A DNA stretch of 43,531 nt. Origin: a virus. The notes beneath the pieces are model-generated. The model had not been told where the DNA came from and ran no database searches. It saw nothing but the letters and a program-made list of their open reading frames with translations. The translations under genes were made by a program, and so were the position numbers. Location: positions 1-43,531 of IMG/VR virus record IMGVR_UViG_3300007515_000620; one strand, given 5' to 3'. Of the stretch, positions 1-43,531 are shown piece by piece. Within the stretch, counting starts at the first letter, position 1. Every line of letters begins with the position of its first letter.

Positions 1-2
1 AA

Positions 3-764
3 CATATAATTGATACAGTTACCGAATTACCTCCCGGTTATGATTTATATCTTGATTGTACTGGACTTAAACAACAATTTGTAAAAGATAAAACACGACT
101 GCCTTTACCAGAAGGACATTTAGTTGATAGAGTTTGGGTTTGTCCGTGGGAATTGGAAGAAGAATGTAATTTTACCAGAACTATTGCAAGAGACGCTGGT
201 TGGCAATTTATAATTAATTTACAAAATAGGGCCGGTATTGGTTATGTATATAGTAGCAAATATATGAGTGATGATGATGCGAAATCATATTATAAAGAGT
301 TAACTGATGGTAGAATACCGTACGGTGCATTTCCATGTACTCCAACCATTCAACCAAAATTGATTAAATGGGATCCACATTATCTAGCAAACCCATGGTC
401 TGATAATGTTGTAGCATTAGGACTTTCAAATGGATTGTTAGACCCGTTAGAAGCAAATGTTTTATATACAACTGTATATGGTATTCAAACTCTCGCTAAA
501 TGTTTAAACAGAGGTTACGGTCCGCGATCATATAATAAAGCAGTGGCCAGAGTACATTATGAAAATAGTGATTTTATTTTACATCATTATATGTTAAGTA
601 ATAGAACAGACACACCTTTTTGGGAATATTATTCTAAATGTGATGTTAGAGAAACATTATGGAAGAATTATAGAAAAAGAACAAATAAACAAACAAACTT
701 ATTTGTTGATGCTATCTGGGCAACGCTAGGTTTGTATTATGATGAATTTACATACTATGAATAA
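3..764 (+). CDS. Flavin-dependent (tryptophan-type) halogenase, C-terminal part
   Basis: The reading frame is open from the left edge, so only the last 253 residues or so are present; the N-terminal FAD-binding part and the catalytic lysine region lie outside the window. Family landmarks are clear: DAGWQFIINLQNRAG followed by GYVYSSKYMSDDDA corresponds to the conserved GW...PL..R.G.GYVYSS segment of PF04820 halogenases. LDPLEANVLY matches the LEPLE segment that carries the conserved glutamate of tryptophan halogenases. The family uses FADH2, O2 and halide to make hypohalous acid that halogenates an electron-rich substrate. A phage halogenase (VirX1, from a cyanophage) is known, so viral carriage has precedent. 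The substrate cannot be inferred. The stop overlaps the start of the first radical SAM gene. Confidence 0.85.
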   Translation, partial: HIIDTVTELPPGYDLYLDCTGLKQQFVKDKTRLPLPEGHLVDRVWVCPWELEEECNFTRTIARDAGWQFIINLQNRAGIGYVYSSKYMSDDDAKSYYKELTDGRIPYGAFPCTPTIQPKLIKWDPHYLANPWSDNVVALGLSNGLLDPLEANVLYTTVYGIQTLAKCLNRGYGPRSYNKAVARVHYENSDFILHHYMLSNRTDTPFWEYYSKCDVRETLWKNYRKRTNKQTNLFVDAIWATLGLYYDEFTYYE

Positions 765-1920
765 AAGTCTTTGTTTAGCACCATGGAATCATATTCAAAT
801 TAATGCAGAAGGTATAGTTAATCCTTGCTGCATGTTCTATCCTACTGAATATCATAAAAAATATAATAATTTACAAGAAGCATTTGATGGGCCAGAAAAT
901 AAAGATCTGAGACAAAGAATGTTAAATGGGGAAAAGATTGAGGGATGTAGTAAATGTGATTTATATGAAAGCATGAACAAGTTTTCGTACAGAGAACATT
1001 TTAACAGGAAATATGCTATCGAAGATGATATACAAGTAATTGATGCTCCATCTATTAAAAATCCTAAAATTCGAGAATTAGAATTTGCACTTGATAATAC
1101 TTGTAATTTTAAATGTGTAACATGTAGTTCGAGATTTAGTTCAAAGTGGTATGAAGATGATTTAGAATTAATAAAAGAAGGAATATCGAGACATTCACAA
1201 GCAATAAAAAATAAAACACAAATTCTTAGGAATGTTAATAATTTAGATGATTTAGATTTAAGTGAATTAAATTATTTGAAATTAATAGGCGGAGAGCCTT
1301 TTATAAATGACAGATACGTTGACATTTTAAAAAAGTTAAATTTAGAAAATTTAGATTTAGCATTAATTACAAATAATTCTGTTTTTCCAAAAAAGTGGAT
1401 TGAATATATTTTAAAAGTTAAACAATTAAATCTTCATATAAGTATAGATGGTGTATATGATGTTGGAGAATTTGTTAGAAATGGAATGAACTTTGAAAAA
1501 TTTCATAAGAATTTAATTCAATGGAAAAAATTATCTGAAGAATATGATCATATTGATATAAAGTTTAATTTTGTTGTCCATTCGTTAAACATTTTAAATT
1601 TAAAATCAACTGTAGATTATTTAATAAGTTTGGGATTTGTTATAAATGTTGATCATGTAAAAGAAGAAATATTTGAAGTAGATTTTTTAAAAGATCCTGA
1701 ATATATTAATTTGTCATATTTACCAGATCGATTAAAAAAGGTTGTAGAAGGTCAATTAGATTTTAGTTTAAATGGAAAACGAGATATGATAGTTGATTTC
1801 ATGTATTCAAATAAACATGATAAAAATATAATGGAACAATTTTTAAAATATTGTATGTTTTTGGAACAACGAAAACCTCTTCCTGCTCAATGCGAATTTA
1901 TGGTGTCCAATGCATTCTGA
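757..1920 (+). CDS. Radical SAM protein with N-terminal twitch/SPASM-like domain (rSAM 1)
   Basis: The radical SAM signature CNFKCVTC gives [4Fe-4S] ligands C116, C120 and C123, and LIGGEPF is the SAM-contacting GGE motif. An N-terminal cysteine set (C6, C24-C25, C64, C67, in the arrangement MNKSLCLAPW ... NPCC ... GCSKC) matches the twitch-type radical SAM family in which the auxiliary cluster domain precedes the barrel. The ATG at 757 is preferred over ATGs at 739 and 742 because it begins the conserved C-x-x-P-W block; it overlaps the halogenase stop. Substrate unknown. The protein looks intact. It is the first of thirteen radical SAM genes in this operon. Confidence 0.88.
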   Translation: MNKSLCLAPWNHIQINAEGIVNPCCMFYPTEYHKKYNNLQEAFDGPENKDLRQRMLNGEKIEGCSKCDLYESMNKFSYREHFNRKYAIEDDIQVIDAPSIKNPKIRELEFALDNTCNFKCVTCSSRFSSKWYEDDLELIKEGISRHSQAIKNKTQILRNVNNLDDLDLSELNYLKLIGGEPFINDRYVDILKKLNLENLDLALITNNSVFPKKWIEYILKVKQLNLHISIDGVYDVGEFVRNGMNFEKFHKNLIQWKKLSEEYDHIDIKFNFVVHSLNILNLKSTVDYLISLGFVINVDHVKEEIFEVDFLKDPEYINLSYLPDRLKKVVEGQLDFSLNGKRDMIVDFMYSNKHDKNIMEQFLKYCMFLEQRKPLPAQCEFMVSNAF

Positions 1921-2470
1921 ATATATCTATCCCGGAACACATGACGATATAGTCCAAGAGTTTTGTGATAAATGTAATGATTTAAATTATATGAATAACA
2001 ATTCTTTTGAATCAATGAAATGGTATTGGGGTGAAGTTCAATGGGTGGGCACATTCTTAGATGATGTATTAGTTTCTTTAAGTGGTATTCATGGATTTCC
2101 GGAACTCGGTAAAGATGCTTTTAGGATGATGTTTAGAGGTGTTACATTACCAGGAATAAAAGTTTCCGATACAGATTTTCTTAGGACCAGACCAATAAGA
2201 AGGCATTCAAATAAACATGGGAGTTTTAAAAAATTTGTAAATTTTCAACAAATGCCATTACAACAAAAATGGGGTTATGAACAAAATGAGAATGCAATAT
2301 TTTATGTAACATTTAATATAGATCCTAAAATAAGTACGGGTGCTTATACTAAACTTGGTGATAAAAGTTTTAAAATGATTAGAGCAGTACGACGACATTG
2401 TAAAAATCTTGCTTATCACGGTAGGATGAACATTTATAACGTTGAACAAGAAGTTTATGTCTTATTGTAG
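1910..2470 (+). CDS. Unrecognised protein, possibly GNAT-like
   Basis: A 186-residue soluble protein with no signal peptide or membrane segment. The stretch around FRMMFRGVTLPG and the later NFQQMPLQQKWGYEQNENAIFY give the general impression of an N-acyltransferase fold, but the canonical acetyl-CoA loop (R/Q-x-x-G-x-G/A) is not clearly present, so function is left open. The ATG overlaps the end of rSAM 1 by 11 bases, and the 3' end overlaps the next radical SAM gene, so it is co-translated with them. Confidence 0.6.
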   Translation: MHSEYIYPGTHDDIVQEFCDKCNDLNYMNNNSFESMKWYWGEVQWVGTFLDDVLVSLSGIHGFPELGKDAFRMMFRGVTLPGIKVSDTDFLRTRPIRRHSNKHGSFKKFVNFQQMPLQQKWGYEQNENAIFYVTFNIDPKISTGAYTKLGDKSFKMIRAVRRHCKNLAYHGRMNIYNVEQEVYVLL

Positions 2471-3506
2471 TTTACCATTTAAACAAATAACCATGAAAAA
2501 TTTTGATGGTGATGGATGTTCGCGATTTCTTCCTTGTAGTCATATATTAAAATCAGAAGTAGAAGATGCGTGCACGGTTAGACCTTTAAAGGGAAAGTTA
2601 GATCTTACACCGGAAGAAGGATTTAATCTTTATCAAGATGTTCGCGATAGCATGCTGAAAGGTGAACGGCATGAGCTGTGTAAGGTTTGTTGGGATAAGG
2701 AAGATAGAGGTAAAACATCGTATAGGCAGAACATTGATAAGTTTATTGAAGATAGTGAAAAATATATTATTGATATAAATTGTGGTAATGTTTGTAATCT
2801 CGCATGTAGAATGTGTGCTCCAGGTTTAAGTAGAAAACTTAAAAAAGATTATAATTTTTTTGTTGAACATAAACTTGATTTTAAAACACCTACTGATAAT
2901 TTTTTTACTTTAGATCTCGATCCTGATCCTATGAATTCAATTCAATGGAAATGGATAACAGAAAATACCGATAAGATTGGAGGGCTCAAGTTAGCTGGTG
3001 GAGAACCTCTTGTAAATAAATCAGTACTTTCTCTTTTTCGAAAAATGGTACTCGATGGAATAAGTAAAAATATTAATTTAAGTTTTTATACAAATGGTTT
3101 AGAAATATCAAACCATACAGAATTGTTAAATCAGTTTAAAGGTGTATATGTAAATTTTTCTGTGGAGGCTGTTGGAGAATTATATCATTATATTCGATAT
3201 CCTGGTTTTTTTGAAGAATTTGATTTTAATGTTAAATATTTTATGGATAGGAGTACTAATTTAAAAGATTTAGCATTTAACGTTGTAGTGTCTATATTAA
3301 ATGTTCTTGATCTTGAAGCCCTTAAAGAATGGCTGCCCACAGATAATGTAGGTTATGTAAATGTGTTCCCAGAAGATCGAGGAATAAGTGTAAAACATTT
3401 ATGGAAAGATAGAGAAAAAGTTTTAAATGAAATCCTTTTATTTGATAAATCTAGAAATCAAAGTTATAAAGATTATTTACATCCAGATTTGGTCGAGTGG
3501 TTATGA
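2457..3506 (+). CDS. Radical SAM protein with N-terminal twitch domain (rSAM 2)
   Basis: Radical SAM ligands are C113, C117 and C120 in CNLACRMC; LAGGEPL is the GGE motif. The N-terminal cysteine block runs from MSYCSLPFKQ through DGDGCSRFLPC to ELCKVCWDKEDRG, again the twitch-before-barrel layout. The CxxCW.+ED segment is shared with rSAM 4 and rSAM 12, which suggests one subfamily. An in-frame TTG lies at 2442, but the ATG at 2457 begins the conserved block and follows a purine-rich AACAAGAAG, so it was chosen. It overlaps the preceding gene by 14 bases. Confidence 0.87.
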   Translation: MSYCSLPFKQITMKNFDGDGCSRFLPCSHILKSEVEDACTVRPLKGKLDLTPEEGFNLYQDVRDSMLKGERHELCKVCWDKEDRGKTSYRQNIDKFIEDSEKYIIDINCGNVCNLACRMCAPGLSRKLKKDYNFFVEHKLDFKTPTDNFFTLDLDPDPMNSIQWKWITENTDKIGGLKLAGGEPLVNKSVLSLFRKMVLDGISKNINLSFYTNGLEISNHTELLNQFKGVYVNFSVEAVGELYHYIRYPGFFEEFDFNVKYFMDRSTNLKDLAFNVVVSILNVLDLEALKEWLPTDNVGYVNVFPEDRGISVKHLWKDREKVLNEILLFDKSRNQSYKDYLHPDLVEWL

Positions 3507-4486
3507 GTTGTTATTATAGTCATTGTTCAATAAGTTTTAAATCACAATATTCTACACATTGTGCTTTTAATTCTGATCCTCTTTGCACATTTGAAGAAAC
3601 TATACTGCCCTCTGAAATTATAAAGTCTAAAGGGTTTCAAAAAAGTAGAAAAATTCTAGATAATAATAATTGGCCAGCCGGTTGTGATCATTGCAGAATC
3701 CCGGAAACTAAACGTTTAACTTCTTCCAGATTTGATCATCCTATTGAACATAAAAATTTAGAAAGAATTGAAATAAGATTTTCAAATGCTTGTAACATGA
3801 CATGCTTACATTGTGGACCGGAATTTTCAAGTCTATGGGCTAAGAAATTAAATTATTCTGGGCCCATATTGGGTTTATCCTCCGAACAGGTTTTTGAAAT
3901 ATGCGAAGATTTAAAAAATATCCCGACAATACGAAGAGTTGTTTTATCAGGGGGAGAACCTTTAGTAAATAAAAATTTTTATAAATGCGCGCAAAGTTTA
4001 TCAGAACATCCAAGCGCAAGTGAAATGGTTGTATCCTTTCACACAAATTTAAATCCCGGTATTCCAATAGACTTTGATAATATAAATTCAACTTTTGGAA
4101 AATTTAAAGAAGCTTATATGGTTGTATCGATTGATGGGGGTAAAGATCTTTATCCTATTTTTAGAGGAGGAGATTGGAATACATTGATACATAATATTGA
4201 CAAAGCCTTATGCATGAATATTAATGTCGATGCTACTATGAGCCTTACAACTTATCAAATGAAAGATATAAAAAATTGCTATCTAGATGTTCTACCTTTA
4301 GGTTTTCGTGAATTAAGAACAATGTATATTCATTCACCAGAAGAATTTGATCCGAAGCATGCTGTGAGTCCTGAAACAATGAAAAATTATGATTTTGTTT
4401 TAGACCATATTAGAGAAAACTATTCAGGGAGTTTAAGAGACTCTGCTTTGTGGTATCTAAATATATGTAAGGAGCGTTTACTATGA
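3503..4486 (+). CDS. Radical SAM protein, NSD/ETILPS subfamily (rSAM 3)
   Basis: Radical SAM ligands are C97, C101 and C104 in CNMTCLHC; LSGGEPL is the GGE motif. The N-terminal domain has the pattern HCAFNSDPLCTF-EETILPSEI-...-WPAGCDHC, shared with rSAM 8 and rSAM 9 but not with the other members, so these three form a second subfamily. The ATG at 3503 overlaps the preceding stop as ATGA; an upstream in-frame GTG at 3497 is less likely. The C-terminus ends in SALWYLN, resembling the SGLWYLN stretch of rSAM 8. Confidence 0.87.
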   Translation: MSCYYSHCSISFKSQYSTHCAFNSDPLCTFEETILPSEIIKSKGFQKSRKILDNNNWPAGCDHCRIPETKRLTSSRFDHPIEHKNLERIEIRFSNACNMTCLHCGPEFSSLWAKKLNYSGPILGLSSEQVFEICEDLKNIPTIRRVVLSGGEPLVNKNFYKCAQSLSEHPSASEMVVSFHTNLNPGIPIDFDNINSTFGKFKEAYMVVSIDGGKDLYPIFRGGDWNTLIHNIDKALCMNINVDATMSLTTYQMKDIKNCYLDVLPLGFRELRTMYIHSPEEFDPKHAVSPETMKNYDFVLDHIRENYSGSLRDSALWYLNICKERLL

Positions 4487-5397
4487 TGAAAGCCGTTACA
4501 GTTAAAAATTTAGATTCATTAACAAGAGAACGTGTTATAGAATTATTATATGAAACTAGATTAATCATAATTGAAAATGAAAATATAGTACCAGAAAAAG
4601 AATTGGTGCAATTTTATCATCACCTCGGAGATCCTGTATCTTTTGATAATGAATATATGTCTGATGAATATGCCAACGAATGGTCCAAAGGTTACAGAGA
4701 ACTTATTCCCGTAAGAAATCAAGAATTATCAGGTTATGGCCCTCCAGGTTTATTTTCTGGTGGAGAAGATGGTAAGGTGCCATGGCATTTAGAATCTCAA
4801 AATAGAGATACTCATGATGACCTCGCTTGTTTTGCTATGAGGTCTTTACCAGACACTGGCGGCGATACTTACTTCATGGATCAAAAAATTATGTATGATA
4901 ATCTTATAAAATTATTTCCTGAACTTGAAGAACATGAAGTTGATTGGAGTAATAGATTTGCTGCCGAAGAACCAGAAAATGATCTACCATATAATCCATG
5001 GACAAAGTGGGATGAAAAATGCATTAAAGGAGGTGACGGTTGGAATTTTATGAGAATGAAAGATATAGATGGAAAATATTTAATAGATAAAGAAGTTAAA
5101 TCTAAACCCCTAGTTACAAAAAATACTATCACAGGCCAACGTGGATTAATGTTTCCTTGCCAGACAGTTTTTAATTTAAAACCTAAATCAGATTTTTTAT
5201 TTCAAGTTTTAGAAAAAGAATGTGAAAAAGAAGAATATCAATATTGCCATAAATGGAAATCTGGTGATATTTTAATTAATGATATTCAACATTCTCTACA
5301 TAAAAGAGAGCCATATACCGGTGATAGATTAATGTATAGATCTTCAATTTATATGCCAGAAAATCCGAATGATCCTAGAAAACAATTTTTGCATTAA
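4483..5397 (+). CDS. TauD/TfdA-like Fe(II)/2-oxoglutarate dioxygenase
   Basis: 304 residues. The iron-binding triad appears as H102-x-E104 in VPWHLESQNRDTHDD plus a distal histidine near H269 or H272 in GDILINDIQHSLHKRE, followed by R residues in GDRLMYRSSIY that would hold 2-oxoglutarate. The segment FAMRSLPDTGGDTYF is characteristic of TauD-type enzymes (a.....GG.T.f). The family hydroxylates or oxidatively trims small molecules. Substrate unknown. The start overlaps the previous stop as ATGA; a second ATG follows at 4486. Its place between radical SAM genes and an FkbM methyltransferase suggests a tailoring role. Confidence 0.78.
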   Translation: MMKAVTVKNLDSLTRERVIELLYETRLIIIENENIVPEKELVQFYHHLGDPVSFDNEYMSDEYANEWSKGYRELIPVRNQELSGYGPPGLFSGGEDGKVPWHLESQNRDTHDDLACFAMRSLPDTGGDTYFMDQKIMYDNLIKLFPELEEHEVDWSNRFAAEEPENDLPYNPWTKWDEKCIKGGDGWNFMRMKDIDGKYLIDKEVKSKPLVTKNTITGQRGLMFPCQTVFNLKPKSDFLFQVLEKECEKEEYQYCHKWKSGDILINDIQHSLHKREPYTGDRLMYRSSIYMPENPNDPRKQFLH

Positions 5398-6064
5398 TGA
5401 TAATGATTTTGTTATTCAAAGAATGTTGTCGACTGATTGGTTTGAAATTACAAAGCACCAGTATACTAATATAATTTTTGAAAATATTAATTTCGCAGAC
5501 CATGAAGAATTAACGTTACTGGATATCGGTTCACATTTGGGATTATGGACGATTCGAATAGCAGAACGATGTAAACTTTTAGATCTTAAATTTAAAGGAT
5601 ATTTGTACGAACCTTCTTCTAATAATGTTCAATGTTTAAAGAAAAATATTAAAACATTTTTAGATGATTGTGATATTGAAATTTATAATAACCTTGTAAG
5701 CGACCATAATTCTTATATGGAAGCCGCTGAACGTTTTAATGAAGGTTCATTCGATACTTTTTATTGTGGTAAATTAGTTCAATCTAAAATACCAGATCAT
5801 GATTTAAAAGGAATAAAGGTTATTATATTACCTTGTATGTCCACTGATTTTGAAATTTTACAATTATTTAAGAACACGTATTTACAAGAAGATGTTTTAA
5901 TTGTGGCCCAATTGATTGAAAAAAATTTAGCAAAAAATAATCATACAAGACAAGAAGTTATAGATTTTTTAAAAAGAAAAAAATTTAAAGTTAAAAAATA
6001 TGATTTTGATTATAGTCATTTAGATCCCCACTTAGAACATACATTTTTTATATTTTCAAAATGA
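5369..6064 (+). CDS. FkbM-like SAM-dependent methyltransferase
   Basis: 231 residues. LDIGSHLGLW (residues 51-60) is the class I methyltransferase motif I, and YLYEPSSNN (around residue 81) matches the acidic motif II of FkbM proteins (Y.fEP...N...L..N). The later TDFEILQLF also fits the FkbM TDFEIL/K..K region. The family O-methylates sugars and small molecules. The ATG at 5369 overlaps the dioxygenase gene by 29 bases; an ATG at 5426 is a fallback but would shorten the N-terminus. The next gene starts inside its last codons. Confidence 0.75.
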   Translation: MILENNFCINDNDFVIQRMLSTDWFEITKHQYTNIIFENINFADHEELTLLDIGSHLGLWTIRIAERCKLLDLKFKGYLYEPSSNNVQCLKKNIKTFLDDCDIEIYNNLVSDHNSYMEAAERFNEGSFDTFYCGKLVQSKIPDHDLKGIKVIILPCMSTDFEILQLFKNTYLQEDVLIVAQLIEKNLAKNNHTRQEVIDFLKRKKFKVKKYDFDYSHLDPHLEHTFFIFSK

Positions 6065-7134
6065 ATAATTTATGTAAGATTCCCTTTTTACACAAGTATA
6101 TTAATTTTATTGATACGAGTGAAAAGCCCTGTTGTATTTTTCAAGGTCAAGAACCAATTCTTGATGTTCAGAAAAAGTTTTTAAACAATGAAAGGCCCGA
6201 AGGATGTTCTGAATGTTGGAGAAGAGAAGATAATAATATTTTAAGTAAGAGACAGCATTTTAATAATTCATTTCCAGACCACAATATTAATTCAGGTATA
6301 AAAACATATGATTTGAGATTAGGTATTACATGCAATTTAAAATGTGTAATGTGTGGACCTCACTTATCTACAAAATGGAATGAAGATAAAAATATATTTG
6401 AAAAACATATTAATAAGATAAATGATACTCCTCATGAAATCGAAGAATTAAATTTTGATGAAGCAACAGAAATATATTTTGCAGGTGGAGAACCTTTTTA
6501 TATGAAAGAGGTTTATGATTGTTTATTGAAGTTATCAGAAAGAGAATTTAATCGAAAAAATACTAAAATTAGAATAAACACAAATGCTATTATTGATGAA
6601 GATAATAAAATTTTAAAGCTTTTAAACAATTTTGAAAAAATAGAATTTACTATTTCAGTTGAAGGAGTTGAAGAGGTTAATGATTATATCAGATATCCTT
6701 CTAAATGGAAGGACTTTTTAAAAGGAGTTAAATTGATTTATGAAATGTCTGATCAACCAAAAACTGTAGAAGAAATGTTTAAATGTAATAGAAGCGTGGC
6801 GTTTAATATAACGATAAGCTGTTTAAATCTCATGAATATTTTTACTTTATATAGTTGGTTATCTGATAAAAATTATTTGTATGTTGCTAATTTTGTAGAA
6901 GAACCAAAATTGTTGAATATTAATTCTTTAAAAATAAATGTGATAGATGATTTCTTATATGAGCACGAACGGTTCGATTACAAATATGATCATTTACAAG
7001 ATGTCGTAAAATATATTGAAGAAAATTATTCATATGATGAATCTTTAAATTCCAAAATGAAATTATACTTACAAGATCTCGATATAAAAAGAAATACAAA
7101 TAGTAAACAGCTATTAAATTGGTGCTGGGTATGA
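6061..7134 (+). CDS. Radical SAM protein with N-terminal twitch domain (rSAM 4)
   Basis: Radical SAM ligands are C91, C95 and C98 in CNLKCVMC; FAGGEPF is the GGE motif. N-terminal cysteines are C5, C24-C25, C49 and C52 (EKPCC, EGCSECWRRED). The CWRRED segment links it with rSAM 2 and rSAM 12. It is shorter at the N-terminus than rSAM 1. The start codon overlaps the FkbM gene by 4 bases. Confidence 0.87.
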   Translation: MNNLCKIPFLHKYINFIDTSEKPCCIFQGQEPILDVQKKFLNNERPEGCSECWRREDNNILSKRQHFNNSFPDHNINSGIKTYDLRLGITCNLKCVMCGPHLSTKWNEDKNIFEKHINKINDTPHEIEELNFDEATEIYFAGGEPFYMKEVYDCLLKLSEREFNRKNTKIRINTNAIIDEDNKILKLLNNFEKIEFTISVEGVEEVNDYIRYPSKWKDFLKGVKLIYEMSDQPKTVEEMFKCNRSVAFNITISCLNLMNIFTLYSWLSDKNYLYVANFVEEPKLLNINSLKINVIDDFLYEHERFDYKYDHLQDVVKYIEENYSYDESLNSKMKLYLQDLDIKRNTNSKQLLNWCWV

Positions 7135-8261
7135 GTGTATTTTGCAGTGCTCCCTTTAATGGATTTTATCAAGGACTAGATGGCAAGATATCTGTGTGTT
7201 GTCAAACTCCTGTTTTAGTTGATAATAAAAATAACTATAACGAGGCAGTTCATGATCCCAAAATAGTAAAATTAAGACAAGATTTCTTAAATGGTAGGCT
7301 ACCGGAAGAATGTAAGATGTGTACTCCGCGAGTCAGGCAAGAAACTACCAAATTATGTGGATCAAAAGATAAATCTCAAGTTGCGGCAGATTATTATGAA
7401 CCAGTATTTTTAGACCTCCTATGGTCAAATAAATGTAATTTTGCTTGTATGGGATGTACTCCTAGAATTAGTTCGACTATGTTGAAATATAAATCAGCGG
7501 TTGATATAGTTGATCCCCTAAATGAGGAAGATGCTAATTATAAATGGAATTCCAAAGATGAACAACAACGTAGAATAAATTATATTTTACAAAATATAAA
7601 AACAATAAAAGGAATACATTTGAATGGTGGTGAGCCTCTAATGCAAGAAGGTTTTTACGATTTATTAGAACGATTGATAGAACTTAACGCAACTCATATA
7701 GGAATTTGGGCTCATACTAACGGAAGTGTTTCACAATATAAAGGAAAAAATATTATAGATTTTTTAAAATCATTTGATAGATGTAAAATTGTAATGAGTC
7801 ATGATGGAATTGGAAAAAAAGGAGAATACGTAAGATATGGATTACAGCAATCTATTTGGTTAAGAAATTATAAGAAATTTTCAGAATCAGGAATTAAAAC
7901 AGATGTCCAAGTTTGTTATAATATTTTTAATTGTCTGGATTTAGAAGAAATGGCTGATTGGTATGAAGAGCATTTACAAGTTACACCTAATTTAAGTTTA
8001 TGGAATTGGCCCCCTTCGTATTCGGCAAAGTATATTAAAAGAATACCAAAATTATATGATAGAGCTTTACATATATTAGAAACACATGGAAAGAGATTTA
8101 GAAAATATGAATATGTATTGGATTTTATGAAGGACACCGTTGAAGATAAAGAACTCGAGGACATGCATTACAAGTTCAGTGAAAGTATATCCAAATTTGA
8201 TGAATTAAGAGGCACGGATTTTGAAACCACTTTTCCAGAATTGAGGGAATTGTATTATTAA
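7131..8261 (+). CDS. Radical SAM protein with N-terminal twitch domain (rSAM 5)
   Basis: Radical SAM ligands are C102, C106 and C109 in CNFACMGC; LNGGEPL is the GGE motif. N-terminal cysteines are C5, C23-C24 (ISVCCQ) and C61, C64 (EECKMC). The ATG at 7131 overlaps the preceding stop as ATGA, so it is preferred over the in-frame ATG at 7119. The C-terminal part holds a WNWPPSYS stretch not seen in the neighbours, so it may act on a distinct substrate. Confidence 0.86.
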   Translation: MSVFCSAPFNGFYQGLDGKISVCCQTPVLVDNKNNYNEAVHDPKIVKLRQDFLNGRLPEECKMCTPRVRQETTKLCGSKDKSQVAADYYEPVFLDLLWSNKCNFACMGCTPRISSTMLKYKSAVDIVDPLNEEDANYKWNSKDEQQRRINYILQNIKTIKGIHLNGGEPLMQEGFYDLLERLIELNATHIGIWAHTNGSVSQYKGKNIIDFLKSFDRCKIVMSHDGIGKKGEYVRYGLQQSIWLRNYKKFSESGIKTDVQVCYNIFNCLDLEEMADWYEEHLQVTPNLSLWNWPPSYSAKYIKRIPKLYDRALHILETHGKRFRKYEYVLDFMKDTVEDKELEDMHYKFSESISKFDELRGTDFETTFPELRELYY

Positions 8262-8827
8262 TGGAAAACGGATTTATTGTTTTAGATTTCGAAGAAGATT
8301 TGAATGATTATATAAAATCATTTGATACAAATACTTTTGAAGAATTATATTTGGAAAACACTTCTTGGAAATGTAAGATTAAAAAATTGAATGAAGGAAA
8401 GTTATTTGAAATACTTTGCAAATATGAAAAAATAGCTTTTGAATTATATGAAGAAATTCTAGATATAAAATTATCTCATCATATTAATTCGCAAGAAAGT
8501 TTATCCAGTATTATATATTATGATATTAATTCTGGATATCACGGAGACCATACTGATTATGGATTATTTAATATTGTGTTGAACGATGATAGTATGGATT
8601 GTATGTATTATAAAGATGATGAATGGAAATTAATTGAATCAAAAAATAAAATGATTATAATGAATGGTGAAAAAATTGAAGAGCTTTCAAACGGGAAATT
8701 AAAAGCAGTAAATCACAAAGTTATTAAACCTTATGGATTTGAAAGATACATTGTTACTAAAATATGTTATCCAAAAAATCAAAAAGAAGAACTTTCTAAA
8801 AAACAATCTAACTGGTTATCGATATGA
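8261..8827 (+). CDS. Isopenicillin N synthase-like Fe(II)/2OG oxygenase
   Basis: 188 residues. GYHGDHTDYGLFNIVLND contains the H97-x-D99 pair in the HxDYG.LT context typical of the plant/IPNS-type 2OG-FeII_Oxy family. The distal H152 lies in KAVNHKV (the family NHRV element) and R162 in GFERYIV would bind 2-oxoglutarate. At 188 residues it is shorter than typical full-length members (about 300), so it is close to the bare catalytic core. It is of a different subfamily from the TauD-like gene at 4483. The start overlaps the last base of rSAM 5, and the end overlaps the mini-ANL gene as ATGA. Confidence 0.75.
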   Translation: MENGFIVLDFEEDLNDYIKSFDTNTFEELYLENTSWKCKIKKLNEGKLFEILCKYEKIAFELYEEILDIKLSHHINSQESLSSIIYYDINSGYHGDHTDYGLFNIVLNDDSMDCMYYKDDEWKLIESKNKMIIMNGEKIEELSNGKLKAVNHKVIKPYGFERYIVTKICYPKNQKEELSKKQSNWLSI

Positions 8828-9432
8828 AAATAACTTTATATACAAGTGGTTCCACAGGACAAGCAAAAAAAGTAACGCATGACGAAAAAGATTTTTATTC
8901 TGCCGGTCATTGGTTAGTTGAAAAATGGCGATTAGATAATCGTGATGTTATTTTAAATCCTTTTCCAGCATGGACTGTAGCATGTTGGGCTTTTTGTATA
9001 ATACCAGCGAAAATAGCTCATTGTGATATAGTGAATATTAAAATGCAACCTTTGAAATTTTGGGATGTAGTGGAAGAAGTTAAACCGACATGCCTTACAT
9101 TAGCCGTCGGAACATGGCGAACTCTTGTTAAAAGGAAAAAACCAAATTTAGATTTTGTTAGAAATTTTTCTACTGGGTCTGCCCCTGTTACCGATCAGGA
9201 TATTTCATTAATGAAATCTACCGGAGCAAAAAATATTTGGAACATATATGGCTCTACTGAATGTATTCCTCCCGTGATGATATCAAATGATGCTACTTTT
9301 AATCTTAAAGAGTCACCGTATTATTTGGAATATGATAAGACATTATGGGTTAATGGGATTGATACAGGAGATAAATTTGAACGAGATCAATGTATCGGAA
9401 GACAACTTGTTAATGAAACTTGGAAAACATGA
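8824..9432 (+). CDS. Miniature adenylate-forming (ANL superfamily) protein
   Basis: 202 residues, compared with over 500 for normal acyl-CoA ligases or NRPS A domains. It begins almost directly at the ATP-binding P-loop (A3: LYTSGSTGQAKK, residues 5-16), then STGSAPV (117-122), then NIYGSTEC (A5, residues 140-147), and ends soon after GIDTGDK (A7, residues 178-184). The N-terminal subdomain and the whole mobile C-terminal domain, with the A8 hinge and A10 lysine, are absent. The motifs are intact, so this is not obviously a decaying pseudogene. It may activate a carboxylate as an acyl-adenylate, or need a partner. The ATG at 8824 overlaps the previous stop. Confidence 0.75.
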   Translation: MKITLYTSGSTGQAKKVTHDEKDFYSAGHWLVEKWRLDNRDVILNPFPAWTVACWAFCIIPAKIAHCDIVNIKMQPLKFWDVVEEVKPTCLTLAVGTWRTLVKRKKPNLDFVRNFSTGSAPVTDQDISLMKSTGAKNIWNIYGSTECIPPVMISNDATFNLKESPYYLEYDKTLWVNGIDTGDKFERDQCIGRQLVNETWKT

Positions 9433-10409
9433 ATATTAATGTTATCGAAATAGAATTATCTTCTTTATGTAATGCAAAGTGCTCGGCTTGCATGAGAACT
9501 ATTTTAGATAAAAGAGGAAAATATTATTATAAAGGAAATTTACCTTTAGATGATATAATGGATTGGTTCGAACCACTTGACATATCTAATACAAAAATTA
9601 AAATGTGTGGCGTACTGGGTGATCCGATGATCAATCCAGAATTATATGAAATTATATTTTATTTTTTATATGAAAAAAATGTTCGTGATCTTGAAATGTC
9701 CACAAATGGGGGAACCCGCTCTTCTCAATTTTGGAAGGACTTAGGTACACTATCAAAACAATCTGATAAAAGATTTTATATTCACTGGGCGGTTGATGGA
9801 GTTACAAAAAATGATTATAGGGAAAATGTTGCCCTTCATAGAGTATGGGATAATATTAATGCTTACCATTCTACTGGCGGCCATAGCATCTGGCAGTATA
9901 TCATTTTTGATTATAATGAAGACGAAGTTGAAATGGCTAGGCAGAAGGCAAAAGATAATGGAATGAAATTCGCTACCAGAGTGAGTTGGAGAAATACGTC
10001 TGAAAAAGCTAAGGTGACTTCTAAAGCAGCTAATAAGATAGATACTGATTCATATGAAGTAGTTGAAACAAGAGCTCGCGCAAAGCAATACGAAGAAGCC
10101 AGAATAATTTGTAGACATAAAGTAAAAGGCGAACTTTATATTGGTGCTAATAAAAGATTATGGCCCTGCTGTCATTTGTATGATGAATCAATTGCCCATA
10201 AAAATAATGATATAAAGCATTTATATGAGTCTATAGGCCACGATTTTAATGACTTGACTAAAAGATCAATTAATGATATAATAGAAAGTAATTGGTTTAA
10301 AAATGAGTTAGAAGAGAGTTGGAATAAAATGCATCCTTTGCATTTACCAAGATGTTATCTTACATGTGGTGATGGTGGAAAACGTGCGGTTATAAAAAAT
10401 GTGGAATAA
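9429..10409 (+). CDS. Radical SAM protein with C-terminal SPASM-like domain (rSAM 6)
   Basis: The radical SAM signature lies almost at the N-terminus: C14, C18 and C21 in CNAKCSAC. The usual GGE is replaced by MCGVLGDPM, a GDP variant shared in position with rSAM 7 and rSAM 13. C-terminal cysteines in IICRHK, WPCCHLYDES and CYLTCGDG form a SPASM-type auxiliary cluster domain. So this member has the opposite domain order from the twitch-first proteins. The ATG at 9429 overlaps the ANL stop as ATGA; an in-frame TTG at 9420 was not used. Confidence 0.86.
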   Translation: MNINVIEIELSSLCNAKCSACMRTILDKRGKYYYKGNLPLDDIMDWFEPLDISNTKIKMCGVLGDPMINPELYEIIFYFLYEKNVRDLEMSTNGGTRSSQFWKDLGTLSKQSDKRFYIHWAVDGVTKNDYRENVALHRVWDNINAYHSTGGHSIWQYIIFDYNEDEVEMARQKAKDNGMKFATRVSWRNTSEKAKVTSKAANKIDTDSYEVVETRARAKQYEEARIICRHKVKGELYIGANKRLWPCCHLYDESIAHKNNDIKHLYESIGHDFNDLTKRSINDIIESNWFKNELEESWNKMHPLHLPRCYLTCGDGGKRAVIKNVE

Positions 10410-11325
10410 TAAAACGATTGAATGGATTGATGTAGAATTAACTAGCTATTGTAATATAGCTTGTCCTGGTTGTCTCAGACAAGAAAAGAAAGAGCAAGTT
10501 GAATCCATTTTAAATAAAGATATTATCGAATTTGAAAATCTTAAAAGATGGATCACTCCTAAAGAATTTCCCAATCTTAAATTATTAAATTTTTGTGGAT
10601 CCGTAGATGAGCCGACTCTCCATCCAGATATATTAGATATTGTAAAACATTTTAAAACTTTTACAGATGTTAATATTGCATCTAATGGATCTACCAAAAC
10701 AAAAGAATTTTGGAAGAAGTTAGGTGAATTAGGGACTTCAGTATTTTTTGGATTAGATGGAATAGATCAGGAATCATTAGAAAAATATCGAATCGGTTCT
10801 AATTTTAAAAAAGTGCAAGAAAATTGGAGAGCCTTTATAGGAGCAGGAGGCAATGCAACTTGGCAGTTTATTGTATTTGACCATAATGAGCACTTATTTG
10901 ATGATGCAGAAAGAATGTCAGAAGAGGAAGGGTTTAAAAGATTCAGAGCAATATTTTCTCATAGAGGAGGAAGTGGCGAAGTAAAAAAAGAAGTAGAAGA
11001 AGAAAAAGAAATTCGATGTAAATATGGAAATCAAAAAAGGATATTTATAAATCACTCCGGTGCAGTTTTACCATGTTGTTATTTAAATTCTGAAGCTTTA
11101 GAAATGTTAGCTACCAGAAAAAGAAAAACAAAATTTGGAAAAATATATGAAGGCGCCGGCGGAGTGCTTGCTAACAATTTAAGATATAATACCATATCAG
11201 AAGTTATAGATGGTGAAATGTTCGATCTTATACAAAAATCCTGGGAATGGCCAGACCCAGTAGAAAAATGTTGGAAGACTTGTAAAGTCAAAAAAAGAGA
11301 TGTGTTTATAGACAAGGAGATATAA
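10399..11325 (+). CDS. Radical SAM protein with C-terminal SPASM-like domain (rSAM 7)
   Basis: Radical SAM ligands are C18, C22 and C25 in CNIACPGC. The GGE position reads FCGSVDEPTLHP. The C-terminal block has a cysteine in IRCKYG, a pair in LPCCYLN and CWKTCK, which is a SPASM-like pattern parallel to rSAM 6; the two are tandem relatives. A proline-glycine pair inside the signature (CPGC) is common in SPASM maturases. The gene overlaps rSAM 6 by 11 bases and abuts the PP-loop gene by one base. Confidence 0.86.
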   Translation: MWNNKTIEWIDVELTSYCNIACPGCLRQEKKEQVESILNKDIIEFENLKRWITPKEFPNLKLLNFCGSVDEPTLHPDILDIVKHFKTFTDVNIASNGSTKTKEFWKKLGELGTSVFFGLDGIDQESLEKYRIGSNFKKVQENWRAFIGAGGNATWQFIVFDHNEHLFDDAERMSEEEGFKRFRAIFSHRGGSGEVKKEVEEEKEIRCKYGNQKRIFINHSGAVLPCCYLNSEALEMLATRKRKTKFGKIYEGAGGVLANNLRYNTISEVIDGEMFDLIQKSWEWPDPVEKCWKTCKVKKRDVFIDKEI

Positions 11326-12104
11326 TGATCTTTAATGTGAATAATACAAAAGTTGAAGTACTCATACCTGACACAGTACCAAAACTTAAACCGGAACTTG
11401 CAGATCAATTATACGCTAATCATGAACCGAATGAAATATATGAAATTCTCAGAGACTATAAAAGAAAAGATCATTATGAAAAATCTGTGAATACTGTTGG
11501 AATATGGATGTCCGGAGGAGCTGATAGTTCATTATTAGCTTATGTATTAGCAAAGAAAATCAAAGATGAAAATTTAGATATTAAAATTCAACCATTATCA
11601 GTTAGAAGAGGTCGGCCTAATAATCCAATATATGCTGGCAATGTAATTGATTTTATTGAGGAAGATTTAGATATTAAAATGAATGAACACATCGTTTATT
11701 ATCCGCCAATGGAAGATGAACATTATAGGGAAATACAAATTTTTCAAGATAAGGATAATGAAAATTTCAAAATAGATTTATTTCAAATATTATATTCTGG
11801 TATAACATGTAATCCGCCCTCTGATGATAAAAGTATTCCTAGGAACAAAGAACGAACTAGAGATGAAGAAGCTGAAAGAAAATTAGTAACGTATAATGGT
11901 ATTCGTTATTATATGAATCCTTTTTTCTGTATAAACAAACGTGGATTAAAAATGATTTACGAAGAATTAGGATTGATTGATAAATTATTCCCAGTAACTT
12001 ATAGTTGCGAAGGGACGGCTGAACAAACTAAAACGCATACACAACATTGTAAAAGATGTTGGTGGTGTCAAGAAAGATTTTGGGCTTTTGGAAGATATGT
12101 CTAA
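11325..12104 (+). CDS. QueC-like PP-loop ATPase
   Basis: 259 residues. MSGGADSS (residues 62-69) is the N-type ATP pyrophosphatase P-loop. The C-terminus carries SCEG ... HCKRCWWCQER, which parallels the CGRCPSCSER zinc site of the true QueC encoded at 25808, including the trailing ER. An internal region (TRDEEAERKLVTYNG) is not QueC-like, and overall similarity to the window's QueC is limited to these landmarks. The fold activates a carboxylate or carbonyl by adenylation for amide, nitrile or thio transfer. Its position among radical SAM genes rather than with folE and queC suggests a separate role. Confidence 0.75.
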   Translation: MIFNVNNTKVEVLIPDTVPKLKPELADQLYANHEPNEIYEILRDYKRKDHYEKSVNTVGIWMSGGADSSLLAYVLAKKIKDENLDIKIQPLSVRRGRPNNPIYAGNVIDFIEEDLDIKMNEHIVYYPPMEDEHYREIQIFQDKDNENFKIDLFQILYSGITCNPPSDDKSIPRNKERTRDEEAERKLVTYNGIRYYMNPFFCINKRGLKMIYEELGLIDKLFPVTYSCEGTAEQTKTHTQHCKRCWWCQERFWAFGRYV

Positions 12105-13515
12105 TATTTGCTATTATTCTCTAACAGGAATAAATTATAAAAATCAATTTATAACTTCTTGTGCTATTAATTCTGATAGGTTAGTTAAATTTTCAGAAAC
12201 AATATTACCATCTCAAGTATTTAATTCACAAAATTTTAAAAATTTAAGAAAAAAATTATGTGAGGGAAATTGGTCATCCGGTTGCCATTTATGTGAAGAC
12301 ATTGAAAAAAATCCAAATGCATTTTCAATGAGACAAGATTATGTATTTGAAGATGGTAAATTCGAACACGAAGAAGAAGATTATGTTTATAATTATTATG
12401 ATCCCTCTACCGGGTCTATGGACCCGAAAGGATGTAGACATATTGAAATGAGATTCAGTAATGTATGCAATATGAGTTGTTTACATTGTAGCAGTGTATT
12501 TTCTACAGGATGGCAGAAAAAATTAGAAACATATAAAACAGACGAAGAAGATGAAAAATATAATTTAGAGCAACTTCTCAATACGTTACACTTAGTCGGA
12601 GACGAAGACAAAAAAAGATTAGGTTTAAATTTAAATGATATTAAAAAGATTTGTGAAGATTTAAATAATAATTTTCCTAATATTAATAGGGTTGAAATAT
12701 CTGGTGGAGAGGTTTTAATACAAAGGCAGTTTTATCGCTTTTTAGAAATGTTATCAGATCATCCTAATCGCAAGAATATTACCATTTCATTTTATAGTAA
12801 TTTTAATTCAGATTTTGATATTGAATATTTAACTAAATTATTGAATAATTTTGGAAAGAGTGTGATATCTATATCTATAGATTCAAGTGAAAACATTTAT
12901 CCATATTTTAGAGATGGTAATTGGGAGGTTTTAAAAAATAATATATTAAAGTTCAGAGAGATTAATAAGTTCACACAGTTAGATGGAGTAGTTACATTTT
13001 CTGCTTATCAGTTCATGGACATATATAATGTTTATAAATCTATTATTTCTTTAAATTTACATCATATTAAAACGTCATTAGTACAAACGCCAAAATATTT
13101 AAATCCATGTGTTTTATTATTTGATTATGAAAAGGAATTGAGAGAAGATTTTAAGGAAACTCAAAAAATGATATATGATCTATATGAATCTCGAATGGAA
13201 AATATTCAAGAATTTAAAAAAGATAATATAGGTGTAACTATTGAAAAAAGAGAAACTGGATTAGAACCAGAACAAAAAGAAGAAGGTATACGAGGACAAT
13301 TTTTAAAAGGTGAATATGTTTTTTCGGATCTTGATTCTGGTTTGTGGTATTTAAATAATGCCGGTCATTATATTTTTAATAAAAAGAATTCTAATTATAT
13401 GAATTATAATTCATTTTTAATTTATATAAAAAAATCTGATAACCACACAGGTCAAAATTTTAATGAATATTTTACTAAATTTAAATATATCGATGAAGAA
13501 ATTATTAGGGTTTAA
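12097..13515 (+). CDS. Radical SAM protein, NSD/ETILPS subfamily, long form (rSAM 8)
   Basis: 472 residues. Radical SAM ligands are C124, C128 and C131 in CNMSCLHC; ISGGEVL is the GGE motif. The N-terminal region TSCAINSDRL-VKFSETILPSQV-...-WSSGCHLC aligns with rSAM 3 and rSAM 9. It has an acidic insertion between twitch and barrel (around residues 85-110) and a C-terminal extension ending in NEYFTKFKYID. The ATG at 12097 was chosen over an in-frame TTG at 12088; it overlaps the end of the PP-loop gene. Confidence 0.86.
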   Translation: MSNICYYSLTGINYKNQFITSCAINSDRLVKFSETILPSQVFNSQNFKNLRKKLCEGNWSSGCHLCEDIEKNPNAFSMRQDYVFEDGKFEHEEEDYVYNYYDPSTGSMDPKGCRHIEMRFSNVCNMSCLHCSSVFSTGWQKKLETYKTDEEDEKYNLEQLLNTLHLVGDEDKKRLGLNLNDIKKICEDLNNNFPNINRVEISGGEVLIQRQFYRFLEMLSDHPNRKNITISFYSNFNSDFDIEYLTKLLNNFGKSVISISIDSSENIYPYFRDGNWEVLKNNILKFREINKFTQLDGVVTFSAYQFMDIYNVYKSIISLNLHHIKTSLVQTPKYLNPCVLLFDYEKELREDFKETQKMIYDLYESRMENIQEFKKDNIGVTIEKRETGLEPEQKEEGIRGQFLKGEYVFSDLDSGLWYLNNAGHYIFNKKNSNYMNYNSFLIYIKKSDNHTGQNFNEYFTKFKYIDEEIIRV

Positions 13516-14865
13516 ATGAAAGAATGTTTTTACGCATTAGGCGGCCTTAATTATAAAAATGGTTTTATTACAACTTGTCCGCGGCAGGCTGATCAATTAG
13601 TATTCGCGAACGAAACTACTTTACCATCTGAAATATATAATCATGAAAATATAAAAGAACTTAGAAGAAAATTATATAATGATCAATGGCCATCCGGTTG
13701 TGATACATGTGAAGATATGGAACGAGATGGTTTAAGATCTATGAGATTAGATTTTTCACTTATAGATAATTGGTTTTATAAATCAGAATTTAAAGAAAAA
13801 AGAGAAGGGTCAAATCGAAATAGATTTGCCGAACAAATAATTGTTCGCGAACCGTTTGATAATCTGATGAGTTTATATAATGACAAAACTCACGAAGTAG
13901 GATTTAAAGGATTGCGACATGTAGAAATTAGATTTAGTAATGCTTGTAATTTTGCTTGCTTACACTGTTCAAAAGTTTTTTCTACAGGATGGTCTAGAAA
14001 ATTACAAAACTATGTACCGGATAAAGAAGTATTAGAACATGATTTAAAACAACTCAGAGGAACTGAACACAGGCACGGACCAGATGATAAAGGTGAAATA
14101 CAATTAAGCACAGAGAATGCATTAAAAATTATAGAAGATTTAAATGAAAATTTTCCAAATGTAGAATTTATTGATTTTGCTGGTGGTGAATTATTATATC
14201 AAAAACAATTTTTTCCAACACTTAGAAAGTTAGCAGAACATCCTAATGCAAAAAATATGTTAATATCTTTTCATACAAATTTTAATGCAGATTTTAGTGT
14301 GGAAGAATTAACTGAAGCTTTAAAACCCTTTAACGAGACCTGCATCATTATCTCAGTTGATTCAGGAAGAAATACTTATCCATACTTCAGGCACGGTGGA
14401 AATTGGGATAAATTAAAACAGAATATACGAGATTTTAAAAAAATAAATACTTTTACACATATTGATGTAAGTATTACAACTTCGGTTTATCAAATACTGG
14501 ATCTTTATGATGTTTTTGATTCTATGTTAGAATTAGATTGTCACTTGGATGCTTCCATCGTACAATCGCCACCTTATATAAATCCATCTATATTAATGCA
14601 TAAGTTTAAAGAAGAAGTGATTGGAGATTTTGAAAAAACTTTTGATATGTTATTTGATTCAAATTCAAAATATATCGAAGGTGAAAGAGGTGCAAAGGCT
14701 TGGTTAAAATATATTTTTGATTATATTCTTAAAACAAACATAGATGAAAAACAATATAATAAATTTTTAGTCTATAGAAAAAAGTCTGATAAAATATGGC
14801 AACAAAATTTTAATGACTATTTTAAAAATTATCAAATTGTAAATAACGAGTTAGTACGTGCTTAA
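13516..14865 (+). CDS. Radical SAM protein, NSD/ETILPS subfamily, long form (rSAM 9)
   Basis: 449 residues. Radical SAM ligands are C144, C148 and C151 in CNFACLHC; the GGE motif reads FAGGELL. It shares with rSAM 8 the N-terminal QADQLVFANETTLPSEI and GCDTCED blocks, the CLHCS-VFSTGW run after the cluster, and a C-terminal extension ending in NDYFKNYQIVNNELVRA. These features mark a tandem duplication of rSAM 8, since diverged. It starts directly after the rSAM 8 stop. Confidence 0.86.
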   Translation: MKECFYALGGLNYKNGFITTCPRQADQLVFANETTLPSEIYNHENIKELRRKLYNDQWPSGCDTCEDMERDGLRSMRLDFSLIDNWFYKSEFKEKREGSNRNRFAEQIIVREPFDNLMSLYNDKTHEVGFKGLRHVEIRFSNACNFACLHCSKVFSTGWSRKLQNYVPDKEVLEHDLKQLRGTEHRHGPDDKGEIQLSTENALKIIEDLNENFPNVEFIDFAGGELLYQKQFFPTLRKLAEHPNAKNMLISFHTNFNADFSVEELTEALKPFNETCIIISVDSGRNTYPYFRHGGNWDKLKQNIRDFKKINTFTHIDVSITTSVYQILDLYDVFDSMLELDCHLDASIVQSPPYINPSILMHKFKEEVIGDFEKTFDMLFDSNSKYIEGERGAKAWLKYIFDYILKTNIDEKQYNKFLVYRKKSDKIWQQNFNDYFKNYQIVNNELVRA

Positions 14866-15769
14866 AGTTTTAACTAATAATGGTTTAAAATCTTGTAACG
14901 ATCAAACCATTAAAGATAGAACCAATTTTAAAGGATGGTATTGCCGGCAGACGAATTATATTATTGATGCCGCCTGGTGGGAAGTTGGAACAGCTGTGTG
15001 CAGAACCCCTTATCCTGTTTCTATAGATGAATATTCAGGACCCAAAGTGATAATGTGTCCTAATGAGAATTGCTTCTGTGGAACCGATATAGCTATGCCA
15101 AAAGGAAAAACAGAAGATCATTTATTAATGCTTCACTGTATGAAAACAAAAGATAAGTTAGAACCCGAAGATGAAATTTATGCTATAGATAGTGATGAAG
15201 GTAGAGTAGTTGATTATTATACAGACCGAAAGTGTAATTTTAGTTGCTCTTATTGTGATCCACGAAGCCATGATTATACTGGAGAATTAACATCATTAGA
15301 AAGAATGAAGGAGGCATGGACAAAAGTTAATCCTCAGAATGTTTCTAAAATAAATATCTCAGGAGGAGAATCAACATTAATCCCACACTACTTAGATTTT
15401 GTAAAATGGTTAAAACAACGAGAGCCTAAAGCAATAATATGGACTTTAACCAATGGCACCAGACAAGTACCTTATTTAAGAGAGTTAAATAGATACTCAT
15501 TAATAAATTTTTCAATCCATCCTGAATTTATTAATGATAGATATATTAATAAGTTGGAAAGATTTTGTGAAGAAATACAATTACCCTGTAAAATGAAAAT
15601 AATGTATTTACCAAAATTTGAAGATATAGTAAATAAGGTATATGAAAGATTTAAAGACAAATTTAAAAAGCTTTATGTTAAGACTGTGCCTCTATGGGAT
15701 ATGAATAATAACATGAAATTAATGAATTATACACCTGAACAGTTTAAATTTATTCATGCGACTCAGTGA
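14858..15769 (+). CDS. Radical SAM protein with cysteine-rich N-terminal extension (rSAM 10)
   Basis: 303 residues. Radical SAM ligands are C126, C130 and C133 in CNFSCSYC; ISGGEST is the GGE motif. The 120 residues before the barrel hold at least seven cysteines (C13, C29, C48, C67, C72, C74, C94), including CPNENCFCG, which could bind an extra cluster or zinc; the pattern is unlike the twitch block of the others. The start is GTG, overlapping the rSAM 9 stop by 8 bases; no ATG is available nearby. Confidence 0.82.
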   Translation: MLKVLTNNGLKSCNDQTIKDRTNFKGWYCRQTNYIIDAAWWEVGTAVCRTPYPVSIDEYSGPKVIMCPNENCFCGTDIAMPKGKTEDHLLMLHCMKTKDKLEPEDEIYAIDSDEGRVVDYYTDRKCNFSCSYCDPRSHDYTGELTSLERMKEAWTKVNPQNVSKINISGGESTLIPHYLDFVKWLKQREPKAIIWTLTNGTRQVPYLRELNRYSLINFSIHPEFINDRYINKLERFCEEIQLPCKMKIMYLPKFEDIVNKVYERFKDKFKKLYVKTVPLWDMNNNMKLMNYTPEQFKFIHATQ

Positions 15770-16784
15770 AGAAGATTTTACAAAAATACCGTGGAAGGAT
15801 ATCGAAGCCCTTGGTACAAAAACAATGTTGTATCGGGACACATTTACAGTATCTTGGTTATTAGGTAGATTTTGTAATTACAGATGTTCTTATTGTTGGC
15901 CATATGCCAGATCAGATAAAAAAGATCATAGACCAACTGAACTTTGTATTAAAACTATTGATGAAATAAAGAGACAAGCAAGAGAACAAGGATTTAATTC
16001 TTTTAACTGGTCTTTATCCGGTGGCGAACCCACTTTTCATCCAGGTTACTTAGATATATTACAACATCTCGCGGATGATGAAGAAAATTGTAATCGTCAG
16101 CGTATACATATGACTTCAAATTGTTCTCGTAACTTGAAGTGGTTTGAGACTTATGTTAAGTATGCTCAAAAATTTAATAAAGCTTCGATTACAGCTTCCG
16201 CTCACTTTGAACATTTGGACACACAAGATAAAATAGCTAACTTTGCTGATAAGTTAGTTTTTCTTCAAGATAATGGAATTAGAATAACAATTAATATGGT
16301 TATGATCCCGGAAAGATTCTGGACATTGACAGAACATGTTTTATATTTTAAAGATCGTGGTATACACACAACATTAAAACCACAATCTAATCCTACAGCA
16401 ACGAAAGTTGTAGACGGATATACTCAAGGGCAATTAGAAATTTTACATAATGACTCTAGACCAACAGATCTCGAAATAGATTTAATAGATTCCAAAGGAA
16501 ACATATATGAAGTGGATCAAGCCGAGAGATTTAATGCGTTTAATTTTAATGAATTCAAAGGCTGGATCTGCTCGTCGGGTTTTCGTAGTATTATTATACG
16601 CGAGCCTTGCGGGAGCATTAAGCGGTCATATTCTTGCTCTGATGACCCTTTAGGAAATATTGAAACAGGGTTTAAATTATTTGATAAACCCATGCCTTGC
16701 ATAACCGATAATTGTGTTAGCTCCGCAGATAGTAAAATTCCAAAAAGAAAACCTGAGAATAAATTTCCCCTATGGAAAAATTAA
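15756..16784 (+). CDS. Radical SAM protein with C-terminal cysteine cluster (rSAM 11)
   Basis: 342 residues. Radical SAM ligands are C40, C44 and C47 in CNYRCSYC; LSGGEPTFHPGY is the GGE motif in its most canonical form here. At least five cysteines follow the barrel (WICSSG, REPCGS, YSCSDD, PCITDNC), consistent with an auxiliary site. The CSYC motif links it to rSAM 10, and the two overlap by 14 bases, so they may act as a pair. No twitch domain precedes the barrel. Confidence 0.85.
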   Translation: MRLSEEDFTKIPWKDIEALGTKTMLYRDTFTVSWLLGRFCNYRCSYCWPYARSDKKDHRPTELCIKTIDEIKRQAREQGFNSFNWSLSGGEPTFHPGYLDILQHLADDEENCNRQRIHMTSNCSRNLKWFETYVKYAQKFNKASITASAHFEHLDTQDKIANFADKLVFLQDNGIRITINMVMIPERFWTLTEHVLYFKDRGIHTTLKPQSNPTATKVVDGYTQGQLEILHNDSRPTDLEIDLIDSKGNIYEVDQAERFNAFNFNEFKGWICSSGFRSIIIREPCGSIKRSYSCSDDPLGNIETGFKLFDKPMPCITDNCVSSADSKIPKRKPENKFPLWKN

Positions 16785-17890
16785 AAAATTTCTGCGCACT
16801 CCCTTTTACTCAATTTACAGTTTCTTCATTTAATGAATACCAGTTATGTTGTGATAACTCGGGTGAATCTAAAATGTTCAGTAATAAAAATTCTATTTTA
16901 GAATATTTTAATTCTGATTATATAAATGATAAAAGAAAATCTTTTTTAGAAGATAAAAGATTAGATATATGTCAATCTTGTTGGAAACGAGAAGATCGCG
17001 GTTTAAATTCCAGAAGGATAACAGGGTTAACTAGTGATTATAAAGAACAAGTAGAAAGATATAAAAAGGGTTTATCTTTAGTTCCCAATCATCCTGTTTT
17101 CAAAATTAAATTTGGAAATTTATGTAATCTTAAATGTATGATGTGTGGTCCTCAATCATCATCTGCTTGGGCGCAGCATAAAGAAAAACATAATGAAGGA
17201 ACTTGGCCAATATATGAAAATACATTTGATGAACAAACATATGAAGATTTAAAACAAATTTTACCTAATGTAAATCGTATTATTATATCGGGCGGGGAAC
17301 CCTTAATGAACGATAGGTATTATGATTTTTTAGAATGGCTTATAGGTCATAAGTTCGCTAACAAATTAAAAATAACAACCCTTACTAATGCTACAAAAAT
17401 ACCAGATCATTTATTCCAATATAAAAAAGCCTTTAAACGATTATCTTTTAATATATCAATTGATGGTATAGAAAAGAAAGATGAATATATTAGAACAGGA
17501 ACTGTTTGGAAAAAAAAGATTGAGAATATTAAAAAATTACAATCGGCTTATGATATAGGATTTGAAATTACAGTCCAAACATTAAATGTAGGGTACTTAG
17601 ATGATATTCAAATTTATTTAAAAGAAAATTTTAATAAGACATCACCATTATCAAATATTTTAGTGACACCTAGTTATTTTGCTGTTGACTGTTTACCTAA
17701 TCCGATAAAACGAGACTATCAGCAAAAGAGTCAAAGATATATTACTGAAGATATTTCGAATTTATTAAAACTGAATGTTCCACCTGATAATAATCTTTTT
17801 ATCGAAGGAATAAAATTTCTTAAATTATGTGATAAAAGAAATAAAACTAATTTACTTAATGAATGGCCGGAGTTTGAAGGATTTTATTAA
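16772..17890 (+). CDS. Radical SAM protein with N-terminal twitch domain (rSAM 12)
   Basis: 372 residues. Radical SAM ligands are C118, C122 and C125 in CNLKCMMC; ISGGEPL is the GGE motif. N-terminal cysteines are C8, C26-C27 (YQLCCD) and C67, C70 (CQSCWKREDRG). The CxxCWKREDRG block is nearly the same as in rSAM 2 (CKVCWDKEDRG), placing both in the same subfamily with rSAM 4. It overlaps rSAM 11 by 13 bases. Confidence 0.87.
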   Translation: MEKLKNFCALPFTQFTVSSFNEYQLCCDNSGESKMFSNKNSILEYFNSDYINDKRKSFLEDKRLDICQSCWKREDRGLNSRRITGLTSDYKEQVERYKKGLSLVPNHPVFKIKFGNLCNLKCMMCGPQSSSAWAQHKEKHNEGTWPIYENTFDEQTYEDLKQILPNVNRIIISGGEPLMNDRYYDFLEWLIGHKFANKLKITTLTNATKIPDHLFQYKKAFKRLSFNISIDGIEKKDEYIRTGTVWKKKIENIKKLQSAYDIGFEITVQTLNVGYLDDIQIYLKENFNKTSPLSNILVTPSYFAVDCLPNPIKRDYQQKSQRYITEDISNLLKLNVPPDNNLFIEGIKFLKLCDKRNKTNLLNEWPEFEGFY

Positions 17891-18931
17891 ATGTTTATTT
17901 CAGATCAAATAAAACATATTCATTTTGAGCCAACACAAAGATGTCAAGCACGATGTTCAATGTGTGATAGAACAAATAATCCACATATGAAAAATGCTGA
18001 AATATCTTTCAATGAATTTATTAGTATGGTTGATATAGATTTCGTTCACCAATTGAATTCATTATTAATGTGTGGAAATCATGGTGATCCAATTATATCT
18101 AATGAAACCCTTCCCATTTTTAGATATCTCAGAGTTAATAATCCCGATATGTATCTTCACATGACTACTAACGCTGGTGCCAGAGATGATGAATGGTGGA
18201 AAGAATTAGTTGCAATATTGGGTTCCAGGGGAAAAGTTACTTTTAGTGTAGACGGATTAGAAGATACAAATCACATATATCGCGTCAATGTGAATTGGAA
18301 AAAAGTAGAACATTCCATGGATGTTTTTACCCAAGCCGGTGGAAAGGGTATTTGGGTATATTTAATTTTTGAACACAACGAACACCAAGTTGACGAAGCG
18401 GAACGAATGGCTAAATTATTCGGACTCGAATTCGTAAGAAAAAAGTCTGGTCGATGGGTGCAAAGTCATAAAAATGAGAAAGTTAACGAGAAGATAACGA
18501 TCAAAGGTAATTACATTAAGCCACCAAGCAAGCCAGAGCATCAGAATAAGAGCGTGAATACGTATGATAAATTGGTTGAGAGTCATGGTACCTTTCAAAA
18601 ATATTTGGATCAAACAAAAATAAAGTGTAAATCATTAATTACTAATGAAATATATATAAGTGCTGAGGGTTTAGTAACTCCTTGTTGTTGGACTGCTGGT
18701 AAACTTTATAAGGCATATGAAGAAATTGGTAAAAATCAAATATGGTCATATTTTGATGACCTAAAAGATATTAATGCTCTTCATACACCTCTTCGAGATA
18801 TTATCGAAGGAGGGTTTTTTAAAAAATTACAAAAAAGTTGGAATATATCTTCTTGCGCGGACGGGAAACCAAAGGTATGTGCTGAGAAGTGTGGAACAGG
18901 TTTTGATGCTTTTAGTGATCAATGGAAATGA
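17891..18931 (+). CDS. Radical SAM protein with C-terminal SPASM-like domain (rSAM 13)
   Basis: 346 residues. Radical SAM ligands are C18, C22 and C25 in CQARCSMC; the GGE position reads MCGNHGDPI, matching the GDP variant in rSAM 6. C-terminal cysteines in IKCKSL, TPCCWTAG and CAEKCGTGF form a SPASM-like site. It begins directly after the rSAM 12 stop and is the last radical SAM gene of the array. Confidence 0.86.
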   Translation: MFISDQIKHIHFEPTQRCQARCSMCDRTNNPHMKNAEISFNEFISMVDIDFVHQLNSLLMCGNHGDPIISNETLPIFRYLRVNNPDMYLHMTTNAGARDDEWWKELVAILGSRGKVTFSVDGLEDTNHIYRVNVNWKKVEHSMDVFTQAGGKGIWVYLIFEHNEHQVDEAERMAKLFGLEFVRKKSGRWVQSHKNEKVNEKITIKGNYIKPPSKPEHQNKSVNTYDKLVESHGTFQKYLDQTKIKCKSLITNEIYISAEGLVTPCCWTAGKLYKAYEEIGKNQIWSYFDDLKDINALHTPLRDIIEGGFFKKLQKSWNISSCADGKPKVCAEKCGTGFDAFSDQWK

Positions 18932-19671
18932 CAAACTTTTATTGTTTAAAATGGGGTACAAAATATAATCGATTATATGTTAACAGACTTTTTAAAAGTC
19001 TTAAAAAACATTATAATAACTCTTTTAATTTTACATGCCTCACAGATAATTCTACAGGTATTCATCCAGATATAAAAATAGAAAGTATCCCAGACGATTT
19101 TTCTGAATTTCCCAGATCGCAAATATTTACATCTGAGAAGATGTGTTATTTTAATAGATATAAACACATCGCTGGACCTAAAGCTTGGTTTGATTTAGAT
19201 ATCTTAATTCAAAACAATATAACAGACTTAGTCGACCGTAAAAAGAATAAGGTAACCTTTATATGGAATTATTGGAGGAATGATGAAGCAGCAAAAATTA
19301 ATTATGGATATATGACAACTCCTATAAATTCTTCTTTTGTTTCTTGGCAAGATGATGTTGGATTTGATATGTATGAGCGTTTAGTTAAAAATAAAGAAAA
19401 GTCATTTTTTACATATCCATCATTTGACAAATATCTATTTTACCAAGAACATAGAAAATCAAATTTAAATTTCTGGGAACGAGGAATAGTTTATAATTAT
19501 AATATTGGCGCCGAGTATCCTGATAATTTAAACCCCACAACATTTCAAGAAAATTATAAAATTTGTCTTTTCAACACATCACATAAACAATGGGCTAAGC
19601 CCGAGGAAACTATGTTGGAATTACATGAAGCAAAAGGGTGGGCATTAGATATGTGGAAAAGTTATGAGTGA
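18928..19671 (+). CDS. Putative GT-A type glycosyltransferase
   Basis: 247 residues. AWFDLDILI (DLD at residues 89-91) is the metal- and nucleotide-sugar-binding DxD motif with the hydrophobic flanks usual in GT-A enzymes. The N-terminal NFYCLKWGTKYNRLYVNRLFKSL resembles the opening strand of GT8-like proteins, and FTCLTD is the second strand. No signal peptide or membrane segment is seen. The ATG at 18928 overlaps the rSAM 13 stop as ATGA and is preferred to ATG 18922. Acceptor unknown: it could be surface glycan, DNA or the product of the island. Confidence 0.65.
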   Translation: MTNFYCLKWGTKYNRLYVNRLFKSLKKHYNNSFNFTCLTDNSTGIHPDIKIESIPDDFSEFPRSQIFTSEKMCYFNRYKHIAGPKAWFDLDILIQNNITDLVDRKKNKVTFIWNYWRNDEAAKINYGYMTTPINSSFVSWQDDVGFDMYERLVKNKEKSFFTYPSFDKYLFYQEHRKSNLNFWERGIVYNYNIGAEYPDNLNPTTFQENYKICLFNTSHKQWAKPEETMLELHEAKGWALDMWKSYE

Positions 19672-20236
19672 TTTTATATCAGCATGGGCTGAACCGTCTC
19701 ACATAGCAAATGCTTATAAATTAATATTTGAACAAATCCCGGAAAATAGAAAGCCGGCGCTAACCAGAGCTAATAATAGATACAATCTTTATTTAAATGA
19801 TAAAATACATAATCTCATAATAGATTATTTTGATGAAGATGATTTTAATATTGTGGCTTCCTGGTATATAAATTATCACGTTGACAAAATAGAAAAAATG
19901 GGCTATAATATTTCTTATTACGATATGGATCCATATGTTTGCGAAGACAATGATATAGTTTCTGATAACATTTATAATTTGGATGTAATATTTGATGATG
20001 TTAAATTTAAAGGCCCTATTGTTCACAAATTCTGTGAAGATTCATACCCTATAGGTAAAATACATAAGGGTAAATTTATATTGGCTGGGAATAATAGACA
20101 ACGATTATATTCATGTAATCCTATAAAATCAACTAAACAATTAATAGAACAAAATAATATAAAAGAAGTTTTGTTTGAGGAAGAATATGAATTTCAAAAA
20201 GTTAAATATTCAATAGTGGTGGGATGCAATCTATAA
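19664..20236 (+). CDS. Divergent methyltransferase-like protein (paralogue 1 of 3)
   Basis: 190 residues. It aligns loosely with the next two genes: YYDMDPYVCEDND corresponds to their DLYDPD-VCQ, IVHKFCEDSYPIG to ICTSCEHMPDIG, and EVLFEEEYEFQKVKYSIVVG to KGEKDFG-Y-RFMVVG. It lacks the clear glycine-rich motif I seen in the other two (VGAWFGWP), so it may be catalytically altered. A Rossmann-like class I methyltransferase fold is an inference. It overlaps both neighbours. Confidence 0.6.
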   Translation: MSDFISAWAEPSHIANAYKLIFEQIPENRKPALTRANNRYNLYLNDKIHNLIIDYFDEDDFNIVASWYINYHVDKIEKMGYNISYYDMDPYVCEDNDIVSDNIYNLDVIFDDVKFKGPIVHKFCEDSYPIGKIHKGKFILAGNNRQRLYSCNPIKSTKQLIEQNNIKEVLFEEEYEFQKVKYSIVVGCNL

Positions 20237-21012
20237 AGCAATTAAAAGAAGCTGAATTAATTCTTAAAATTCTTAAAAAAGATAAGCGAGAAGCAGAAAT
20301 TGAATGGGACCGTCAAGTGGGAGAATGGGAACGCCAAGTGGGAGAATGGGAACGCACTAAAGGCCATTTTGAAAAAGAAGAAGTAATAAATTCCAACACG
20401 ATAGAATATTCTCCTTATTATAAAGTTAAAAGATTTTTAGAAAGGTCTTATCCAGAATATGCAACGAGTCTTTTAGATTCTATTACTGACGGACAGTATG
20501 AATCAAAAAGATGGTTGAGTCAAATTTTAAAACCGGAACGATTTGGTAGTAAAGATCCTTTTAAAATTGAAATAGTAGGCGCTTGGTTTGGTTGGCCATT
20601 AATAGAAATATTAGAAGATGCTATTGTACAAATTGAACAAATCGATTTATATGATCCGGATGAAGTATGTCAAGAAGTAGTTCGAAAGTATAAGTATCAT
20701 TTTAAACCATCTTATAATATAAATCAATTTGGGGATTACTTTGAGAGAAATGAAAAAAGAATCAGACATATGATAATATGTACTTCGTGTGAACATATGC
20801 CCGATATTGGAGAAATGAAAGAATATTATAAAGACACTCCTAAGCCAATTTATGTTTTACAAAGTAATGATTATATAGATTTACCGGAACATGAAAATTG
20901 TGTAGAGAGCGCAGATGAATTAGCTGAGAAAAATGGTATTACTGATATCATGTTTAAAGGCGAAAAAGATTTTGGATATTATACACGTTTTATGGTGGTA
21001 GGCAGATGGTAG
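20224..21012 (+). CDS. Methyltransferase-like protein with N-terminal coiled segment (paralogue 2 of 3)
   Basis: 262 residues. IEIVGAWFGWPLIEIL resembles a class I methyltransferase motif I, IEQIDLYDPDEV an acidic motif II, and IICTSCEHMPDIG a motif IV region, but no textbook signature is complete. The first 60 residues are a charged helix containing a perfect two-copy repeat of RQVGEWE from a 21-bp DNA duplication. From about residue 62 it is strongly similar to the following gene (SPYYKV-RFL, QYESKRWL, VLQSNDYIDLP, KGEKDFG). Confidence 0.62.
   Translation: MQSIKQLKEAELILKILKKDKREAEIEWDRQVGEWERQVGEWERTKGHFEKEEVINSNTIEYSPYYKVKRFLERSYPEYATSLLDSITDGQYESKRWLSQILKPERFGSKDPFKIEIVGAWFGWPLIEILEDAIVQIEQIDLYDPDEVCQEVVRKYKYHFKPSYNINQFGDYFERNEKRIRHMIICTSCEHMPDIGEMKEYYKDTPKPIYVLQSNDYIDLPEHENCVESADELAEKNGITDIMFKGEKDFGYYTRFMVVGRW
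20311..20352 (+). repeat. Two-copy 21-bp in-frame tandem repeat
   Basis: Unit CGTCAAGTGGGAGAATGGGAA at 20311-20331 is followed at once by a copy at 20332-20352 that differs only at its third base (C for T). It adds one RQVGEWE heptad-length unit to the helical N-terminus of the protein encoded at 20224. The near identity suggests a recent slippage event. Confidence 0.9.
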
Positions 21013-21698
21013 AAAGTTTTAGAAATTCTCCATATTATACTGTTCAAAAATTTATAAAAAATAATTATCCTGATTATGAAAAAAGTTTTGATGATTCTTT
21101 ATCTACAAATCAGTACGAGTCTAAAAGATGGTTATGCAATGTTGTAGAAGATTTGAAAATAACTTCACCTTCTAATATTGAAAAATATACGGGAGATGGT
21201 TCTGCCAGCGATAGATTCCCTCATGGAAACCCGGATTGGAAATATCCTCTTTTAATAGAAATTGTTGGATCGTGGTTCGGTTGGCCAATGATAGAATTAA
21301 TTGATCGAACTGTTAAAGGTAGAATAACACAAATAGATTTATATGACCCAGATGATGTTTGTCAAAAAATAACGGCACAATTTAAAAATATATTTGAGCC
21401 AAAATTTAAAATAACACAGTATGGAAATTTTTTTGAGAGAGATCAGCTTAGAAGAAGGCATTTGATTATTTGTACTTCATGTGAACATATGCAAGACTTT
21501 ACAAATAAAACTATTTTCAAAGGAAATCCTTTTATATGTTTACAATCTAACGATTATATTGATTTACCAGATCATTCAAATTGTGTAAAAAATGTAGATG
21601 AATTAATTGAAAAAAATAAATTAAAAAAAATATGGTTTAAAGGTGAGAAAGATTTTGGTAAGTATAAACGTTTTATGGTAATAGGTCAATGGCGGTAA
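21006..21698 (+). CDS. Methyltransferase-like protein (paralogue 3 of 3)
   Basis: 230 residues, a close relative of the preceding gene without its coiled N-terminus. Shared blocks include NSPYYTVQKFI, NQYESKRWL, IEIVGSWFGWPMIEL, QIDLYDPDDVCQ, HLIICTSCEHMQDF, LQSNDYIDLPDH and FKGEKDFGKYKRFMVIG. It has an extra segment near residues 60-75 rich in G, D and P. The two genes overlap by 7 bases. Function not known; the Rossmann methyltransferase reading is tentative. Confidence 0.62.
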   Translation: MVESFRNSPYYTVQKFIKNNYPDYEKSFDDSLSTNQYESKRWLCNVVEDLKITSPSNIEKYTGDGSASDRFPHGNPDWKYPLLIEIVGSWFGWPMIELIDRTVKGRITQIDLYDPDDVCQKITAQFKNIFEPKFKITQYGNFFERDQLRRRHLIICTSCEHMQDFTNKTIFKGNPFICLQSNDYIDLPDHSNCVKNVDELIEKNKLKKIWFKGEKDFGKYKRFMVIGQWR

Positions 21699-22327
21699 AA
21701 CACGCAGTCGCTTGTATATGTGTTGGAGATAAGTATAATGTTTCTGATATCAAATCATTAGAGCGAATGGTATTTCGAAATACTACTTATGATATAAATT
21801 TTAGAGTATTTGATGAACCGGTGTTACCTAAATGGTGGACTAAAGTTTTATATCATTCTCCTGTAATAGAACCTTTCAAAGAAGAAGTAGTTTTAGCTTT
21901 TGATTTAGATGTAGTTATAAAAGGAAATATTGATCCTTTATTTGATTGGGTAGAACAACAAGATTATTTGTGTGCTCCGTGGGCTCGTTGGAGAGAACAT
22001 ATGGATAATTTTGAAGAACAAAGAGATCAGGATATTATTTGTACACCATATAATTCTTCTATATTAGGATGGAGACCAGAGACAACTTTGAAGATATGGG
22101 AAAATTTTGCTTTTGAAGATATAGAAAAATTTGGTGGATTCGATACTTATCTCTGGATGAAAAGATTGGATCCTATTCGAATACCTGATCATTTTTATTA
22201 CTCCGCCCATTTTGAACAATATAAAGAATTAGATTATCCAATTGTACTTTTTAATAAAGGTCAAAATATAGGTTTGGAGAAACATGAAATTTCTTCTAAG
22301 GTTCCATGGGTTAATAAATATAGATGA
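21689..22327 (+). CDS. Putative GT8-like glycosyltransferase
   Basis: 212 residues. FDLDVVIKGNIDPLF (DLD at residues 72-74) is the DxD motif with the typical GT8-like continuation (LD.D.v...di..l). WRPETTLKIWENF and GGFDTYLWMKRL fit the acceptor-side half of such enzymes. It is of the same broad type as the gene at 18928 but not closely similar. It is the last protein gene of the island and ends where the tmRNA gene begins. Confidence 0.7.
   Translation: MAVKHAVACICVGDKYNVSDIKSLERMVFRNTTYDINFRVFDEPVLPKWWTKVLYHSPVIEPFKEEVVLAFDLDVVIKGNIDPLFDWVEQQDYLCAPWARWREHMDNFEEQRDQDIICTPYNSSILGWRPETTLKIWENFAFEDIEKFGGFDTYLWMKRLDPIRIPDHFYYSAHFEQYKELDYPIVLFNKGQNIGLEKHEISSKVPWVNKYR
22313..22320 (+). promoter_or_regulatory. 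Possible T4-type late promoter for the tmRNA
   Basis: AATAAATA matches the T4 late -10 element TATAAATA at 7 of 8 positions. It sits inside the end of the glycosyltransferase gene, about 10 bases before the predicted 5' end of the tmRNA acceptor piece. In AT-rich DNA such matches arise by chance, so this is weak. Confidence 0.35.
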
Positions 22328-22607
22328 TACTGTTGACGTGTATGTATAGCAATTAAGACATCGGTGCGATTCCGATCAGCTCCACCAAGAAATTATTTCG
22401 GGTAATTTGTTGATGGGGCTGTAATAGAACTCGATTGGTTGTGAAGACATATAAAGAGGTATTCGGTAAGGCACTGCCGTAAAAGTCCACTTAAACATAA
22501 TCGCAAATAATAACGATTATTCACCCGCATATTCTTATGCTATCGCAGCGTAAGATATAGCCGAGTTGGGACTGTCACTTGGGAACAGAAGCACAGTCCG
22601 CTACAAC
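22328..22607 (+). ncRNA. ssrA: Circularly permuted (two-piece type) tmRNA
   Basis: The acceptor half comes first. A T arm (ATCGG, loop TGCGATT, CCGAT; 22360-22376) is followed by CAGCTCC-ACCA ending at 22387, then a 27-base intervening segment (22388-22414), then GGGGCTG (22415-22421), which pairs with CAGCTCC over 7 bp including one G-U. The long-range P2 helix also closes: GGTTGT (22437-22442) with GCAATT (22349-22354), and ACATATA (22447-22453) with TGTATGT (22339-22345). A pseudoknot-like region (about 22455-22495) precedes the resume codon. The coding piece ends with a hairpin, GGACTGT (22569-22575) with ACAGTCC (22593-22599). The mature RNA would rescue stalled ribosomes and tag proteins for proteolysis. 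Exact ends are estimates. Confidence 0.92.
22503..22553 (+). other. tmRNA tag reading frame
   Basis: The resume codon GCA at 22503 follows ATAATC; the T at -5, A at -4 and TC at -2/-1 agree with the E. coli TAGTC context. Reading on gives ANNNDYSPAYSYAIAA and a TAA stop at 22551. Counting the tmRNA-borne alanine, the tag is of normal length and ends in IAA, close to the usual LAA/VAA degron recognised by ClpXP-type proteases. Confidence 0.9.
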
Positions 22608-22622
22608 ATCTAGAAAGGAATT

Positions 22623-23135
22623 ATGGCTGAGTATAAAAATGAAGAACCTTGTGAATTTATTTACCACATAACCGCAGTAGAGAAAGTTGTCGATGGAGAT
22701 ACTATTGATGCCGTTATTGATTTGGGGTTTGATGTCAGATTTGCCGGAAGAGTACGATTGCTGGGAATCGACACCCCAGAGTCTAGAACTAGAGATTTGG
22801 AAGAAAAGTTTTATGGACTCCTCTCAAAGGATGCCCTCAAATCGTGGGTACATTGGGCCGTCATGTCGGACAGAGATGATATCGAAATTCAATTACGATG
22901 CCCAGAAGCAGACAGTAGAGGAAAATTTGGAAGAATCCTCGGAGAGCTCTGGATCAACTGCACTGCCGATGGAGAAGAGTTCTCAGGTTGGACCAATATA
23001 AATCAATGGATGTGTGAAAACGGACATGCGGTAGGATATCATGGACAAAATAAAGCCGATGTTCAATCTGCTCATATGGCAAACAGACAACTTCTCGAAG
23101 AAAGAGATGGAACAAAATATCAGGAATCTAATTAA
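22623..23135 (+). CDS. Staphylococcal nuclease-like (SNase/TNase) endonuclease
   Basis: 170 residues. VEKVVDGDTIDAVIDLGFD and VRLLGIDTPESR are the metal-binding and first catalytic blocks of the thermonuclease family (D24, D26, R45, D50, T51, E53), and SRGKFGRILGEL carries the second arginine region. No signal peptide is present, so it acts in the cytoplasm; host DNA breakdown or genome processing is plausible. An AAAGGA Shine-Dalgarno lies 3-8 bases before the ATG, immediately after the tmRNA. Codon use is somewhat richer in G/C than in the island upstream. Confidence 0.85.
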   Translation: MAEYKNEEPCEFIYHITAVEKVVDGDTIDAVIDLGFDVRFAGRVRLLGIDTPESRTRDLEEKFYGLLSKDALKSWVHWAVMSDRDDIEIQLRCPEADSRGKFGRILGELWINCTADGEEFSGWTNINQWMCENGHAVGYHGQNKADVQSAHMANRQLLEERDGTKYQESN

Positions 23136-23137
23136 GC

Positions 23138-23983
23138 ATGCGGACCAGAATACTTAAAAAATCATTTATTGAAGTTTCCGAAGATTTTCGAGGTTATTCT
23201 GAACCATATATGATCCTTCAATATGAAAGCCCTCCTATTATATTGTCTGGTCCAATGTTTAAAAGAATTTTTCAATTAACTGAAAAAGAAGCACTTCATT
23301 CAATTAGTTTATCACATTTAAAAAATAATTTTCCTAAAGTTATGGGAAAAGCGAAACATATTTCGACTTTTACCCAAATGCAACCTCATGCCGATATTTG
23401 GAAAAGTGGGATTGGAGATGATCGTTCTGGTGGATTAGTTTTACATGTTAAAGGAAATGTAACTGGACAATTCAATCAAGATCTTTATACTGAAATTTTA
23501 AAAAGCGGTAGAAGAGTCATAATGCTAAATGATGATACAATTGAAGATCAAGAATTTGAGGATGAATTGAAAAGTTTACAAAAAGATTTAAGAGAATTGG
23601 TTCATACAATATTTGTTAAAGATCTTAAAATAAAACCTAAAAATAAACCCCTTGATAATTATCCTGAAGAATTTAAACAAGAATTAGATGGTAGACAAAA
23701 GAATACTCTCATTAAAAAATATATGCAAGGGATGGAAAAATTACTAGCCAGTAAAAAATATAAAGAAGAAGTTTCAGATATGATGTTTGATATGGTCGCG
23801 ATTGGTGATTACGAATATAATGAAGTTGTCATGGAAAAAGTTAAACTACTAGCAATTTATGTTGTAAATCCAAACATAGATCATTCAGAAATTGGGAATC
23901 TCAAAAAGCAATTTAGAGTGCCTGTATATCCCAATACCTCTCGTTCACAATTGGAAAAGGTTCTTCAATCAATAAACAATTGA
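23138..23983 (+). CDS. Unrecognised phage protein
   Basis: 281 residues, soluble and charged, starting two bases after the nuclease stop. The N-terminal half is mixed (GGLVLHVKGNVTGQFNQDLY) and the middle (about 135-215) is lysine- and glutamate-rich and probably helical. No motif was recognised. It is the last gene before the folE promoter, so it likely shares a transcript with the nuclease gene. Confidence 0.65.
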   Translation: MRTRILKKSFIEVSEDFRGYSEPYMILQYESPPIILSGPMFKRIFQLTEKEALHSISLSHLKNNFPKVMGKAKHISTFTQMQPHADIWKSGIGDDRSGGLVLHVKGNVTGQFNQDLYTEILKSGRRVIMLNDDTIEDQEFEDELKSLQKDLRELVHTIFVKDLKIKPKNKPLDNYPEEFKQELDGRQKNTLIKKYMQGMEKLLASKKYKEEVSDMMFDMVAIGDYEYNEVVMEKVKLLAIYVVNPNIDHSEIGNLKKQFRVPVYPNTSRSQLEKVLQSINN

Positions 23984-23993
23984 TAAAAAGTTC

Positions 23994-24022
23994 TTGACAT
24001 TGTGCCTATAATAGTATATAAT
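23994..24022 (+). promoter_or_regulatory. Consensus sigma70-type promoter for folE
   Basis: TTGACA at 23994-23999, a 17-base spacer, then TATAAT at 24017-24022: a perfect match to the bacterial housekeeping consensus. Transcription would start near 24029, about 20 bases before the folE ATG at 24051. It marks the start of an early-type operon that uses unmodified host RNA polymerase. Confidence 0.9.
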
Positions 24023-24050
24023 ACAACGATAAAATTAAATAAAGGATATT

Positions 24051-24734
24051 ATGAATGAAAATAGAAAATGTGATCCAGCATTGGGTCAAAAAGTGCATGA
24101 GCATTTAGTTTCATTAGGTCTAGAAACTCCTGTAGTACCGGAGCGAAAAGATTTTGATTCTGAATTTGCTATTGAAAATATTAAAGGACATGTTGAAAAT
24201 ATTATGCGAGATCTGGGTTTAGATCTTACAGATGATTCATTGTGCGATACTCCAAAAAGGGTTGCGCAGATGTATGTTAATGAAATTTTTTGGGGTTTAG
24301 ATTATAATAAATTTCCAAAGTGTACAAAGATTGCAAACTCAATGAATTATAGAGGATCTTTTGTTCTCGAAAGAAACATAAATGTTCAATCATATTGTGA
24401 ACATCATTTTATCGTTATTGATGGTGTAGCATCTGTGGCGTATATTCCTCATGATGTTGTTTTAGGTCTTTCAAAATTAAATCGAATAGTTCAATTCTTT
24501 TCTAAAAGACCTCAGGTACAAGAAAGATTAACAGAACAAATACGAGCAACAATTGCATATGTTGCAGAAACAGAAGATGTCGCTGTTCAAATAGATGGTT
24601 TACACTTTTGTGTTAAATCTCGAGGTATACAAGACCTTCGATCTTCAACAGCAACATTTTCAGCATCCGGGCAATTCGAAGGAGGCGATGTACGCAGAGA
24701 ATTCTTAGCTGGATGTAGATCTTTAATGAGTTAA
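24051..24734 (+). CDS. folE: GTP cyclohydrolase I
   Basis: 227 residues. SYCEHHF (C116, H118, H119) is the zinc and catalytic block, GLSKLNRIVQFFSKRPQVQERLT is the signature helix region, and SRGIQD near the C-terminus completes the active site. It opens GTP to 7,8-dihydroneopterin triphosphate, the first step of both folate and 7-deazaguanine (preQ0) synthesis. The 40-residue N-terminal segment is looser. With a DpdA-like gene and queC just downstream, a role in preQ0 supply is more likely than folate. A perfect promoter precedes it, and an AAAGGA Shine-Dalgarno is present. Confidence 0.95.
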   Translation: MNENRKCDPALGQKVHEHLVSLGLETPVVPERKDFDSEFAIENIKGHVENIMRDLGLDLTDDSLCDTPKRVAQMYVNEIFWGLDYNKFPKCTKIANSMNYRGSFVLERNINVQSYCEHHFIVIDGVASVAYIPHDVVLGLSKLNRIVQFFSKRPQVQERLTEQIRATIAYVAETEDVAVQIDGLHFCVKSRGIQDLRSSTATFSASGQFEGGDVRREFLAGCRSLMS

Positions 24735-24740
24735 ATTTAT

Positions 24741-25595
24741 ATGGCTGTAAAAGTTTCCCACGAAATACCTCTTTCTTTAATAGACGAACACCAAGATTTT
24801 ATAAGTGATTATATGTTCGTTTTATTACATAAAATTTTAGAAGATGAACAATACGCAAATACGGTATTAGATTTTTCTGATCACGGTGAAATAATATATT
24901 TGGATAATAGTTGTTTCGAATTGGGTGAATCATTAGATAATGAATTGTTGCATGAATGGTATCTACGAATAGAACCGGAATATGTTATATTACCAGATGT
25001 TTTAGGAGATAAGGATAAAACTATACAAAGAACTATGGAATTTGTAAAGAGTTATCCTCATGCTATTAGTGATGGCATGCCAGTTATTCAAGGAGCAACA
25101 CCTGATGAAATGATTGAATGTTATAATGAATTTATTAATTATTCTGATGAATGGGCAATTATTGGTATTCCTTTTGTTTATCGCTGGGCTGATAAAGATC
25201 CAACTCTTCAAGCAAATGAAAGAATAAAATTACTTGAAAGAATGGATAGAGAATGTATTGATAGAAAATTTAAACATCATTTATTAGGAACTTGGCAAGC
25301 AAGGGAATTTGCTCATTACAGAGATTATAATTGGATTCATAGTGTAGATACTTCTAATCCTGTAATGGCTGCATTGGACGGAACTCCCTATGCCGGCGTT
25401 CATGGGTTAACACAAAAACCTAAATCTACATTTGATTCTGTTTATGAAATGAAAGAAGAAGATATTAATTTGGATCTTTTATATTATAATGTTGATACAT
25501 TTAAACAAATTGTTGATGGTAAGTTTCCGGAAAGAAAATACCCGGAAAATTTAGATTATTTTAAATATTTTACATATTCAGGACCGTATGGCTAA
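24741..25595 (+). CDS. dpdA: DpdA-like DNA 7-deazaguanine transglycosylase (putative)
   Basis: 284 residues. LDNSCFELGE (from residue 54) and LPDVLGDKDKT (from residue 84) match the LDNG.FE.g and PDvlgd pattern of phage TGT-like DpdA proteins. GIPFVYRW and the late HLLGTWQAREF and HSVDTSNPV also fit a TIM-barrel transglycosylase. DpdA exchanges guanine in DNA for a 7-deazaguanine base. The tRNA TGT zinc site is absent, as expected for DpdA. Its position between folE and queC supports the call; sequence identity alone is only suggestive. Confidence 0.65.
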   Translation: MAVKVSHEIPLSLIDEHQDFISDYMFVLLHKILEDEQYANTVLDFSDHGEIIYLDNSCFELGESLDNELLHEWYLRIEPEYVILPDVLGDKDKTIQRTMEFVKSYPHAISDGMPVIQGATPDEMIECYNEFINYSDEWAIIGIPFVYRWADKDPTLQANERIKLLERMDRECIDRKFKHHLLGTWQAREFAHYRDYNWIHSVDTSNPVMAALDGTPYAGVHGLTQKPKSTFDSVYEMKEEDINLDLLYYNVDTFKQIVDGKFPERKYPENLDYFKYFTYSGPYG

Positions 25596-25818
25596 TAAGA
25601 TAGATCCCGAACATTATCACAGTAATACTCAACTAGAAGCTATTGATGTTATAGAGGCTTTTGATTTAAATTTTCATCGCGGAAATGTTGTTAAGTATGT
25701 ATTACGAGCTGGTAAGAAAACTGAAAAAGGTTATGAAAATAAAGATAAACAATTGGAAGATTTAAAAAAAGCAAAGTGGTATCTTGAAAGATTAATTAAA
25801 AACGTTAATGAAGGTTAA
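25588..25818 (+). CDS. DUF3310 family protein
   Basis: 76 residues. The pattern HYHSNTQLEAIDVIEAFDL, then FHRGNVVKYVLRAGKK, then QLEDLKKAKWYLERL is the DUF3310 (PF11753) signature common in phages. Biochemical role is not established. It overlaps the DpdA-like gene by 8 bases and the queC start region by 11. Confidence 0.8.
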   Translation: MANKIDPEHYHSNTQLEAIDVIEAFDLNFHRGNVVKYVLRAGKKTEKGYENKDKQLEDLKKAKWYLERLIKNVNEG

Positions 25819-26563
25819 TATGGATTTACGCGCGGCTAGAAGAGAGCTTCCAAAAATTAAAAATAATGTTGCTGTTATATTATCAGGTGGCATGGATAGT
25901 TCTATTGTTACGATGATGTTAGCTCGACATTATGGACCAGAAAAAGTATTTGCTTTAACTTTTAATTATGGTCAAAAACAAGCTATGGAATGTATGAAAG
26001 CTAAAGACTTATGTCGAGAATTGGGTGTATCCCAAAAGCAATTAGACATAGGATATTTTGGGCATTTAGTTCAACCCATTAGCGCAAACATATCTGGAAG
26101 TGATGTTGAGATGCCAACTATTAAAGATGTTTTAGGTGACCCTCAACCCCCAACATATGTTCCATTTAGAAATATGATGTTGTTAAGTAATGCATGCGCT
26201 TTTGCAGAAGTAGTAAAAGCAGAATATATATTTTGTGGGCTTCAAGTACATGATGAATATGGTTATTGGGATACGAGTCAAGCTTTTGTAGATGCATTAA
26301 ATGGCATCACTGCTCTAAATAGAACATTTAAAACAGAAATCATAGCACCATTTTCTTTATTAAGTAAAACAGAAGAACTTAAAATTTGTAAAGAGTTAGG
26401 AACATTTAATTTATTAGAACACACCTTAACATGTTATGATCCGGACGTTGAAGGTCGTAGTTGTGGTAGGTGCCCTTCTTGTTCCGAAAGAATAAAAGCT
26501 TTTGCAAATATACAAGAAACAGATCCGATACCATATCAAGTAGGATATAAGAAAGGTGATTAA
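25808..26563 (+). CDS. queC: 7-cyano-7-deazaguanine (preQ0) synthase
   Basis: 251 residues. LSGGMDSS (25-32) is the PP-loop; FNYGQKQ and PFRNMMLLSNA are QueC-specific blocks; CYDPDVEGRSCGRCPSCSER is the zinc site. QueC converts 7-carboxy-7-deazaguanine to preQ0 using ATP and ammonia. Two starts are possible: ATG 25808, inside the previous gene, or ATG 25820, which has a GAAGG Shine-Dalgarno at the right distance and gives a protein beginning MDLRAARR; the second is perhaps better. The adjacent amidotransferase gene overlaps its last base. Confidence 0.93.
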   Translation: MKVNMDLRAARRELPKIKNNVAVILSGGMDSSIVTMMLARHYGPEKVFALTFNYGQKQAMECMKAKDLCRELGVSQKQLDIGYFGHLVQPISANISGSDVEMPTIKDVLGDPQPPTYVPFRNMMLLSNACAFAEVVKAEYIFCGLQVHDEYGYWDTSQAFVDALNGITALNRTFKTEIIAPFSLLSKTEELKICKELGTFNLLEHTLTCYDPDVEGRSCGRCPSCSERIKAFANIQETDPIPYQVGYKKGD

Positions 26564-27210
26564 TGTGTAGCATCTCTGCGAGTAAAGATAAAGAAGTTTT
26601 ATTAAAATTAATAGAATTAAACAGATATAGAGGCGAAGAATCTCATTCAGCTACTCAATTTAAATATCATAAAGGAGAAGGGTTTCAAGTTAGAAGACAA
26701 CAAAAATCTTACGGACCCTTTGATATAAAATTGTTAGAAAAAGATTGGGATTATTGTATAGTTCATCAACAAGCGCCTACATCTAAAGAAGTTAATAATA
26801 CTGATTTAGCAACCGGAAGATTTATTCATCCAGCTCAAAATGAAAAATCTTTTTTATGGCATAACGGTATTATCAAAGAAGGAAAATTTGAAGGCGATTG
26901 GGATACAGAATGGTTATTTGATCTTGCATTGGAAGATTTGAAAAAAAGTCCTCTTAAAAGATTTAATGCTAGGTTAAGTGAAGCTGACGGCACATTCGCA
27001 TGTATGATGTATCACGGTCATAGGATGTTCGTATTTCGCAATGAAATTAGTCCTTTGTTTAGTAATGGTTCTACTTTTTCTTCAACCAAGTTTGAAGATT
27101 CTATACCTGTTCCACCAAATACGATGTGGAGTTTGAATTTTGAAACAAGTGTTTTAGAAGAAAAGTGGAAATTTGAAACGAAAGAAAACCCTTATCATTT
27201 TGGAGAGTAA
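26563..27210 (+). CDS. Class II glutamine amidotransferase (Ntn hydrolase)
   Basis: 215 residues. Cys2 directly follows the start methionine (MCSISA), as required for an N-terminal nucleophile after Met removal. NRYRGEESH (R-x-R-G), HNGIIKEG (the NGEI element) and SEADGTFACMMY (dG.FA) are the expected glutaminase landmarks. There is no synthetase domain. In archaea and some phages a fused Gat-QueC protein makes the archaeosine-type (G+) base; here the glutaminase is a separate gene next to queC, so it may deliver ammonia to a preQ0-derived base. It could instead serve another partner. Confidence 0.82.
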   Translation: MCSISASKDKEVLLKLIELNRYRGEESHSATQFKYHKGEGFQVRRQQKSYGPFDIKLLEKDWDYCIVHQQAPTSKEVNNTDLATGRFIHPAQNEKSFLWHNGIIKEGKFEGDWDTEWLFDLALEDLKKSPLKRFNARLSEADGTFACMMYHGHRMFVFRNEISPLFSNGSTFSSTKFEDSIPVPPNTMWSLNFETSVLEEKWKFETKENPYHFGE

Positions 27211-27680
27211 TGTTTAAACATCCCGTGAATGCCTCTACCGAGGTAACTAATATTGATAAAAAAATGATTCAGCCTAATACTATTGATTTGCGAATTGATA
27301 AGGTTTGGCGAATAGGTGCAGGACCGATGCACATGGATGAAAAGAAAAAAGATCATAGAAAACGCATAGAACAAACAGTTGACGAAAATGGTAACTTTGT
27401 TCTTGAACATGGTGCGTGCTATGAAATTCAATCTAAACAACATGTAGATATAGCAGAAGGAGAAATAGCAATTCTTCTTGGTCGAAGTACATTTAATAGA
27501 AATGGCGTATTAATTGTAAGTTCAATATATGATTCAGGTTTTAAAGATTTTGCCGGCGCTACTATGTATAATATTGGTGGCGAAACAACAGTAAAACCAA
27601 AAACTCGATTCGCACATTTGATTATAGCTGAAGCCGAAACACTTCACAAATATGAAGGAGATTATGGCGAAAAAAGTTGA
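27210..27680 (+). CDS. dUTPase / dCTP deaminase family protein
   Basis: 156 residues. IQPNTIDLRIDKVW matches the opening block of dCTP deaminases; GRSTFNRNGVLIVSSIYDSGFKDFAG is the shared substrate loop of the family; RFAHLIIAEAE fits the RiaQl strand. The protein would limit dUTP or dCTP, in keeping with phage nucleotide control. Which of the two reactions it performs cannot be settled by eye. It follows the amidotransferase by one base overlap, and its end overlaps gp33. Confidence 0.8.
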   Translation: MFKHPVNASTEVTNIDKKMIQPNTIDLRIDKVWRIGAGPMHMDEKKKDHRKRIEQTVDENGNFVLEHGACYEIQSKQHVDIAEGEIAILLGRSTFNRNGVLIVSSIYDSGFKDFAGATMYNIGGETTVKPKTRFAHLIIAEAETLHKYEGDYGEKS

Positions 27681-27912
27681 TATTGATAAGAAAGATATAA
27701 TTAAGATGCTATCTCCAGAAAAATTTAATATGGAGGTAAAAACTTTAGCTGATAAGATGCCCATAATGGAAGCTATATTATATTATTGCGAACAACACAA
27801 ATTAGAATATGAAACCGCTGCCTCTTTGATTTCAACAGATCTTAAAAGGATGTTAAGAAAAGAAGCAGAAGATTTAAATTTTATTCAAACAACTTCCAAA
27901 TTACCGATATGA
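27664..27912 (+). CDS. gp33: T4 gp33-like late transcription accessory protein
   Basis: 82 residues from ATG 27664, which has an AAGGAG Shine-Dalgarno at 27655-27660; the in-frame ATG at 27652 lies upstream of that site and is less likely. MEAILYYCEQHKLEYETAASLISTDLKRMLRKEAEDLN matches the helical pattern of T4-like gp33 (Y/M-EAI...CE...E.E.a..lI...lk..l..EA..LN). gp33 joins the late sigma factor and the sliding clamp to RNA polymerase at TATAAATA promoters, and such promoters occur in this window. Confidence 0.7.
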   Translation: MAKKVDIDKKDIIKMLSPEKFNMEVKTLADKMPIMEAILYYCEQHKLEYETAASLISTDLKRMLRKEAEDLNFIQTTSKLPI

Positions 27913-27922
27913 GAGACAACAG

Positions 27923-28108
27923 ATGTTCCAAAAAATTAAAAAGAGTTGGGAAGATATTTGGTTACCAAAATTACAAGAGGGTAAGACAAAAGTAGAATTA
28001 GAACGAGATAGAAAGTATGAATCTAGATGGGTTTGGTATCATACACTCCTTGTTGTTGAATTAGCCATAGCCAATATTCTTCTACTTATTATAGCAATAA
28101 AGATATGA
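27923..28108 (+). CDS. Small single-pass membrane protein
   Basis: 61 residues: a charged N-terminal helix (about 1-37, many K, E, R) followed by one hydrophobic segment (about residues 38-60, HTLLVVELAIANILLLIIAI). No family recognised. It lies between gp33 and gp59 and overlaps the gp59 start as ATGA, so it is likely translated. Confidence 0.6.
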   Translation: MFQKIKKSWEDIWLPKLQEGKTKVELERDRKYESRWVWYHTLLVVELAIANILLLIIAIKI

Positions 28109-28701
28109 ATGAGTTTGAATGTTATAGTACTTACACAGCTTTAAAATTACATTTTACAACAGATTATGATTATTTTAAATATAATGGAAAATGTAATGTT
28201 ACAGTAGATTCCTTTAATAAACGAAGAGAGAGATTTTTCTTTAAAAAATTATCGCGAGAATATAATAGTAAGGAATTAATAGATTTCTTAGTATCCAATT
28301 TTTCTAGCAATATAAATATGTGGATAGGTGATGCATTTGGAGAAAGGTGTGTATCAACTTATCGAGAATGGAAAAAACGTATTGAGAGTTTACAATATTG
28401 TTTCCGTTCTGACTGTACAAGTATCATGGATGACGACCCCAAAAATTTTGATAATTTATTTGAAATAGTTGATGGTCAACATCCTCCAATATTTCGTCAT
28501 GTTTTATCGAAAAAAATAAATATTGAAACATTTATTATATTGGATGATATCTTGAACTTCATACCAAGATTTAATAAAGAGTTGCAGGATACAATAGTGT
28601 GGCCGGACTACTTTAAAATGTGTATGAAGTATAAACCTTTCTTTAATCACGATCTTAGTGAAAGTAAAAAGACTTTAAAAAAAGTACTTGAAATCCAATA
28701 A
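28105..28701 (+). CDS. gp59: T4 gp59-like helicase loader
   Basis: 198 residues against 217 in T4. The N-terminal YSTYTALKLHFTTDYDYFKYNGK, then FNKRRERFFFKKLSREY and DFLVSNF, are the recognisable gp59 blocks, and SLQYCFRSDC follows the usual spacing. gp59 binds forked DNA and gp32 and loads the gp41 helicase. The gp32 gene follows directly, preserving the T4 arrangement of genes 33, 59 and 32. Confidence 0.88.
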   Translation: MNEFECYSTYTALKLHFTTDYDYFKYNGKCNVTVDSFNKRRERFFFKKLSREYNSKELIDFLVSNFSSNINMWIGDAFGERCVSTYREWKKRIESLQYCFRSDCTSIMDDDPKNFDNLFEIVDGQHPPIFRHVLSKKINIETFIILDDILNFIPRFNKELQDTIVWPDYFKMCMKYKPFFNHDLSESKKTLKKVLEIQ

Positions 28702-28716
28702 GATCTAAGTTATAAT
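28688..28716 (+). promoter_or_regulatory. Sigma70-type promoter for gp32
   Basis: TTGAAA at 28688-28693, a 17-base spacer, then TATAAT at 28711-28716. The predicted start near 28723 gives a leader of about 60 bases before the gp32 ATG. The leader is A-rich and ends in ATAAGGAG, a strong ribosome site 7 bases before the ATG. Confidence 0.8.
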
Positions 28717-28785
28717 AATAGTTATATTATGACAGCGTGGACATAACGAAACAACAAAATAACAAAGCAGATATAAGGAGTATAT

Positions 28786-29658
28786 ATGTCGTTTGCAGAT
28801 ATGAAAAAGAAAAGAGGTTCCTCATTAAGCCGCCTCAGCGAAGAGCTTAATAAAATAAACAGTCCCCAAGTTGGTGTAGATGATAGATTCTGGAAAGCGG
28901 ATCTAGATAAAGCTGGTAACGGTTATGCTGTTATTAGGTTTCTTCCTCCTGTTGAGGGAGAAGACATTCCATGGGTACGAGTTTTTAATCATGGTTTTCA
29001 AGGACCAGGTGGTTGGTATATTGAAAACAGTCTTACCACTAACGGCAAAAAAGATCCTGTTTCAGAGTATAATTCTAAACTTTGGGATACAGGTCTCGAA
29101 GCTAATAGAGATATTGTTCGTAAACAAAAAAGGCGTTTAACCTATTATACAAATATAATGGTTGTAGAAGACGCTAAGCGACCAGAAAATGAGGGGAAAG
29201 TATTCTTGTTTAAATTCGGAAAGAAAATTTTCGATAAAATCAATGATATGATGAATCCTCAATTTGAAGATGAGACTTCTGTTAATCCTTTTGATTTTTG
29301 GGAAGGTGCAAATTTTAAATTGAAAATTCGTAAAGTAGAAGGTTTTACTAATTACGATAAAGCTGAATTTGCTTCACCGTCTCCATTATTCGAAGATGAT
29401 GAAAAAATGGAAGCTACTTGGAAGCAACAATATCCACTTCAAGAATTCCTCAAGCCGGAAAATTTTAAATCTTATGAAGAACTTCAAGCAAGACTTAATA
29501 AAGTTCTTGGTACTGGAGTTGACCCTAGTATGCAAAGAGCAGAAGAAACTATAATCGGTCCAGTGGACACGCCTCCGTTCGATAGTAATATGGATTCGGG
29601 GTCAGGAGAAGATTCTAGTAGTCTTTCTTACTTTGCTAAATTAGCCGACGAAGAATAA
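28786..29658 (+). CDS. gp32: T4 gp32-like single-stranded DNA-binding protein
   Basis: 290 residues (T4: 301). The basic N-terminal LAST-type region (DMKKKRGSSLSRLSEEL) fits cooperative binding; WVRVFNHGFQGPGGWYIENS, YYTNIMVVEDAKRPENEGKVFLFKFGKKIFDKIND and FWEGANFKLKIRKVEGFTNYDKAEF trace the OB-fold core; the C-terminus is acidic and ends SYFAKLADEE. The T4 zinc ligands are not kept: the histidine of NHG stays, but the three cysteine positions lie in NSLTTNGKKDPVSEYN, which has none. It coats ssDNA in replication and repair. Confidence 0.95.
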   Translation: MSFADMKKKRGSSLSRLSEELNKINSPQVGVDDRFWKADLDKAGNGYAVIRFLPPVEGEDIPWVRVFNHGFQGPGGWYIENSLTTNGKKDPVSEYNSKLWDTGLEANRDIVRKQKRRLTYYTNIMVVEDAKRPENEGKVFLFKFGKKIFDKINDMMNPQFEDETSVNPFDFWEGANFKLKIRKVEGFTNYDKAEFASPSPLFEDDEKMEATWKQQYPLQEFLKPENFKSYEELQARLNKVLGTGVDPSMQRAEETIIGPVDTPPFDSNMDSGSGEDSSSLSYFAKLADEE

Positions 29659-29669
29659 TTCATTTAAAT

Positions 29670-29692
29670 AGAGGGGTTCTTAGAATCCCTCT
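29670..29692. terminator. Bidirectional intrinsic terminator
   Basis: A 23-base inverted repeat (AGAGGGGTTC, loop TTA, GAATCCCTCT; 10 bp with one G-U) lies between the convergent gp32 and tape measure genes. On the + strand it is followed by a T-rich stretch (AGTTATTTCC), on the - strand by ATTTAAATG, so it can end transcription from both sides. Confidence 0.8.
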
Positions 29693-29694
29693 AG

Positions 29695-32010
29695 TTATTT
29701 CCTCTTTTTGATTGGATCTCGACGTGCATTCGCATCTGTTTGTGTAACTGTGGGCATTGTAAAATTTTGTGTATTGTTATTCTGATTAGATTGAATGAGG
29801 TTCCCTGATTGTGACGCTGATTTCGCATCTGCGAGCGCTGCTTTTTGTTTTTCCGCTTCTATTTCTTTTTCTCTAAGTTTTGCCCATTGATCCTCTCCCA
29901 CTTTTGCGCGTATTTTAGCTCTCTCTTCCATTTCATCTGATAGTAACATGCCGGCAACTGTTGTATTGCCTTGTTTTATTAAACTCGCGCCCATCATTGT
30001 CATAATGTTATCCCAACTTAGGAAATTCATTAGCTTATCCCAAATATTGGATATTGCTTCTCCGAGATATGAAAATAAATTTTTAATACCGTTAAACAAT
30101 GAAAAATTTCCATCGGCGTCTCTTAAATTTTCATCAATAAATTTTACTGCATTATCAAAACCCATTTTTTCTAATATCCAAGCGACGGCTTCACCTAAGA
30201 GATTTGGAATAAACATTAATACATCATCAAATATAGATTCTATTCCGGCCCCTATCGCTCCAGTAATTCCGCCTTCTTCATAACCTTTCATAACATTTGA
30301 TATAACATCAAATGCAGAAAATAGAATCCCAATAGGTATAAAAATTCTACCGAAAATCTTACCGATTACTTTTACAACTTTTAATATTCCTTTTATTGGT
30401 TTCATCCAATCACCCAATGGAGAAACTATAGCTTTAAATGTTTTAGCAACTTTAGTGAAAACTCCTTCTGGACCAAATGCCGCGGCTGTTGAAGCCTTAA
30501 TACTTTTAAACATTTCGGTCGGCTTAGCTAGAGAATCCGGACTTAAAAAACCCATAGTACCAAAACTTAATACATTTGTTAGTTTAAAAAATCCTTTCGT
30601 AATCTTCCACAAAGTTCCTAATACATTATCTATTCCAGTTAGGAAACCTGTTTTCATTTTCATTAAGGTACTGCCTTCATCAAACATTGGCATCTTAAAA
30701 AAGTTTCCCATTTTTCCACTAAAATTAGTTTTTGCTTTAGAAACAGCCTCACTTATATCATCACCTATGTTGAAAATTTTACCTTTCAATTTAGAAAACA
30801 TGCCTTGTTTTTTTAATTCAACACCGTCAACGTCTGATGGATCTAATCCTAACATTTTTAATTGTTTAGCGAAGAAAGATTCTTTTGCAATTTTGCTAGC
30901 ATCAACAGCGCCTTCGCCTATATCTAACATTTTAGATTGGGTTTTTAGGAATTTTATTTTATCAGCTTTTGATAAATCAGCGGCGTCATCAGCCCAGGCC
31001 AACATTTTAGATTGATCTTTTAGAAATTTGACTTTAGTTTTATCTATACCATCTGTATGTTCCGCCATCCATGATAACATTTTGGATTGCTTTTTCAAGA
31101 ATTTGGCTTTATCTGTATCTGCTATACCTTCTGCCTGATCTGCCCACTTCAACATATTTTGTTGCATATTCATAAATTTTAATTTATTCGCATCTGTCAA
31201 TTTTTCGGAATCACCGGCCCATGCTAACATTTTACTTAATTGTTTGGAAAAATTTCCTTTCCAACTTTTCGACGTAGCCTCTGTAGCATCATCAAATTTT
31301 AAATATTTCTTTATATTATCAAAAAAACCTGTTTTATTTTTTGAGAGTTCATCTGGGAATGATTGATTAAATCCAAAATATTTTCCTAACTTAAAAAAGA
31401 ACCCACTCTTTTTTACTTTAAGATCATCAATTGCTTTAGTATCATCGGCAAAACCGAAAAAACTTTTTAATTTTGAAAAGAAACCAGCTTTTGGCTTACC
31501 CATCTCATCTAAAGTTTTTCCTCCAGTGTTCCACCAATCTCCCCACTTAGTTTTAAAAGCTAAAAATCCAGCACCCATTGCTGCGAAAGTACCAGTAAGT
31601 ATTCCGGCGGCATCTGCCCAACCCAATTCTAAGTCACCTTTGCTATCAGTCCCACCACCTCCGGGTTTTCCATCTTTCTTCATCCGCGCGGCTTCCATGG
31701 CGGCTTCTAATCTTTTGCGTTCAGCATCTTTTGTGAAATCTAAATAATCTTTAAAAAGATTTGCGGTTAGAAGTGTATTTGCACCGACGTTTTGTAGTAA
31801 ATTGTTACTTAGATCATTCCCGCGAACCACGCTTGTAAAATGCGAATCCTGTTTATCAAAATTAGATTTCATTTGATTTACCATCATCGCACCAGTCACG
31901 CCATCCGCATTTAAATGAGAAGAGACTTCATCCTGCCACGCTTTGCGCGAAGCCATTTCATTGGGATCAGTTTTTGTTACACCTTGTACGTTAACCGTTT
32001 CTTCAGCCAT
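29695..32010 (-). CDS. Tail tape measure protein with 25-residue repeats
   Basis: 771 residues, rich in K, A, G and F. The N-terminal 110 residues are helical. From residue 176 to about 454 it is built of about eleven tandem units near 25 residues long, each opening with an aromatic pair or F-L/F-x-K (for example FLKKQSKMLSW, FLKDQSKMLAW, FLKTQSKML). Hydrophobic segments follow (around 135-155 and 570-640, IFGRIFIPIGILFSAFDVI), as is normal for tape measures. It stands directly after the frameshifting gp26 gene, the universal place for a tape measure. It sets tail length and is later ejected. AAGGA lies 8 bases before the ATG. Confidence 0.85.
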   Translation of the reverse strand: MAEETVNVQGVTKTDPNEMASRKAWQDEVSSHLNADGVTGAMMVNQMKSNFDKQDSHFTSVVRGNDLSNNLLQNVGANTLLTANLFKDYLDFTKDAERKRLEAAMEAARMKKDGKPGGGGTDSKGDLELGWADAAGILTGTFAAMGAGFLAFKTKWGDWWNTGGKTLDEMGKPKAGFFSKLKSFFGFADDTKAIDDLKVKKSGFFFKLGKYFGFNQSFPDELSKNKTGFFDNIKKYLKFDDATEATSKSWKGNFSKQLSKMLAWAGDSEKLTDANKLKFMNMQQNMLKWADQAEGIADTDKAKFLKKQSKMLSWMAEHTDGIDKTKVKFLKDQSKMLAWADDAADLSKADKIKFLKTQSKMLDIGEGAVDASKIAKESFFAKQLKMLGLDPSDVDGVELKKQGMFSKLKGKIFNIGDDISEAVSKAKTNFSGKMGNFFKMPMFDEGSTLMKMKTGFLTGIDNVLGTLWKITKGFFKLTNVLSFGTMGFLSPDSLAKPTEMFKSIKASTAAAFGPEGVFTKVAKTFKAIVSPLGDWMKPIKGILKVVKVIGKIFGRIFIPIGILFSAFDVISNVMKGYEEGGITGAIGAGIESIFDDVLMFIPNLLGEAVAWILEKMGFDNAVKFIDENLRDADGNFSLFNGIKNLFSYLGEAISNIWDKLMNFLSWDNIMTMMGASLIKQGNTTVAGMLLSDEMEERAKIRAKVGEDQWAKLREKEIEAEKQKAALADAKSASQSGNLIQSNQNNNTQNFTMPTVTQTDANARRDPIKKRK
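30649..31485 (-). repeat. About eleven 25-residue repeats in the tape measure gene
   Basis: Six consecutive units (residues 279-428) are exactly 25 residues long; flanking units are 25-27. Most begin with F or G-F-F/N-F-S and have K near positions 3-4 and 7, with hydrophobic residues at 8-9. DNA identity between units is low to moderate, so the repeat is kept at protein level. Confidence 0.85.
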
Positions 32011-32023
32011 TTATTATTCCTTG

Positions 32024-32928
32024 TTATTGATTTCTATATTTAGCTGCTTCTTGTTCCATTCTTTCGTTTTCTTCTTCAATAAATTCTAATAATAATGTAA
32101 GATATATTTCTCTTTCATAACAAATTAAATTTTCTAGCTCAGCTAAGCTCCATTTATGACTTTGAACTATAGCGAATAGAGTTCTATAATAGTTATGTAA
32201 ACTATTATGACTGAGCGCTAGCCGAAAAAAGATTGTAGCCCCTCCAAGACTACATCTTGTTTTTTATTACATTTTTGACAAGTAAAATTTAATGTATGCC
32301 TTAATTTTGGCATAGTATTAAAAAATGCAATGATCTTTCCGAATTGCTGTTGATTTAAAGACATAATAAAATCTTCTAATTCTTTTTCTGTGTAATCTTT
32401 AATATCATGCATTTCCGTACCATCTTGAATTGTATCTATGCACGCTTTAGTTATTTCAAAAATAGAATCCATTTGAGATTCATCAGGAGGCCTTGTCATC
32501 CTATCAATGTCAGGATATTTTAATTTAACTTTTATTTTTTCAGTTAGTTCTACTACATCATGATGGCCTTTTCCGGTTTCTAAAGAAACATCATCAAGAT
32601 CAATTTTGGTTGGCGTTTGACCTTCACAATCTTTATTTTTACAAGTCAAATTAATTTCAACATTTTGTCCAACTGATCGTGCTCTTAAATTTAGAAAAAA
32701 TAATTCTATATCAAAAGCAGGAAGTTTTTCAACTTCAATATCATCCGTAAGACAACAATTTTTAATGATTTCTTTTGTGGCTCTTACAATATCACCTGTA
32801 TCGCCACCCTCTAAGGCAGTTAATAGAATCTTTTCTTCTTTAACTAAAAAGGGCCTATATTTTATTTTTTGATCCACACTATGTAATTTAAGTTCATATG
32901 TGGGATTATTCACGGTTGGTAAAGCCAT
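32024..32928 (-). CDS. gp26 frameshift fusion product (tail assembly chaperone, long form)
   Basis: A -1 shift at the T-TTT-TTC slippery site joins the first 235 residues of gp26 to a 66-residue extension in the -1 frame, giving 301 residues. The extension reads RLALSHNSLHNYYRTLFAIV, then QSHKWSLAELENLICYERE, and ends KYRNQ. It has no ATG, GTG or TTG start near its beginning, yet is open for 66 codons and runs to just before the tape measure gene. HKWSLAELENL..YERE resembles the W..EL/I..m...ER motif of other phage tail chaperone extensions. By analogy with lambda G/GT, a small share of ribosomes would make this form, which contacts the tape measure. Confidence 0.85.
32218..32928 (-). CDS. 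gp26: T4 gp26-like baseplate/tail assembly chaperone, short form
   Basis: 236 residues. It fits the T4_baseplate (gp26) family: an N-terminal domain with KEEKILLTALEGGDTGDI, then a zinc ribbon formed by C96, C101, C217 and C220 (LTCKNKDCEG and FTCQKCNKKQD). T4 gp26 is needed for hub assembly. Its last codons, TCT TTT TTC GGC TAG, contain the frameshift site, so this is the main, unshifted product. A GGAG ribosome site lies before the ATG, in the short gap after the tube gene. Confidence 0.85.
   Translation of the reverse strand: MALPTVNNPTYELKLHSVDQKIKYRPFLVKEEKILLTALEGGDTGDIVRATKEIIKNCCLTDDIEVEKLPAFDIELFFLNLRARSVGQNVEINLTCKNKDCEGQTPTKIDLDDVSLETGKGHHDVVELTEKIKVKLKYPDIDRMTRPPDESQMDSIFEITKACIDTIQDGTEMHDIKDYTEKELEDFIMSLNQQQFGKIIAFFNTMPKLRHTLNFTCQKCNKKQDVVLEGLQSFFG
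32224..32230 (-). promoter_or_regulatory. Programmed -1 ribosomal frameshift site
   Basis: On the - strand the heptamer TTTTTTC is read T-TTT-TTC in the gp26 frame, the X-XXY-YYZ form, two codons before the TAG. A perfect 9-bp hairpin (ATAATAGTT, loop TACAT, AACTATTAT) begins 15 bases downstream and may stimulate the shift; the spacing is longer than the usual 5-9. Confidence 0.85.
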
Positions 32929-32963
32929 TATTACTCCATATTATTAATTATTATTCACACTGT

Positions 32964-33593
32964 TTACGGGGCCAATCCGGATTCCGTTAGTTCCTGTCCG
33001 GTTTCTTTTACAAATTCATTCGGGACTGTATAACCTCCGGCACCGGATACCGGTTCCCATCTTTTATAATGAAACGTCACATTAAATTTTCCTACTGTAT
33101 TCGTCTGATCCCAGCCCAAAGTAATTGGATCAACTACTGTTGGAAATGCTTCTAAATATTTAACCCCGGATGTTGCTTCTGATGGGCTCACGGACGATGA
33201 ATCCTGGGCGAACATATAAACAGTGATTTGACCTTTGTATTCGGATTGGTATGATATGTCTCCGGAAATTGGATCAACAGCCGAATCTATCCACTTTAAA
33301 AATCCATGTCTAACTATGTGGGAATTTGTTAATATAAATCCTAATGAAATTTCCCCGTAGGTTTGTTCTCTTGCTATTTTTCGGGTAGGCCCATAATGTC
33401 TTAATTCAGAGGTTGCTACCGTTCTTCCCGGCATTGGAACTGTATCACAATGATATAATGTATCTTCCCCTTGTGGCCAGTCTGCCTTGCTACCTTTGGG
33501 AAAAGTGATTTGAGCAGCAAATCTATTTAAAGGAGCCAGTCCTTTATGTTTATCTATAGACGATACAAATTTATCTACTGAAAACTGGTCCAT
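32964..33593 (-). CDS. Tail tube fold protein, likely gp54-like baseplate tube initiator
   Basis: 209 residues. LAPLNRFAAQITFP, VPMPGRTVATSELRHYGPTRKIAREQTYGEISLGFI and WIDSAVDPISGD are the blocks shared by T4 gp19 tail tube and gp54 tube-initiator proteins. Placement beside gp4, gp26 and the tape measure favours gp54, but the length is nearer gp19 (163) than gp54 (320). It would join the inner tube to the baseplate hub. The gene overlaps its upstream neighbour by one base. Confidence 0.7.
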   Translation of the reverse strand: MDQFSVDKFVSSIDKHKGLAPLNRFAAQITFPKGSKADWPQGEDTLYHCDTVPMPGRTVATSELRHYGPTRKIAREQTYGEISLGFILTNSHIVRHGFLKWIDSAVDPISGDISYQSEYKGQITVYMFAQDSSSVSPSEATSGVKYLEAFPTVVDPITLGWDQTNTVGKFNVTFHYKRWEPVSGAGGYTVPNEFVKETGQELTESGLAP

Positions 33594-34252
33594 TAAAAAC
33601 TCCTTAAATATTTTCTATACATTCTACGCAGAGGATTTTTACTACCGGGCGTAATCTTTTCAATAGAATCTAAACTATCTTCCCAAACCTGTTGCTTTGA
33701 AACGCCGTCTCCTCCTCGTCGCGATCTAAATTCTTCTACAGGTAAATGTACTGCAGTATTCCATTCTTTAGGTTCAACTAAAAGGAATGAAGAACGAACA
33801 TATCCCCCTGTTAAATCATATTTATGGAGGGTTGGCTTAGCTTCTTTGTAACGTGTAAAACTTTTAATATCATTATATGAAACATCTAAATATGCTTCTT
33901 TATTTTCTTCATTTAAAAATCCAATTAATTTTTTCATTAATCTTTCTCTTAATCTATAAGGAAGATAATGAAAATTCATTCCCAGCATTCCCTTCCTATA
34001 AGGTCTTATCGGAATTACTAATGGAAATATATCATAATAAGCCAGTTTTTCTCTTAATTTGGGTTGGTAGTGGAAAAAATACATTCTTCCCGGTCTTAGG
34101 AATTTTTCCCTAGTACCTTCCTTTGAGATATCATGACGTTCATCAAGAGAACCAGCCCTTCCATATATTAAGTCATCGCGGAGTTCTTCATATTTACCCA
34201 TGAGCCATTTTACCGCGTCATCTTCTATATTCGTAATTTTTCGTAGTGCCAT
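33593..34252 (-). CDS. Structural or packaging protein, possibly gp2-like DNA end protector
   Basis: 219 residues, basic (many R and K). The central block PGRMYFFHYQPKLREKLAYYDIFPLVIP followed by GMLGMNFHYLPYRLRERLM resembles a segment conserved in T4-like marine phages. Genes 2 and 4 are neighbours in T4, and gp4 is adjacent here, so gp2 is a reasonable guess. The assignment is from memory of pattern plus synteny and is weak; the gene itself is clearly real. It starts 3 bases after gp4. Confidence 0.5.
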   Translation of the reverse strand: MALRKITNIEDDAVKWLMGKYEELRDDLIYGRAGSLDERHDISKEGTREKFLRPGRMYFFHYQPKLREKLAYYDIFPLVIPIRPYRKGMLGMNFHYLPYRLRERLMKKLIGFLNEENKEAYLDVSYNDIKSFTRYKEAKPTLHKYDLTGGYVRSSFLLVEPKEWNTAVHLPVEEFRSRRGGDGVSKQQVWEDSLDSIEKITPGSKNPLRRMYRKYLRSF

Positions 34253-34255
34253 GTA

Positions 34256-34699
34256 TTATTTAGCGAGCAATTGATCTTCCGTTATAATTTTAAATTTCCA
34301 ATTTTTATATTCACAATATGTACAAGCAGCTTTCCATTTGGCTTCATTTATACCATATCTTTTCATTTCCAATAAAAATCTTCCACTTTTCCGTTTTCTA
34401 CTAGTATCTTTGGGAGGAACAGTTTGCGATTTGGGCTTTACTTCAATAATAGACGTTTCAATAGTACCATCATGTTTTTTTATTTTAACCCAGAAATCCG
34501 GATAGTATTTGTGTATTTTTCTATCAAACGGTGATCTGTATGGTATAACGATTTCCTCACTAGACCATTTTACAACACTATCATTAGAATCACAATAAAC
34601 CATAAAACGCCTTTCCCACAAACTTCTATAAATTATATTAGTGGGATTTCCTTTATATTTATCGCGATGTTTTGGTTTAAATTTACCTTTGTAAGCCAT
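34256..34699 (-). CDS. gp4: T4 gp4-like head completion protein (nuclease fold)
   Basis: 147 residues (T4: 150). KGNPTNIIYRSLWERRFMVYCD, SSEEIVIPYRSPFD and YYPDFWVKI ... IIEVKPK match gp4 closely. The PD-x-F (D68) and E86-V-K88 pair form a PD-(D/E)XK nuclease core like TnsA. gp4 finishes the packaged head before tail joining. It is the first gene of the - strand late unit. Confidence 0.9.
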   Translation of the reverse strand: MAYKGKFKPKHRDKYKGNPTNIIYRSLWERRFMVYCDSNDSVVKWSSEEIVIPYRSPFDRKIHKYYPDFWVKIKKHDGTIETSIIEVKPKSQTVPPKDTSRKRKSGRFLLEMKRYGINEAKWKAACTYCEYKNWKFKIITEDQLLAK

Positions 34700-34710
34700 A
34701 ATAAATAATA

Positions 34711-34718
34711 GATAAATA
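34711..34718 (+). promoter_or_regulatory. Late promoter for the baseplate unit
   Basis: GATAAATA matches the late element at 7 of 8 positions, 37 bases before the gp48 start and divergent from the gp4 promoter. AATAAATA at 34700-34707 is an equal alternative. Confidence 0.5.
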
Positions 34719-34732
34719 ATTAATATGTAACC

Positions 34733-34740
34733 TATTTATA
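34733..34740 (-). promoter_or_regulatory. T4-type late promoter for the gp4 to tape measure unit
   Basis: TATAAATA, a perfect match to the T4 late -10 element on the - strand, 33 bases before the gp4 ATG. It fits recognition by a late sigma factor with the gp33 encoded here. Confidence 0.8.
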
Positions 34741-34755
34741 TGGAGAAGTTTAAAA

Positions 34756-35622
34756 GTGGAATCTCTCAATTATCCGGAAAATATTACTAAATCCAGTGAA
34801 GGCGAAGGTCATTGGGTAATGTTCTCTTCTTATCCTTCACTTTTTGCAGAATCCGCGAATGAAATGGAATATTCTATATTTCTTCCTATGTCAGCACAAT
34901 CTTTAATTTCAACAGCTGAAGCAGTATATGCGGAACAAGAAGGACTAGGAACAGTAATAACAGATGCGACAAGAAAAATGGCGGCTGGTATAACTGATTT
35001 TAATAATTCTAATGGAGATTGGACAACTGCTGCGGTTGGGGCATTTAAGGCATTAAATCTTGATCTAGTTAAGAGTAAGGCGGCTCAAAGCGCAGAATAT
35101 CTAACAGCTCAGGCAATTAGAAAATCTGATTTAGCAACAAGAGCATTGGGAGGCGCTGATCTGGCGGTTAATCCTAAAATGTCTTTATTATATCAGGGAC
35201 CGGGAAAATTTAGAAAATTTACTTTTGAATTTCCTATGGTTGCAAAATCAGTTAGGGAATCTACATCGATTAAAAATATAATAAAAGCTTTTAGGAAATC
35301 AACTTTACCCGGCTATAAACAATTTGTTACTTCAAATTCTGGCGCGCCAGGAGGAGGCGGAGGAGCTTTAACAGAAAGAAAAGCGGGTCAAAACTTTTTT
35401 ACTTTTCCAAGTACTTGGGATATAGAATTCGGACATGTGGACGGACAAAGAGCAACACCTTTTAAAATCGCCAGAAGTGTATGTAATAGTGTAAGTGTCA
35501 ATTATGCCGCCGCTGGTCAACCTTTCTTTTTTAAAGGAGGCGACCCATATGAAGTAAAAATGACTTGCACTTTTACAGAAACTTCTATTTTAACTAGAGA
35601 TTTGGTTGACGAAGGATTTTAA
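34756..35622 (+). CDS. gp48: T4 gp48-like baseplate tail tube cap
   Basis: 288 residues (T4: 364). The C-terminal half has the gp48 plan: YQGPGKFRKFTFEFPMVAKS, FTFPSTWDIEFGHVDG, then CNSVSVNYAAAGQPFFFKGGDPYEVKMTCTFTETSILTR, which parallels the T4 end (ITMREIITLNR). The start is GTG at 34756 with GGAGAAG eight bases upstream; no ATG fits. It caps the baseplate and starts tube growth with gp54. Confidence 0.8.
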   Translation: MESLNYPENITKSSEGEGHWVMFSSYPSLFAESANEMEYSIFLPMSAQSLISTAEAVYAEQEGLGTVITDATRKMAAGITDFNNSNGDWTTAAVGAFKALNLDLVKSKAAQSAEYLTAQAIRKSDLATRALGGADLAVNPKMSLLYQGPGKFRKFTFEFPMVAKSVRESTSIKNIIKAFRKSTLPGYKQFVTSNSGAPGGGGGALTERKAGQNFFTFPSTWDIEFGHVDGQRATPFKIARSVCNSVSVNYAAAGQPFFFKGGDPYEVKMTCTFTETSILTRDLVDEGF

Positions 35623-36179
35623 TGGCATATTTTGGATATTTACCTGAAATACAATATAATATAAATGGTAGTAAATATGGTGAAACATTTACCGCCAGAG
35701 ATATTTTTATTCGAAATTTAATAAAACAAAATGTTGTTGAAAAAGCTGTAGAATTTGAACAGCATACTATCGCAGATGGCGAAAGGCCTGACACAACATC
35801 TTATCTTTTATATGGAAGTGTTAAATATGATTGGATTTTATTTTTAACTAACCAATTGTTTAATCCTTATTTTGACTGGCCATTAAGTGGTCAAGATTTT
35901 ACAAAGATGATAAAAGGGAAATACGGTTCTGCTGAAAGAGCCAAAAAACTTATTCATGAATATAGACAAATTATAGAAGAAGAAACTGATACAACTACAT
36001 TAAAAGAAGTTATAATTGATAAAGATGCTTATAATGCATTACCTTCCGGTGAGAAAAAAAGAATTACCAAATATGATATGGAATTTAAAAGAAATGAAAG
36101 AAATAGAACAATCAGAGTGATCAGTAGATCATATGTTGAAGGTATTTTAAAAGAAGCTCAAACTAAACGATATAGGTAA
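35622..36179 (+). CDS. gp53: T4 gp53-like baseplate wedge protein
   Basis: 185 residues (T4: 196). FTARDIFIRNLIKQNVVEKAVEFEQHTIADGERPDTTSYLLYG, then YDWILFLTNQLFNPYFDWPLSGQDF, matches gp53 (YG...WvlL..N..ydPyy.WP). The end, NRTIRVISRSYVEGILKE, matches the T4 RQIKIIAKSDI..F. It joins wedges around the hub. The ATG overlaps the gp48 stop by one base. Confidence 0.92.
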   Translation: MAYFGYLPEIQYNINGSKYGETFTARDIFIRNLIKQNVVEKAVEFEQHTIADGERPDTTSYLLYGSVKYDWILFLTNQLFNPYFDWPLSGQDFTKMIKGKYGSAERAKKLIHEYRQIIEEETDTTTLKEVIIDKDAYNALPSGEKKRITKYDMEFKRNERNRTIRVISRSYVEGILKEAQTKRYR

Positions 36180-36185
36180 TAAAAT

Positions 36186-38207
36186 ATGGCCATAGGTGAT
36201 CCGAATGCAATAGTAAGGGTAGAAAAGCCTCCCCAAATAAGATCTCCAATAGATTCAGAGACTCCAGGCAGAAAAACTAAGACTAAAGATGTTATGCAGC
36301 CGGGAGAGTATATAATATCTAAGGCTGAGTTAAGATCCCCAAATATTCAGATAAAGGATCCAGATACTGGTAAAGGTGTTAATATTATACCTGTATTAGG
36401 AGCAGTACACGTTTATGAAGATATTTCTAAACCTTACCTATTAGCGGATTTTGAAATTCGTGATGGATTAGGTCTCAGAGAACAGATCCCTATTATAGGA
36501 GAAGAATATATCGTATATGAGGCTAGTACTCTAAACTATACTCCTGCAGAAAATGAACCGGGTAATCCTTTAGATGGTATTGTTAAAAAAACTTTTAGAA
36601 TATATTCTACTTCCCCTATAGTTGATAATTCTCCAACTATGAAAACATATGTTCTTCATGGTATTTCATGTGAAGCTATTATTAGTGAAAAGAGGAAAAT
36701 AAGTAAAGGTTATACTGGAGCAAAAATTGAAAGAGTAGTTAAAGATATTTACGAAAATTATATCGCGAAACCAGTATCTACTTTTTATAATGCATATGTA
36801 CCGGAAGGGCCTAAAAAACTTATAATCGAACCGACAGATGATACATTTGATTTCTGTTTTCCTTTCAAGAGCCCTTTTGATATTATTGAAGACTTAGCAG
36901 AAAAAGCTATACCCGCTCCACCGGAAGATGACGATGCAGGATTTCAAACCGCCGATGCTGAAGAGGAGATACCAGAAGAGGTTCAACCATCTGACGGCGC
37001 CCTATATATGTTTTATGAAACTCTATCATGTTTTAAATTTGAAAGTATAGAAACAAGTTTCAAAAGAGACCCCAAACGAACTTTTGTATCAACTGTTTCA
37101 ACAGAACATCACCCCGATGAAATGCAGATGAGAACACATGTACCGGGACAACTTAATAATGCAGAAGAATATACCGTTGAAAGTCTTTTTGACATTGTTG
37201 AAAATATGAGAGAAGGAATGTATGCCTCTAAATTAATAACTCATGATATAGTTCGAATGAGGTATGATCAGATAGGATATAGATATATTGAAAGAAAGGA
37301 TGTAGCCATAGCAGAAGCACTGGCACAGGAATCAGACGGAACAACTACTATCGGAGGGAAATCTCCAGATTTAGATACTTCAAAAAAGAGATTAATAGAT
37401 TTAACACGACAACTCGGTGCCGGTAAACTTTGTTCATATAATCATGATTGTTTACTTGATGATTCAAGTGGTGAAGGATCACTCGTAAGGTTTACAAGTA
37501 CAGATTTAAATCATAGATATCATTTAGAATTTAATAGAAAGGGGCCTGGTAGCGTAGGGGGATTTGAACCAGGAATTAATGAAGCAAATAAAGAAGCGAG
37601 AATACAAAAAAGAGGATCACAATTACAACAACTTGATAATATAAGAATTTCAATTAAAGTTCCTGGAGATTCTTCTCTAAGAGTGGGTGATATTGTAGAA
37701 TGGAAAATGCCATCTCAAATTAGAAACGAGTTTCATCATGGTGATGATGATTTTTTCTTGGGTGGTAAATATCTTATAACTAAAATAAAACACGGATTTA
37801 CAGAACGAAGATATACTCAAGAAATTCAACTTAGAAAAGATTCTTTACATAATTGGGCCCCGAGTGCAGATGAAAAACAGATAATAACTGAAAAGAGCGC
37901 GCTTACAGATACTACTGGCCAAGCAAGGGTCGAAGACATGGGTTACTCAAACGCGATGGATACTAAAATTGGTCCTGTGGGAATAGTGCCAAACGCAGAC
38001 ACGCAGGACGGAGAAGCAGAAACAGCATCTTCGGGGTCCGGACCGTGGTTTGATTTAGCAGGTAATGTGATAGATGAGCGCGAATATAATGGGGAACTCG
38101 CGGGTCCTTTTGACCCTCCGGGACGGCCATTGGGTACCGAAGGAAGTACTTATTTCGCGAGTAGAGAAGCAGCAGACGCACAAAGAGAGCCACCAATTGA
38201 GTATTAA
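36186..38207 (+). CDS. gp27-like baseplate hub protein, extended
   Basis: 673 residues (T4 gp27: 391). The N-terminal half, from about residue 50, reads as the hub tube-fold: IKDPDTGKGVNIIPVLGAVHVYEDISKPYLLADFEIRDGLGLREQIPIIGEEYIVYEA, then TYVLHGISCEAIISEKRKISKGYTG. An acidic spacer rich in E, D and P (about 240-270) and a C-terminal tail rich in D, E, G and P follow. In T4 gp27 forms the trimer that seats the gp5 spike, and the gp5-like gene is next. Confidence 0.72.
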   Translation: MAIGDPNAIVRVEKPPQIRSPIDSETPGRKTKTKDVMQPGEYIISKAELRSPNIQIKDPDTGKGVNIIPVLGAVHVYEDISKPYLLADFEIRDGLGLREQIPIIGEEYIVYEASTLNYTPAENEPGNPLDGIVKKTFRIYSTSPIVDNSPTMKTYVLHGISCEAIISEKRKISKGYTGAKIERVVKDIYENYIAKPVSTFYNAYVPEGPKKLIIEPTDDTFDFCFPFKSPFDIIEDLAEKAIPAPPEDDDAGFQTADAEEEIPEEVQPSDGALYMFYETLSCFKFESIETSFKRDPKRTFVSTVSTEHHPDEMQMRTHVPGQLNNAEEYTVESLFDIVENMREGMYASKLITHDIVRMRYDQIGYRYIERKDVAIAEALAQESDGTTTIGGKSPDLDTSKKRLIDLTRQLGAGKLCSYNHDCLLDDSSGEGSLVRFTSTDLNHRYHLEFNRKGPGSVGGFEPGINEANKEARIQKRGSQLQQLDNIRISIKVPGDSSLRVGDIVEWKMPSQIRNEFHHGDDDFFLGGKYLITKIKHGFTERRYTQEIQLRKDSLHNWAPSADEKQIITEKSALTDTTGQARVEDMGYSNAMDTKIGPVGIVPNADTQDGEAETASSGSGPWFDLAGNVIDEREYNGELAGPFDPPGRPLGTEGSTYFASREAADAQREPPIEY

Positions 38208-38222
38208 TTAAAAAAGGAGAAA

Positions 38223-40382
38223 ATGGAACCAAATTTTATGGGCAAAGAGGGCTTTACTTGGGCCGTCGGAGTAGTTGAAGATAGATTTGATCCTTTATAT
38301 CTGGGAAGATGTAAAGTGAGATGGCTAGGTTGGCACACTAAAGATAAAAGTGAATTGCCTACAAATGTCTTACCATGGGCTTTTCCTTTAATGCCGATTA
38401 CTTCAGCTTCCCAAACTGGCGTCGGCTTTAGTCCAACAGGACCTGTAGAAGGTACTTGGGTAATGGGATTTTTTAGAGATGGTGATGAAGCAAATGATCC
38501 TGTCATGTTAGGAACCTTACCAGGTCGACCAGATGCTAAATGTAATCCTACAGAGGGGTTTAACGACCCAAGAGATTTTATTCCATCCTATTGGCAAGTA
38601 GATGCTGATGGAAATATTATAGAAGAAGCAGTAACTTTCACAGATGTTCCTCAACATCCTTTAAAAGTAGAATTTGATACTGAAGGGAAGGCTCCTTTTG
38701 CTGCGAAATCTGATCGTATTAAAATATTTGAAAGATCCGATAAACCTACTGAATCAAGTACCGGTGCAACAGAAGTTATAGAAAGGCCTGTGACAACCGG
38801 TCCTGCCGGCCGGGGAACCGCTACTAAGGCACAGATAATCCCAGATTATGAATATACTTACAATTATCCTCTTGAAAGATTTTTAGGTGAACCGACTACT
38901 CCAAGATTAGCTAGAGGGTTTGGCGATAAGAGTACATCTCTTAAATCCATTATAGGTACAAATTCTAAAAATGAATTTATTTTAAAGGAAAAAGGAGATA
39001 ATAATTCTATAGTTCAAACAAAAGCGGATTTGAGAATGGTTACCGCACGGAAGGCAAATCCGAGTTCTATGAAACAGCCTAATACATTTCGAGAACCAGA
39101 ATCTCCTTACAATGCAAAATATCCATATAATCATGTACATTTATCCGAAAGTGGTCATACTATTGAAATTGATGATACACCAGGACATGAAAGATTACAT
39201 TGGTATCATCGATCAGGTTCATATCGTGAAATGCATCCTTTGGGAACGGTAGTCGATAAATCAAATGAAGACTATTACTCTTGTGTTTTAAGAGATTCTT
39301 TTGAACATGTTATGGGAGACAAATATACAACCGTAAACAAAGGGTATGAATTATGTGTAAATGCCGGTAATGGTGATAAAGATTATTGGTTAAGAGTTAA
39401 GGGTGGAGGTGCAGTTCATATAGAATCAGAAGAAGCTAATATTGAAATGTATTGCAAAGATGGTATTGCTTTTATTAATGCCGATCGAATTGAATTTAAT
39501 GCAAAATCTGAAATTGTAATGAATACTAAAAGATACATTCAGGGACAAACAGCGGCAGAAACCCCTTCAAGGCATGGTGGAAATATGGATCCAAGCATCG
39601 ATCCAAACATGACCTTTATTAAAAGAGGTGGAGCCTTTTCAGAAGAAATCACAGGCGCACGCAATATTTCATGCGGTTCATATTCTCTAGGAACAATGGG
39701 AACTGTTATGTTGTCTGGTCAGCAGACCATAATTAAATCTACACATTCTTCCGAAGAAGTTATTCAGGGAGCATCAGCAGCAACCGGCCTTAACGCGCTC
39801 GGGAAATCAATTGTAACTCAAAATGGTATTATTAATCTTAGAAGTGCCGGAGTTATGGGTAATGGTGGAATAATATTGCAATTGAACCCAACACCATCTA
39901 ATGCTTTGCAACCTCCATTGGCCGCTGGTTATTTCTCTATGCTTCCGAATGGCCCAGTAGATCCGACATCATCCGAGATAAGAATGGAATCTGGAAGAGG
40001 TCCCTTGACATTCACCAACAAAATTGCCACATTAGAACTCGGCGGAGAAAGAGATGGCACCAATGCAAGCATTAAAATGGAAACTACTGGGCCATTAGCA
40101 GAAATTGCTATAAAAAATGCAAAAGCTGAAATTTCAATGGACCCCAGCGGAATGATTACAATTAAAAATGAAGTAAATAATTTAAAACAAATTATCGTTG
40201 ACTTTATGCAAGATTTTATTATGCATCAGCATCCTGTTATTGGTGCGACTAATACAGGATCTCTACTTCCGGGAGCAGTCGCGCAGGCAGTAGGAACCGG
40301 AATTGCTCCACAGTGGGTGGATAATAGTGGAAAGCCAACAAATAAAGCAGTTAATGCTATAAACCAGTTAATGTCAAATTAA
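38223..40382 (+). CDS. gp5-like baseplate hub/spike protein without visible lysozyme
   Basis: 719 residues. FTWAVGVVEDRFDPLYLGRCKVRWLGWH and LPWAFPLMPITSASQTGVGFSPTGPVEGTWVMGFFRDGD are the gp5 N-terminal OB-fold. A VgrG-like stretch follows (HLSESGHTIEIDDTPGHERLHWYHRSG), then a beta-helix-like part (VHIESEEANIEMYCKDGIAFINADRIEFNAKSEIVMN). No T4 lysozyme segment with the E-D-T triad was seen, so cell wall cutting may be done by another protein. AAAAAAGGAG precedes the ATG. Confidence 0.82.
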   Translation: MEPNFMGKEGFTWAVGVVEDRFDPLYLGRCKVRWLGWHTKDKSELPTNVLPWAFPLMPITSASQTGVGFSPTGPVEGTWVMGFFRDGDEANDPVMLGTLPGRPDAKCNPTEGFNDPRDFIPSYWQVDADGNIIEEAVTFTDVPQHPLKVEFDTEGKAPFAAKSDRIKIFERSDKPTESSTGATEVIERPVTTGPAGRGTATKAQIIPDYEYTYNYPLERFLGEPTTPRLARGFGDKSTSLKSIIGTNSKNEFILKEKGDNNSIVQTKADLRMVTARKANPSSMKQPNTFREPESPYNAKYPYNHVHLSESGHTIEIDDTPGHERLHWYHRSGSYREMHPLGTVVDKSNEDYYSCVLRDSFEHVMGDKYTTVNKGYELCVNAGNGDKDYWLRVKGGGAVHIESEEANIEMYCKDGIAFINADRIEFNAKSEIVMNTKRYIQGQTAAETPSRHGGNMDPSIDPNMTFIKRGGAFSEEITGARNISCGSYSLGTMGTVMLSGQQTIIKSTHSSEEVIQGASAATGLNALGKSIVTQNGIINLRSAGVMGNGGIILQLNPTPSNALQPPLAAGYFSMLPNGPVDPTSSEIRMESGRGPLTFTNKIATLELGGERDGTNASIKMETTGPLAEIAIKNAKAEISMDPSGMITIKNEVNNLKQIIVDFMQDFIMHQHPVIGATNTGSLLPGAVAQAVGTGIAPQWVDNSGKPTNKAVNAINQLMSN

Positions 40383-40383
40383 T

Positions 40384-40569
40384 ATGAAAAAAAATAAAAA
40401 TAAGGAAGATTGGTCTAAACCTGAAAAATTGATGGTTCATCCTAAGATGTTAGAATTAGCAGAAAAAACTAAATTATTATTAGATTTGGAAAATCAACTA
40501 TTAGGCAAATTTAAAGAAGATTTAGAATTCGTTGAAAAAGAAAATAAAAAAAGAAATGGGAGTGAATAA
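40384..40569 (+). CDS. Small charged protein, unknown
   Basis: 61 residues, about half charged, predicted helical (LELAEKTKLLLDLENQLLGKFKEDLEFVEKENKK). It sits between the spike gene and a large structural gene and overlaps the next ATG by one base. No family recognised. Confidence 0.6.
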   Translation: MKKNKNKEDWSKPEKLMVHPKMLELAEKTKLLLDLENQLLGKFKEDLEFVEKENKKRNGSE

Positions 40570-43531
40570 TGGCTGAGGCGCCGATAGAATTTAATCAGGA
40601 TTTAGTTGGAACCACCACTACTGAAGGAGGAGCCGCCGCCACAGGTCCGATTTTTGGAACGGATCAAACTGGTGCCGATACAGATACAGATCCGGATCTT
40701 TGGAAGTCATCGAAATTAGGTGATAATATGTATTTAAAGCCCTTTTTCGAATCCGCTGAAAAGGCTTTAGATCTTCATAGAGCAAATGCTAAATTTATTA
40801 AAGATTTTTATGAATTAAACAAAGCTTTATTATTAGCCGGAATAGATCCCATTTTTGCAGCAATTGATGCGATTTTAGATGAGATTATAAAATTAATACA
40901 AGATTTAAAAGGTCTTGGTTTTTATATGCTTCCCGTGACTGCTGGATCTGTTCAGCAAAACGTAACAAAAAATCCTATTACCGGCGCGCTGTTTTATGGT
41001 GGTCGTACATTTGTTCCCGCTAGGAGAGATGCGAATGGAAATCTGACACCAGCCGGCATGTTACCTGGTTCAGCCGCCTTTTCTTCTGCTCAAATTGAAG
41101 CAAAAAAGAGAAAAGCAGGAATGACTGTGGGGAAAGATTTAGTGAGTATAATTTCAGGCATGCTAGGGGATGATAATAAACCGGAGCCACAACCAGAGAA
41201 AATCATGACAAGAGAAGAAGTTGAAGCTCTCGGGGTTGCAATAGATCCAATTTCTGGTGAAATAAATTATGTCGAAACAGGTCTTGTCACAAGTGGCCAA
41301 GCCACACAGGACCCGGATAATCCCGGTTGGCAATCATACATAACAAAGCCCCTTATGATGTTAAACGAAGGCATGAGCTTGGTGCAAACAACTCCTCAAG
41401 GAATTTTACAAATTATAGATGAATCTTTCGATGATCCAGGTGATATACCAAAACATGTAAAAGAATTAATCATGTCTAAAGAAACTGATCTGAAAGCGTC
41501 TAGCTGGATGCCAGAAACGGATTTGAAAGATTGGAATGATTTAGTAGACCCAAGTTATTATCAATCCGGTAGACCAGTTTTTTCATCATCTGCTAAAGTT
41601 GGTGGAATGATTTTTATTGTAGGTGCACCTGATGCTAATAGATTTTTAACTGTTCTATCAAATTTTCAAAAATTTTTAGATATAAAAGCTTTTGAGAATA
41701 TGAAAAAAGAACTTACTACCTTATGGTCCGATCACGAAACATCCGCGCAGGTAAGGGTCCAACATATTGCCCGCGTCGACATAACAAAAATGGATGTTTC
41801 TGATGCTGCAAGTGGTATTGTACAAGGAGAGTCTGGTGAAACCGCGGTAGAATATAAAAAAGGGATTGAAACTGCCGGAGTATTTGTTAAACAAGAGCGT
41901 AAAGGTGCTAGAAAAACAGATAGAAGAATTATGTGCCCGGCAACCGGAGTTGTAGCGCGAATAAAAGAAGTTTCTGAAACTAAAAAAATGTTGATAGAAA
42001 AATATGAAACCGTAGGATTACCCGGTGACCTCGATTCCATGGATATGGATCCAACTGAAAGTAGAATAAGAGCATGGACTAAAGCCAAGAAAGTCGATAA
42101 AAACTTATTGCCATATCAACAACAAGTATTAGAAGTTGTGTATCAGAAACCAGATCAAACTTTTAAACACGGCGATATAATTTGTGAATGTTTACCAAAT
42201 GCCATGTCGGGTCCCCTTACAGCCGACAGCCCGACCGGAGAGCCTCAAAAATCTACAGATTTAGTAACAGATAAAAAGAACGCGCCTGCTGCTGAAGGTG
42301 ATGCCGCTGCATATTCTCAAATTAAACCAGGAAAAATTATAGTAGGTAGAGTAGTTGATTCTTTTTTTGCTGATACAGAAGGGACTCCTCCTAATTGGCA
42401 TGGAAAAAGTTTAGATACTTTATTTCCTGGATGGGGGCCTTTTCTTGATAAAATAGAAGCTGAGGTACGGGGTATAAAAGATACTGTTGCAACAGCTAAA
42501 AAATCTTTAGATCCTATTATTAATTGGCTCGATGGTAAAATGAAAGAATTACAAGTTTTTAGCAAAGATCTTGAAAATATATTAGATTTATTTGCAAATG
42601 GTTTACCGGCAACTGGTGTATATACTTTATATCTTAAACCAAAAACAGGAGGTGTAAAGAAATTTAGAGAAAGAATGATGGCCGCAGGTGGTGAGGATAA
42701 ACCACCAGAAGATTTAAAATTTTGTGCTGGAGTTTGTTTTTTAGGTGGTGGGCATGATTCAGCAGCCGCTACAATGAGAGCTATAGATATGCTCGCTCTG
42801 TTATTAGGTTTGAGAGACACAACTGAAGCAGAAAAAGAGAAGCAAAAAACATTGACGGCAATGGCTATTCCAGCTTGGACAAATGTTGGGCCCGTAGATG
42901 AAGATGGAAATCCGACAACAAAAGTTTATAAGCCCCCCGATAGAGTATATTATAGAGGAAAAAATTATGAATGTATAAAAAATACTTCTGACGACCCATC
43001 AGAGACTGGTGCACCATTAATTAAAGATACTGCGATAGATCTTGAAACTGGATCTCCTTCCGGTCTTTATATTCTTAATGGCGATTACTGGAAACCATTA
43101 GAAATTACTTTAGGACCAGACGAGCAAGTAATTGCTGGCGATCCCAGAACACCTGCGCAATTGAAGGCAGATAAACTAGCATGGCTACAAAAAACTAAAA
43201 CTAGTTTAGGAACCATTCTAAACCAATTAGCAGGCTCCGGAGCCGGCAGTTTAAGAAATAAAATATTAAGAGTTAATCTTTTCGGAGAAATAAATGTAGC
43301 TACAGGAAAATTTGTAGGTGAAAATTATAATATTTTTATAGAATTAAGGCAAATAAGAGATAATCTTATAAATGAATTAGATTTATTAGTTGAAAGAATT
43401 GAAGAAATGTTAACTGAAATTGAAGTAATGTTAATTCAAGCAAACGATACAGTGAAATTCGATCCTACAACTGGTTCCGGTGTTCGTCCGGGTAGTATAA
43501 GAACTAAAGGAAAAACATTAATGTTAGTAGG
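40569..43531 (+). CDS. Very large structural protein, 3' end outside the window
   Basis: The frame is open from ATG 40569 to the window edge (over 985 residues). The start MAEAPIEFNQDL is followed by an acidic low-complexity part, helical segments (about 55-115), a middle region with PATGVVARIKEVSETKK and FKHGDIICECLP, and a second helical region. Near residues 765-845, VYKPPDRVYYRGKNYECIKNTSDDPSETGAP...YWKPLE has the W/Y...G..V.Y.G..Y.C......P......W..L layout of CBM5/12 chitin-binding modules. Placed in the baseplate operon, it is probably a virion protein; the carbohydrate-binding-like module could touch the cell surface. Function not recognised. Confidence 0.8.
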   Translation, partial: MAEAPIEFNQDLVGTTTTEGGAAATGPIFGTDQTGADTDTDPDLWKSSKLGDNMYLKPFFESAEKALDLHRANAKFIKDFYELNKALLLAGIDPIFAAIDAILDEIIKLIQDLKGLGFYMLPVTAGSVQQNVTKNPITGALFYGGRTFVPARRDANGNLTPAGMLPGSAAFSSAQIEAKKRKAGMTVGKDLVSIISGMLGDDNKPEPQPEKIMTREEVEALGVAIDPISGEINYVETGLVTSGQATQDPDNPGWQSYITKPLMMLNEGMSLVQTTPQGILQIIDESFDDPGDIPKHVKELIMSKETDLKASSWMPETDLKDWNDLVDPSYYQSGRPVFSSSAKVGGMIFIVGAPDANRFLTVLSNFQKFLDIKAFENMKKELTTLWSDHETSAQVRVQHIARVDITKMDVSDAASGIVQGESGETAVEYKKGIETAGVFVKQERKGARKTDRRIMCPATGVVARIKEVSETKKMLIEKYETVGLPGDLDSMDMDPTESRIRAWTKAKKVDKNLLPYQQQVLEVVYQKPDQTFKHGDIICECLPNAMSGPLTADSPTGEPQKSTDLVTDKKNAPAAEGDAAAYSQIKPGKIIVGRVVDSFFADTEGTPPNWHGKSLDTLFPGWGPFLDKIEAEVRGIKDTVATAKKSLDPIINWLDGKMKELQVFSKDLENILDLFANGLPATGVYTLYLKPKTGGVKKFRERMMAAGGEDKPPEDLKFCAGVCFLGGGHDSAAATMRAIDMLALLLGLRDTTEAEKEKQKTLTAMAIPAWTNVGPVDEDGNPTTKVYKPPDRVYYRGKNYECIKNTSDDPSETGAPLIKDTAIDLETGSPSGLYILNGDYWKPLEITLGPDEQVIAGDPRTPAQLKADKLAWLQKTKTSLGTILNQLAGSGAGSLRNKILRVNLFGEINVATGKFVGENYNIFIELRQIRDNLINELDLLVERIEEMLTEIEVMLIQANDTVKFDPTTGSGVRPGSIRTKGKTLMLV

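Follow-up and report, generated by a model that had tools for sequence, protein, structure and literature searches.

Carriage of many radical SAM (rSAM) genes by a T4-like phage is not new. Numerous such genes were reported in Campylobacter phages in 2010, with no function given (Timms 2010, PMC2853527). Among these, CP220 and CPt10 are T4-related, like the virus studied here, and carry 11-12 rSAM genes. Their cassettes are interchangeable, one exchangeable unit of ~10 kb combining five rSAMs with a putative amidinotransferase (PMC2853527); the CP220 cassette also encodes two nucleotide-diphospho-sugar-transferase-domain proteins. A 183-kb marine T4-like environmental genome, TARA_ERS488813_N000010, has 12 rSAM genes (Nishimura 2017, PMC5332604). 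The passages of that report on this genome, which we liken to our virus by description, give these genes as a count together with Fe-S genes, without cluster or pathway analysis, and assign them no function. Finally, pelagimyophages hold variable rSAM cassettes in a glycosyltransferase-rich variable region, the host-recognition cluster (Zaragoza-Solas 2020, PMC7029224).

The marine virus described here is IMG/VR record IMGVR_UViG_3300007515_000620, analysed over positions 1-43,531; this whole stretch of 43,531 nucleotides is the window. Its gp59, gp32 and gp5 domains identify a T4-like phage, as the first-pass annotation had supposed, and an alpha-type tmRNA hints at a possible alphaproteobacterial link. 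MAG titles for loci on phage-like contigs (L158-L161 and L180) were regarded as mis-binned virus and given no weight in assigning a host. In contrast to CP220/CPt10, this virus has 13 rSAM genes in one run without gaps. Three of the CP220/CPt10 cassette rSAMs match the SPASM-like group of r13 and r7 in our numbering, and no N-twitch array was detected in the CP220 stretch compared. Of the features of a CP220-type cassette, the rSAM run and the exchange between relatives were both seen here; the amidinotransferase occurs in relatives and not in the window. A cultured SAR11 phage, Pelagibacter phage Mosig (MT647606), shares u202- and r13-like homologues with our cluster and is the only deposited phage in which u202 was found. 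Pelagimyophage clusters, Mosig included, differ from this virus in having few rSAMs, no r11 and another genome position.

Thirteen radical SAM enzymes in a gapless gene string

A PF04055 profile search of the 43.5-kb record returned exactly 13 matches, each clearing the gathering cut-off with E from 1e-8 to 2e-16, on plus-strand ORFs between 739 and 18931 that form one gene string of ~18 kb. This bears out the earlier claim of thirteen different rSAMs in a single string, and the ligands and layouts described with it were recovered too: CxxxCxxC is present in 13/13 and GGE in 10/13, the exceptions being r6, r7 and r13. Seven enzymes pass the 170-bit cut-off of N_Twi_rSAM (NF033640), namely r1 (739..1920, with an alternative later ATG at 757; 259.8 bits), r2 (2442..3506; 196.9), r4 (6061..7134; 214.3), r5 (7119..8261; 231.3), r8 (12088..13515; 186.3), r9 (13516..14865; 214.5) and r12 (16772..17890; 288.1). 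The N-twitch-like r3 (3497..4486) scores 128.2 bits, under that cut-off, and falls with r8 and r9 in one supported clade, in which r8 is a diverged paralogue of r9 (43% identity, with a DNA repeat). A barrel followed by a C-terminal, SPASM-like Cys block characterizes r6 (9420..10409; alignment A2), r7 (10399..11325) and r13 (17891..18931; C-terminal Cys invariant in alignment A6). Against the SPASM profile PF13186, r7 is marginal (20.4 vs a 21.5-bit cut-off), and r6 and r13 have no listed match. Two enzymes are distinct from these layouts: r10 (14858..15769; PF04055 44.3), with a Cys-rich N-terminus, and r11 (15756..16784), with four invariant C-terminal Cys. Pairwise identities of 16-31%, rising to 35-43% only within r3/r8/r9, are so low that these genes are not recent copies of each other.

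Compared with the PDB, the N-twitch profile has its top match, a weak one, in the sugar-nucleoside rSAM BlsE; taken together, PDB matches are mixed (BlsE, GDGT-MAS, SkfB, viperin and MoaA). For r11, the predicted structure (pLDDT 74; TM to MoaA, BlsE and viperin no higher than about 0.5) confirms an rSAM-like fold only. Known identities were considered and set aside: the best score for prokaryotic viperin (NF038283) was 48.3 bits (r1) against a 180-bit cut-off, and scores for QueE and MoaA were likewise below curated cut-offs.

All other genes of the cluster are also on the plus strand. The record starts within a flavin-dependent Trp halogenase (3..764, C-terminal part; PF04820 5.5e-37), which means that the cluster is truncated on its left side. 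Among the neighbours proposed at first pass, this halogenase stood, as did the TauD-type Fe/2OG dioxygenase (4483..5397; PF02668 6.7e-21), a second Fe/2OG oxygenase (2OG-FeII_Oxy, 8261..8827; PF03171 4.6e-09) and the AMP-binding, mini-ANL protein of 202 aa (8824..9432; PF00501 1.4e-19), which covers only the mid AMP-binding domain (profile 168-331 of 384) and has a 67% identical homologue in one relative, G009. The FkbM-like methyltransferase (5369..6064) fell below threshold (TIGR01444 24.3 bits vs a cut-off of 37.7). The PP-loop ATPase (11325..12104) is assigned from its SGGADS motif and weak asparagine synthetase matches (3e-5); in alignment A4 the motif is conserved and the Cys of its C-terminal C..C..C motif are invariant. 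Glycosyltransferase a (18922..19671) is GT-like, from a weak match to phrog_1962 (8e-5) and a conserved D91-L92-D93, and the putative glycosyltransferase b (21689..22327) carries a DLD motif and has no PDB or PHROG match. A small, possibly acyltransferase-like protein (1910..2470) has no library match, and relatives in G006, G007 and G009. Upstream of glycosyltransferase b, u202 (20224..21012) has a predicted class I SAM-methyltransferase fold (AlphaFold pLDDT 84; Foldseek to MTases 1e-7), u210 (21006..21698) is its tandem duplicate (71% DNA repeat; 53% protein) and u196 (19664..20236) a remote relative (hhalign of alignments A3 and A7, probability 92%, E 6.7e-7).

From the halogenase to glycosyltransferase b, the 25 genes at 3-22327 overlap or abut at 24/24 junctions (≤0 bp), which leaves a RiPP precursor ORF no in-line room. 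The earlier remark that no precursor peptide was in view is thereby strengthened for this record: a RiPP cluster has a precursor gene in its operon, and between 739 and 22327 there is no intergenic space. A precursor may be nested, antisense or distant. One 74-aa ORF, conserved and recurrent in related records and without a library match, is a candidate precursor only. Promoter and terminator scans gave a signal not clearly above that of shuffled sequences.

A conserved core in phages and Bdellovibrionota

Close viral relatives are likewise rSAM-rich, and a core of r11, r13, r6/r7, the PP-loop ATPase, the MTase-fold u202 and N-twitch rSAMs is syntenic across 20 phage records. Purifying selection acts on core genes (pN/pS 0.09-0.47), most of all on the hub enzyme and most conserved rSAM, r11 (0.09; 66% mean column identity in alignment A5). 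We found at least 557 r11 matches in IMG/VR and none in 50,697 deposited phage records (tblastn, E≤1e-5), nor did a megablast of 1-22600 find a near-identical deposited relative. Reciprocal best hits of r6 in close relatives reach 57-90%; r7 attains up to 91% in relatives and r9 54-64% in close ones, and r10 has homologues (75-78%) in four relatives only (G001/2/3/5). The outer part, comprising r1-r5, TauD, FkbM and 2OG, is exchangeable. Since r10, r12 and the outer rSAMs are not found in every phage, the product must vary. The position of the cluster in the genome varies as well, so location points to no host or virion target.

A bacterial counterpart lies on Bdellovibrionota chromosomes, where r11, r13, an N-twitch rSAM and u202 occur together, r13 adjoining r11, and where some core loci adjoin glycosyltransferase-like genes. 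Like the phage cluster, these are N-twitch rSAM arrays, the largest with 15 rSAMs over about 30 kb, and have an r11-r13-N-twitch-u202 core; they differ in their chromosomal setting. In the r11 tree the bacterial sequences form a branch separate from viral r11. No PP-loop homologue, a core gene in phages, was present at the Bdellovibrionota r11 loci. Orthology of r12 with the bacterial N-twitch core was considered and is not claimed: among Bdellovibrionota sequences these are the nearest to r12 by distance, but form no supported clade with it.

These data bear on whether there is a pathway at all. It had been held that loss of ligands, or relatives keeping scattered subsets, would speak against a joint pathway; neither was seen for the core, and of the window's genes r1-r5, TauD, FkbM and 2OG proved exchangeable. 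That unrelated auxiliary genes merely gathered in one variable island would fit the free exchange of outer genes and the interchangeable CP220/CPt10 cassettes (PMC2853527). We consider this improbable, given a collinear core, its compact version in bacteria, the gapless arrangement and the finding that each r11 locus tested, at a length of at least 20 kb, has other rSAMs beside it (n=54; median 7 rSAMs, minimum 3). A joint virus-borne biosynthetic pathway, as first proposed, is supported by the collinearity across phage lineages, the purifying selection and the bacterial version. Hundreds of uncultured phages, along with Bdellovibrio-type predatory bacteria, carry forms of this pathway, and the cluster described here is one swappable form of it. 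Known since 2010 and given no function, rSAM-rich T4-like phages now have a defined, conserved core (r11, r13, u202, PP-loop ATPase, N-twitch) matched by a counterpart in bacteria, a small gene set open to expression or deletion, and in phage Mosig a cultured entry point.

Possible products of the pathway

We infer a joint pathway, its sugar-type product, and the destination and purpose of that product. Our tentative reading, plausible though far from secure, is that the genes at 3-22327 form one phage tailoring pathway, most likely for a sugar-type building block or glycoconjugate that is heavily modified. Sister clusters contain giant glycosyltransferases (GT4-FkbM and GT2-GT4-GT9 fusions), an NTP_transferase, an amidinotransferase nearest StrB1 and also near SxtG (at most 5 kb from an rSAM gene in 8/9 records holding it), and a carbamoyltransferase that has TobZ, GdmN and the novobiocin enzyme among its characterised PDB matches. 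In Mosig the u202 homologue adjoins a carbamoyltransferase; close by are a split r13-like rSAM and a gene annotated as a sugar aminotransferase. The amidinotransferase and the two sugar-transferase-domain proteins of the CP220 cassette, and the weak BlsE match of the N-twitch profile, point the same way. Because of these partner genes we favour a sugar or glycoconjugate over a peptide, which narrows an initial list of sugar, nucleoside, lipid or protein modified in place. The amidinotransferase, carbamoyltransferase and large GT genes belong to relatives and not to this window, which has no NDP-sugar pathway gene, and the homology to StrB1 and TobZ leaves the substrates of these putative enzymes unfixed. 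That the window's own glycosyltransferase calls are weak also counts against this reading, as do the non-universal rSAMs and the shifting genome position.

In the proposed scheme, the conserved core (r11; r6, r7, r13; PP-loop ATPase; u202; N-twitch rSAMs) would act with exchangeable tailoring enzymes such as further N-twitch rSAMs, the halogenase, the Fe/2OG oxygenases and the mini-ANL protein. The rSAMs would perform C-H chemistry on carbons of a sugar or cyclitol, and the remaining enzymes would supply methyl, hydroxyl or halide groups and, in relatives, carbamoyl and amidino groups too. Glycosyltransferases would then attach the product. Its most probable acceptor is the infected host's envelope glycan, and virion proteins are a less likely one; the effect may be to mask receptors or exclude competitors. 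If such a glycoconjugate pathway is real, much radical sugar chemistry waits to be tapped in it, and phages would have a new route to remodelling infected cells. It is tempting to go further, on more doubtful ground, and speculate that uncultured phages and Bdellovibrionota share an unrecognised, widespread pathway class, in which batteries of N-twitch/SPASM-like rSAMs combinatorially vary a glycan or glycoside during infection, each phage bringing along a natural-product factory based on radical chemistry that is complete in itself and still evolving.

SPASM/twitch domains, and the Asp/Asn hydroxylase-like and B12-binding proteins of sister clusters, are also typical of peptide modification, and such sets resemble proteusin-type toolkits. 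The rSAMs might thus modify a protein in place (a tail fibre, another virion protein or a host protein), in a trans-acting, RiPP-like manner with the substrate encoded elsewhere; in Mosig the u202 region does lie between tail-fibre genes and VrlC. We regard this as unlikely, if the strongest competitor, since an in-line precursor has no room, partner genes are sugar-type, the bacterial counterpart lacks phage structural genes and the PDB matches are mixed. Slightly less likely again would be a small-molecule natural product, either secreted or intracellular, such as an effector on the host or competitors. The halogenase, ANL and oxygenases of the window, the nitroreductase, aminotransferase and carbamoyltransferase of relatives, the StrB1/SxtG-like amidinotransferase and the arrays in predatory-lineage bacteria would all suit one. 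Against it, the window showed neither NRPS/PKS nor a carrier protein or exporter, much of the ligase is absent from the mini-ANL protein, and glycosyltransferases recur.

GTP cyclohydrolase I and QueC lie adjacent at 24051-26563, which could point to hypermodification of the phage's own DNA. This seems very improbable: the stretches compared in relatives G006-G031 have the rSAM core without deazaguanine genes, so the two modules are separable, and the core is found on bacterial chromosomes too.

The rSAM cluster and its conserved core

The record is a complete IMG/VR virus entry of 43,531 bases and represents a fragment of a T4-like myovirus, with gp59, gp32 and gp5 OB domains. Its 13 radical SAM (rSAM) ORFs, r1 to r13, lie within 739-18931 and all score above the Pfam PF04055 cut-off; CxxxCxxC is present in 13/13 and GGE in 10/13. 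The first-pass annotation was right about their coordinates and motif counts. Its layouts also hold: seven pass the curated NF033640 cut-off ('twitch domain-containing radical SAM protein'), r3 scores below that cut-off and is a relative placed in the r8/r9 clade, r6, r7 and r13 have the barrel first and a C-terminal Cys block, and r10 and r11 each stand apart. Because pairwise identity is only 16-31%, save for r3/r8/r9 at 35-43%, the set is old and diverse rather than the result of recent amplification. From the halogenase through the putative glycosyltransferase GTb, 24/24 gene junctions overlap or abut.

Reciprocal best hits over 20 records divide the cluster in two. Its right part (r6, r7, the PP-loop ATPase, r9, r10-r13, GTa, u196, u202, u210 and GTb) is collinear with three records, G001, G002 and G003 (54-93% identity); r11 (15756-16784), r13 (17891-18931), r7, the PP-loop ATPase and u202 are still present in records that have diverged much further. 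Close sharing of the left part (r1-r5, TauD, FkbM and 2OG) is limited to the record G009 (59-86%). Both parts are under purifying selection (pN/pS 0.09-0.47), strongest on r11. The relatives did not hold the scattered subsets that had been named as evidence against a joint pathway; they retain the core and exchange the edges.

Some relatives carry further rearrangements. The genes for the 2OG oxygenase and ANL protein run as an inverted pair in G009 (L117 5495-6800), where the rest of the cluster is one-directional. In G013 (L125 11027-13292) and G017 (L127 16656-18363) an inserted gene, SGNH/GDSL-like on visual inspection, divides the homologue of r7 into two ORFs, one for the barrel and one SPASM-like. 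Mosig is comparable, with a small ORF standing separately after the barrel ORF (L280 11986-12952). A conserved 74-aa protein recurs in the rSAM clusters of related records (L113 661-885 and relatives).

r11 in viruses and Bdellovibrionota

The most conserved rSAM, r11, serves as a marker, with at least 557 confirmed matches in the viral scan; by tblastn, it is absent from 50,697 deposited phage records. Searches with r12 and with r6/r7/r13 profiles reached 36 virus records, all with rSAMs by Pfam count, commonly 9-19 in the closer ones. ORFs in relatives are simple script calls and other rSAM counts there rely on a home-made profile; by these, the 54 r11 loci of at least 20 kb always have at least 3 rSAMs (median 7). 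Counted over 67 dereplicated viral loci, the most frequent partners up to 10 kb to either side of r11 include an N-twitch rSAM (32 loci), the PP-loop ATPase (28) and an SDR-like protein (28), as well as r13 (23), a further N-twitch rSAM (19), a putative PLP enzyme without a Pfam match (19) and u202 (14).

A scan of 84,980 species genomes also placed r11 on Bdellovibrionota contigs, including ones of 936, 494 and 328 kb. Its surroundings there contain an N-twitch rSAM (15/18 loci), r13 (13/18), u202 (7/18) and glycosyltransferase-like genes; MAG contigs are open to mis-binning, but several chromosomal r11 loci have bacterial housekeeping neighbours. The distribution of r11 in this phylum is patchy (16/241 genomes, in a sample that includes genomes picked beforehand). 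The NF033640 cut-off is passed in 24/97 sampled genomes and 0/14 control genomes, and r11-carrying genomes have 10-37 matches each, some under the cut-off. One stretch of ~30 kb holds 15 rSAM genes, an amidinotransferase and oxygenases. Genomes of Bdellovibrionota have long N-twitch rSAM gene runs with an amidinotransferase and hydroxylases, as at G039:C1 (745-775 kb, L260-L261).

In a maximum-likelihood tree of r11, whose bootstrap is not fully settled, the viral sequences form a 100/100 group separate from the chromosomal ones, except for the long-branch virus G024. This topology argues against repeated recent capture from hosts; since the root is a midpoint, it gives no direction for the original transfer.

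Phages rich in rSAM genes are already known. Campylobacter phages CP220/CPt10 carry 11-12, and have interchangeable cassettes, termed highly unusual (Timms et al. 2010, PMC2853527), a marine T4-like genome has 12 (Nishimura et al. 2017, PMC5332604), pelagimyophages differ in their rSAM cassettes (Zaragoza-Solas et al. 2020, PMC7029224) and rSAM genes are prevalent in Tasman Sea phages (2020 survey, PMC7150976). The available text of these four papers establishes no function for the phage rSAMs. A search of the open-access literature found no earlier report of a conserved core built around r11, of its lack in deposited phages, or of a counterpart in Bdellovibrionota.

Neighbouring genes and the possible product

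Among the proposed neighbours, the halogenase, TauD, the second Fe/2OG oxygenase (8261-8827) and the AMP-binding protein (8824-9432; 202 aa, fragment-like) were confirmed; FkbM scores under the cut-off and both glycosyltransferase assignments are weak, with GTa (18922-19671) matching a PHROG glycosyltransferase family and no match found for GTb (21689-22327). The PP-loop protein (11325-12104) has a conserved SGGADS-type motif, three invariant C-terminal Cys aligned as a C..C..C array, and weak matches to asparagine synthetase. AlphaFold and Foldseek predict a class I SAM-methyltransferase fold for u202 (20224-21012), of which u210 (21006-21698) is a tandem duplicate and u196 (19664-20236) a remote relative.

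Sister clusters add GT4-FkbM and GT2-GT4-GT9 fusions, a nucleotidyltransferase, a nitroreductase, an aldo/keto reductase, an aminotransferase, an amidinotransferase nearest to the inosamine-phosphate amidinotransferase StrB1, and a carbamoyltransferase matching TobZ, GdmN and a novobiocin enzyme; the window has neither of the last two. Mosig, a cultured SAR11 phage, has a homologue of u202, a carbamoyltransferase, an annotated UDP-4-amino-4-deoxy-arabinose aminotransferase and an r13-like rSAM, the last of these split, in one group between its tail-fibre genes and VrlC. The five rSAMs of one CP220 cassette are accompanied by two nucleotide-diphospho-sugar-transferase domains and by a putative amidinotransferase. 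Because the window cluster has no in-line precursor ORF and its relatives carry these sugar-type partners, a sugar-type product, by association with the relatives' genes, is the most economical reading among those first proposed (sugar, nucleoside, lipid or a protein modified in place).

GTP cyclohydrolase I, a candidate DpdA-like protein, QueC and a possible glutamine-amidotransferase-like protein (24051-27210) likely form a 7-deazaguanine DNA-modification module; relatives show that this module and the rSAM cluster can be separated. At 22271-22644 lies a permuted tmRNA gene of alphaproteobacterial type (tag ANNNDYSPAYSYAIAA; Rfam RF04321 120 bits, RF01849 68 bits), and the putative GTb gene ends within it; G001 and G002 have no tmRNA gene, and G003 and G004 have one with a different tag, ADNTDYFPAQVALAA.

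Follow-up and report, generated by a model that had tools for sequence, protein, structure and literature searches.

Which base does a phage put into its DNA when its queC gene is followed by a separate glutaminase gene, and where does such a QueC take its nitrogen from? The question is raised by a gene cluster in a 43.5-kb stretch of viral DNA (43,531 nucleotides, referred to as the window), whose source is a marine T4-like phage with genes for gp32, gp59, gp33 and the baseplate. Replacement of guanine by a 7-deazaguanine is a known phage shield against host restriction enzymes, and GTP cyclohydrolase I (FolE) catalyses the first step of the 7-deazaguanine pathway. A preliminary description had read four open reading frames in positions 24051–27210 as a 7-deazaguanine DNA-modification set. 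All four are real, and protein families together with structural models confirm FolE, a protein of the DpdA/TGT fold, QueC and a glutamine amidotransferase (Gat). Two genes were overlooked in that reading: a DUF3310 open reading frame that follows dpdA and precedes queC and, directly downstream of gat, a dCTP deaminase/dUTPase-like gene (dcd) (Table 1).

Table 1. Genes of the cluster, with positions in the window and the basis of each assignment.
Gene and predicted product	Position	Strand	Basis and remarks
folE, GTP cyclohydrolase I	24051..24734	+	PF01227, E 4e-52; TIGR00063 and NF006824 above cut-off
dpdA, putative DNA guanine transglycosylase, immuto/CP220 type	24741..25595	+	phrog_19058; predicted structure
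DUF3310 protein	25588..25818	+	PF11753, E 1e-14; overlaps dpdA
queC	25808..26563	+	PF06508, E 4e-50; TIGR00364 above cut-off; motif table, tree
gat, predicted stand-alone class-II glutamine amidotransferase (glutaminase)	26563..27210	+	phrog_12378; fold by model
dCTP deaminase/dUTPase-like gene	27210..27680	+	PF22769, E 7e-14; downstream neighbour, position conserved

The genes abut or overlap, the ATG of gat sharing 1 bp with the stop codon of queC, and cluster and window have the same G+C content (32.6% and 32.2%). The order folE-dpdA-DUF3310-queC-gat-dcd was found again in dozens of viral contigs, so the cluster is not a product of chance; at least about 45 close viral contigs keep all or part of it. 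More distant relatives present a second layout, queE-queD-folE-dpdA-formyltransferase-kinase-queF-queC-gat-dcd. Elsewhere in the window, a permuted tmRNA is located at 22271–22599 (RF04321, 120 bits), where the alphaproteobacterial tmRNA model RF01849 also matches, possibly a hint at an alphaproteobacterial host. Positions 739–17890 encode an array of radical SAM proteins, nine or more in number, of which one has a SPASM domain; the long relatives give 15–16 radical SAM matches, and such an array is unusual for a phage.

The protein encoded at 24741–25595 received no DpdA family call from Pfam or NCBIfam, the libraries giving phrog_19058 only, and an hhalign comparison with one DpdA sequence, that of 9g, was uninformative; its fold was settled by predicted structure. 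A profile search of PDB sequences matched 7ui4 weakly (E 0.75). The AlphaFold model, built from 47 homologues, has a pLDDT of 93.1, and all of its top 50 Foldseek rows are TGT (E 5e-7). Upon structural realignment (VIA), the best match is 7ui4, the DNA preQ0 insertase DpdA (Z 17.4, rmsd 3.5, 237 aligned), with archaeal and bacterial TGT next and effectively tied (Z 16.9 and 16.6). The model identifies the protein as a genuine member of the DpdA/TGT family, which bears out the earlier dpdA-like call. Since the tRNA enzymes tie with 7ui4, the fold gives the family and not the DNA role; the latter is suggested by the gene context and by two relatives found with tblastn, a protein of Flavobacterium phage immuto annotated as 'DNA guanine transglycosylase' (34% identity) and one of Campylobacter phage CP220 (32% identity). 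We take this type to be DpdA3, a name that reportedly comes from Cui et al. 2023. Asp86 is invariant among the 47 homologues and Asp55 and Asp203 are conserved in at least 90%; Asp55, Asp86 and Asp203, which fall in the two catalytic motifs and the base-binding motif, are likely catalytic, matching Asp102, Asp156 and Asp280 of TGT by motif analogy rather than by residue-level superposition. In two contigs, L166 (3781–4809) and L167, DUF3310 is fused to the C-terminus of a DpdA homologue, which suggests that the separate, overlapping DUF3310 protein of the window works with DpdA as a partner. Two other contigs (L193 and L197) carry a tandem pair of DpdA homologues within one cluster.

Regarding the pathway set of FolE, QueD, QueE, QueC and DpdA, the window holds FolE, QueC and DpdA, and its long relatives supply QueD and QueE. 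Profile searches of the window's open reading frames found neither queD nor queE, as the preliminary description had also observed; it had left the intermediate to come from the host or from genes elsewhere, and had proposed a wider search. Beyond the window, G001 and G003, long relatives of 151 and 177 kb, have the two genes adjacent to each other and far away from the cluster, and L163 and L164 have them in the cluster itself, upstream of folE. In G002 (167 kb) queD was unmatched; any of these records may be incomplete. Because the long relatives encode both genes, supply by the host is unnecessary, and genes elsewhere in the phage genome are the better source. The phage-encoded pathway is probably complete, and the window phage itself would be expected to have both queD and queE.

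The stand-alone glutaminase resembles amidotransferase domains. Its profile matched the GlmS glutaminase among PDB sequences (E 3.6e-5), and its model (pLDDT 90.6) matched GlmS, EgtC and PurF in Foldseek (E about 3e-8). Structural alignment (VIA) gave Z 18.6 for PurF (rmsd 3.6, 194 aligned), 17.1 for GlmS (rmsd 3.5, 196 aligned) and 16.0 for EgtC (rmsd 3.0, 185 aligned). All 44 homologues compared keep Cys2, Arg23-Gly24, His68, Asn101-Gly102 and Gly143 unchanged. According to the model, Gat is a class-II glutaminase of Ntn fold in which the expected catalytic residues are present, Cys2 being the predicted nucleophile. A role as an amino-sugar or other enzyme was rejected, since gat almost always follows queC directly, with either of the two DpdA types. 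A chromosomal origin was likewise rejected: the genome_contigs scan gave four matches only, on MAG contigs whose gene order looks viral.

Gat and QueC of the window are separate open reading frames and not one polypeptide as in the archaeosine-type fusion. The same is true of the relatives: among the loci listed (at most 80 per scan, where one contig may give several loci, so that the samples are not independent), a same-strand queC precedes the gene of 73 out of 75 distinct Gat proteins, in 60 of these cases at a distance of −13 to +11 bp, and no Gat-QueC fusion occurs, the longest QueC open reading frame having at most 276 aa. Among sequenced phages, 49 Vibrio and 2 Pseudomonas records contain Gat homologues, which lie next to queC at the inspected loci; nt-1, KVP40 and 6E35.1a (Vibrio phages) and Pseudomonas phage pf16 have the gene adjoining queC, annotated mostly as hypothetical. 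Because of this near-constant partnership and its occurrence in sequenced phages, the stand-alone glutaminase is an overlooked shared component and not a peculiarity of the window. The glutaminase had correctly been called a separate gene, yet reading it as an unusual stand-in for the fusion is not supported, and the novelty is narrower than had been suggested, the split pair being already present in sequenced phages.

Alignment separates QueC into three motif patterns. QueC without Gat shows YGQxHxxE and YPDC or near variants, QueC with a separate Gat shows YGQKQxxE and Y[WH]D[TC], and in fused Gat-QueC the first motif is YGCxAxxxE (YGCRA) or similar and the second YPDN or FGDN. All Gat-positive QueC proteins examined (36/36, and two further phages) have the separate-Gat pattern. 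Both Gat-associated types are without the canonical His, and usually without the Cys, in the same two motifs, although the changes differ. The window QueC, with YGQKQAME and YWDT in place of the canonical YxQxHxxE and YPDC, is assigned by these motifs to a QueC subtype and not to the canonical type (PF06508 cluster 1). It keeps the SGGxDS loop (SGGMDS at 26), and its zinc cysteines (C-x9-CxxCxxC at 209) are spaced one residue longer than C-x8. Also retained are the residues essential in E. coli QueC, namely the Tyr of YxQ, the Arg of VPxRN, the Tyr of YPDC and the Tyr after the first zinc Cys (PMC13329287), as well as the Tyr and Asp by which QueC recognises the base (PMC13279940). In QueC of Gat-less DpdA phages (L166, L171, L178, L191, L213 and L228, the last being immuto QueC), SDYKSxSS replaces the zinc CxxCxxC, and YGQKHxxE and YPDC are kept.

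In a tree computed with the motif columns left out, the split QueC proteins form one clade (100/100) and the fused ones another (100/99). What is new here is that, on this phylogeny, the separate-Gat QueC proteins appear as a single clade with altered motifs. Since the split QueC has a single origin, its association with Gat would be one evolutionary event and not many. The AU test does not reject a tree that joins the two clades (p-AU 0.061), and some branches are long, so that an origin independent of the fused QueC is at most suggested.

Taken together, the cluster probably makes a 7-deazaguanine base and inserts it into phage DNA, with Gat and QueC as the preQ0 synthase and dPreQ0 as the base. 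FolE would convert GTP to CDG together with QueD and QueE, whose genes would lie in another part of the phage genome. Gat would hydrolyse glutamine through its N-terminal cysteine and hand the ammonia to QueC, which would use it with ATP to turn CDG into preQ0, the two acting as a glutamine-dependent preQ0 synthase. The TGT-fold DpdA would then exchange guanines in phage DNA for preQ0, and the modified DNA may block host restriction enzymes. The families, folds, gene order and the QueD and QueE of relatives come from sequence and models; DpdA-dependent insertion and the bases come from published work on other phages. Gat and QueC are retained in many viral contigs with or without QueF and formyltransferase in the operon, and for this reason ammonia supply to QueC is the most likely role of Gat. 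More broadly, we regard it as an evenly balanced proposition that these proteins constitute a two-subunit glutamine-dependent preQ0 synthase, in which a QueC subfamily without the canonical His and mostly without the Cys depends on a dedicated glutaminase, having arisen separately from the fused archaeosine-type Gat-QueC, in which the same two motifs are changed, and that aquatic phages have reused it alongside different transglycosylases and tailoring enzymes. Known tailoring genes include those for a decarboxylase (DpdL) and a methyltransferase (DpdM).

As for the base itself, profiles of QueF and formyltransferase gave nothing above cut-off in the window or in the long relatives G001–G004 and G010, IMG/VR records of unknown completeness in which absence is not proof; weak QueF matches in the window and close relatives overlap folE and are not QueF. 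The ArcS-like open reading frame of nt-1, so called by eye, likewise found no match in the window or its long relatives, again records of unknown completeness. Because none of the three was found in the window's clade, dPreQ0 is the simplest prediction for the window phage. nt-1, which is reported to carry an ArcS (PMC6884629), possibly the ArcS-like frame, has 232 dPreQ0, 72 dADG and 44 dG+ per million nucleotides in its DNA (PMC6884629). In 6E351A, a strain that we took to equal the record 6E35.1a (MW824377; queD-folE-dpdA2-queF-queC-gat), 15% of dG is present as a mass consistent with dPreQ1 (PMC12028318). Both of these measured split-pair phages use DpdA2 and not the DpdA type of the window, which counts against the dPreQ0 model. 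The base may vary even among near relatives, given that QueF lies upstream of queC in the short contig L029, whose Gat and QueC share 70% and 92% identity with those of the window, unless this contig is a chimeric assembly. Over L029:1–1450, QueF and a short open reading frame occupy the place of the window DUF3310, directly upstream of queC, through either a gene swap or a chimeric contig.

The preliminary description had named preQ0 or G+ as the base, and the separate Gat could be read as a pointer to G+. It is unlikely that Gat and QueC, when split, work as the fused protein of phage 9g does, finishing archaeosine and leaving dG+ in the DNA. The 9g fusion together with DpdA does give dG+ in E. 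coli DNA, queC mutant included (PMC6884629), which shows that archaeosine synthesis can make use of a Gat partner; there is distant similarity between the two Gat families (hhalign E 0.0015), and the same residues are lost from the same QueC motifs. Yet the replacements are YGCRA/YPDN or similar in the fused proteins and YGQKQ/Y[WH]D[TC] in the split ones, and the split pair coexists with the preQ0-consuming QueF in 6E35.1a, pf16, 2.275.O and many contigs. The retention of Gat and QueC with or without QueF and formyltransferase, the mainly dPreQ0 content of nt-1 and the dPreQ1 of 6E351A all favour preQ0 synthesis over archaeosine, and the pointer to G+ is not supported by these two phages. The little dG+ of nt-1 counts against the preQ0 model, but nt-1 also has the ArcS-like frame; for the window phage, dG+ is a possible but less likely outcome.

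It is more doubtful still that QueC with Gat halts at the amide and that the base is dADG (7-amido-7-deazaguanine). ADG is an intermediate of QueC (PMC13329287), the altered QueC motif lies beside the substrate, and dADG is highly abundant in Campylobacter phages (PMC6884629), whose DpdA relative is the one 32% identical to that of the window. However, QueF, which needs preQ0, is found in many phages with the same QueC subtype, 6E351A makes dPreQ1, and CP220 QueC has FPDC and belongs to the Gat-less type, hence its product is not transferable. Finally, the cluster might raise preQ0 for queuosine in host tRNA without modifying DNA, given that FolE, QueC, QueD and QueE are common to queuosine synthesis, that such a role was proposed for DpdA-less phages (PMC6884629), and that the transglycosylase fold matches the tRNA enzymes almost equally well. 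We consider this highly improbable, as almost every relative has a DpdA-type protein within the cluster, the sequence relatives of the window DpdA belong to phages with 7-deazaguanine DNA (PMC6884629), and the related clusters of nt-1 and 6E351A give modified DNA. Synthesis of preQ0 and its insertion as dPreQ0 is the reading that we prefer.

These results correct the tempting rule that Gat beside queC means archaeosine, and they provide a likely function for phrog_12378, which is present in many T4-like phages and mostly annotated as hypothetical. The QueC motif differences lead to a testable prediction on the nitrogen source of QueC. The cassettes are modular, with the same core and QueF or formyltransferase added or missing, which suggests that phages may switch their DNA base by exchanging a few genes and would help to predict the DNA chemistry of a phage from its sequence.

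Among known systems, nt-1, KVP40 and 6E35.1a (Straboviridae) resemble the window in being T4-like and in their gene order of folE, dpdA, queC and stand-alone gat, and their QueC falls into the same clade and the same motif subtype. They differ in their DpdA2 of about 460 aa (284 aa for the window protein) and in having no DUF3310 between dpdA and queC; nt-1 adds the ArcS-like frame and 6E35.1a adds QueF, and the window has neither. Pseudomonas phage pf16 also carries folE, a dpdA, queC and the adjacent gat, with queD and queE nearby, but its transglycosylase is DpdA2-like and QueF is placed between dpdA and queC. Phages immuto and CP220 share the short DpdA with the window, whereas neither genome has Gat and their QueC is of the Gat-less motif type; immuto, unlike the window, carries formyltransferase, kinase and QueF. 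Enterobacteria phage 9g, with FolE, QueD, QueE and DpdA, likewise combines QueC with a class-II glutaminase, but its distantly related Gat is fused to a QueC of a separate clade, its transglycosylase is DpdA1, and its product is dG+ (PMC6884629).

Follow-up and report, generated by a model that had tools for sequence, protein, structure and literature searches.

The window, the full 43,531-nucleotide stretch of DNA analyzed here, comes from a virus record and represents part of the genome of a T4-like marine phage. Its minus strand carries, in order, a gp4-type head-closure gene, a DNA end protector gene, a tail-tube-family gene, a gp26-type gene, a gp51-type frame and an ORF of 771 aa, beyond which gp32 lies on the opposite strand (Table 1). 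The 771-aa ORF is the gene in which a preliminary description, made from the letters of the window, had placed a tape measure protein with a 25-residue repeat (30649-31485, minus strand, corresponding to aa 176-454). Elsewhere in the window are genes for a Staphylococcal-nuclease-like protein, GTP cyclohydrolase I and QueC, the latter two of which are suggestive of a pathway for deazaguanine modification of DNA or tRNA.

Table 1. Features of the window and of related contigs (positions are those of the window unless a contig is named).
Feature	Position	Strand	Basis or remark
Staphylococcal-nuclease-like protein	22623-23135	+	
GTP cyclohydrolase I	24051-24734	+	
QueC	25808-26563	+	
771-aa ORF, very probable tail tape measure protein	29695..32010	-	gene position and homologous domain in Melnitz-3
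Conserved hydrophobic domain, aa 515-650	30061..30468	-	common to Melnitz-3 QZI95057.1
Ten tandem units, each exactly 25 aa (aa 197-446)	30673..31422	-	self-comparison; length-locked in relatives
First, looser unit (aa 172-196), 27-28 spacing to next	31423..31497	-	2-3 aa shorter in some relatives
gp51-type frame, -1 relative to gp26	32024..32224 (or ..32230)	-	open frame from slip
gp26-type tail assembly chaperone / 'baseplate hub'	32218..32928	-	PF12322, 6.7e-65
Slippery heptamer T TTT TTC, 3' end of gp26	32224..32230	-	invariant in 46/46 distinct marine T4-like loci
Shine-Dalgarno-like GAGGGG	32239..32244	-	about 9-14 nt upstream of slip; GG invariant
Tail-tube-family protein (phrog_45)	32964..33593	-	HTVC008M gene at this position annotated tube initiator
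673-aa phrog_350 'tail protein', alternative ruler candidate	36186-38207		
Peptidase_S74-like domain	L015:5253-5480	+	
Peptidase_S74-like domain	L054:4597-4824	-	
Peptidase_S74-like domain	L014:10221-10427	+	

When the 771-aa protein is compared with itself, the 25-residue period stands out clearly. Between aa 151 and 460 the autocorrelation at lag 25 gives 78 identities where 24 are expected (z 11.9), the signal recurs at 50 and 75, and lag 25 is also the top local self-match over lags of 7-110, with a score of 33.6; no significant period of 11 or 18 aa was found in the ORF over these lags. The register is exact over ten consecutive units, running from GFFFKLGKYFGF to TNFSGKMGNFF, and is flanked by a first unit that is 2-3 aa out of phase and by a degenerate unit after the block. 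The tandem repeat claimed earlier is thereby confirmed, although its count of about eleven units, six of them of exactly 25 residues, becomes ten in exact register plus a looser unit at either end. The 25-aa repeats make up about a third of the protein, namely its middle third. The consensus unit starts with K-x-x-F-[FL] and ends with M/L-L-x-[WF]; aromatic residues occupy unit positions 8, 9 and 18 in 70, 47 and 54% of cases, and glycine and proline are enriched at positions 7, 17, 20 and 23-25. Because neighboring units share at most 52% of their residues (0-52%) and at most 61% of their DNA (25-61%), this is an old protein repeat and not a recent DNA duplication. The region is rich in Lys, Phe and Met, as would be expected if the signal came from chance or compositional bias, for example in a Lys/Phe-rich helix; however, none of 2000 shuffles that kept global or local composition approached the observed score (1000 whole-protein shuffles reached at most 8.4, and 1000 local ones at most 9.1), and the 25-aa period is present in every relative. 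The compositional reading is therefore refuted, with a negligible probability left to it.

Scans with the ORF and its neighbors yielded a family of 18 near-complete members, the window included, at an identity of at least 44%. The stretch corresponding to aa 204-453 is 250 aa long in 15 of the 18 and 249 aa in two, while one member, L044, is short by exactly 25 aa, or one unit; its N-terminal part is also shorter. Indels per 100 aa per relative amount to 0.07 in the block, whereas the stretch preceding the block has 2.2, the hydrophobic part 0.24 and the C-terminus 4.45. The repeat is unusually regular and length-locked, and from the scarcity of indels in the block, together with the absence of exactly one unit from L044, it follows that a change in length is tolerated almost only in whole units. 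The most conserved portion of the protein in the family alignment is the hydrophobic domain at aa 515-650.

AlphaFold models built with the family alignments were of low confidence (mean pLDDT of 38 for the whole protein and 48 for the repeats alone, with about 60 in the central units), and they were therefore used only for helix boundaries. In the full-protein model, helices are predicted at residues 244-266, 273-292, 298-318 and 324-345, so that each central unit has one helix of ~20 residues separated from the next by a break of 5-7 residues, and the same is seen in the repeat-only run. The proposal of alpha-helical repeats is thus supported at low confidence as far as helix content goes, but the continuous 37 Å helix per unit that went with it is lacking from the monomer model, as the helix is interrupted once in every unit. 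A simple amphipathic rod was considered and not adopted: Fourier analysis of hydrophobicity gives harmonics of 25 (8.4, 3.15 and 3.6) with no clean dominance of 3.6.

Upstream of the ORF, the gp26 frame terminates in CTTTTTTCGGCTAG, and from the slippery heptamer at its 3' end a -1 frame is open through gp51; ahead of the conserved core, this frame has no ATG, GTG or TTG in the window. Comparison of 46 distinct marine T4-like loci (L002-L105), cyanophage P-SSM4 among them, found T TTT TTC and a purine-rich Shine-Dalgarno-like block with an invariant GG in every one, and the -1 extension past the slip is 59-67 aa long. The heptamer also occurs in P-HM1, Stenotrophomonas phage Marzo, Vibrio phage K566 and Rhizobium phage LG08; it is replaced by a T8 run in Melnitz-3 and HTVC008M and by a T6G run in Rhizobium phage N34, and is absent from Vibrio K444 and EP75. 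A fused gp26-gp51 profile gives a match to T4 gp51 that spans the junction (1.8e-9) and one to T4 gp26 that runs as far as the junction (5e-19). As in the G/GT pair of lambda, the first gene ends with a slippery heptamer and the -1 frame leading into the second is open, and the invariant T-TTT-TTC is a predicted -1 slip site joining gp26 to gp51 in the marine T4-like loci. T4 was described as the exception to G-T frameshifting in a 2016 review (PMC5009743). The short/long relation between T4 gp26 and gp51 is already in the literature (Vladimirov et al. 2022, as cited in PMC10885494), and in the form quoted there some T4-like phages have separate short and long chaperone genes without frameshifting, a view which the marine slip-site pattern fits. 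In the public records examined, gp51 is annotated as a separate gene.

The tape measure gene of lambda-like phages classically follows right after the chaperone pair, and the 771-aa ORF likewise lies directly downstream of the tail-tube and tail assembly chaperone genes. It encodes a long protein, mainly helical by low-confidence prediction, with hydrophobic segments. Pelagibacter phage HTVC008M has nearly the same gene order, and its protein at this position, AGE60354.1 (687 aa, 'putative tail tape measure'), resembles that of the window in its aromatic repeats and hydrophobic stretches, but it has four 33-aa units, and profile comparison does not link it directly to the window family. In the OM43 phage Melnitz-3 the same position is taken by QZI95057.1 (742 aa; L142:6252-8480), annotated as a 'hypothetical protein', in which the window-family profile finds the hydrophobic domain (HMM 3.3e-15, hhalign 97%) and which in turn matches the HTVC008M protein (BLASTP 4e-8). 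N-terminal of the shared domain it has three to four units of 31 aa, compared with ten of 25 in the window. Judged by this homology, QZI95057.1 is probably the tape measure of this cultured phage; the Melnitz paper reports contractile tails, and a tail length was not found in it.

The searches for known tape measures were negative: scans of the 771-aa ORF gave no Pfam match and no significant PHROG match, and cultured phages gave no tblastn match to the full-length ORF. T4 gp29 (590 aa), with which the function is presumed to be in common, shows no homology to the ORF by sequence or profile (hhalign 0.4%), has no significant repeat and sits in a different gene neighborhood. Since tape measure proteins are highly divergent, the lack of homology to an experimentally proven one among T4 gp29, Pfam and PHROGs lowers the claim only a little. 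It does leave some room for the view that the ORF encodes a structural protein of the virion or baseplate, or a pilot protein that is ejected, at the tape measure position and that another gene, for which the 673-aa phrog_350 protein is a candidate, acts as the ruler; the authors of a study of pelagimyophages, moreover, were unable to recognize the tape measure from similarity (PMC7029224). This view is unlikely given the place of the ORF after the chaperone pair (for the role of tail assembly chaperones, see PMC5009743), the annotation of a putative tape measure at the same place in HTVC008M, and the length, predicted helicity and hydrophobic domain of the protein. As the preliminary description proposed, the 771-aa ORF is very probably the tape measure protein, and it would add a tape measure gene family in marine T4-like phages, where similarity had failed the earlier authors (PMC7029224).

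Among the closest known likenesses to the repeat is the tape measure protein of lactococcal phage TP901-1, which also has tandem helical repeats marked by Trp or Phe as well as hydrophobic segments (PMC5099701). There, 29 units of 11 or 18 aa are present in place of the ten units of 25, each with a predicted break, in the window; and shortening of the TP901-1 tail has been measured (PMC5099701). Set against the class of 11/18-residue aromatic repeats (TP901-1, p2), the window repeat shares the aromatics at fixed positions but not the unit length. Published units of this class measure 11 and 18 aa, the two lengths seen in TP901-1 (PMC5099701), and also 40 = 11+11+18; 25 equals 18+7. The earlier suggestion that 25 is a doubled unit of 11 or 13 residues fails, as the doubles would be 22 or 26 and a half-period signal is absent.

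It had also been proposed that each unit corresponds to one ring of the tail tube. At 1.45-1.5 Å per residue, 25 aa would extend over 36-37.5 Å, the lower value being the 0.145 nm per residue measured for TP901-1 (PMC5099701), and in T4 the 590 aa of gp29 divided over 23 rings (138 gp19 copies) leave no more than 25.7 aa for each ring. The block is length-locked and its sole large deletion is exactly one unit, a loss that ring matching predicts equally well, and the occurrence of units of 26 or 51-54 aa in several other lineages keeps the idea alive, albeit at low probability. At 1.45 Å per residue, however, a 40 Å ring corresponds to about 27 residues, which fits better than 25, and units of 25 would drift by ~0.6-1 ring over ten. 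The model shows an interrupted unit helix, the repeats span only about a third of the protein, and in TP901-1 a repeat can be replaced by alanines with infectivity kept (PMC5099701). Above all, homologous or same-position genes of related marine phages, in which the rise of the tube ring is presumably common, have units of 11, 18, 26, 30, 31, 33, 36, 52 and 77 aa. As unit lengths differ at the same position, unit length appears free to vary, and packing better explains the conservation of phase. The ring-step reading is thus unproven and disfavored, and we regard it as improbable. A version confined to this lineage, in which the 25-aa unit would be in register with the tube rings, one per ring over ten, and so form a genetically countable ruler, is slightly less probable still. 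If it were true, L044 would be a natural mutant with a tail one ring shorter, plus the effect of its shorter N-terminal part.

The explanation that we favor, with a probability of roughly 70%, is that of a tape measure with an old repeat whose phase is kept by packing and not by rings. By analogy with lambda and T4, gp26 and the frameshifted gp26-gp51 form would coat the tape measure during assembly and load tube subunits, and the length of the extended tape measure would fix the count of stacked tube rings. Its middle third would consist of ten helical 25-aa units, each made up of a ~20-residue helix and a short interruption and bearing aromatics at set positions; the repeat is best explained by old internal amplification. 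Packing between the units, or with the chaperones or sister chains, would then hold the phase such that only whole-unit changes survive, with no one-to-one match to the tube rings. Together with its 31-aa and 33-aa relatives, the 25-aa family offers a natural series in which to ask whether the repeats are read against rings or pack together.

Two further contigs (L078 and L079) have tape measure candidates at the same position with nearly seven hydrophobic repeats of 77 aa, which are unusual in being Gly/Ala/Leu-rich and not Lys/Phe-rich. In five related contigs (L015, L054, L014, L032 and L031) a Peptidase_S74-like (endosialidase chaperone) domain of ~76 aa was observed; in those contigs that have the whole gene, it lies at the extreme C-terminal end of the tape measure protein. 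Domains of this kind usually trimerize fiber proteins, and its presence here may bear on the copy number of the tape measure. Between L015 and L054 the DNA of the domain is 98% identical while the rest of the tape measures is far more diverged, and the domain therefore looks like a recently exchanged cassette.

Follow-up and report, generated by a model that had tools for sequence, protein, structure and literature searches.

Organization of the gp26 junction

Does the gp26-like gene of a T4-type phage end at its stop codon, or does it encode a second, longer product that is reached by a change of reading frame? The question was raised by a viral record of 43,531 bases (hereafter the window, meaning the whole stretch of DNA analyzed), for which an initial annotation had proposed a programmed −1 frameshift on the plan of lambda G/GT. 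Our analyses of this junction and its relatives indicate that one gene very probably makes two tail assembly chaperones by means of a −1 slip. The record, which may be a fragment, contains one gp26-family place, and the relevant features are as follows.

32964..33593, minus strand: tail tube-type protein, the upstream neighbor (phrog_45)
32218..32928, minus strand: gp26-like gene, encoding the short form (T4_baseplate, PF12322; phrog_150)
32239..32245, minus strand: Shine-Dalgarno-like GGAGGGG, candidate upstream stimulator (sequence; enrichment in relatives)
32230-32224, minus strand: slippery heptamer T TTT TTC in the X XXY YYZ phase, followed by the single sense codon GGC and then the stop
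32218..32220, minus strand: zero-frame stop TAG of gp26 (sequence)
32024..32230, minus strand: −1 frame extension, the C-terminal part of the long form, of 68 codons including two Phe and then TAA (phrog_634)
32186..32208, minus strand: 9-bp A/T-rich hairpin, weak candidate downstream stimulator, 15 nt past the heptamer
29695..32010, minus strand: 771-aa ORF in the tape-measure position (identity assigned from position, without a family match)

The gp26-like gene (window 32928-32218) encodes 236 aa and matched PF12322 at 6.7e-65. Its final codons are CAA TCT TTT TTC GGC TAG, and the heptamer at 32230-32224 is in the phase that the initial annotation had described, with GGC before the TAG. The −1 frame likewise proved to be open for 66 codons beyond the two Phe, up to a TAA at 32026-32024, and to offer no usable start, given that no ATG, GTG, or TTG occurs before codon index 57 of 68. 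The 771-aa ORF starts at 32010, 13 nt past the extension stop, and is preceded by AAGGAA. In a genome of 32% GC, the heptamer by itself carries little weight: the 75 window ORFs of at least 60 aa contain 246 in-phase A/T-type slippery heptamers. Of these 246, five have a stop no more than 11 codons away, and that of gp26 is the sole one with a −1 extension of more than 8 codons. Conservation among relatives settles the reality of the site and places it well beyond chance.

Conservation of the slippery site

We compared 119 junctions, comprising the window, 16 of the 17 contigs of one search, all 80 of another, and 22 named phages; this number includes contigs L004 and L005, which match the window at 100% identity across gp26. 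Outside the set are L019, whose contig ends before the junction, Stenotrophomonas phage IME-SM1 (L107), which has five T, and two loci with a two-gene layout (L116 and L003). Such an alignment of gp26 junctions had been suggested as a check in the initial annotation, and it demonstrated that both the slippery site and the extension are kept, with an in-phase T TTT TTY at 112 of 119 junctions. After duplicates were collapsed by a 72-nt key, 96 distinct sites remained, among which L004 stands for the window. The Phe-Phe codons are TTT TTC in 94 of these and TTTTTT in two; elsewhere in gp26, the TTTTTC spelling is used for 3 of 95 Phe-Phe pairs. The third base of the preceding codon is T at every one of the 96 sites (63% expected), and the residue encoded there is Ser at 60, Asp at 14, Ala at 12, and Asn at 10.

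We considered that the homopolymer might stem from an error of sequencing or assembly, in which case the gene would in truth be an in-frame fusion. Errors probably do occur at this site, as IME-SM1 has five T (approximately 4215-4225) against six in its sister phage Mendera (L117), and its annotated gp26 runs on in another frame owing to the shorter run, which is probably a sequencing error. In addition, gp26 of contig L072 (2001-2891) continues in frame into the extension through TCT TTT TGG TTA GGA, a natural fusion of 297 aa; the short form would not be made there, unless the fusion is itself an assembly error. Against such an artefact, six T and an early stop recur in many separately sequenced isolates and contigs, the 112 junctions agree, and the flanking GAGGG and stem (described below) likewise show selection. 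This explanation is scarcely credible and was rejected, except as the probable cause of the five-T run of IME-SM1.

The seven junctions without T TTT TTY are those of L072, Vibrio K475, Vibrio 1.255.O, Dickeya phiDP10.3, Serratia Kevin, Menlow, and Marshall. An intact extension without the slippery heptamer, one of two conditions given as refuting in the initial annotation, does occur in part: six distant relatives (Ackermannviridae and Vibrio K475) have the extension and no canonical heptamer, and the group of the window is unaffected; these six limit the reach of the T TTT TTY signal, not its presence in the window's group. The gp51-like −1 frame extension is conserved in Ackermannviridae, for which 282 records match, and no canonical slip site was found upstream of it in the four loci L111, L112, L118, and L119. 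Ahead of the extension, these loci have G GTT TTC (Serratia Kevin), A ATT TTC, or G ATT TTC, in each case followed by AT[TC] TAA. We take the G GTT TTC of Serratia Kevin to resemble the T7 gene 10 site.

Start codons and annotation of the extension

The extension of the window matched phrog_634, annotated as "baseplate hub assembly catalyst" (cyanophage gp51), at 6.1e-25, and matches to it were found in 462 of 50,697 phage records. In P-SSM4, a 61-aa gp51 is annotated directly after gp26 in the −1 frame, and gp26 ends with TTT TTC GCA TAG. Of the 23 annotated records examined that have the single-gene layout, 15 give the extension a separate CDS, eight omit it (S-WAM1, G2, ACP17, IME-SM1, Menlow, Marshall, Aeh1, and S13), and none joins it to gp26. 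The earlier remark that gene callers easily miss the extension thus applies to the eight records, whereas the other 15 list it as a CDS of its own, and it is known as the cyanophage "gp51".

These annotations amount to reading the extension as a small gene in its own right (gp51), with its own start, and the poly-T as incidental. With codons counted from the first T of the heptamer, an ATG occurs within the first 13 codons in 60 of 94 complete heptamer-bearing extensions, and a TAATG overlap without the canonical heptamer is present in Dickeya phiDP10.3, Vibrio 1.255.O, and K475, both of which would suit a separate gene. However, 17 of the 94 extensions have an ATG only at codons 13-21, two have only a GTG or TTG start, and 15 have no ATG, GTG, or TTG within 22 codons, while the heptamer is present in all 94. 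Because some extensions have no start codon, a separate gene cannot account for these, whereas frameshifting accounts for all. The other condition given as refuting in the initial annotation, a start codon of the extension's own in relatives, also occurs in part, and the many relatives that do have an ATG nevertheless keep the heptamer; in cyanophage-type relatives, the ATG annotated as the gp51 start falls inside a covarying stem. Moreover, conservation in the −1 frame extends to the codons that precede the ATG (FFR), and a full-length fusion is seen in T4 gp51. A separate gene was rejected for the window, which has no start codon before index 57, and is very unlikely as an account of the extension.

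Elements flanking the slippery site

Frameshifting at the heptamer might be aided by elements on either side of it. On the upstream side, the GGAGG ends 10 nt before the window heptamer, and GGAGGGG is invariant among the 10 sequences of the window's group alignment. Across relatives, the Glu codon at position −15, present in 86 sites, is spelled GAG in 74 of them, compared with a background of 28% elsewhere in gp26 (p 1e-28, a value that is overstated and indicative only, as the relatives' sequences are not independent). The Gly codon that follows is GGG in 30 of 95 cases (background, 7%), and a final G is found in 42 of 78 Leu codons that precede, against 27% elsewhere; in combination, the enriched Leu-Glu-Gly codon choices form GGAGG 10 nt before the heptamer. 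For 71 of 96 loci, fewer than 5% of gp26 windows elsewhere pair with the 16S tail as well as the upstream element does, and the anti-Shine-Dalgarno signal is poor in some heptamer-bearing phages (D479, Mendera, ACP17, and pf16). A 9-bp hairpin predicted just 5' of the slip site (window approximately 32236-32256, minus strand) would cover part of the GGAGG.

On the downstream side, the 50 nt 3' of the heptamer are more structured than gp26 controls, with a mean z of −2.27 (94 loci) compared with −0.54. In 52 cyanophage-type loci, of the 54 marked as such by script, an 11-bp stem starts 5 nt past the heptamer, and 92.8% of its cells are paired compared with 25-48% when the partners were slid. 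One pair of this stem covaries (UA22/AU14/GC13), joining the third base of an Ala codon with the middle base of a Glu, Val, or Ala codon, so that pairing in the stem is retained at the cost of changes in the protein.

The 9-bp hairpin that the initial annotation had placed downstream of the heptamer in the window is present (arms 32208-32200 and 32194-32186, loop TACAT), and a role for it as a stimulator fared less well: it lies 15 nt away, shows little covariation, and is weak. The spacer is longer than the usual 5-9 nt, eight of the nine pairs are invariant among the 10 sequences of the group, one pair covaries, and the hairpin is broken in one sequence (L016). We therefore rejected it as a proven stimulator, given the eight pairs that never vary and the broken pairing of L016. 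It is also built from the AAT/TAT codons of a conserved His-Asn...Tyr-Tyr stretch, which counts against a stimulator role.

Relationship to gp26 and gp51 of T4

T4 gp26 and gp51 belong to the same family as the window protein. Residues 3-248 of T4 gp51 (249 aa) aligned to the gp26 profile phrog_150 at 2.6e-84, and its C-terminus matched phrog_634 at 1.2e-23; T4 gp26 aligned only to the part that corresponds to the short form. T4 gp51 consists of the gp26 domain plus the extension and is thus the long form encoded as a gene in its own right, so that T4 has two genes where the window has one gene and a slip. T4 differs in that the short and long forms are encoded by two genes on opposite strands, and its gene 26 ends with GAG TTC TTT GAG TTA CTA TAA, with no slip heptamer and a closed −1 frame.

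An unrooted tree of 37 proteins placed the gp26/gp51 pairs of T4 and Acinetobacter outside the 33 single-gene proteins (split 88/83), and KVP40, Aeh1, and S13, which are assigned to Straboviridae in their records, fell among the single-gene proteins and carry the heptamer. This tree would fit, without proving, a duplication that replaced the slip. On balance, we lean towards a broader scenario, in which a frameshifting gp26-gp51 gene is widespread in T4-like phages and the T4 state arose by duplication, fusion, and loss of the slip. The cyanophage "gp51" would then be the tail of a frameshift product under a three-part signal (Shine-Dalgarno-like element, T TTT TTC, and covarying stem), with residues of the extension changing to keep the stem.

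The available portion of a 2010 comparison described cyanophage and marine vibriophage gp51 as lacking the first ~200 residues and Aeh1 as lacking gp51 (PMC3037559). Frameshifting would explain why gp51 of the former phages is approximately one-fifth the length of T4 gp51, as the remainder would be gp26, reached by the slip; the reported absence from Aeh1 (PMC3037559, as excerpted) would be explained likewise by a slip from gp26. The annotation would be corrected for a large group, as the extension is matched in 462 of 50,697 records and none of the 23 examined joins it to gp26.

Predicted fold and proposed chaperone function

To obtain structural information, we used an AlphaFold model of the natural L072 fusion (mean pLDDT 82), which is 40% identical to the window protein; the model was built from an alignment without extension fragments, which misaligned. 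The closest solved fold was the HK97 tail assembly chaperone 2ob9 (Z 7.2, rmsd 4.0, 84 aligned), followed by 3fgx (Z 7.1), 3klu (Z 6.5), and 5ir0 (Z 4.6), all other matches listed having a Z of 3.2 or less. We take 3fgx and 3klu to be chaperone relatives. The matched part of the model comprises residues 1-95. Similarity to PDB entries is modest, in that Foldseek alone gave 2ob9 at E 1.0 and ranked an unrelated chain first at E 0.13. A sequence search of solved structures with the gp26 profile returned one irrelevant match (E 0.18) and no solved chaperone.

The initial annotation had named the next gene as the tape measure gene. A large ORF does occupy this slot, and its identity would follow from position, as no tape-measure family match for the 771-aa ORF was found in the family searches. 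In Vibrio D479, the corresponding slot holds a gene with a match to a tape-measure phrog (2e-10), and the 771-aa ORF matched this D479 gene weakly (E 0.003).

The products of frameshifting might instead be baseplate-hub assembly factors for gp27, gp5, and gp29 rather than tube and tape-measure chaperones of the lambda G/GT type. A T4 review, in the part available, counts gp26 as well as gp51 among the hub assembly chaperones, with gp51 essential and of unknown function (PMC3004832), and the N-terminal fold nearest to that of the HK97 tail chaperone and the position ahead of a long ORF in the tape-measure slot argue against this assignment. We regard a role confined to the hub as unlikely, though deserving of more weight than a separate gene or an artefact. 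The two views would be compatible if the hub client were the tape measure gp29. That gp26 and its shifted form are tail assembly chaperones, as first proposed, is supported by the comparison with T4 gp26/gp51 and by the N-terminal fold.

Proposed mechanism and comparison with known systems

The site, its phase and conservation, the homology of the extension, and the relation to T4 gp26/gp51 described above are evident from the sequences; the slipping itself, its rate, the stimulators that act, and the chaperone action are what we infer. For most ribosomes, translation would end at the TAG and yield the short form, gp26, of 236 aa. A fraction would slip back by one base on T TTT TTC, where the two Phe-tRNAs would re-pair from TTT TTC to TTT TTT; the slipped ribosomes would read on beyond the stop for another 66 residues, producing the long form, gp26 plus "gp51". 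Pairing of the GGAGG, approximately 10 nt upstream, with 16S rRNA is probable and would aid the slip, and a downstream hairpin may do so in many relatives, more doubtfully in the window. In analogy to lambda gpG/gpGT, the tape-measure protein and the tube subunits would be handled by both products in a fixed proportion. The sequences give good support to a −1 frameshift signal that is conserved and would provide a short and a long tail assembly chaperone, and the proposal of a lambda G/GT-type frameshift in the gp26 gene draws its support from comparative evidence of this kind.

The arrangement resembles lambda gpG/gpGT and its HK97 and P2 equivalents in having a short form and a predicted −1 frameshifted long form ahead of a putative tape measure gene. 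It differs from these in its larger short form (236 aa), its T TTT TTC heptamer, and its upstream Shine-Dalgarno-like element; the lambda slip site is given as G GGA AAG in the accessible text of one report (PMC7618472). It further differs in that gp26 has no sequence match to solved chaperones; the closest solved fold to its N-terminal domain is that of the HK97 chaperone. In the excerpt available, the −1 signal of Escherichia coli dnaX comprises a Shine-Dalgarno-like element, a heptamer, and a downstream stem-loop (PMC6787027). The window shares with dnaX a Shine-Dalgarno-like element upstream of the heptamer, here a GGAGG at 10 nt that is enriched across relatives, and differs in its heptamer (A AAA AAG in dnaX) and its doubtful downstream element.

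Vladimirov, Gautam and Davidson reportedly identified the tail assembly chaperones of T4-like phages in 2022 (Virology 566:9-15). The accessible sections of the PRFect paper describe a short gene and a fused long gene in some T4-like phages (PMC10885494), and those of the Adele paper cite Vladimirov et al. 2022 for poly-T slip sites in T4-like TAC-N genes (PMC12846349). Judging from these excerpts, the core idea of T4-like tail assembly chaperones with a poly-T slip is already in print. None of the searchable literature, which excludes the full text of Vladimirov et al. 2022, was found to describe the upstream element, the covarying stem, the mis-annotation, or the Ackermannviridae variant.

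Other genes in the window

Elsewhere in the window, the plus strand at 739-17890 carries at least five radical-SAM genes (739-1920, 7119-8261, 10399-11325, 12088-13515, and 16772-17890), which looks unusually dense for a T4-type phage. A TauD-type dioxygenase gene (4483-5397, plus strand) lies within this stretch.
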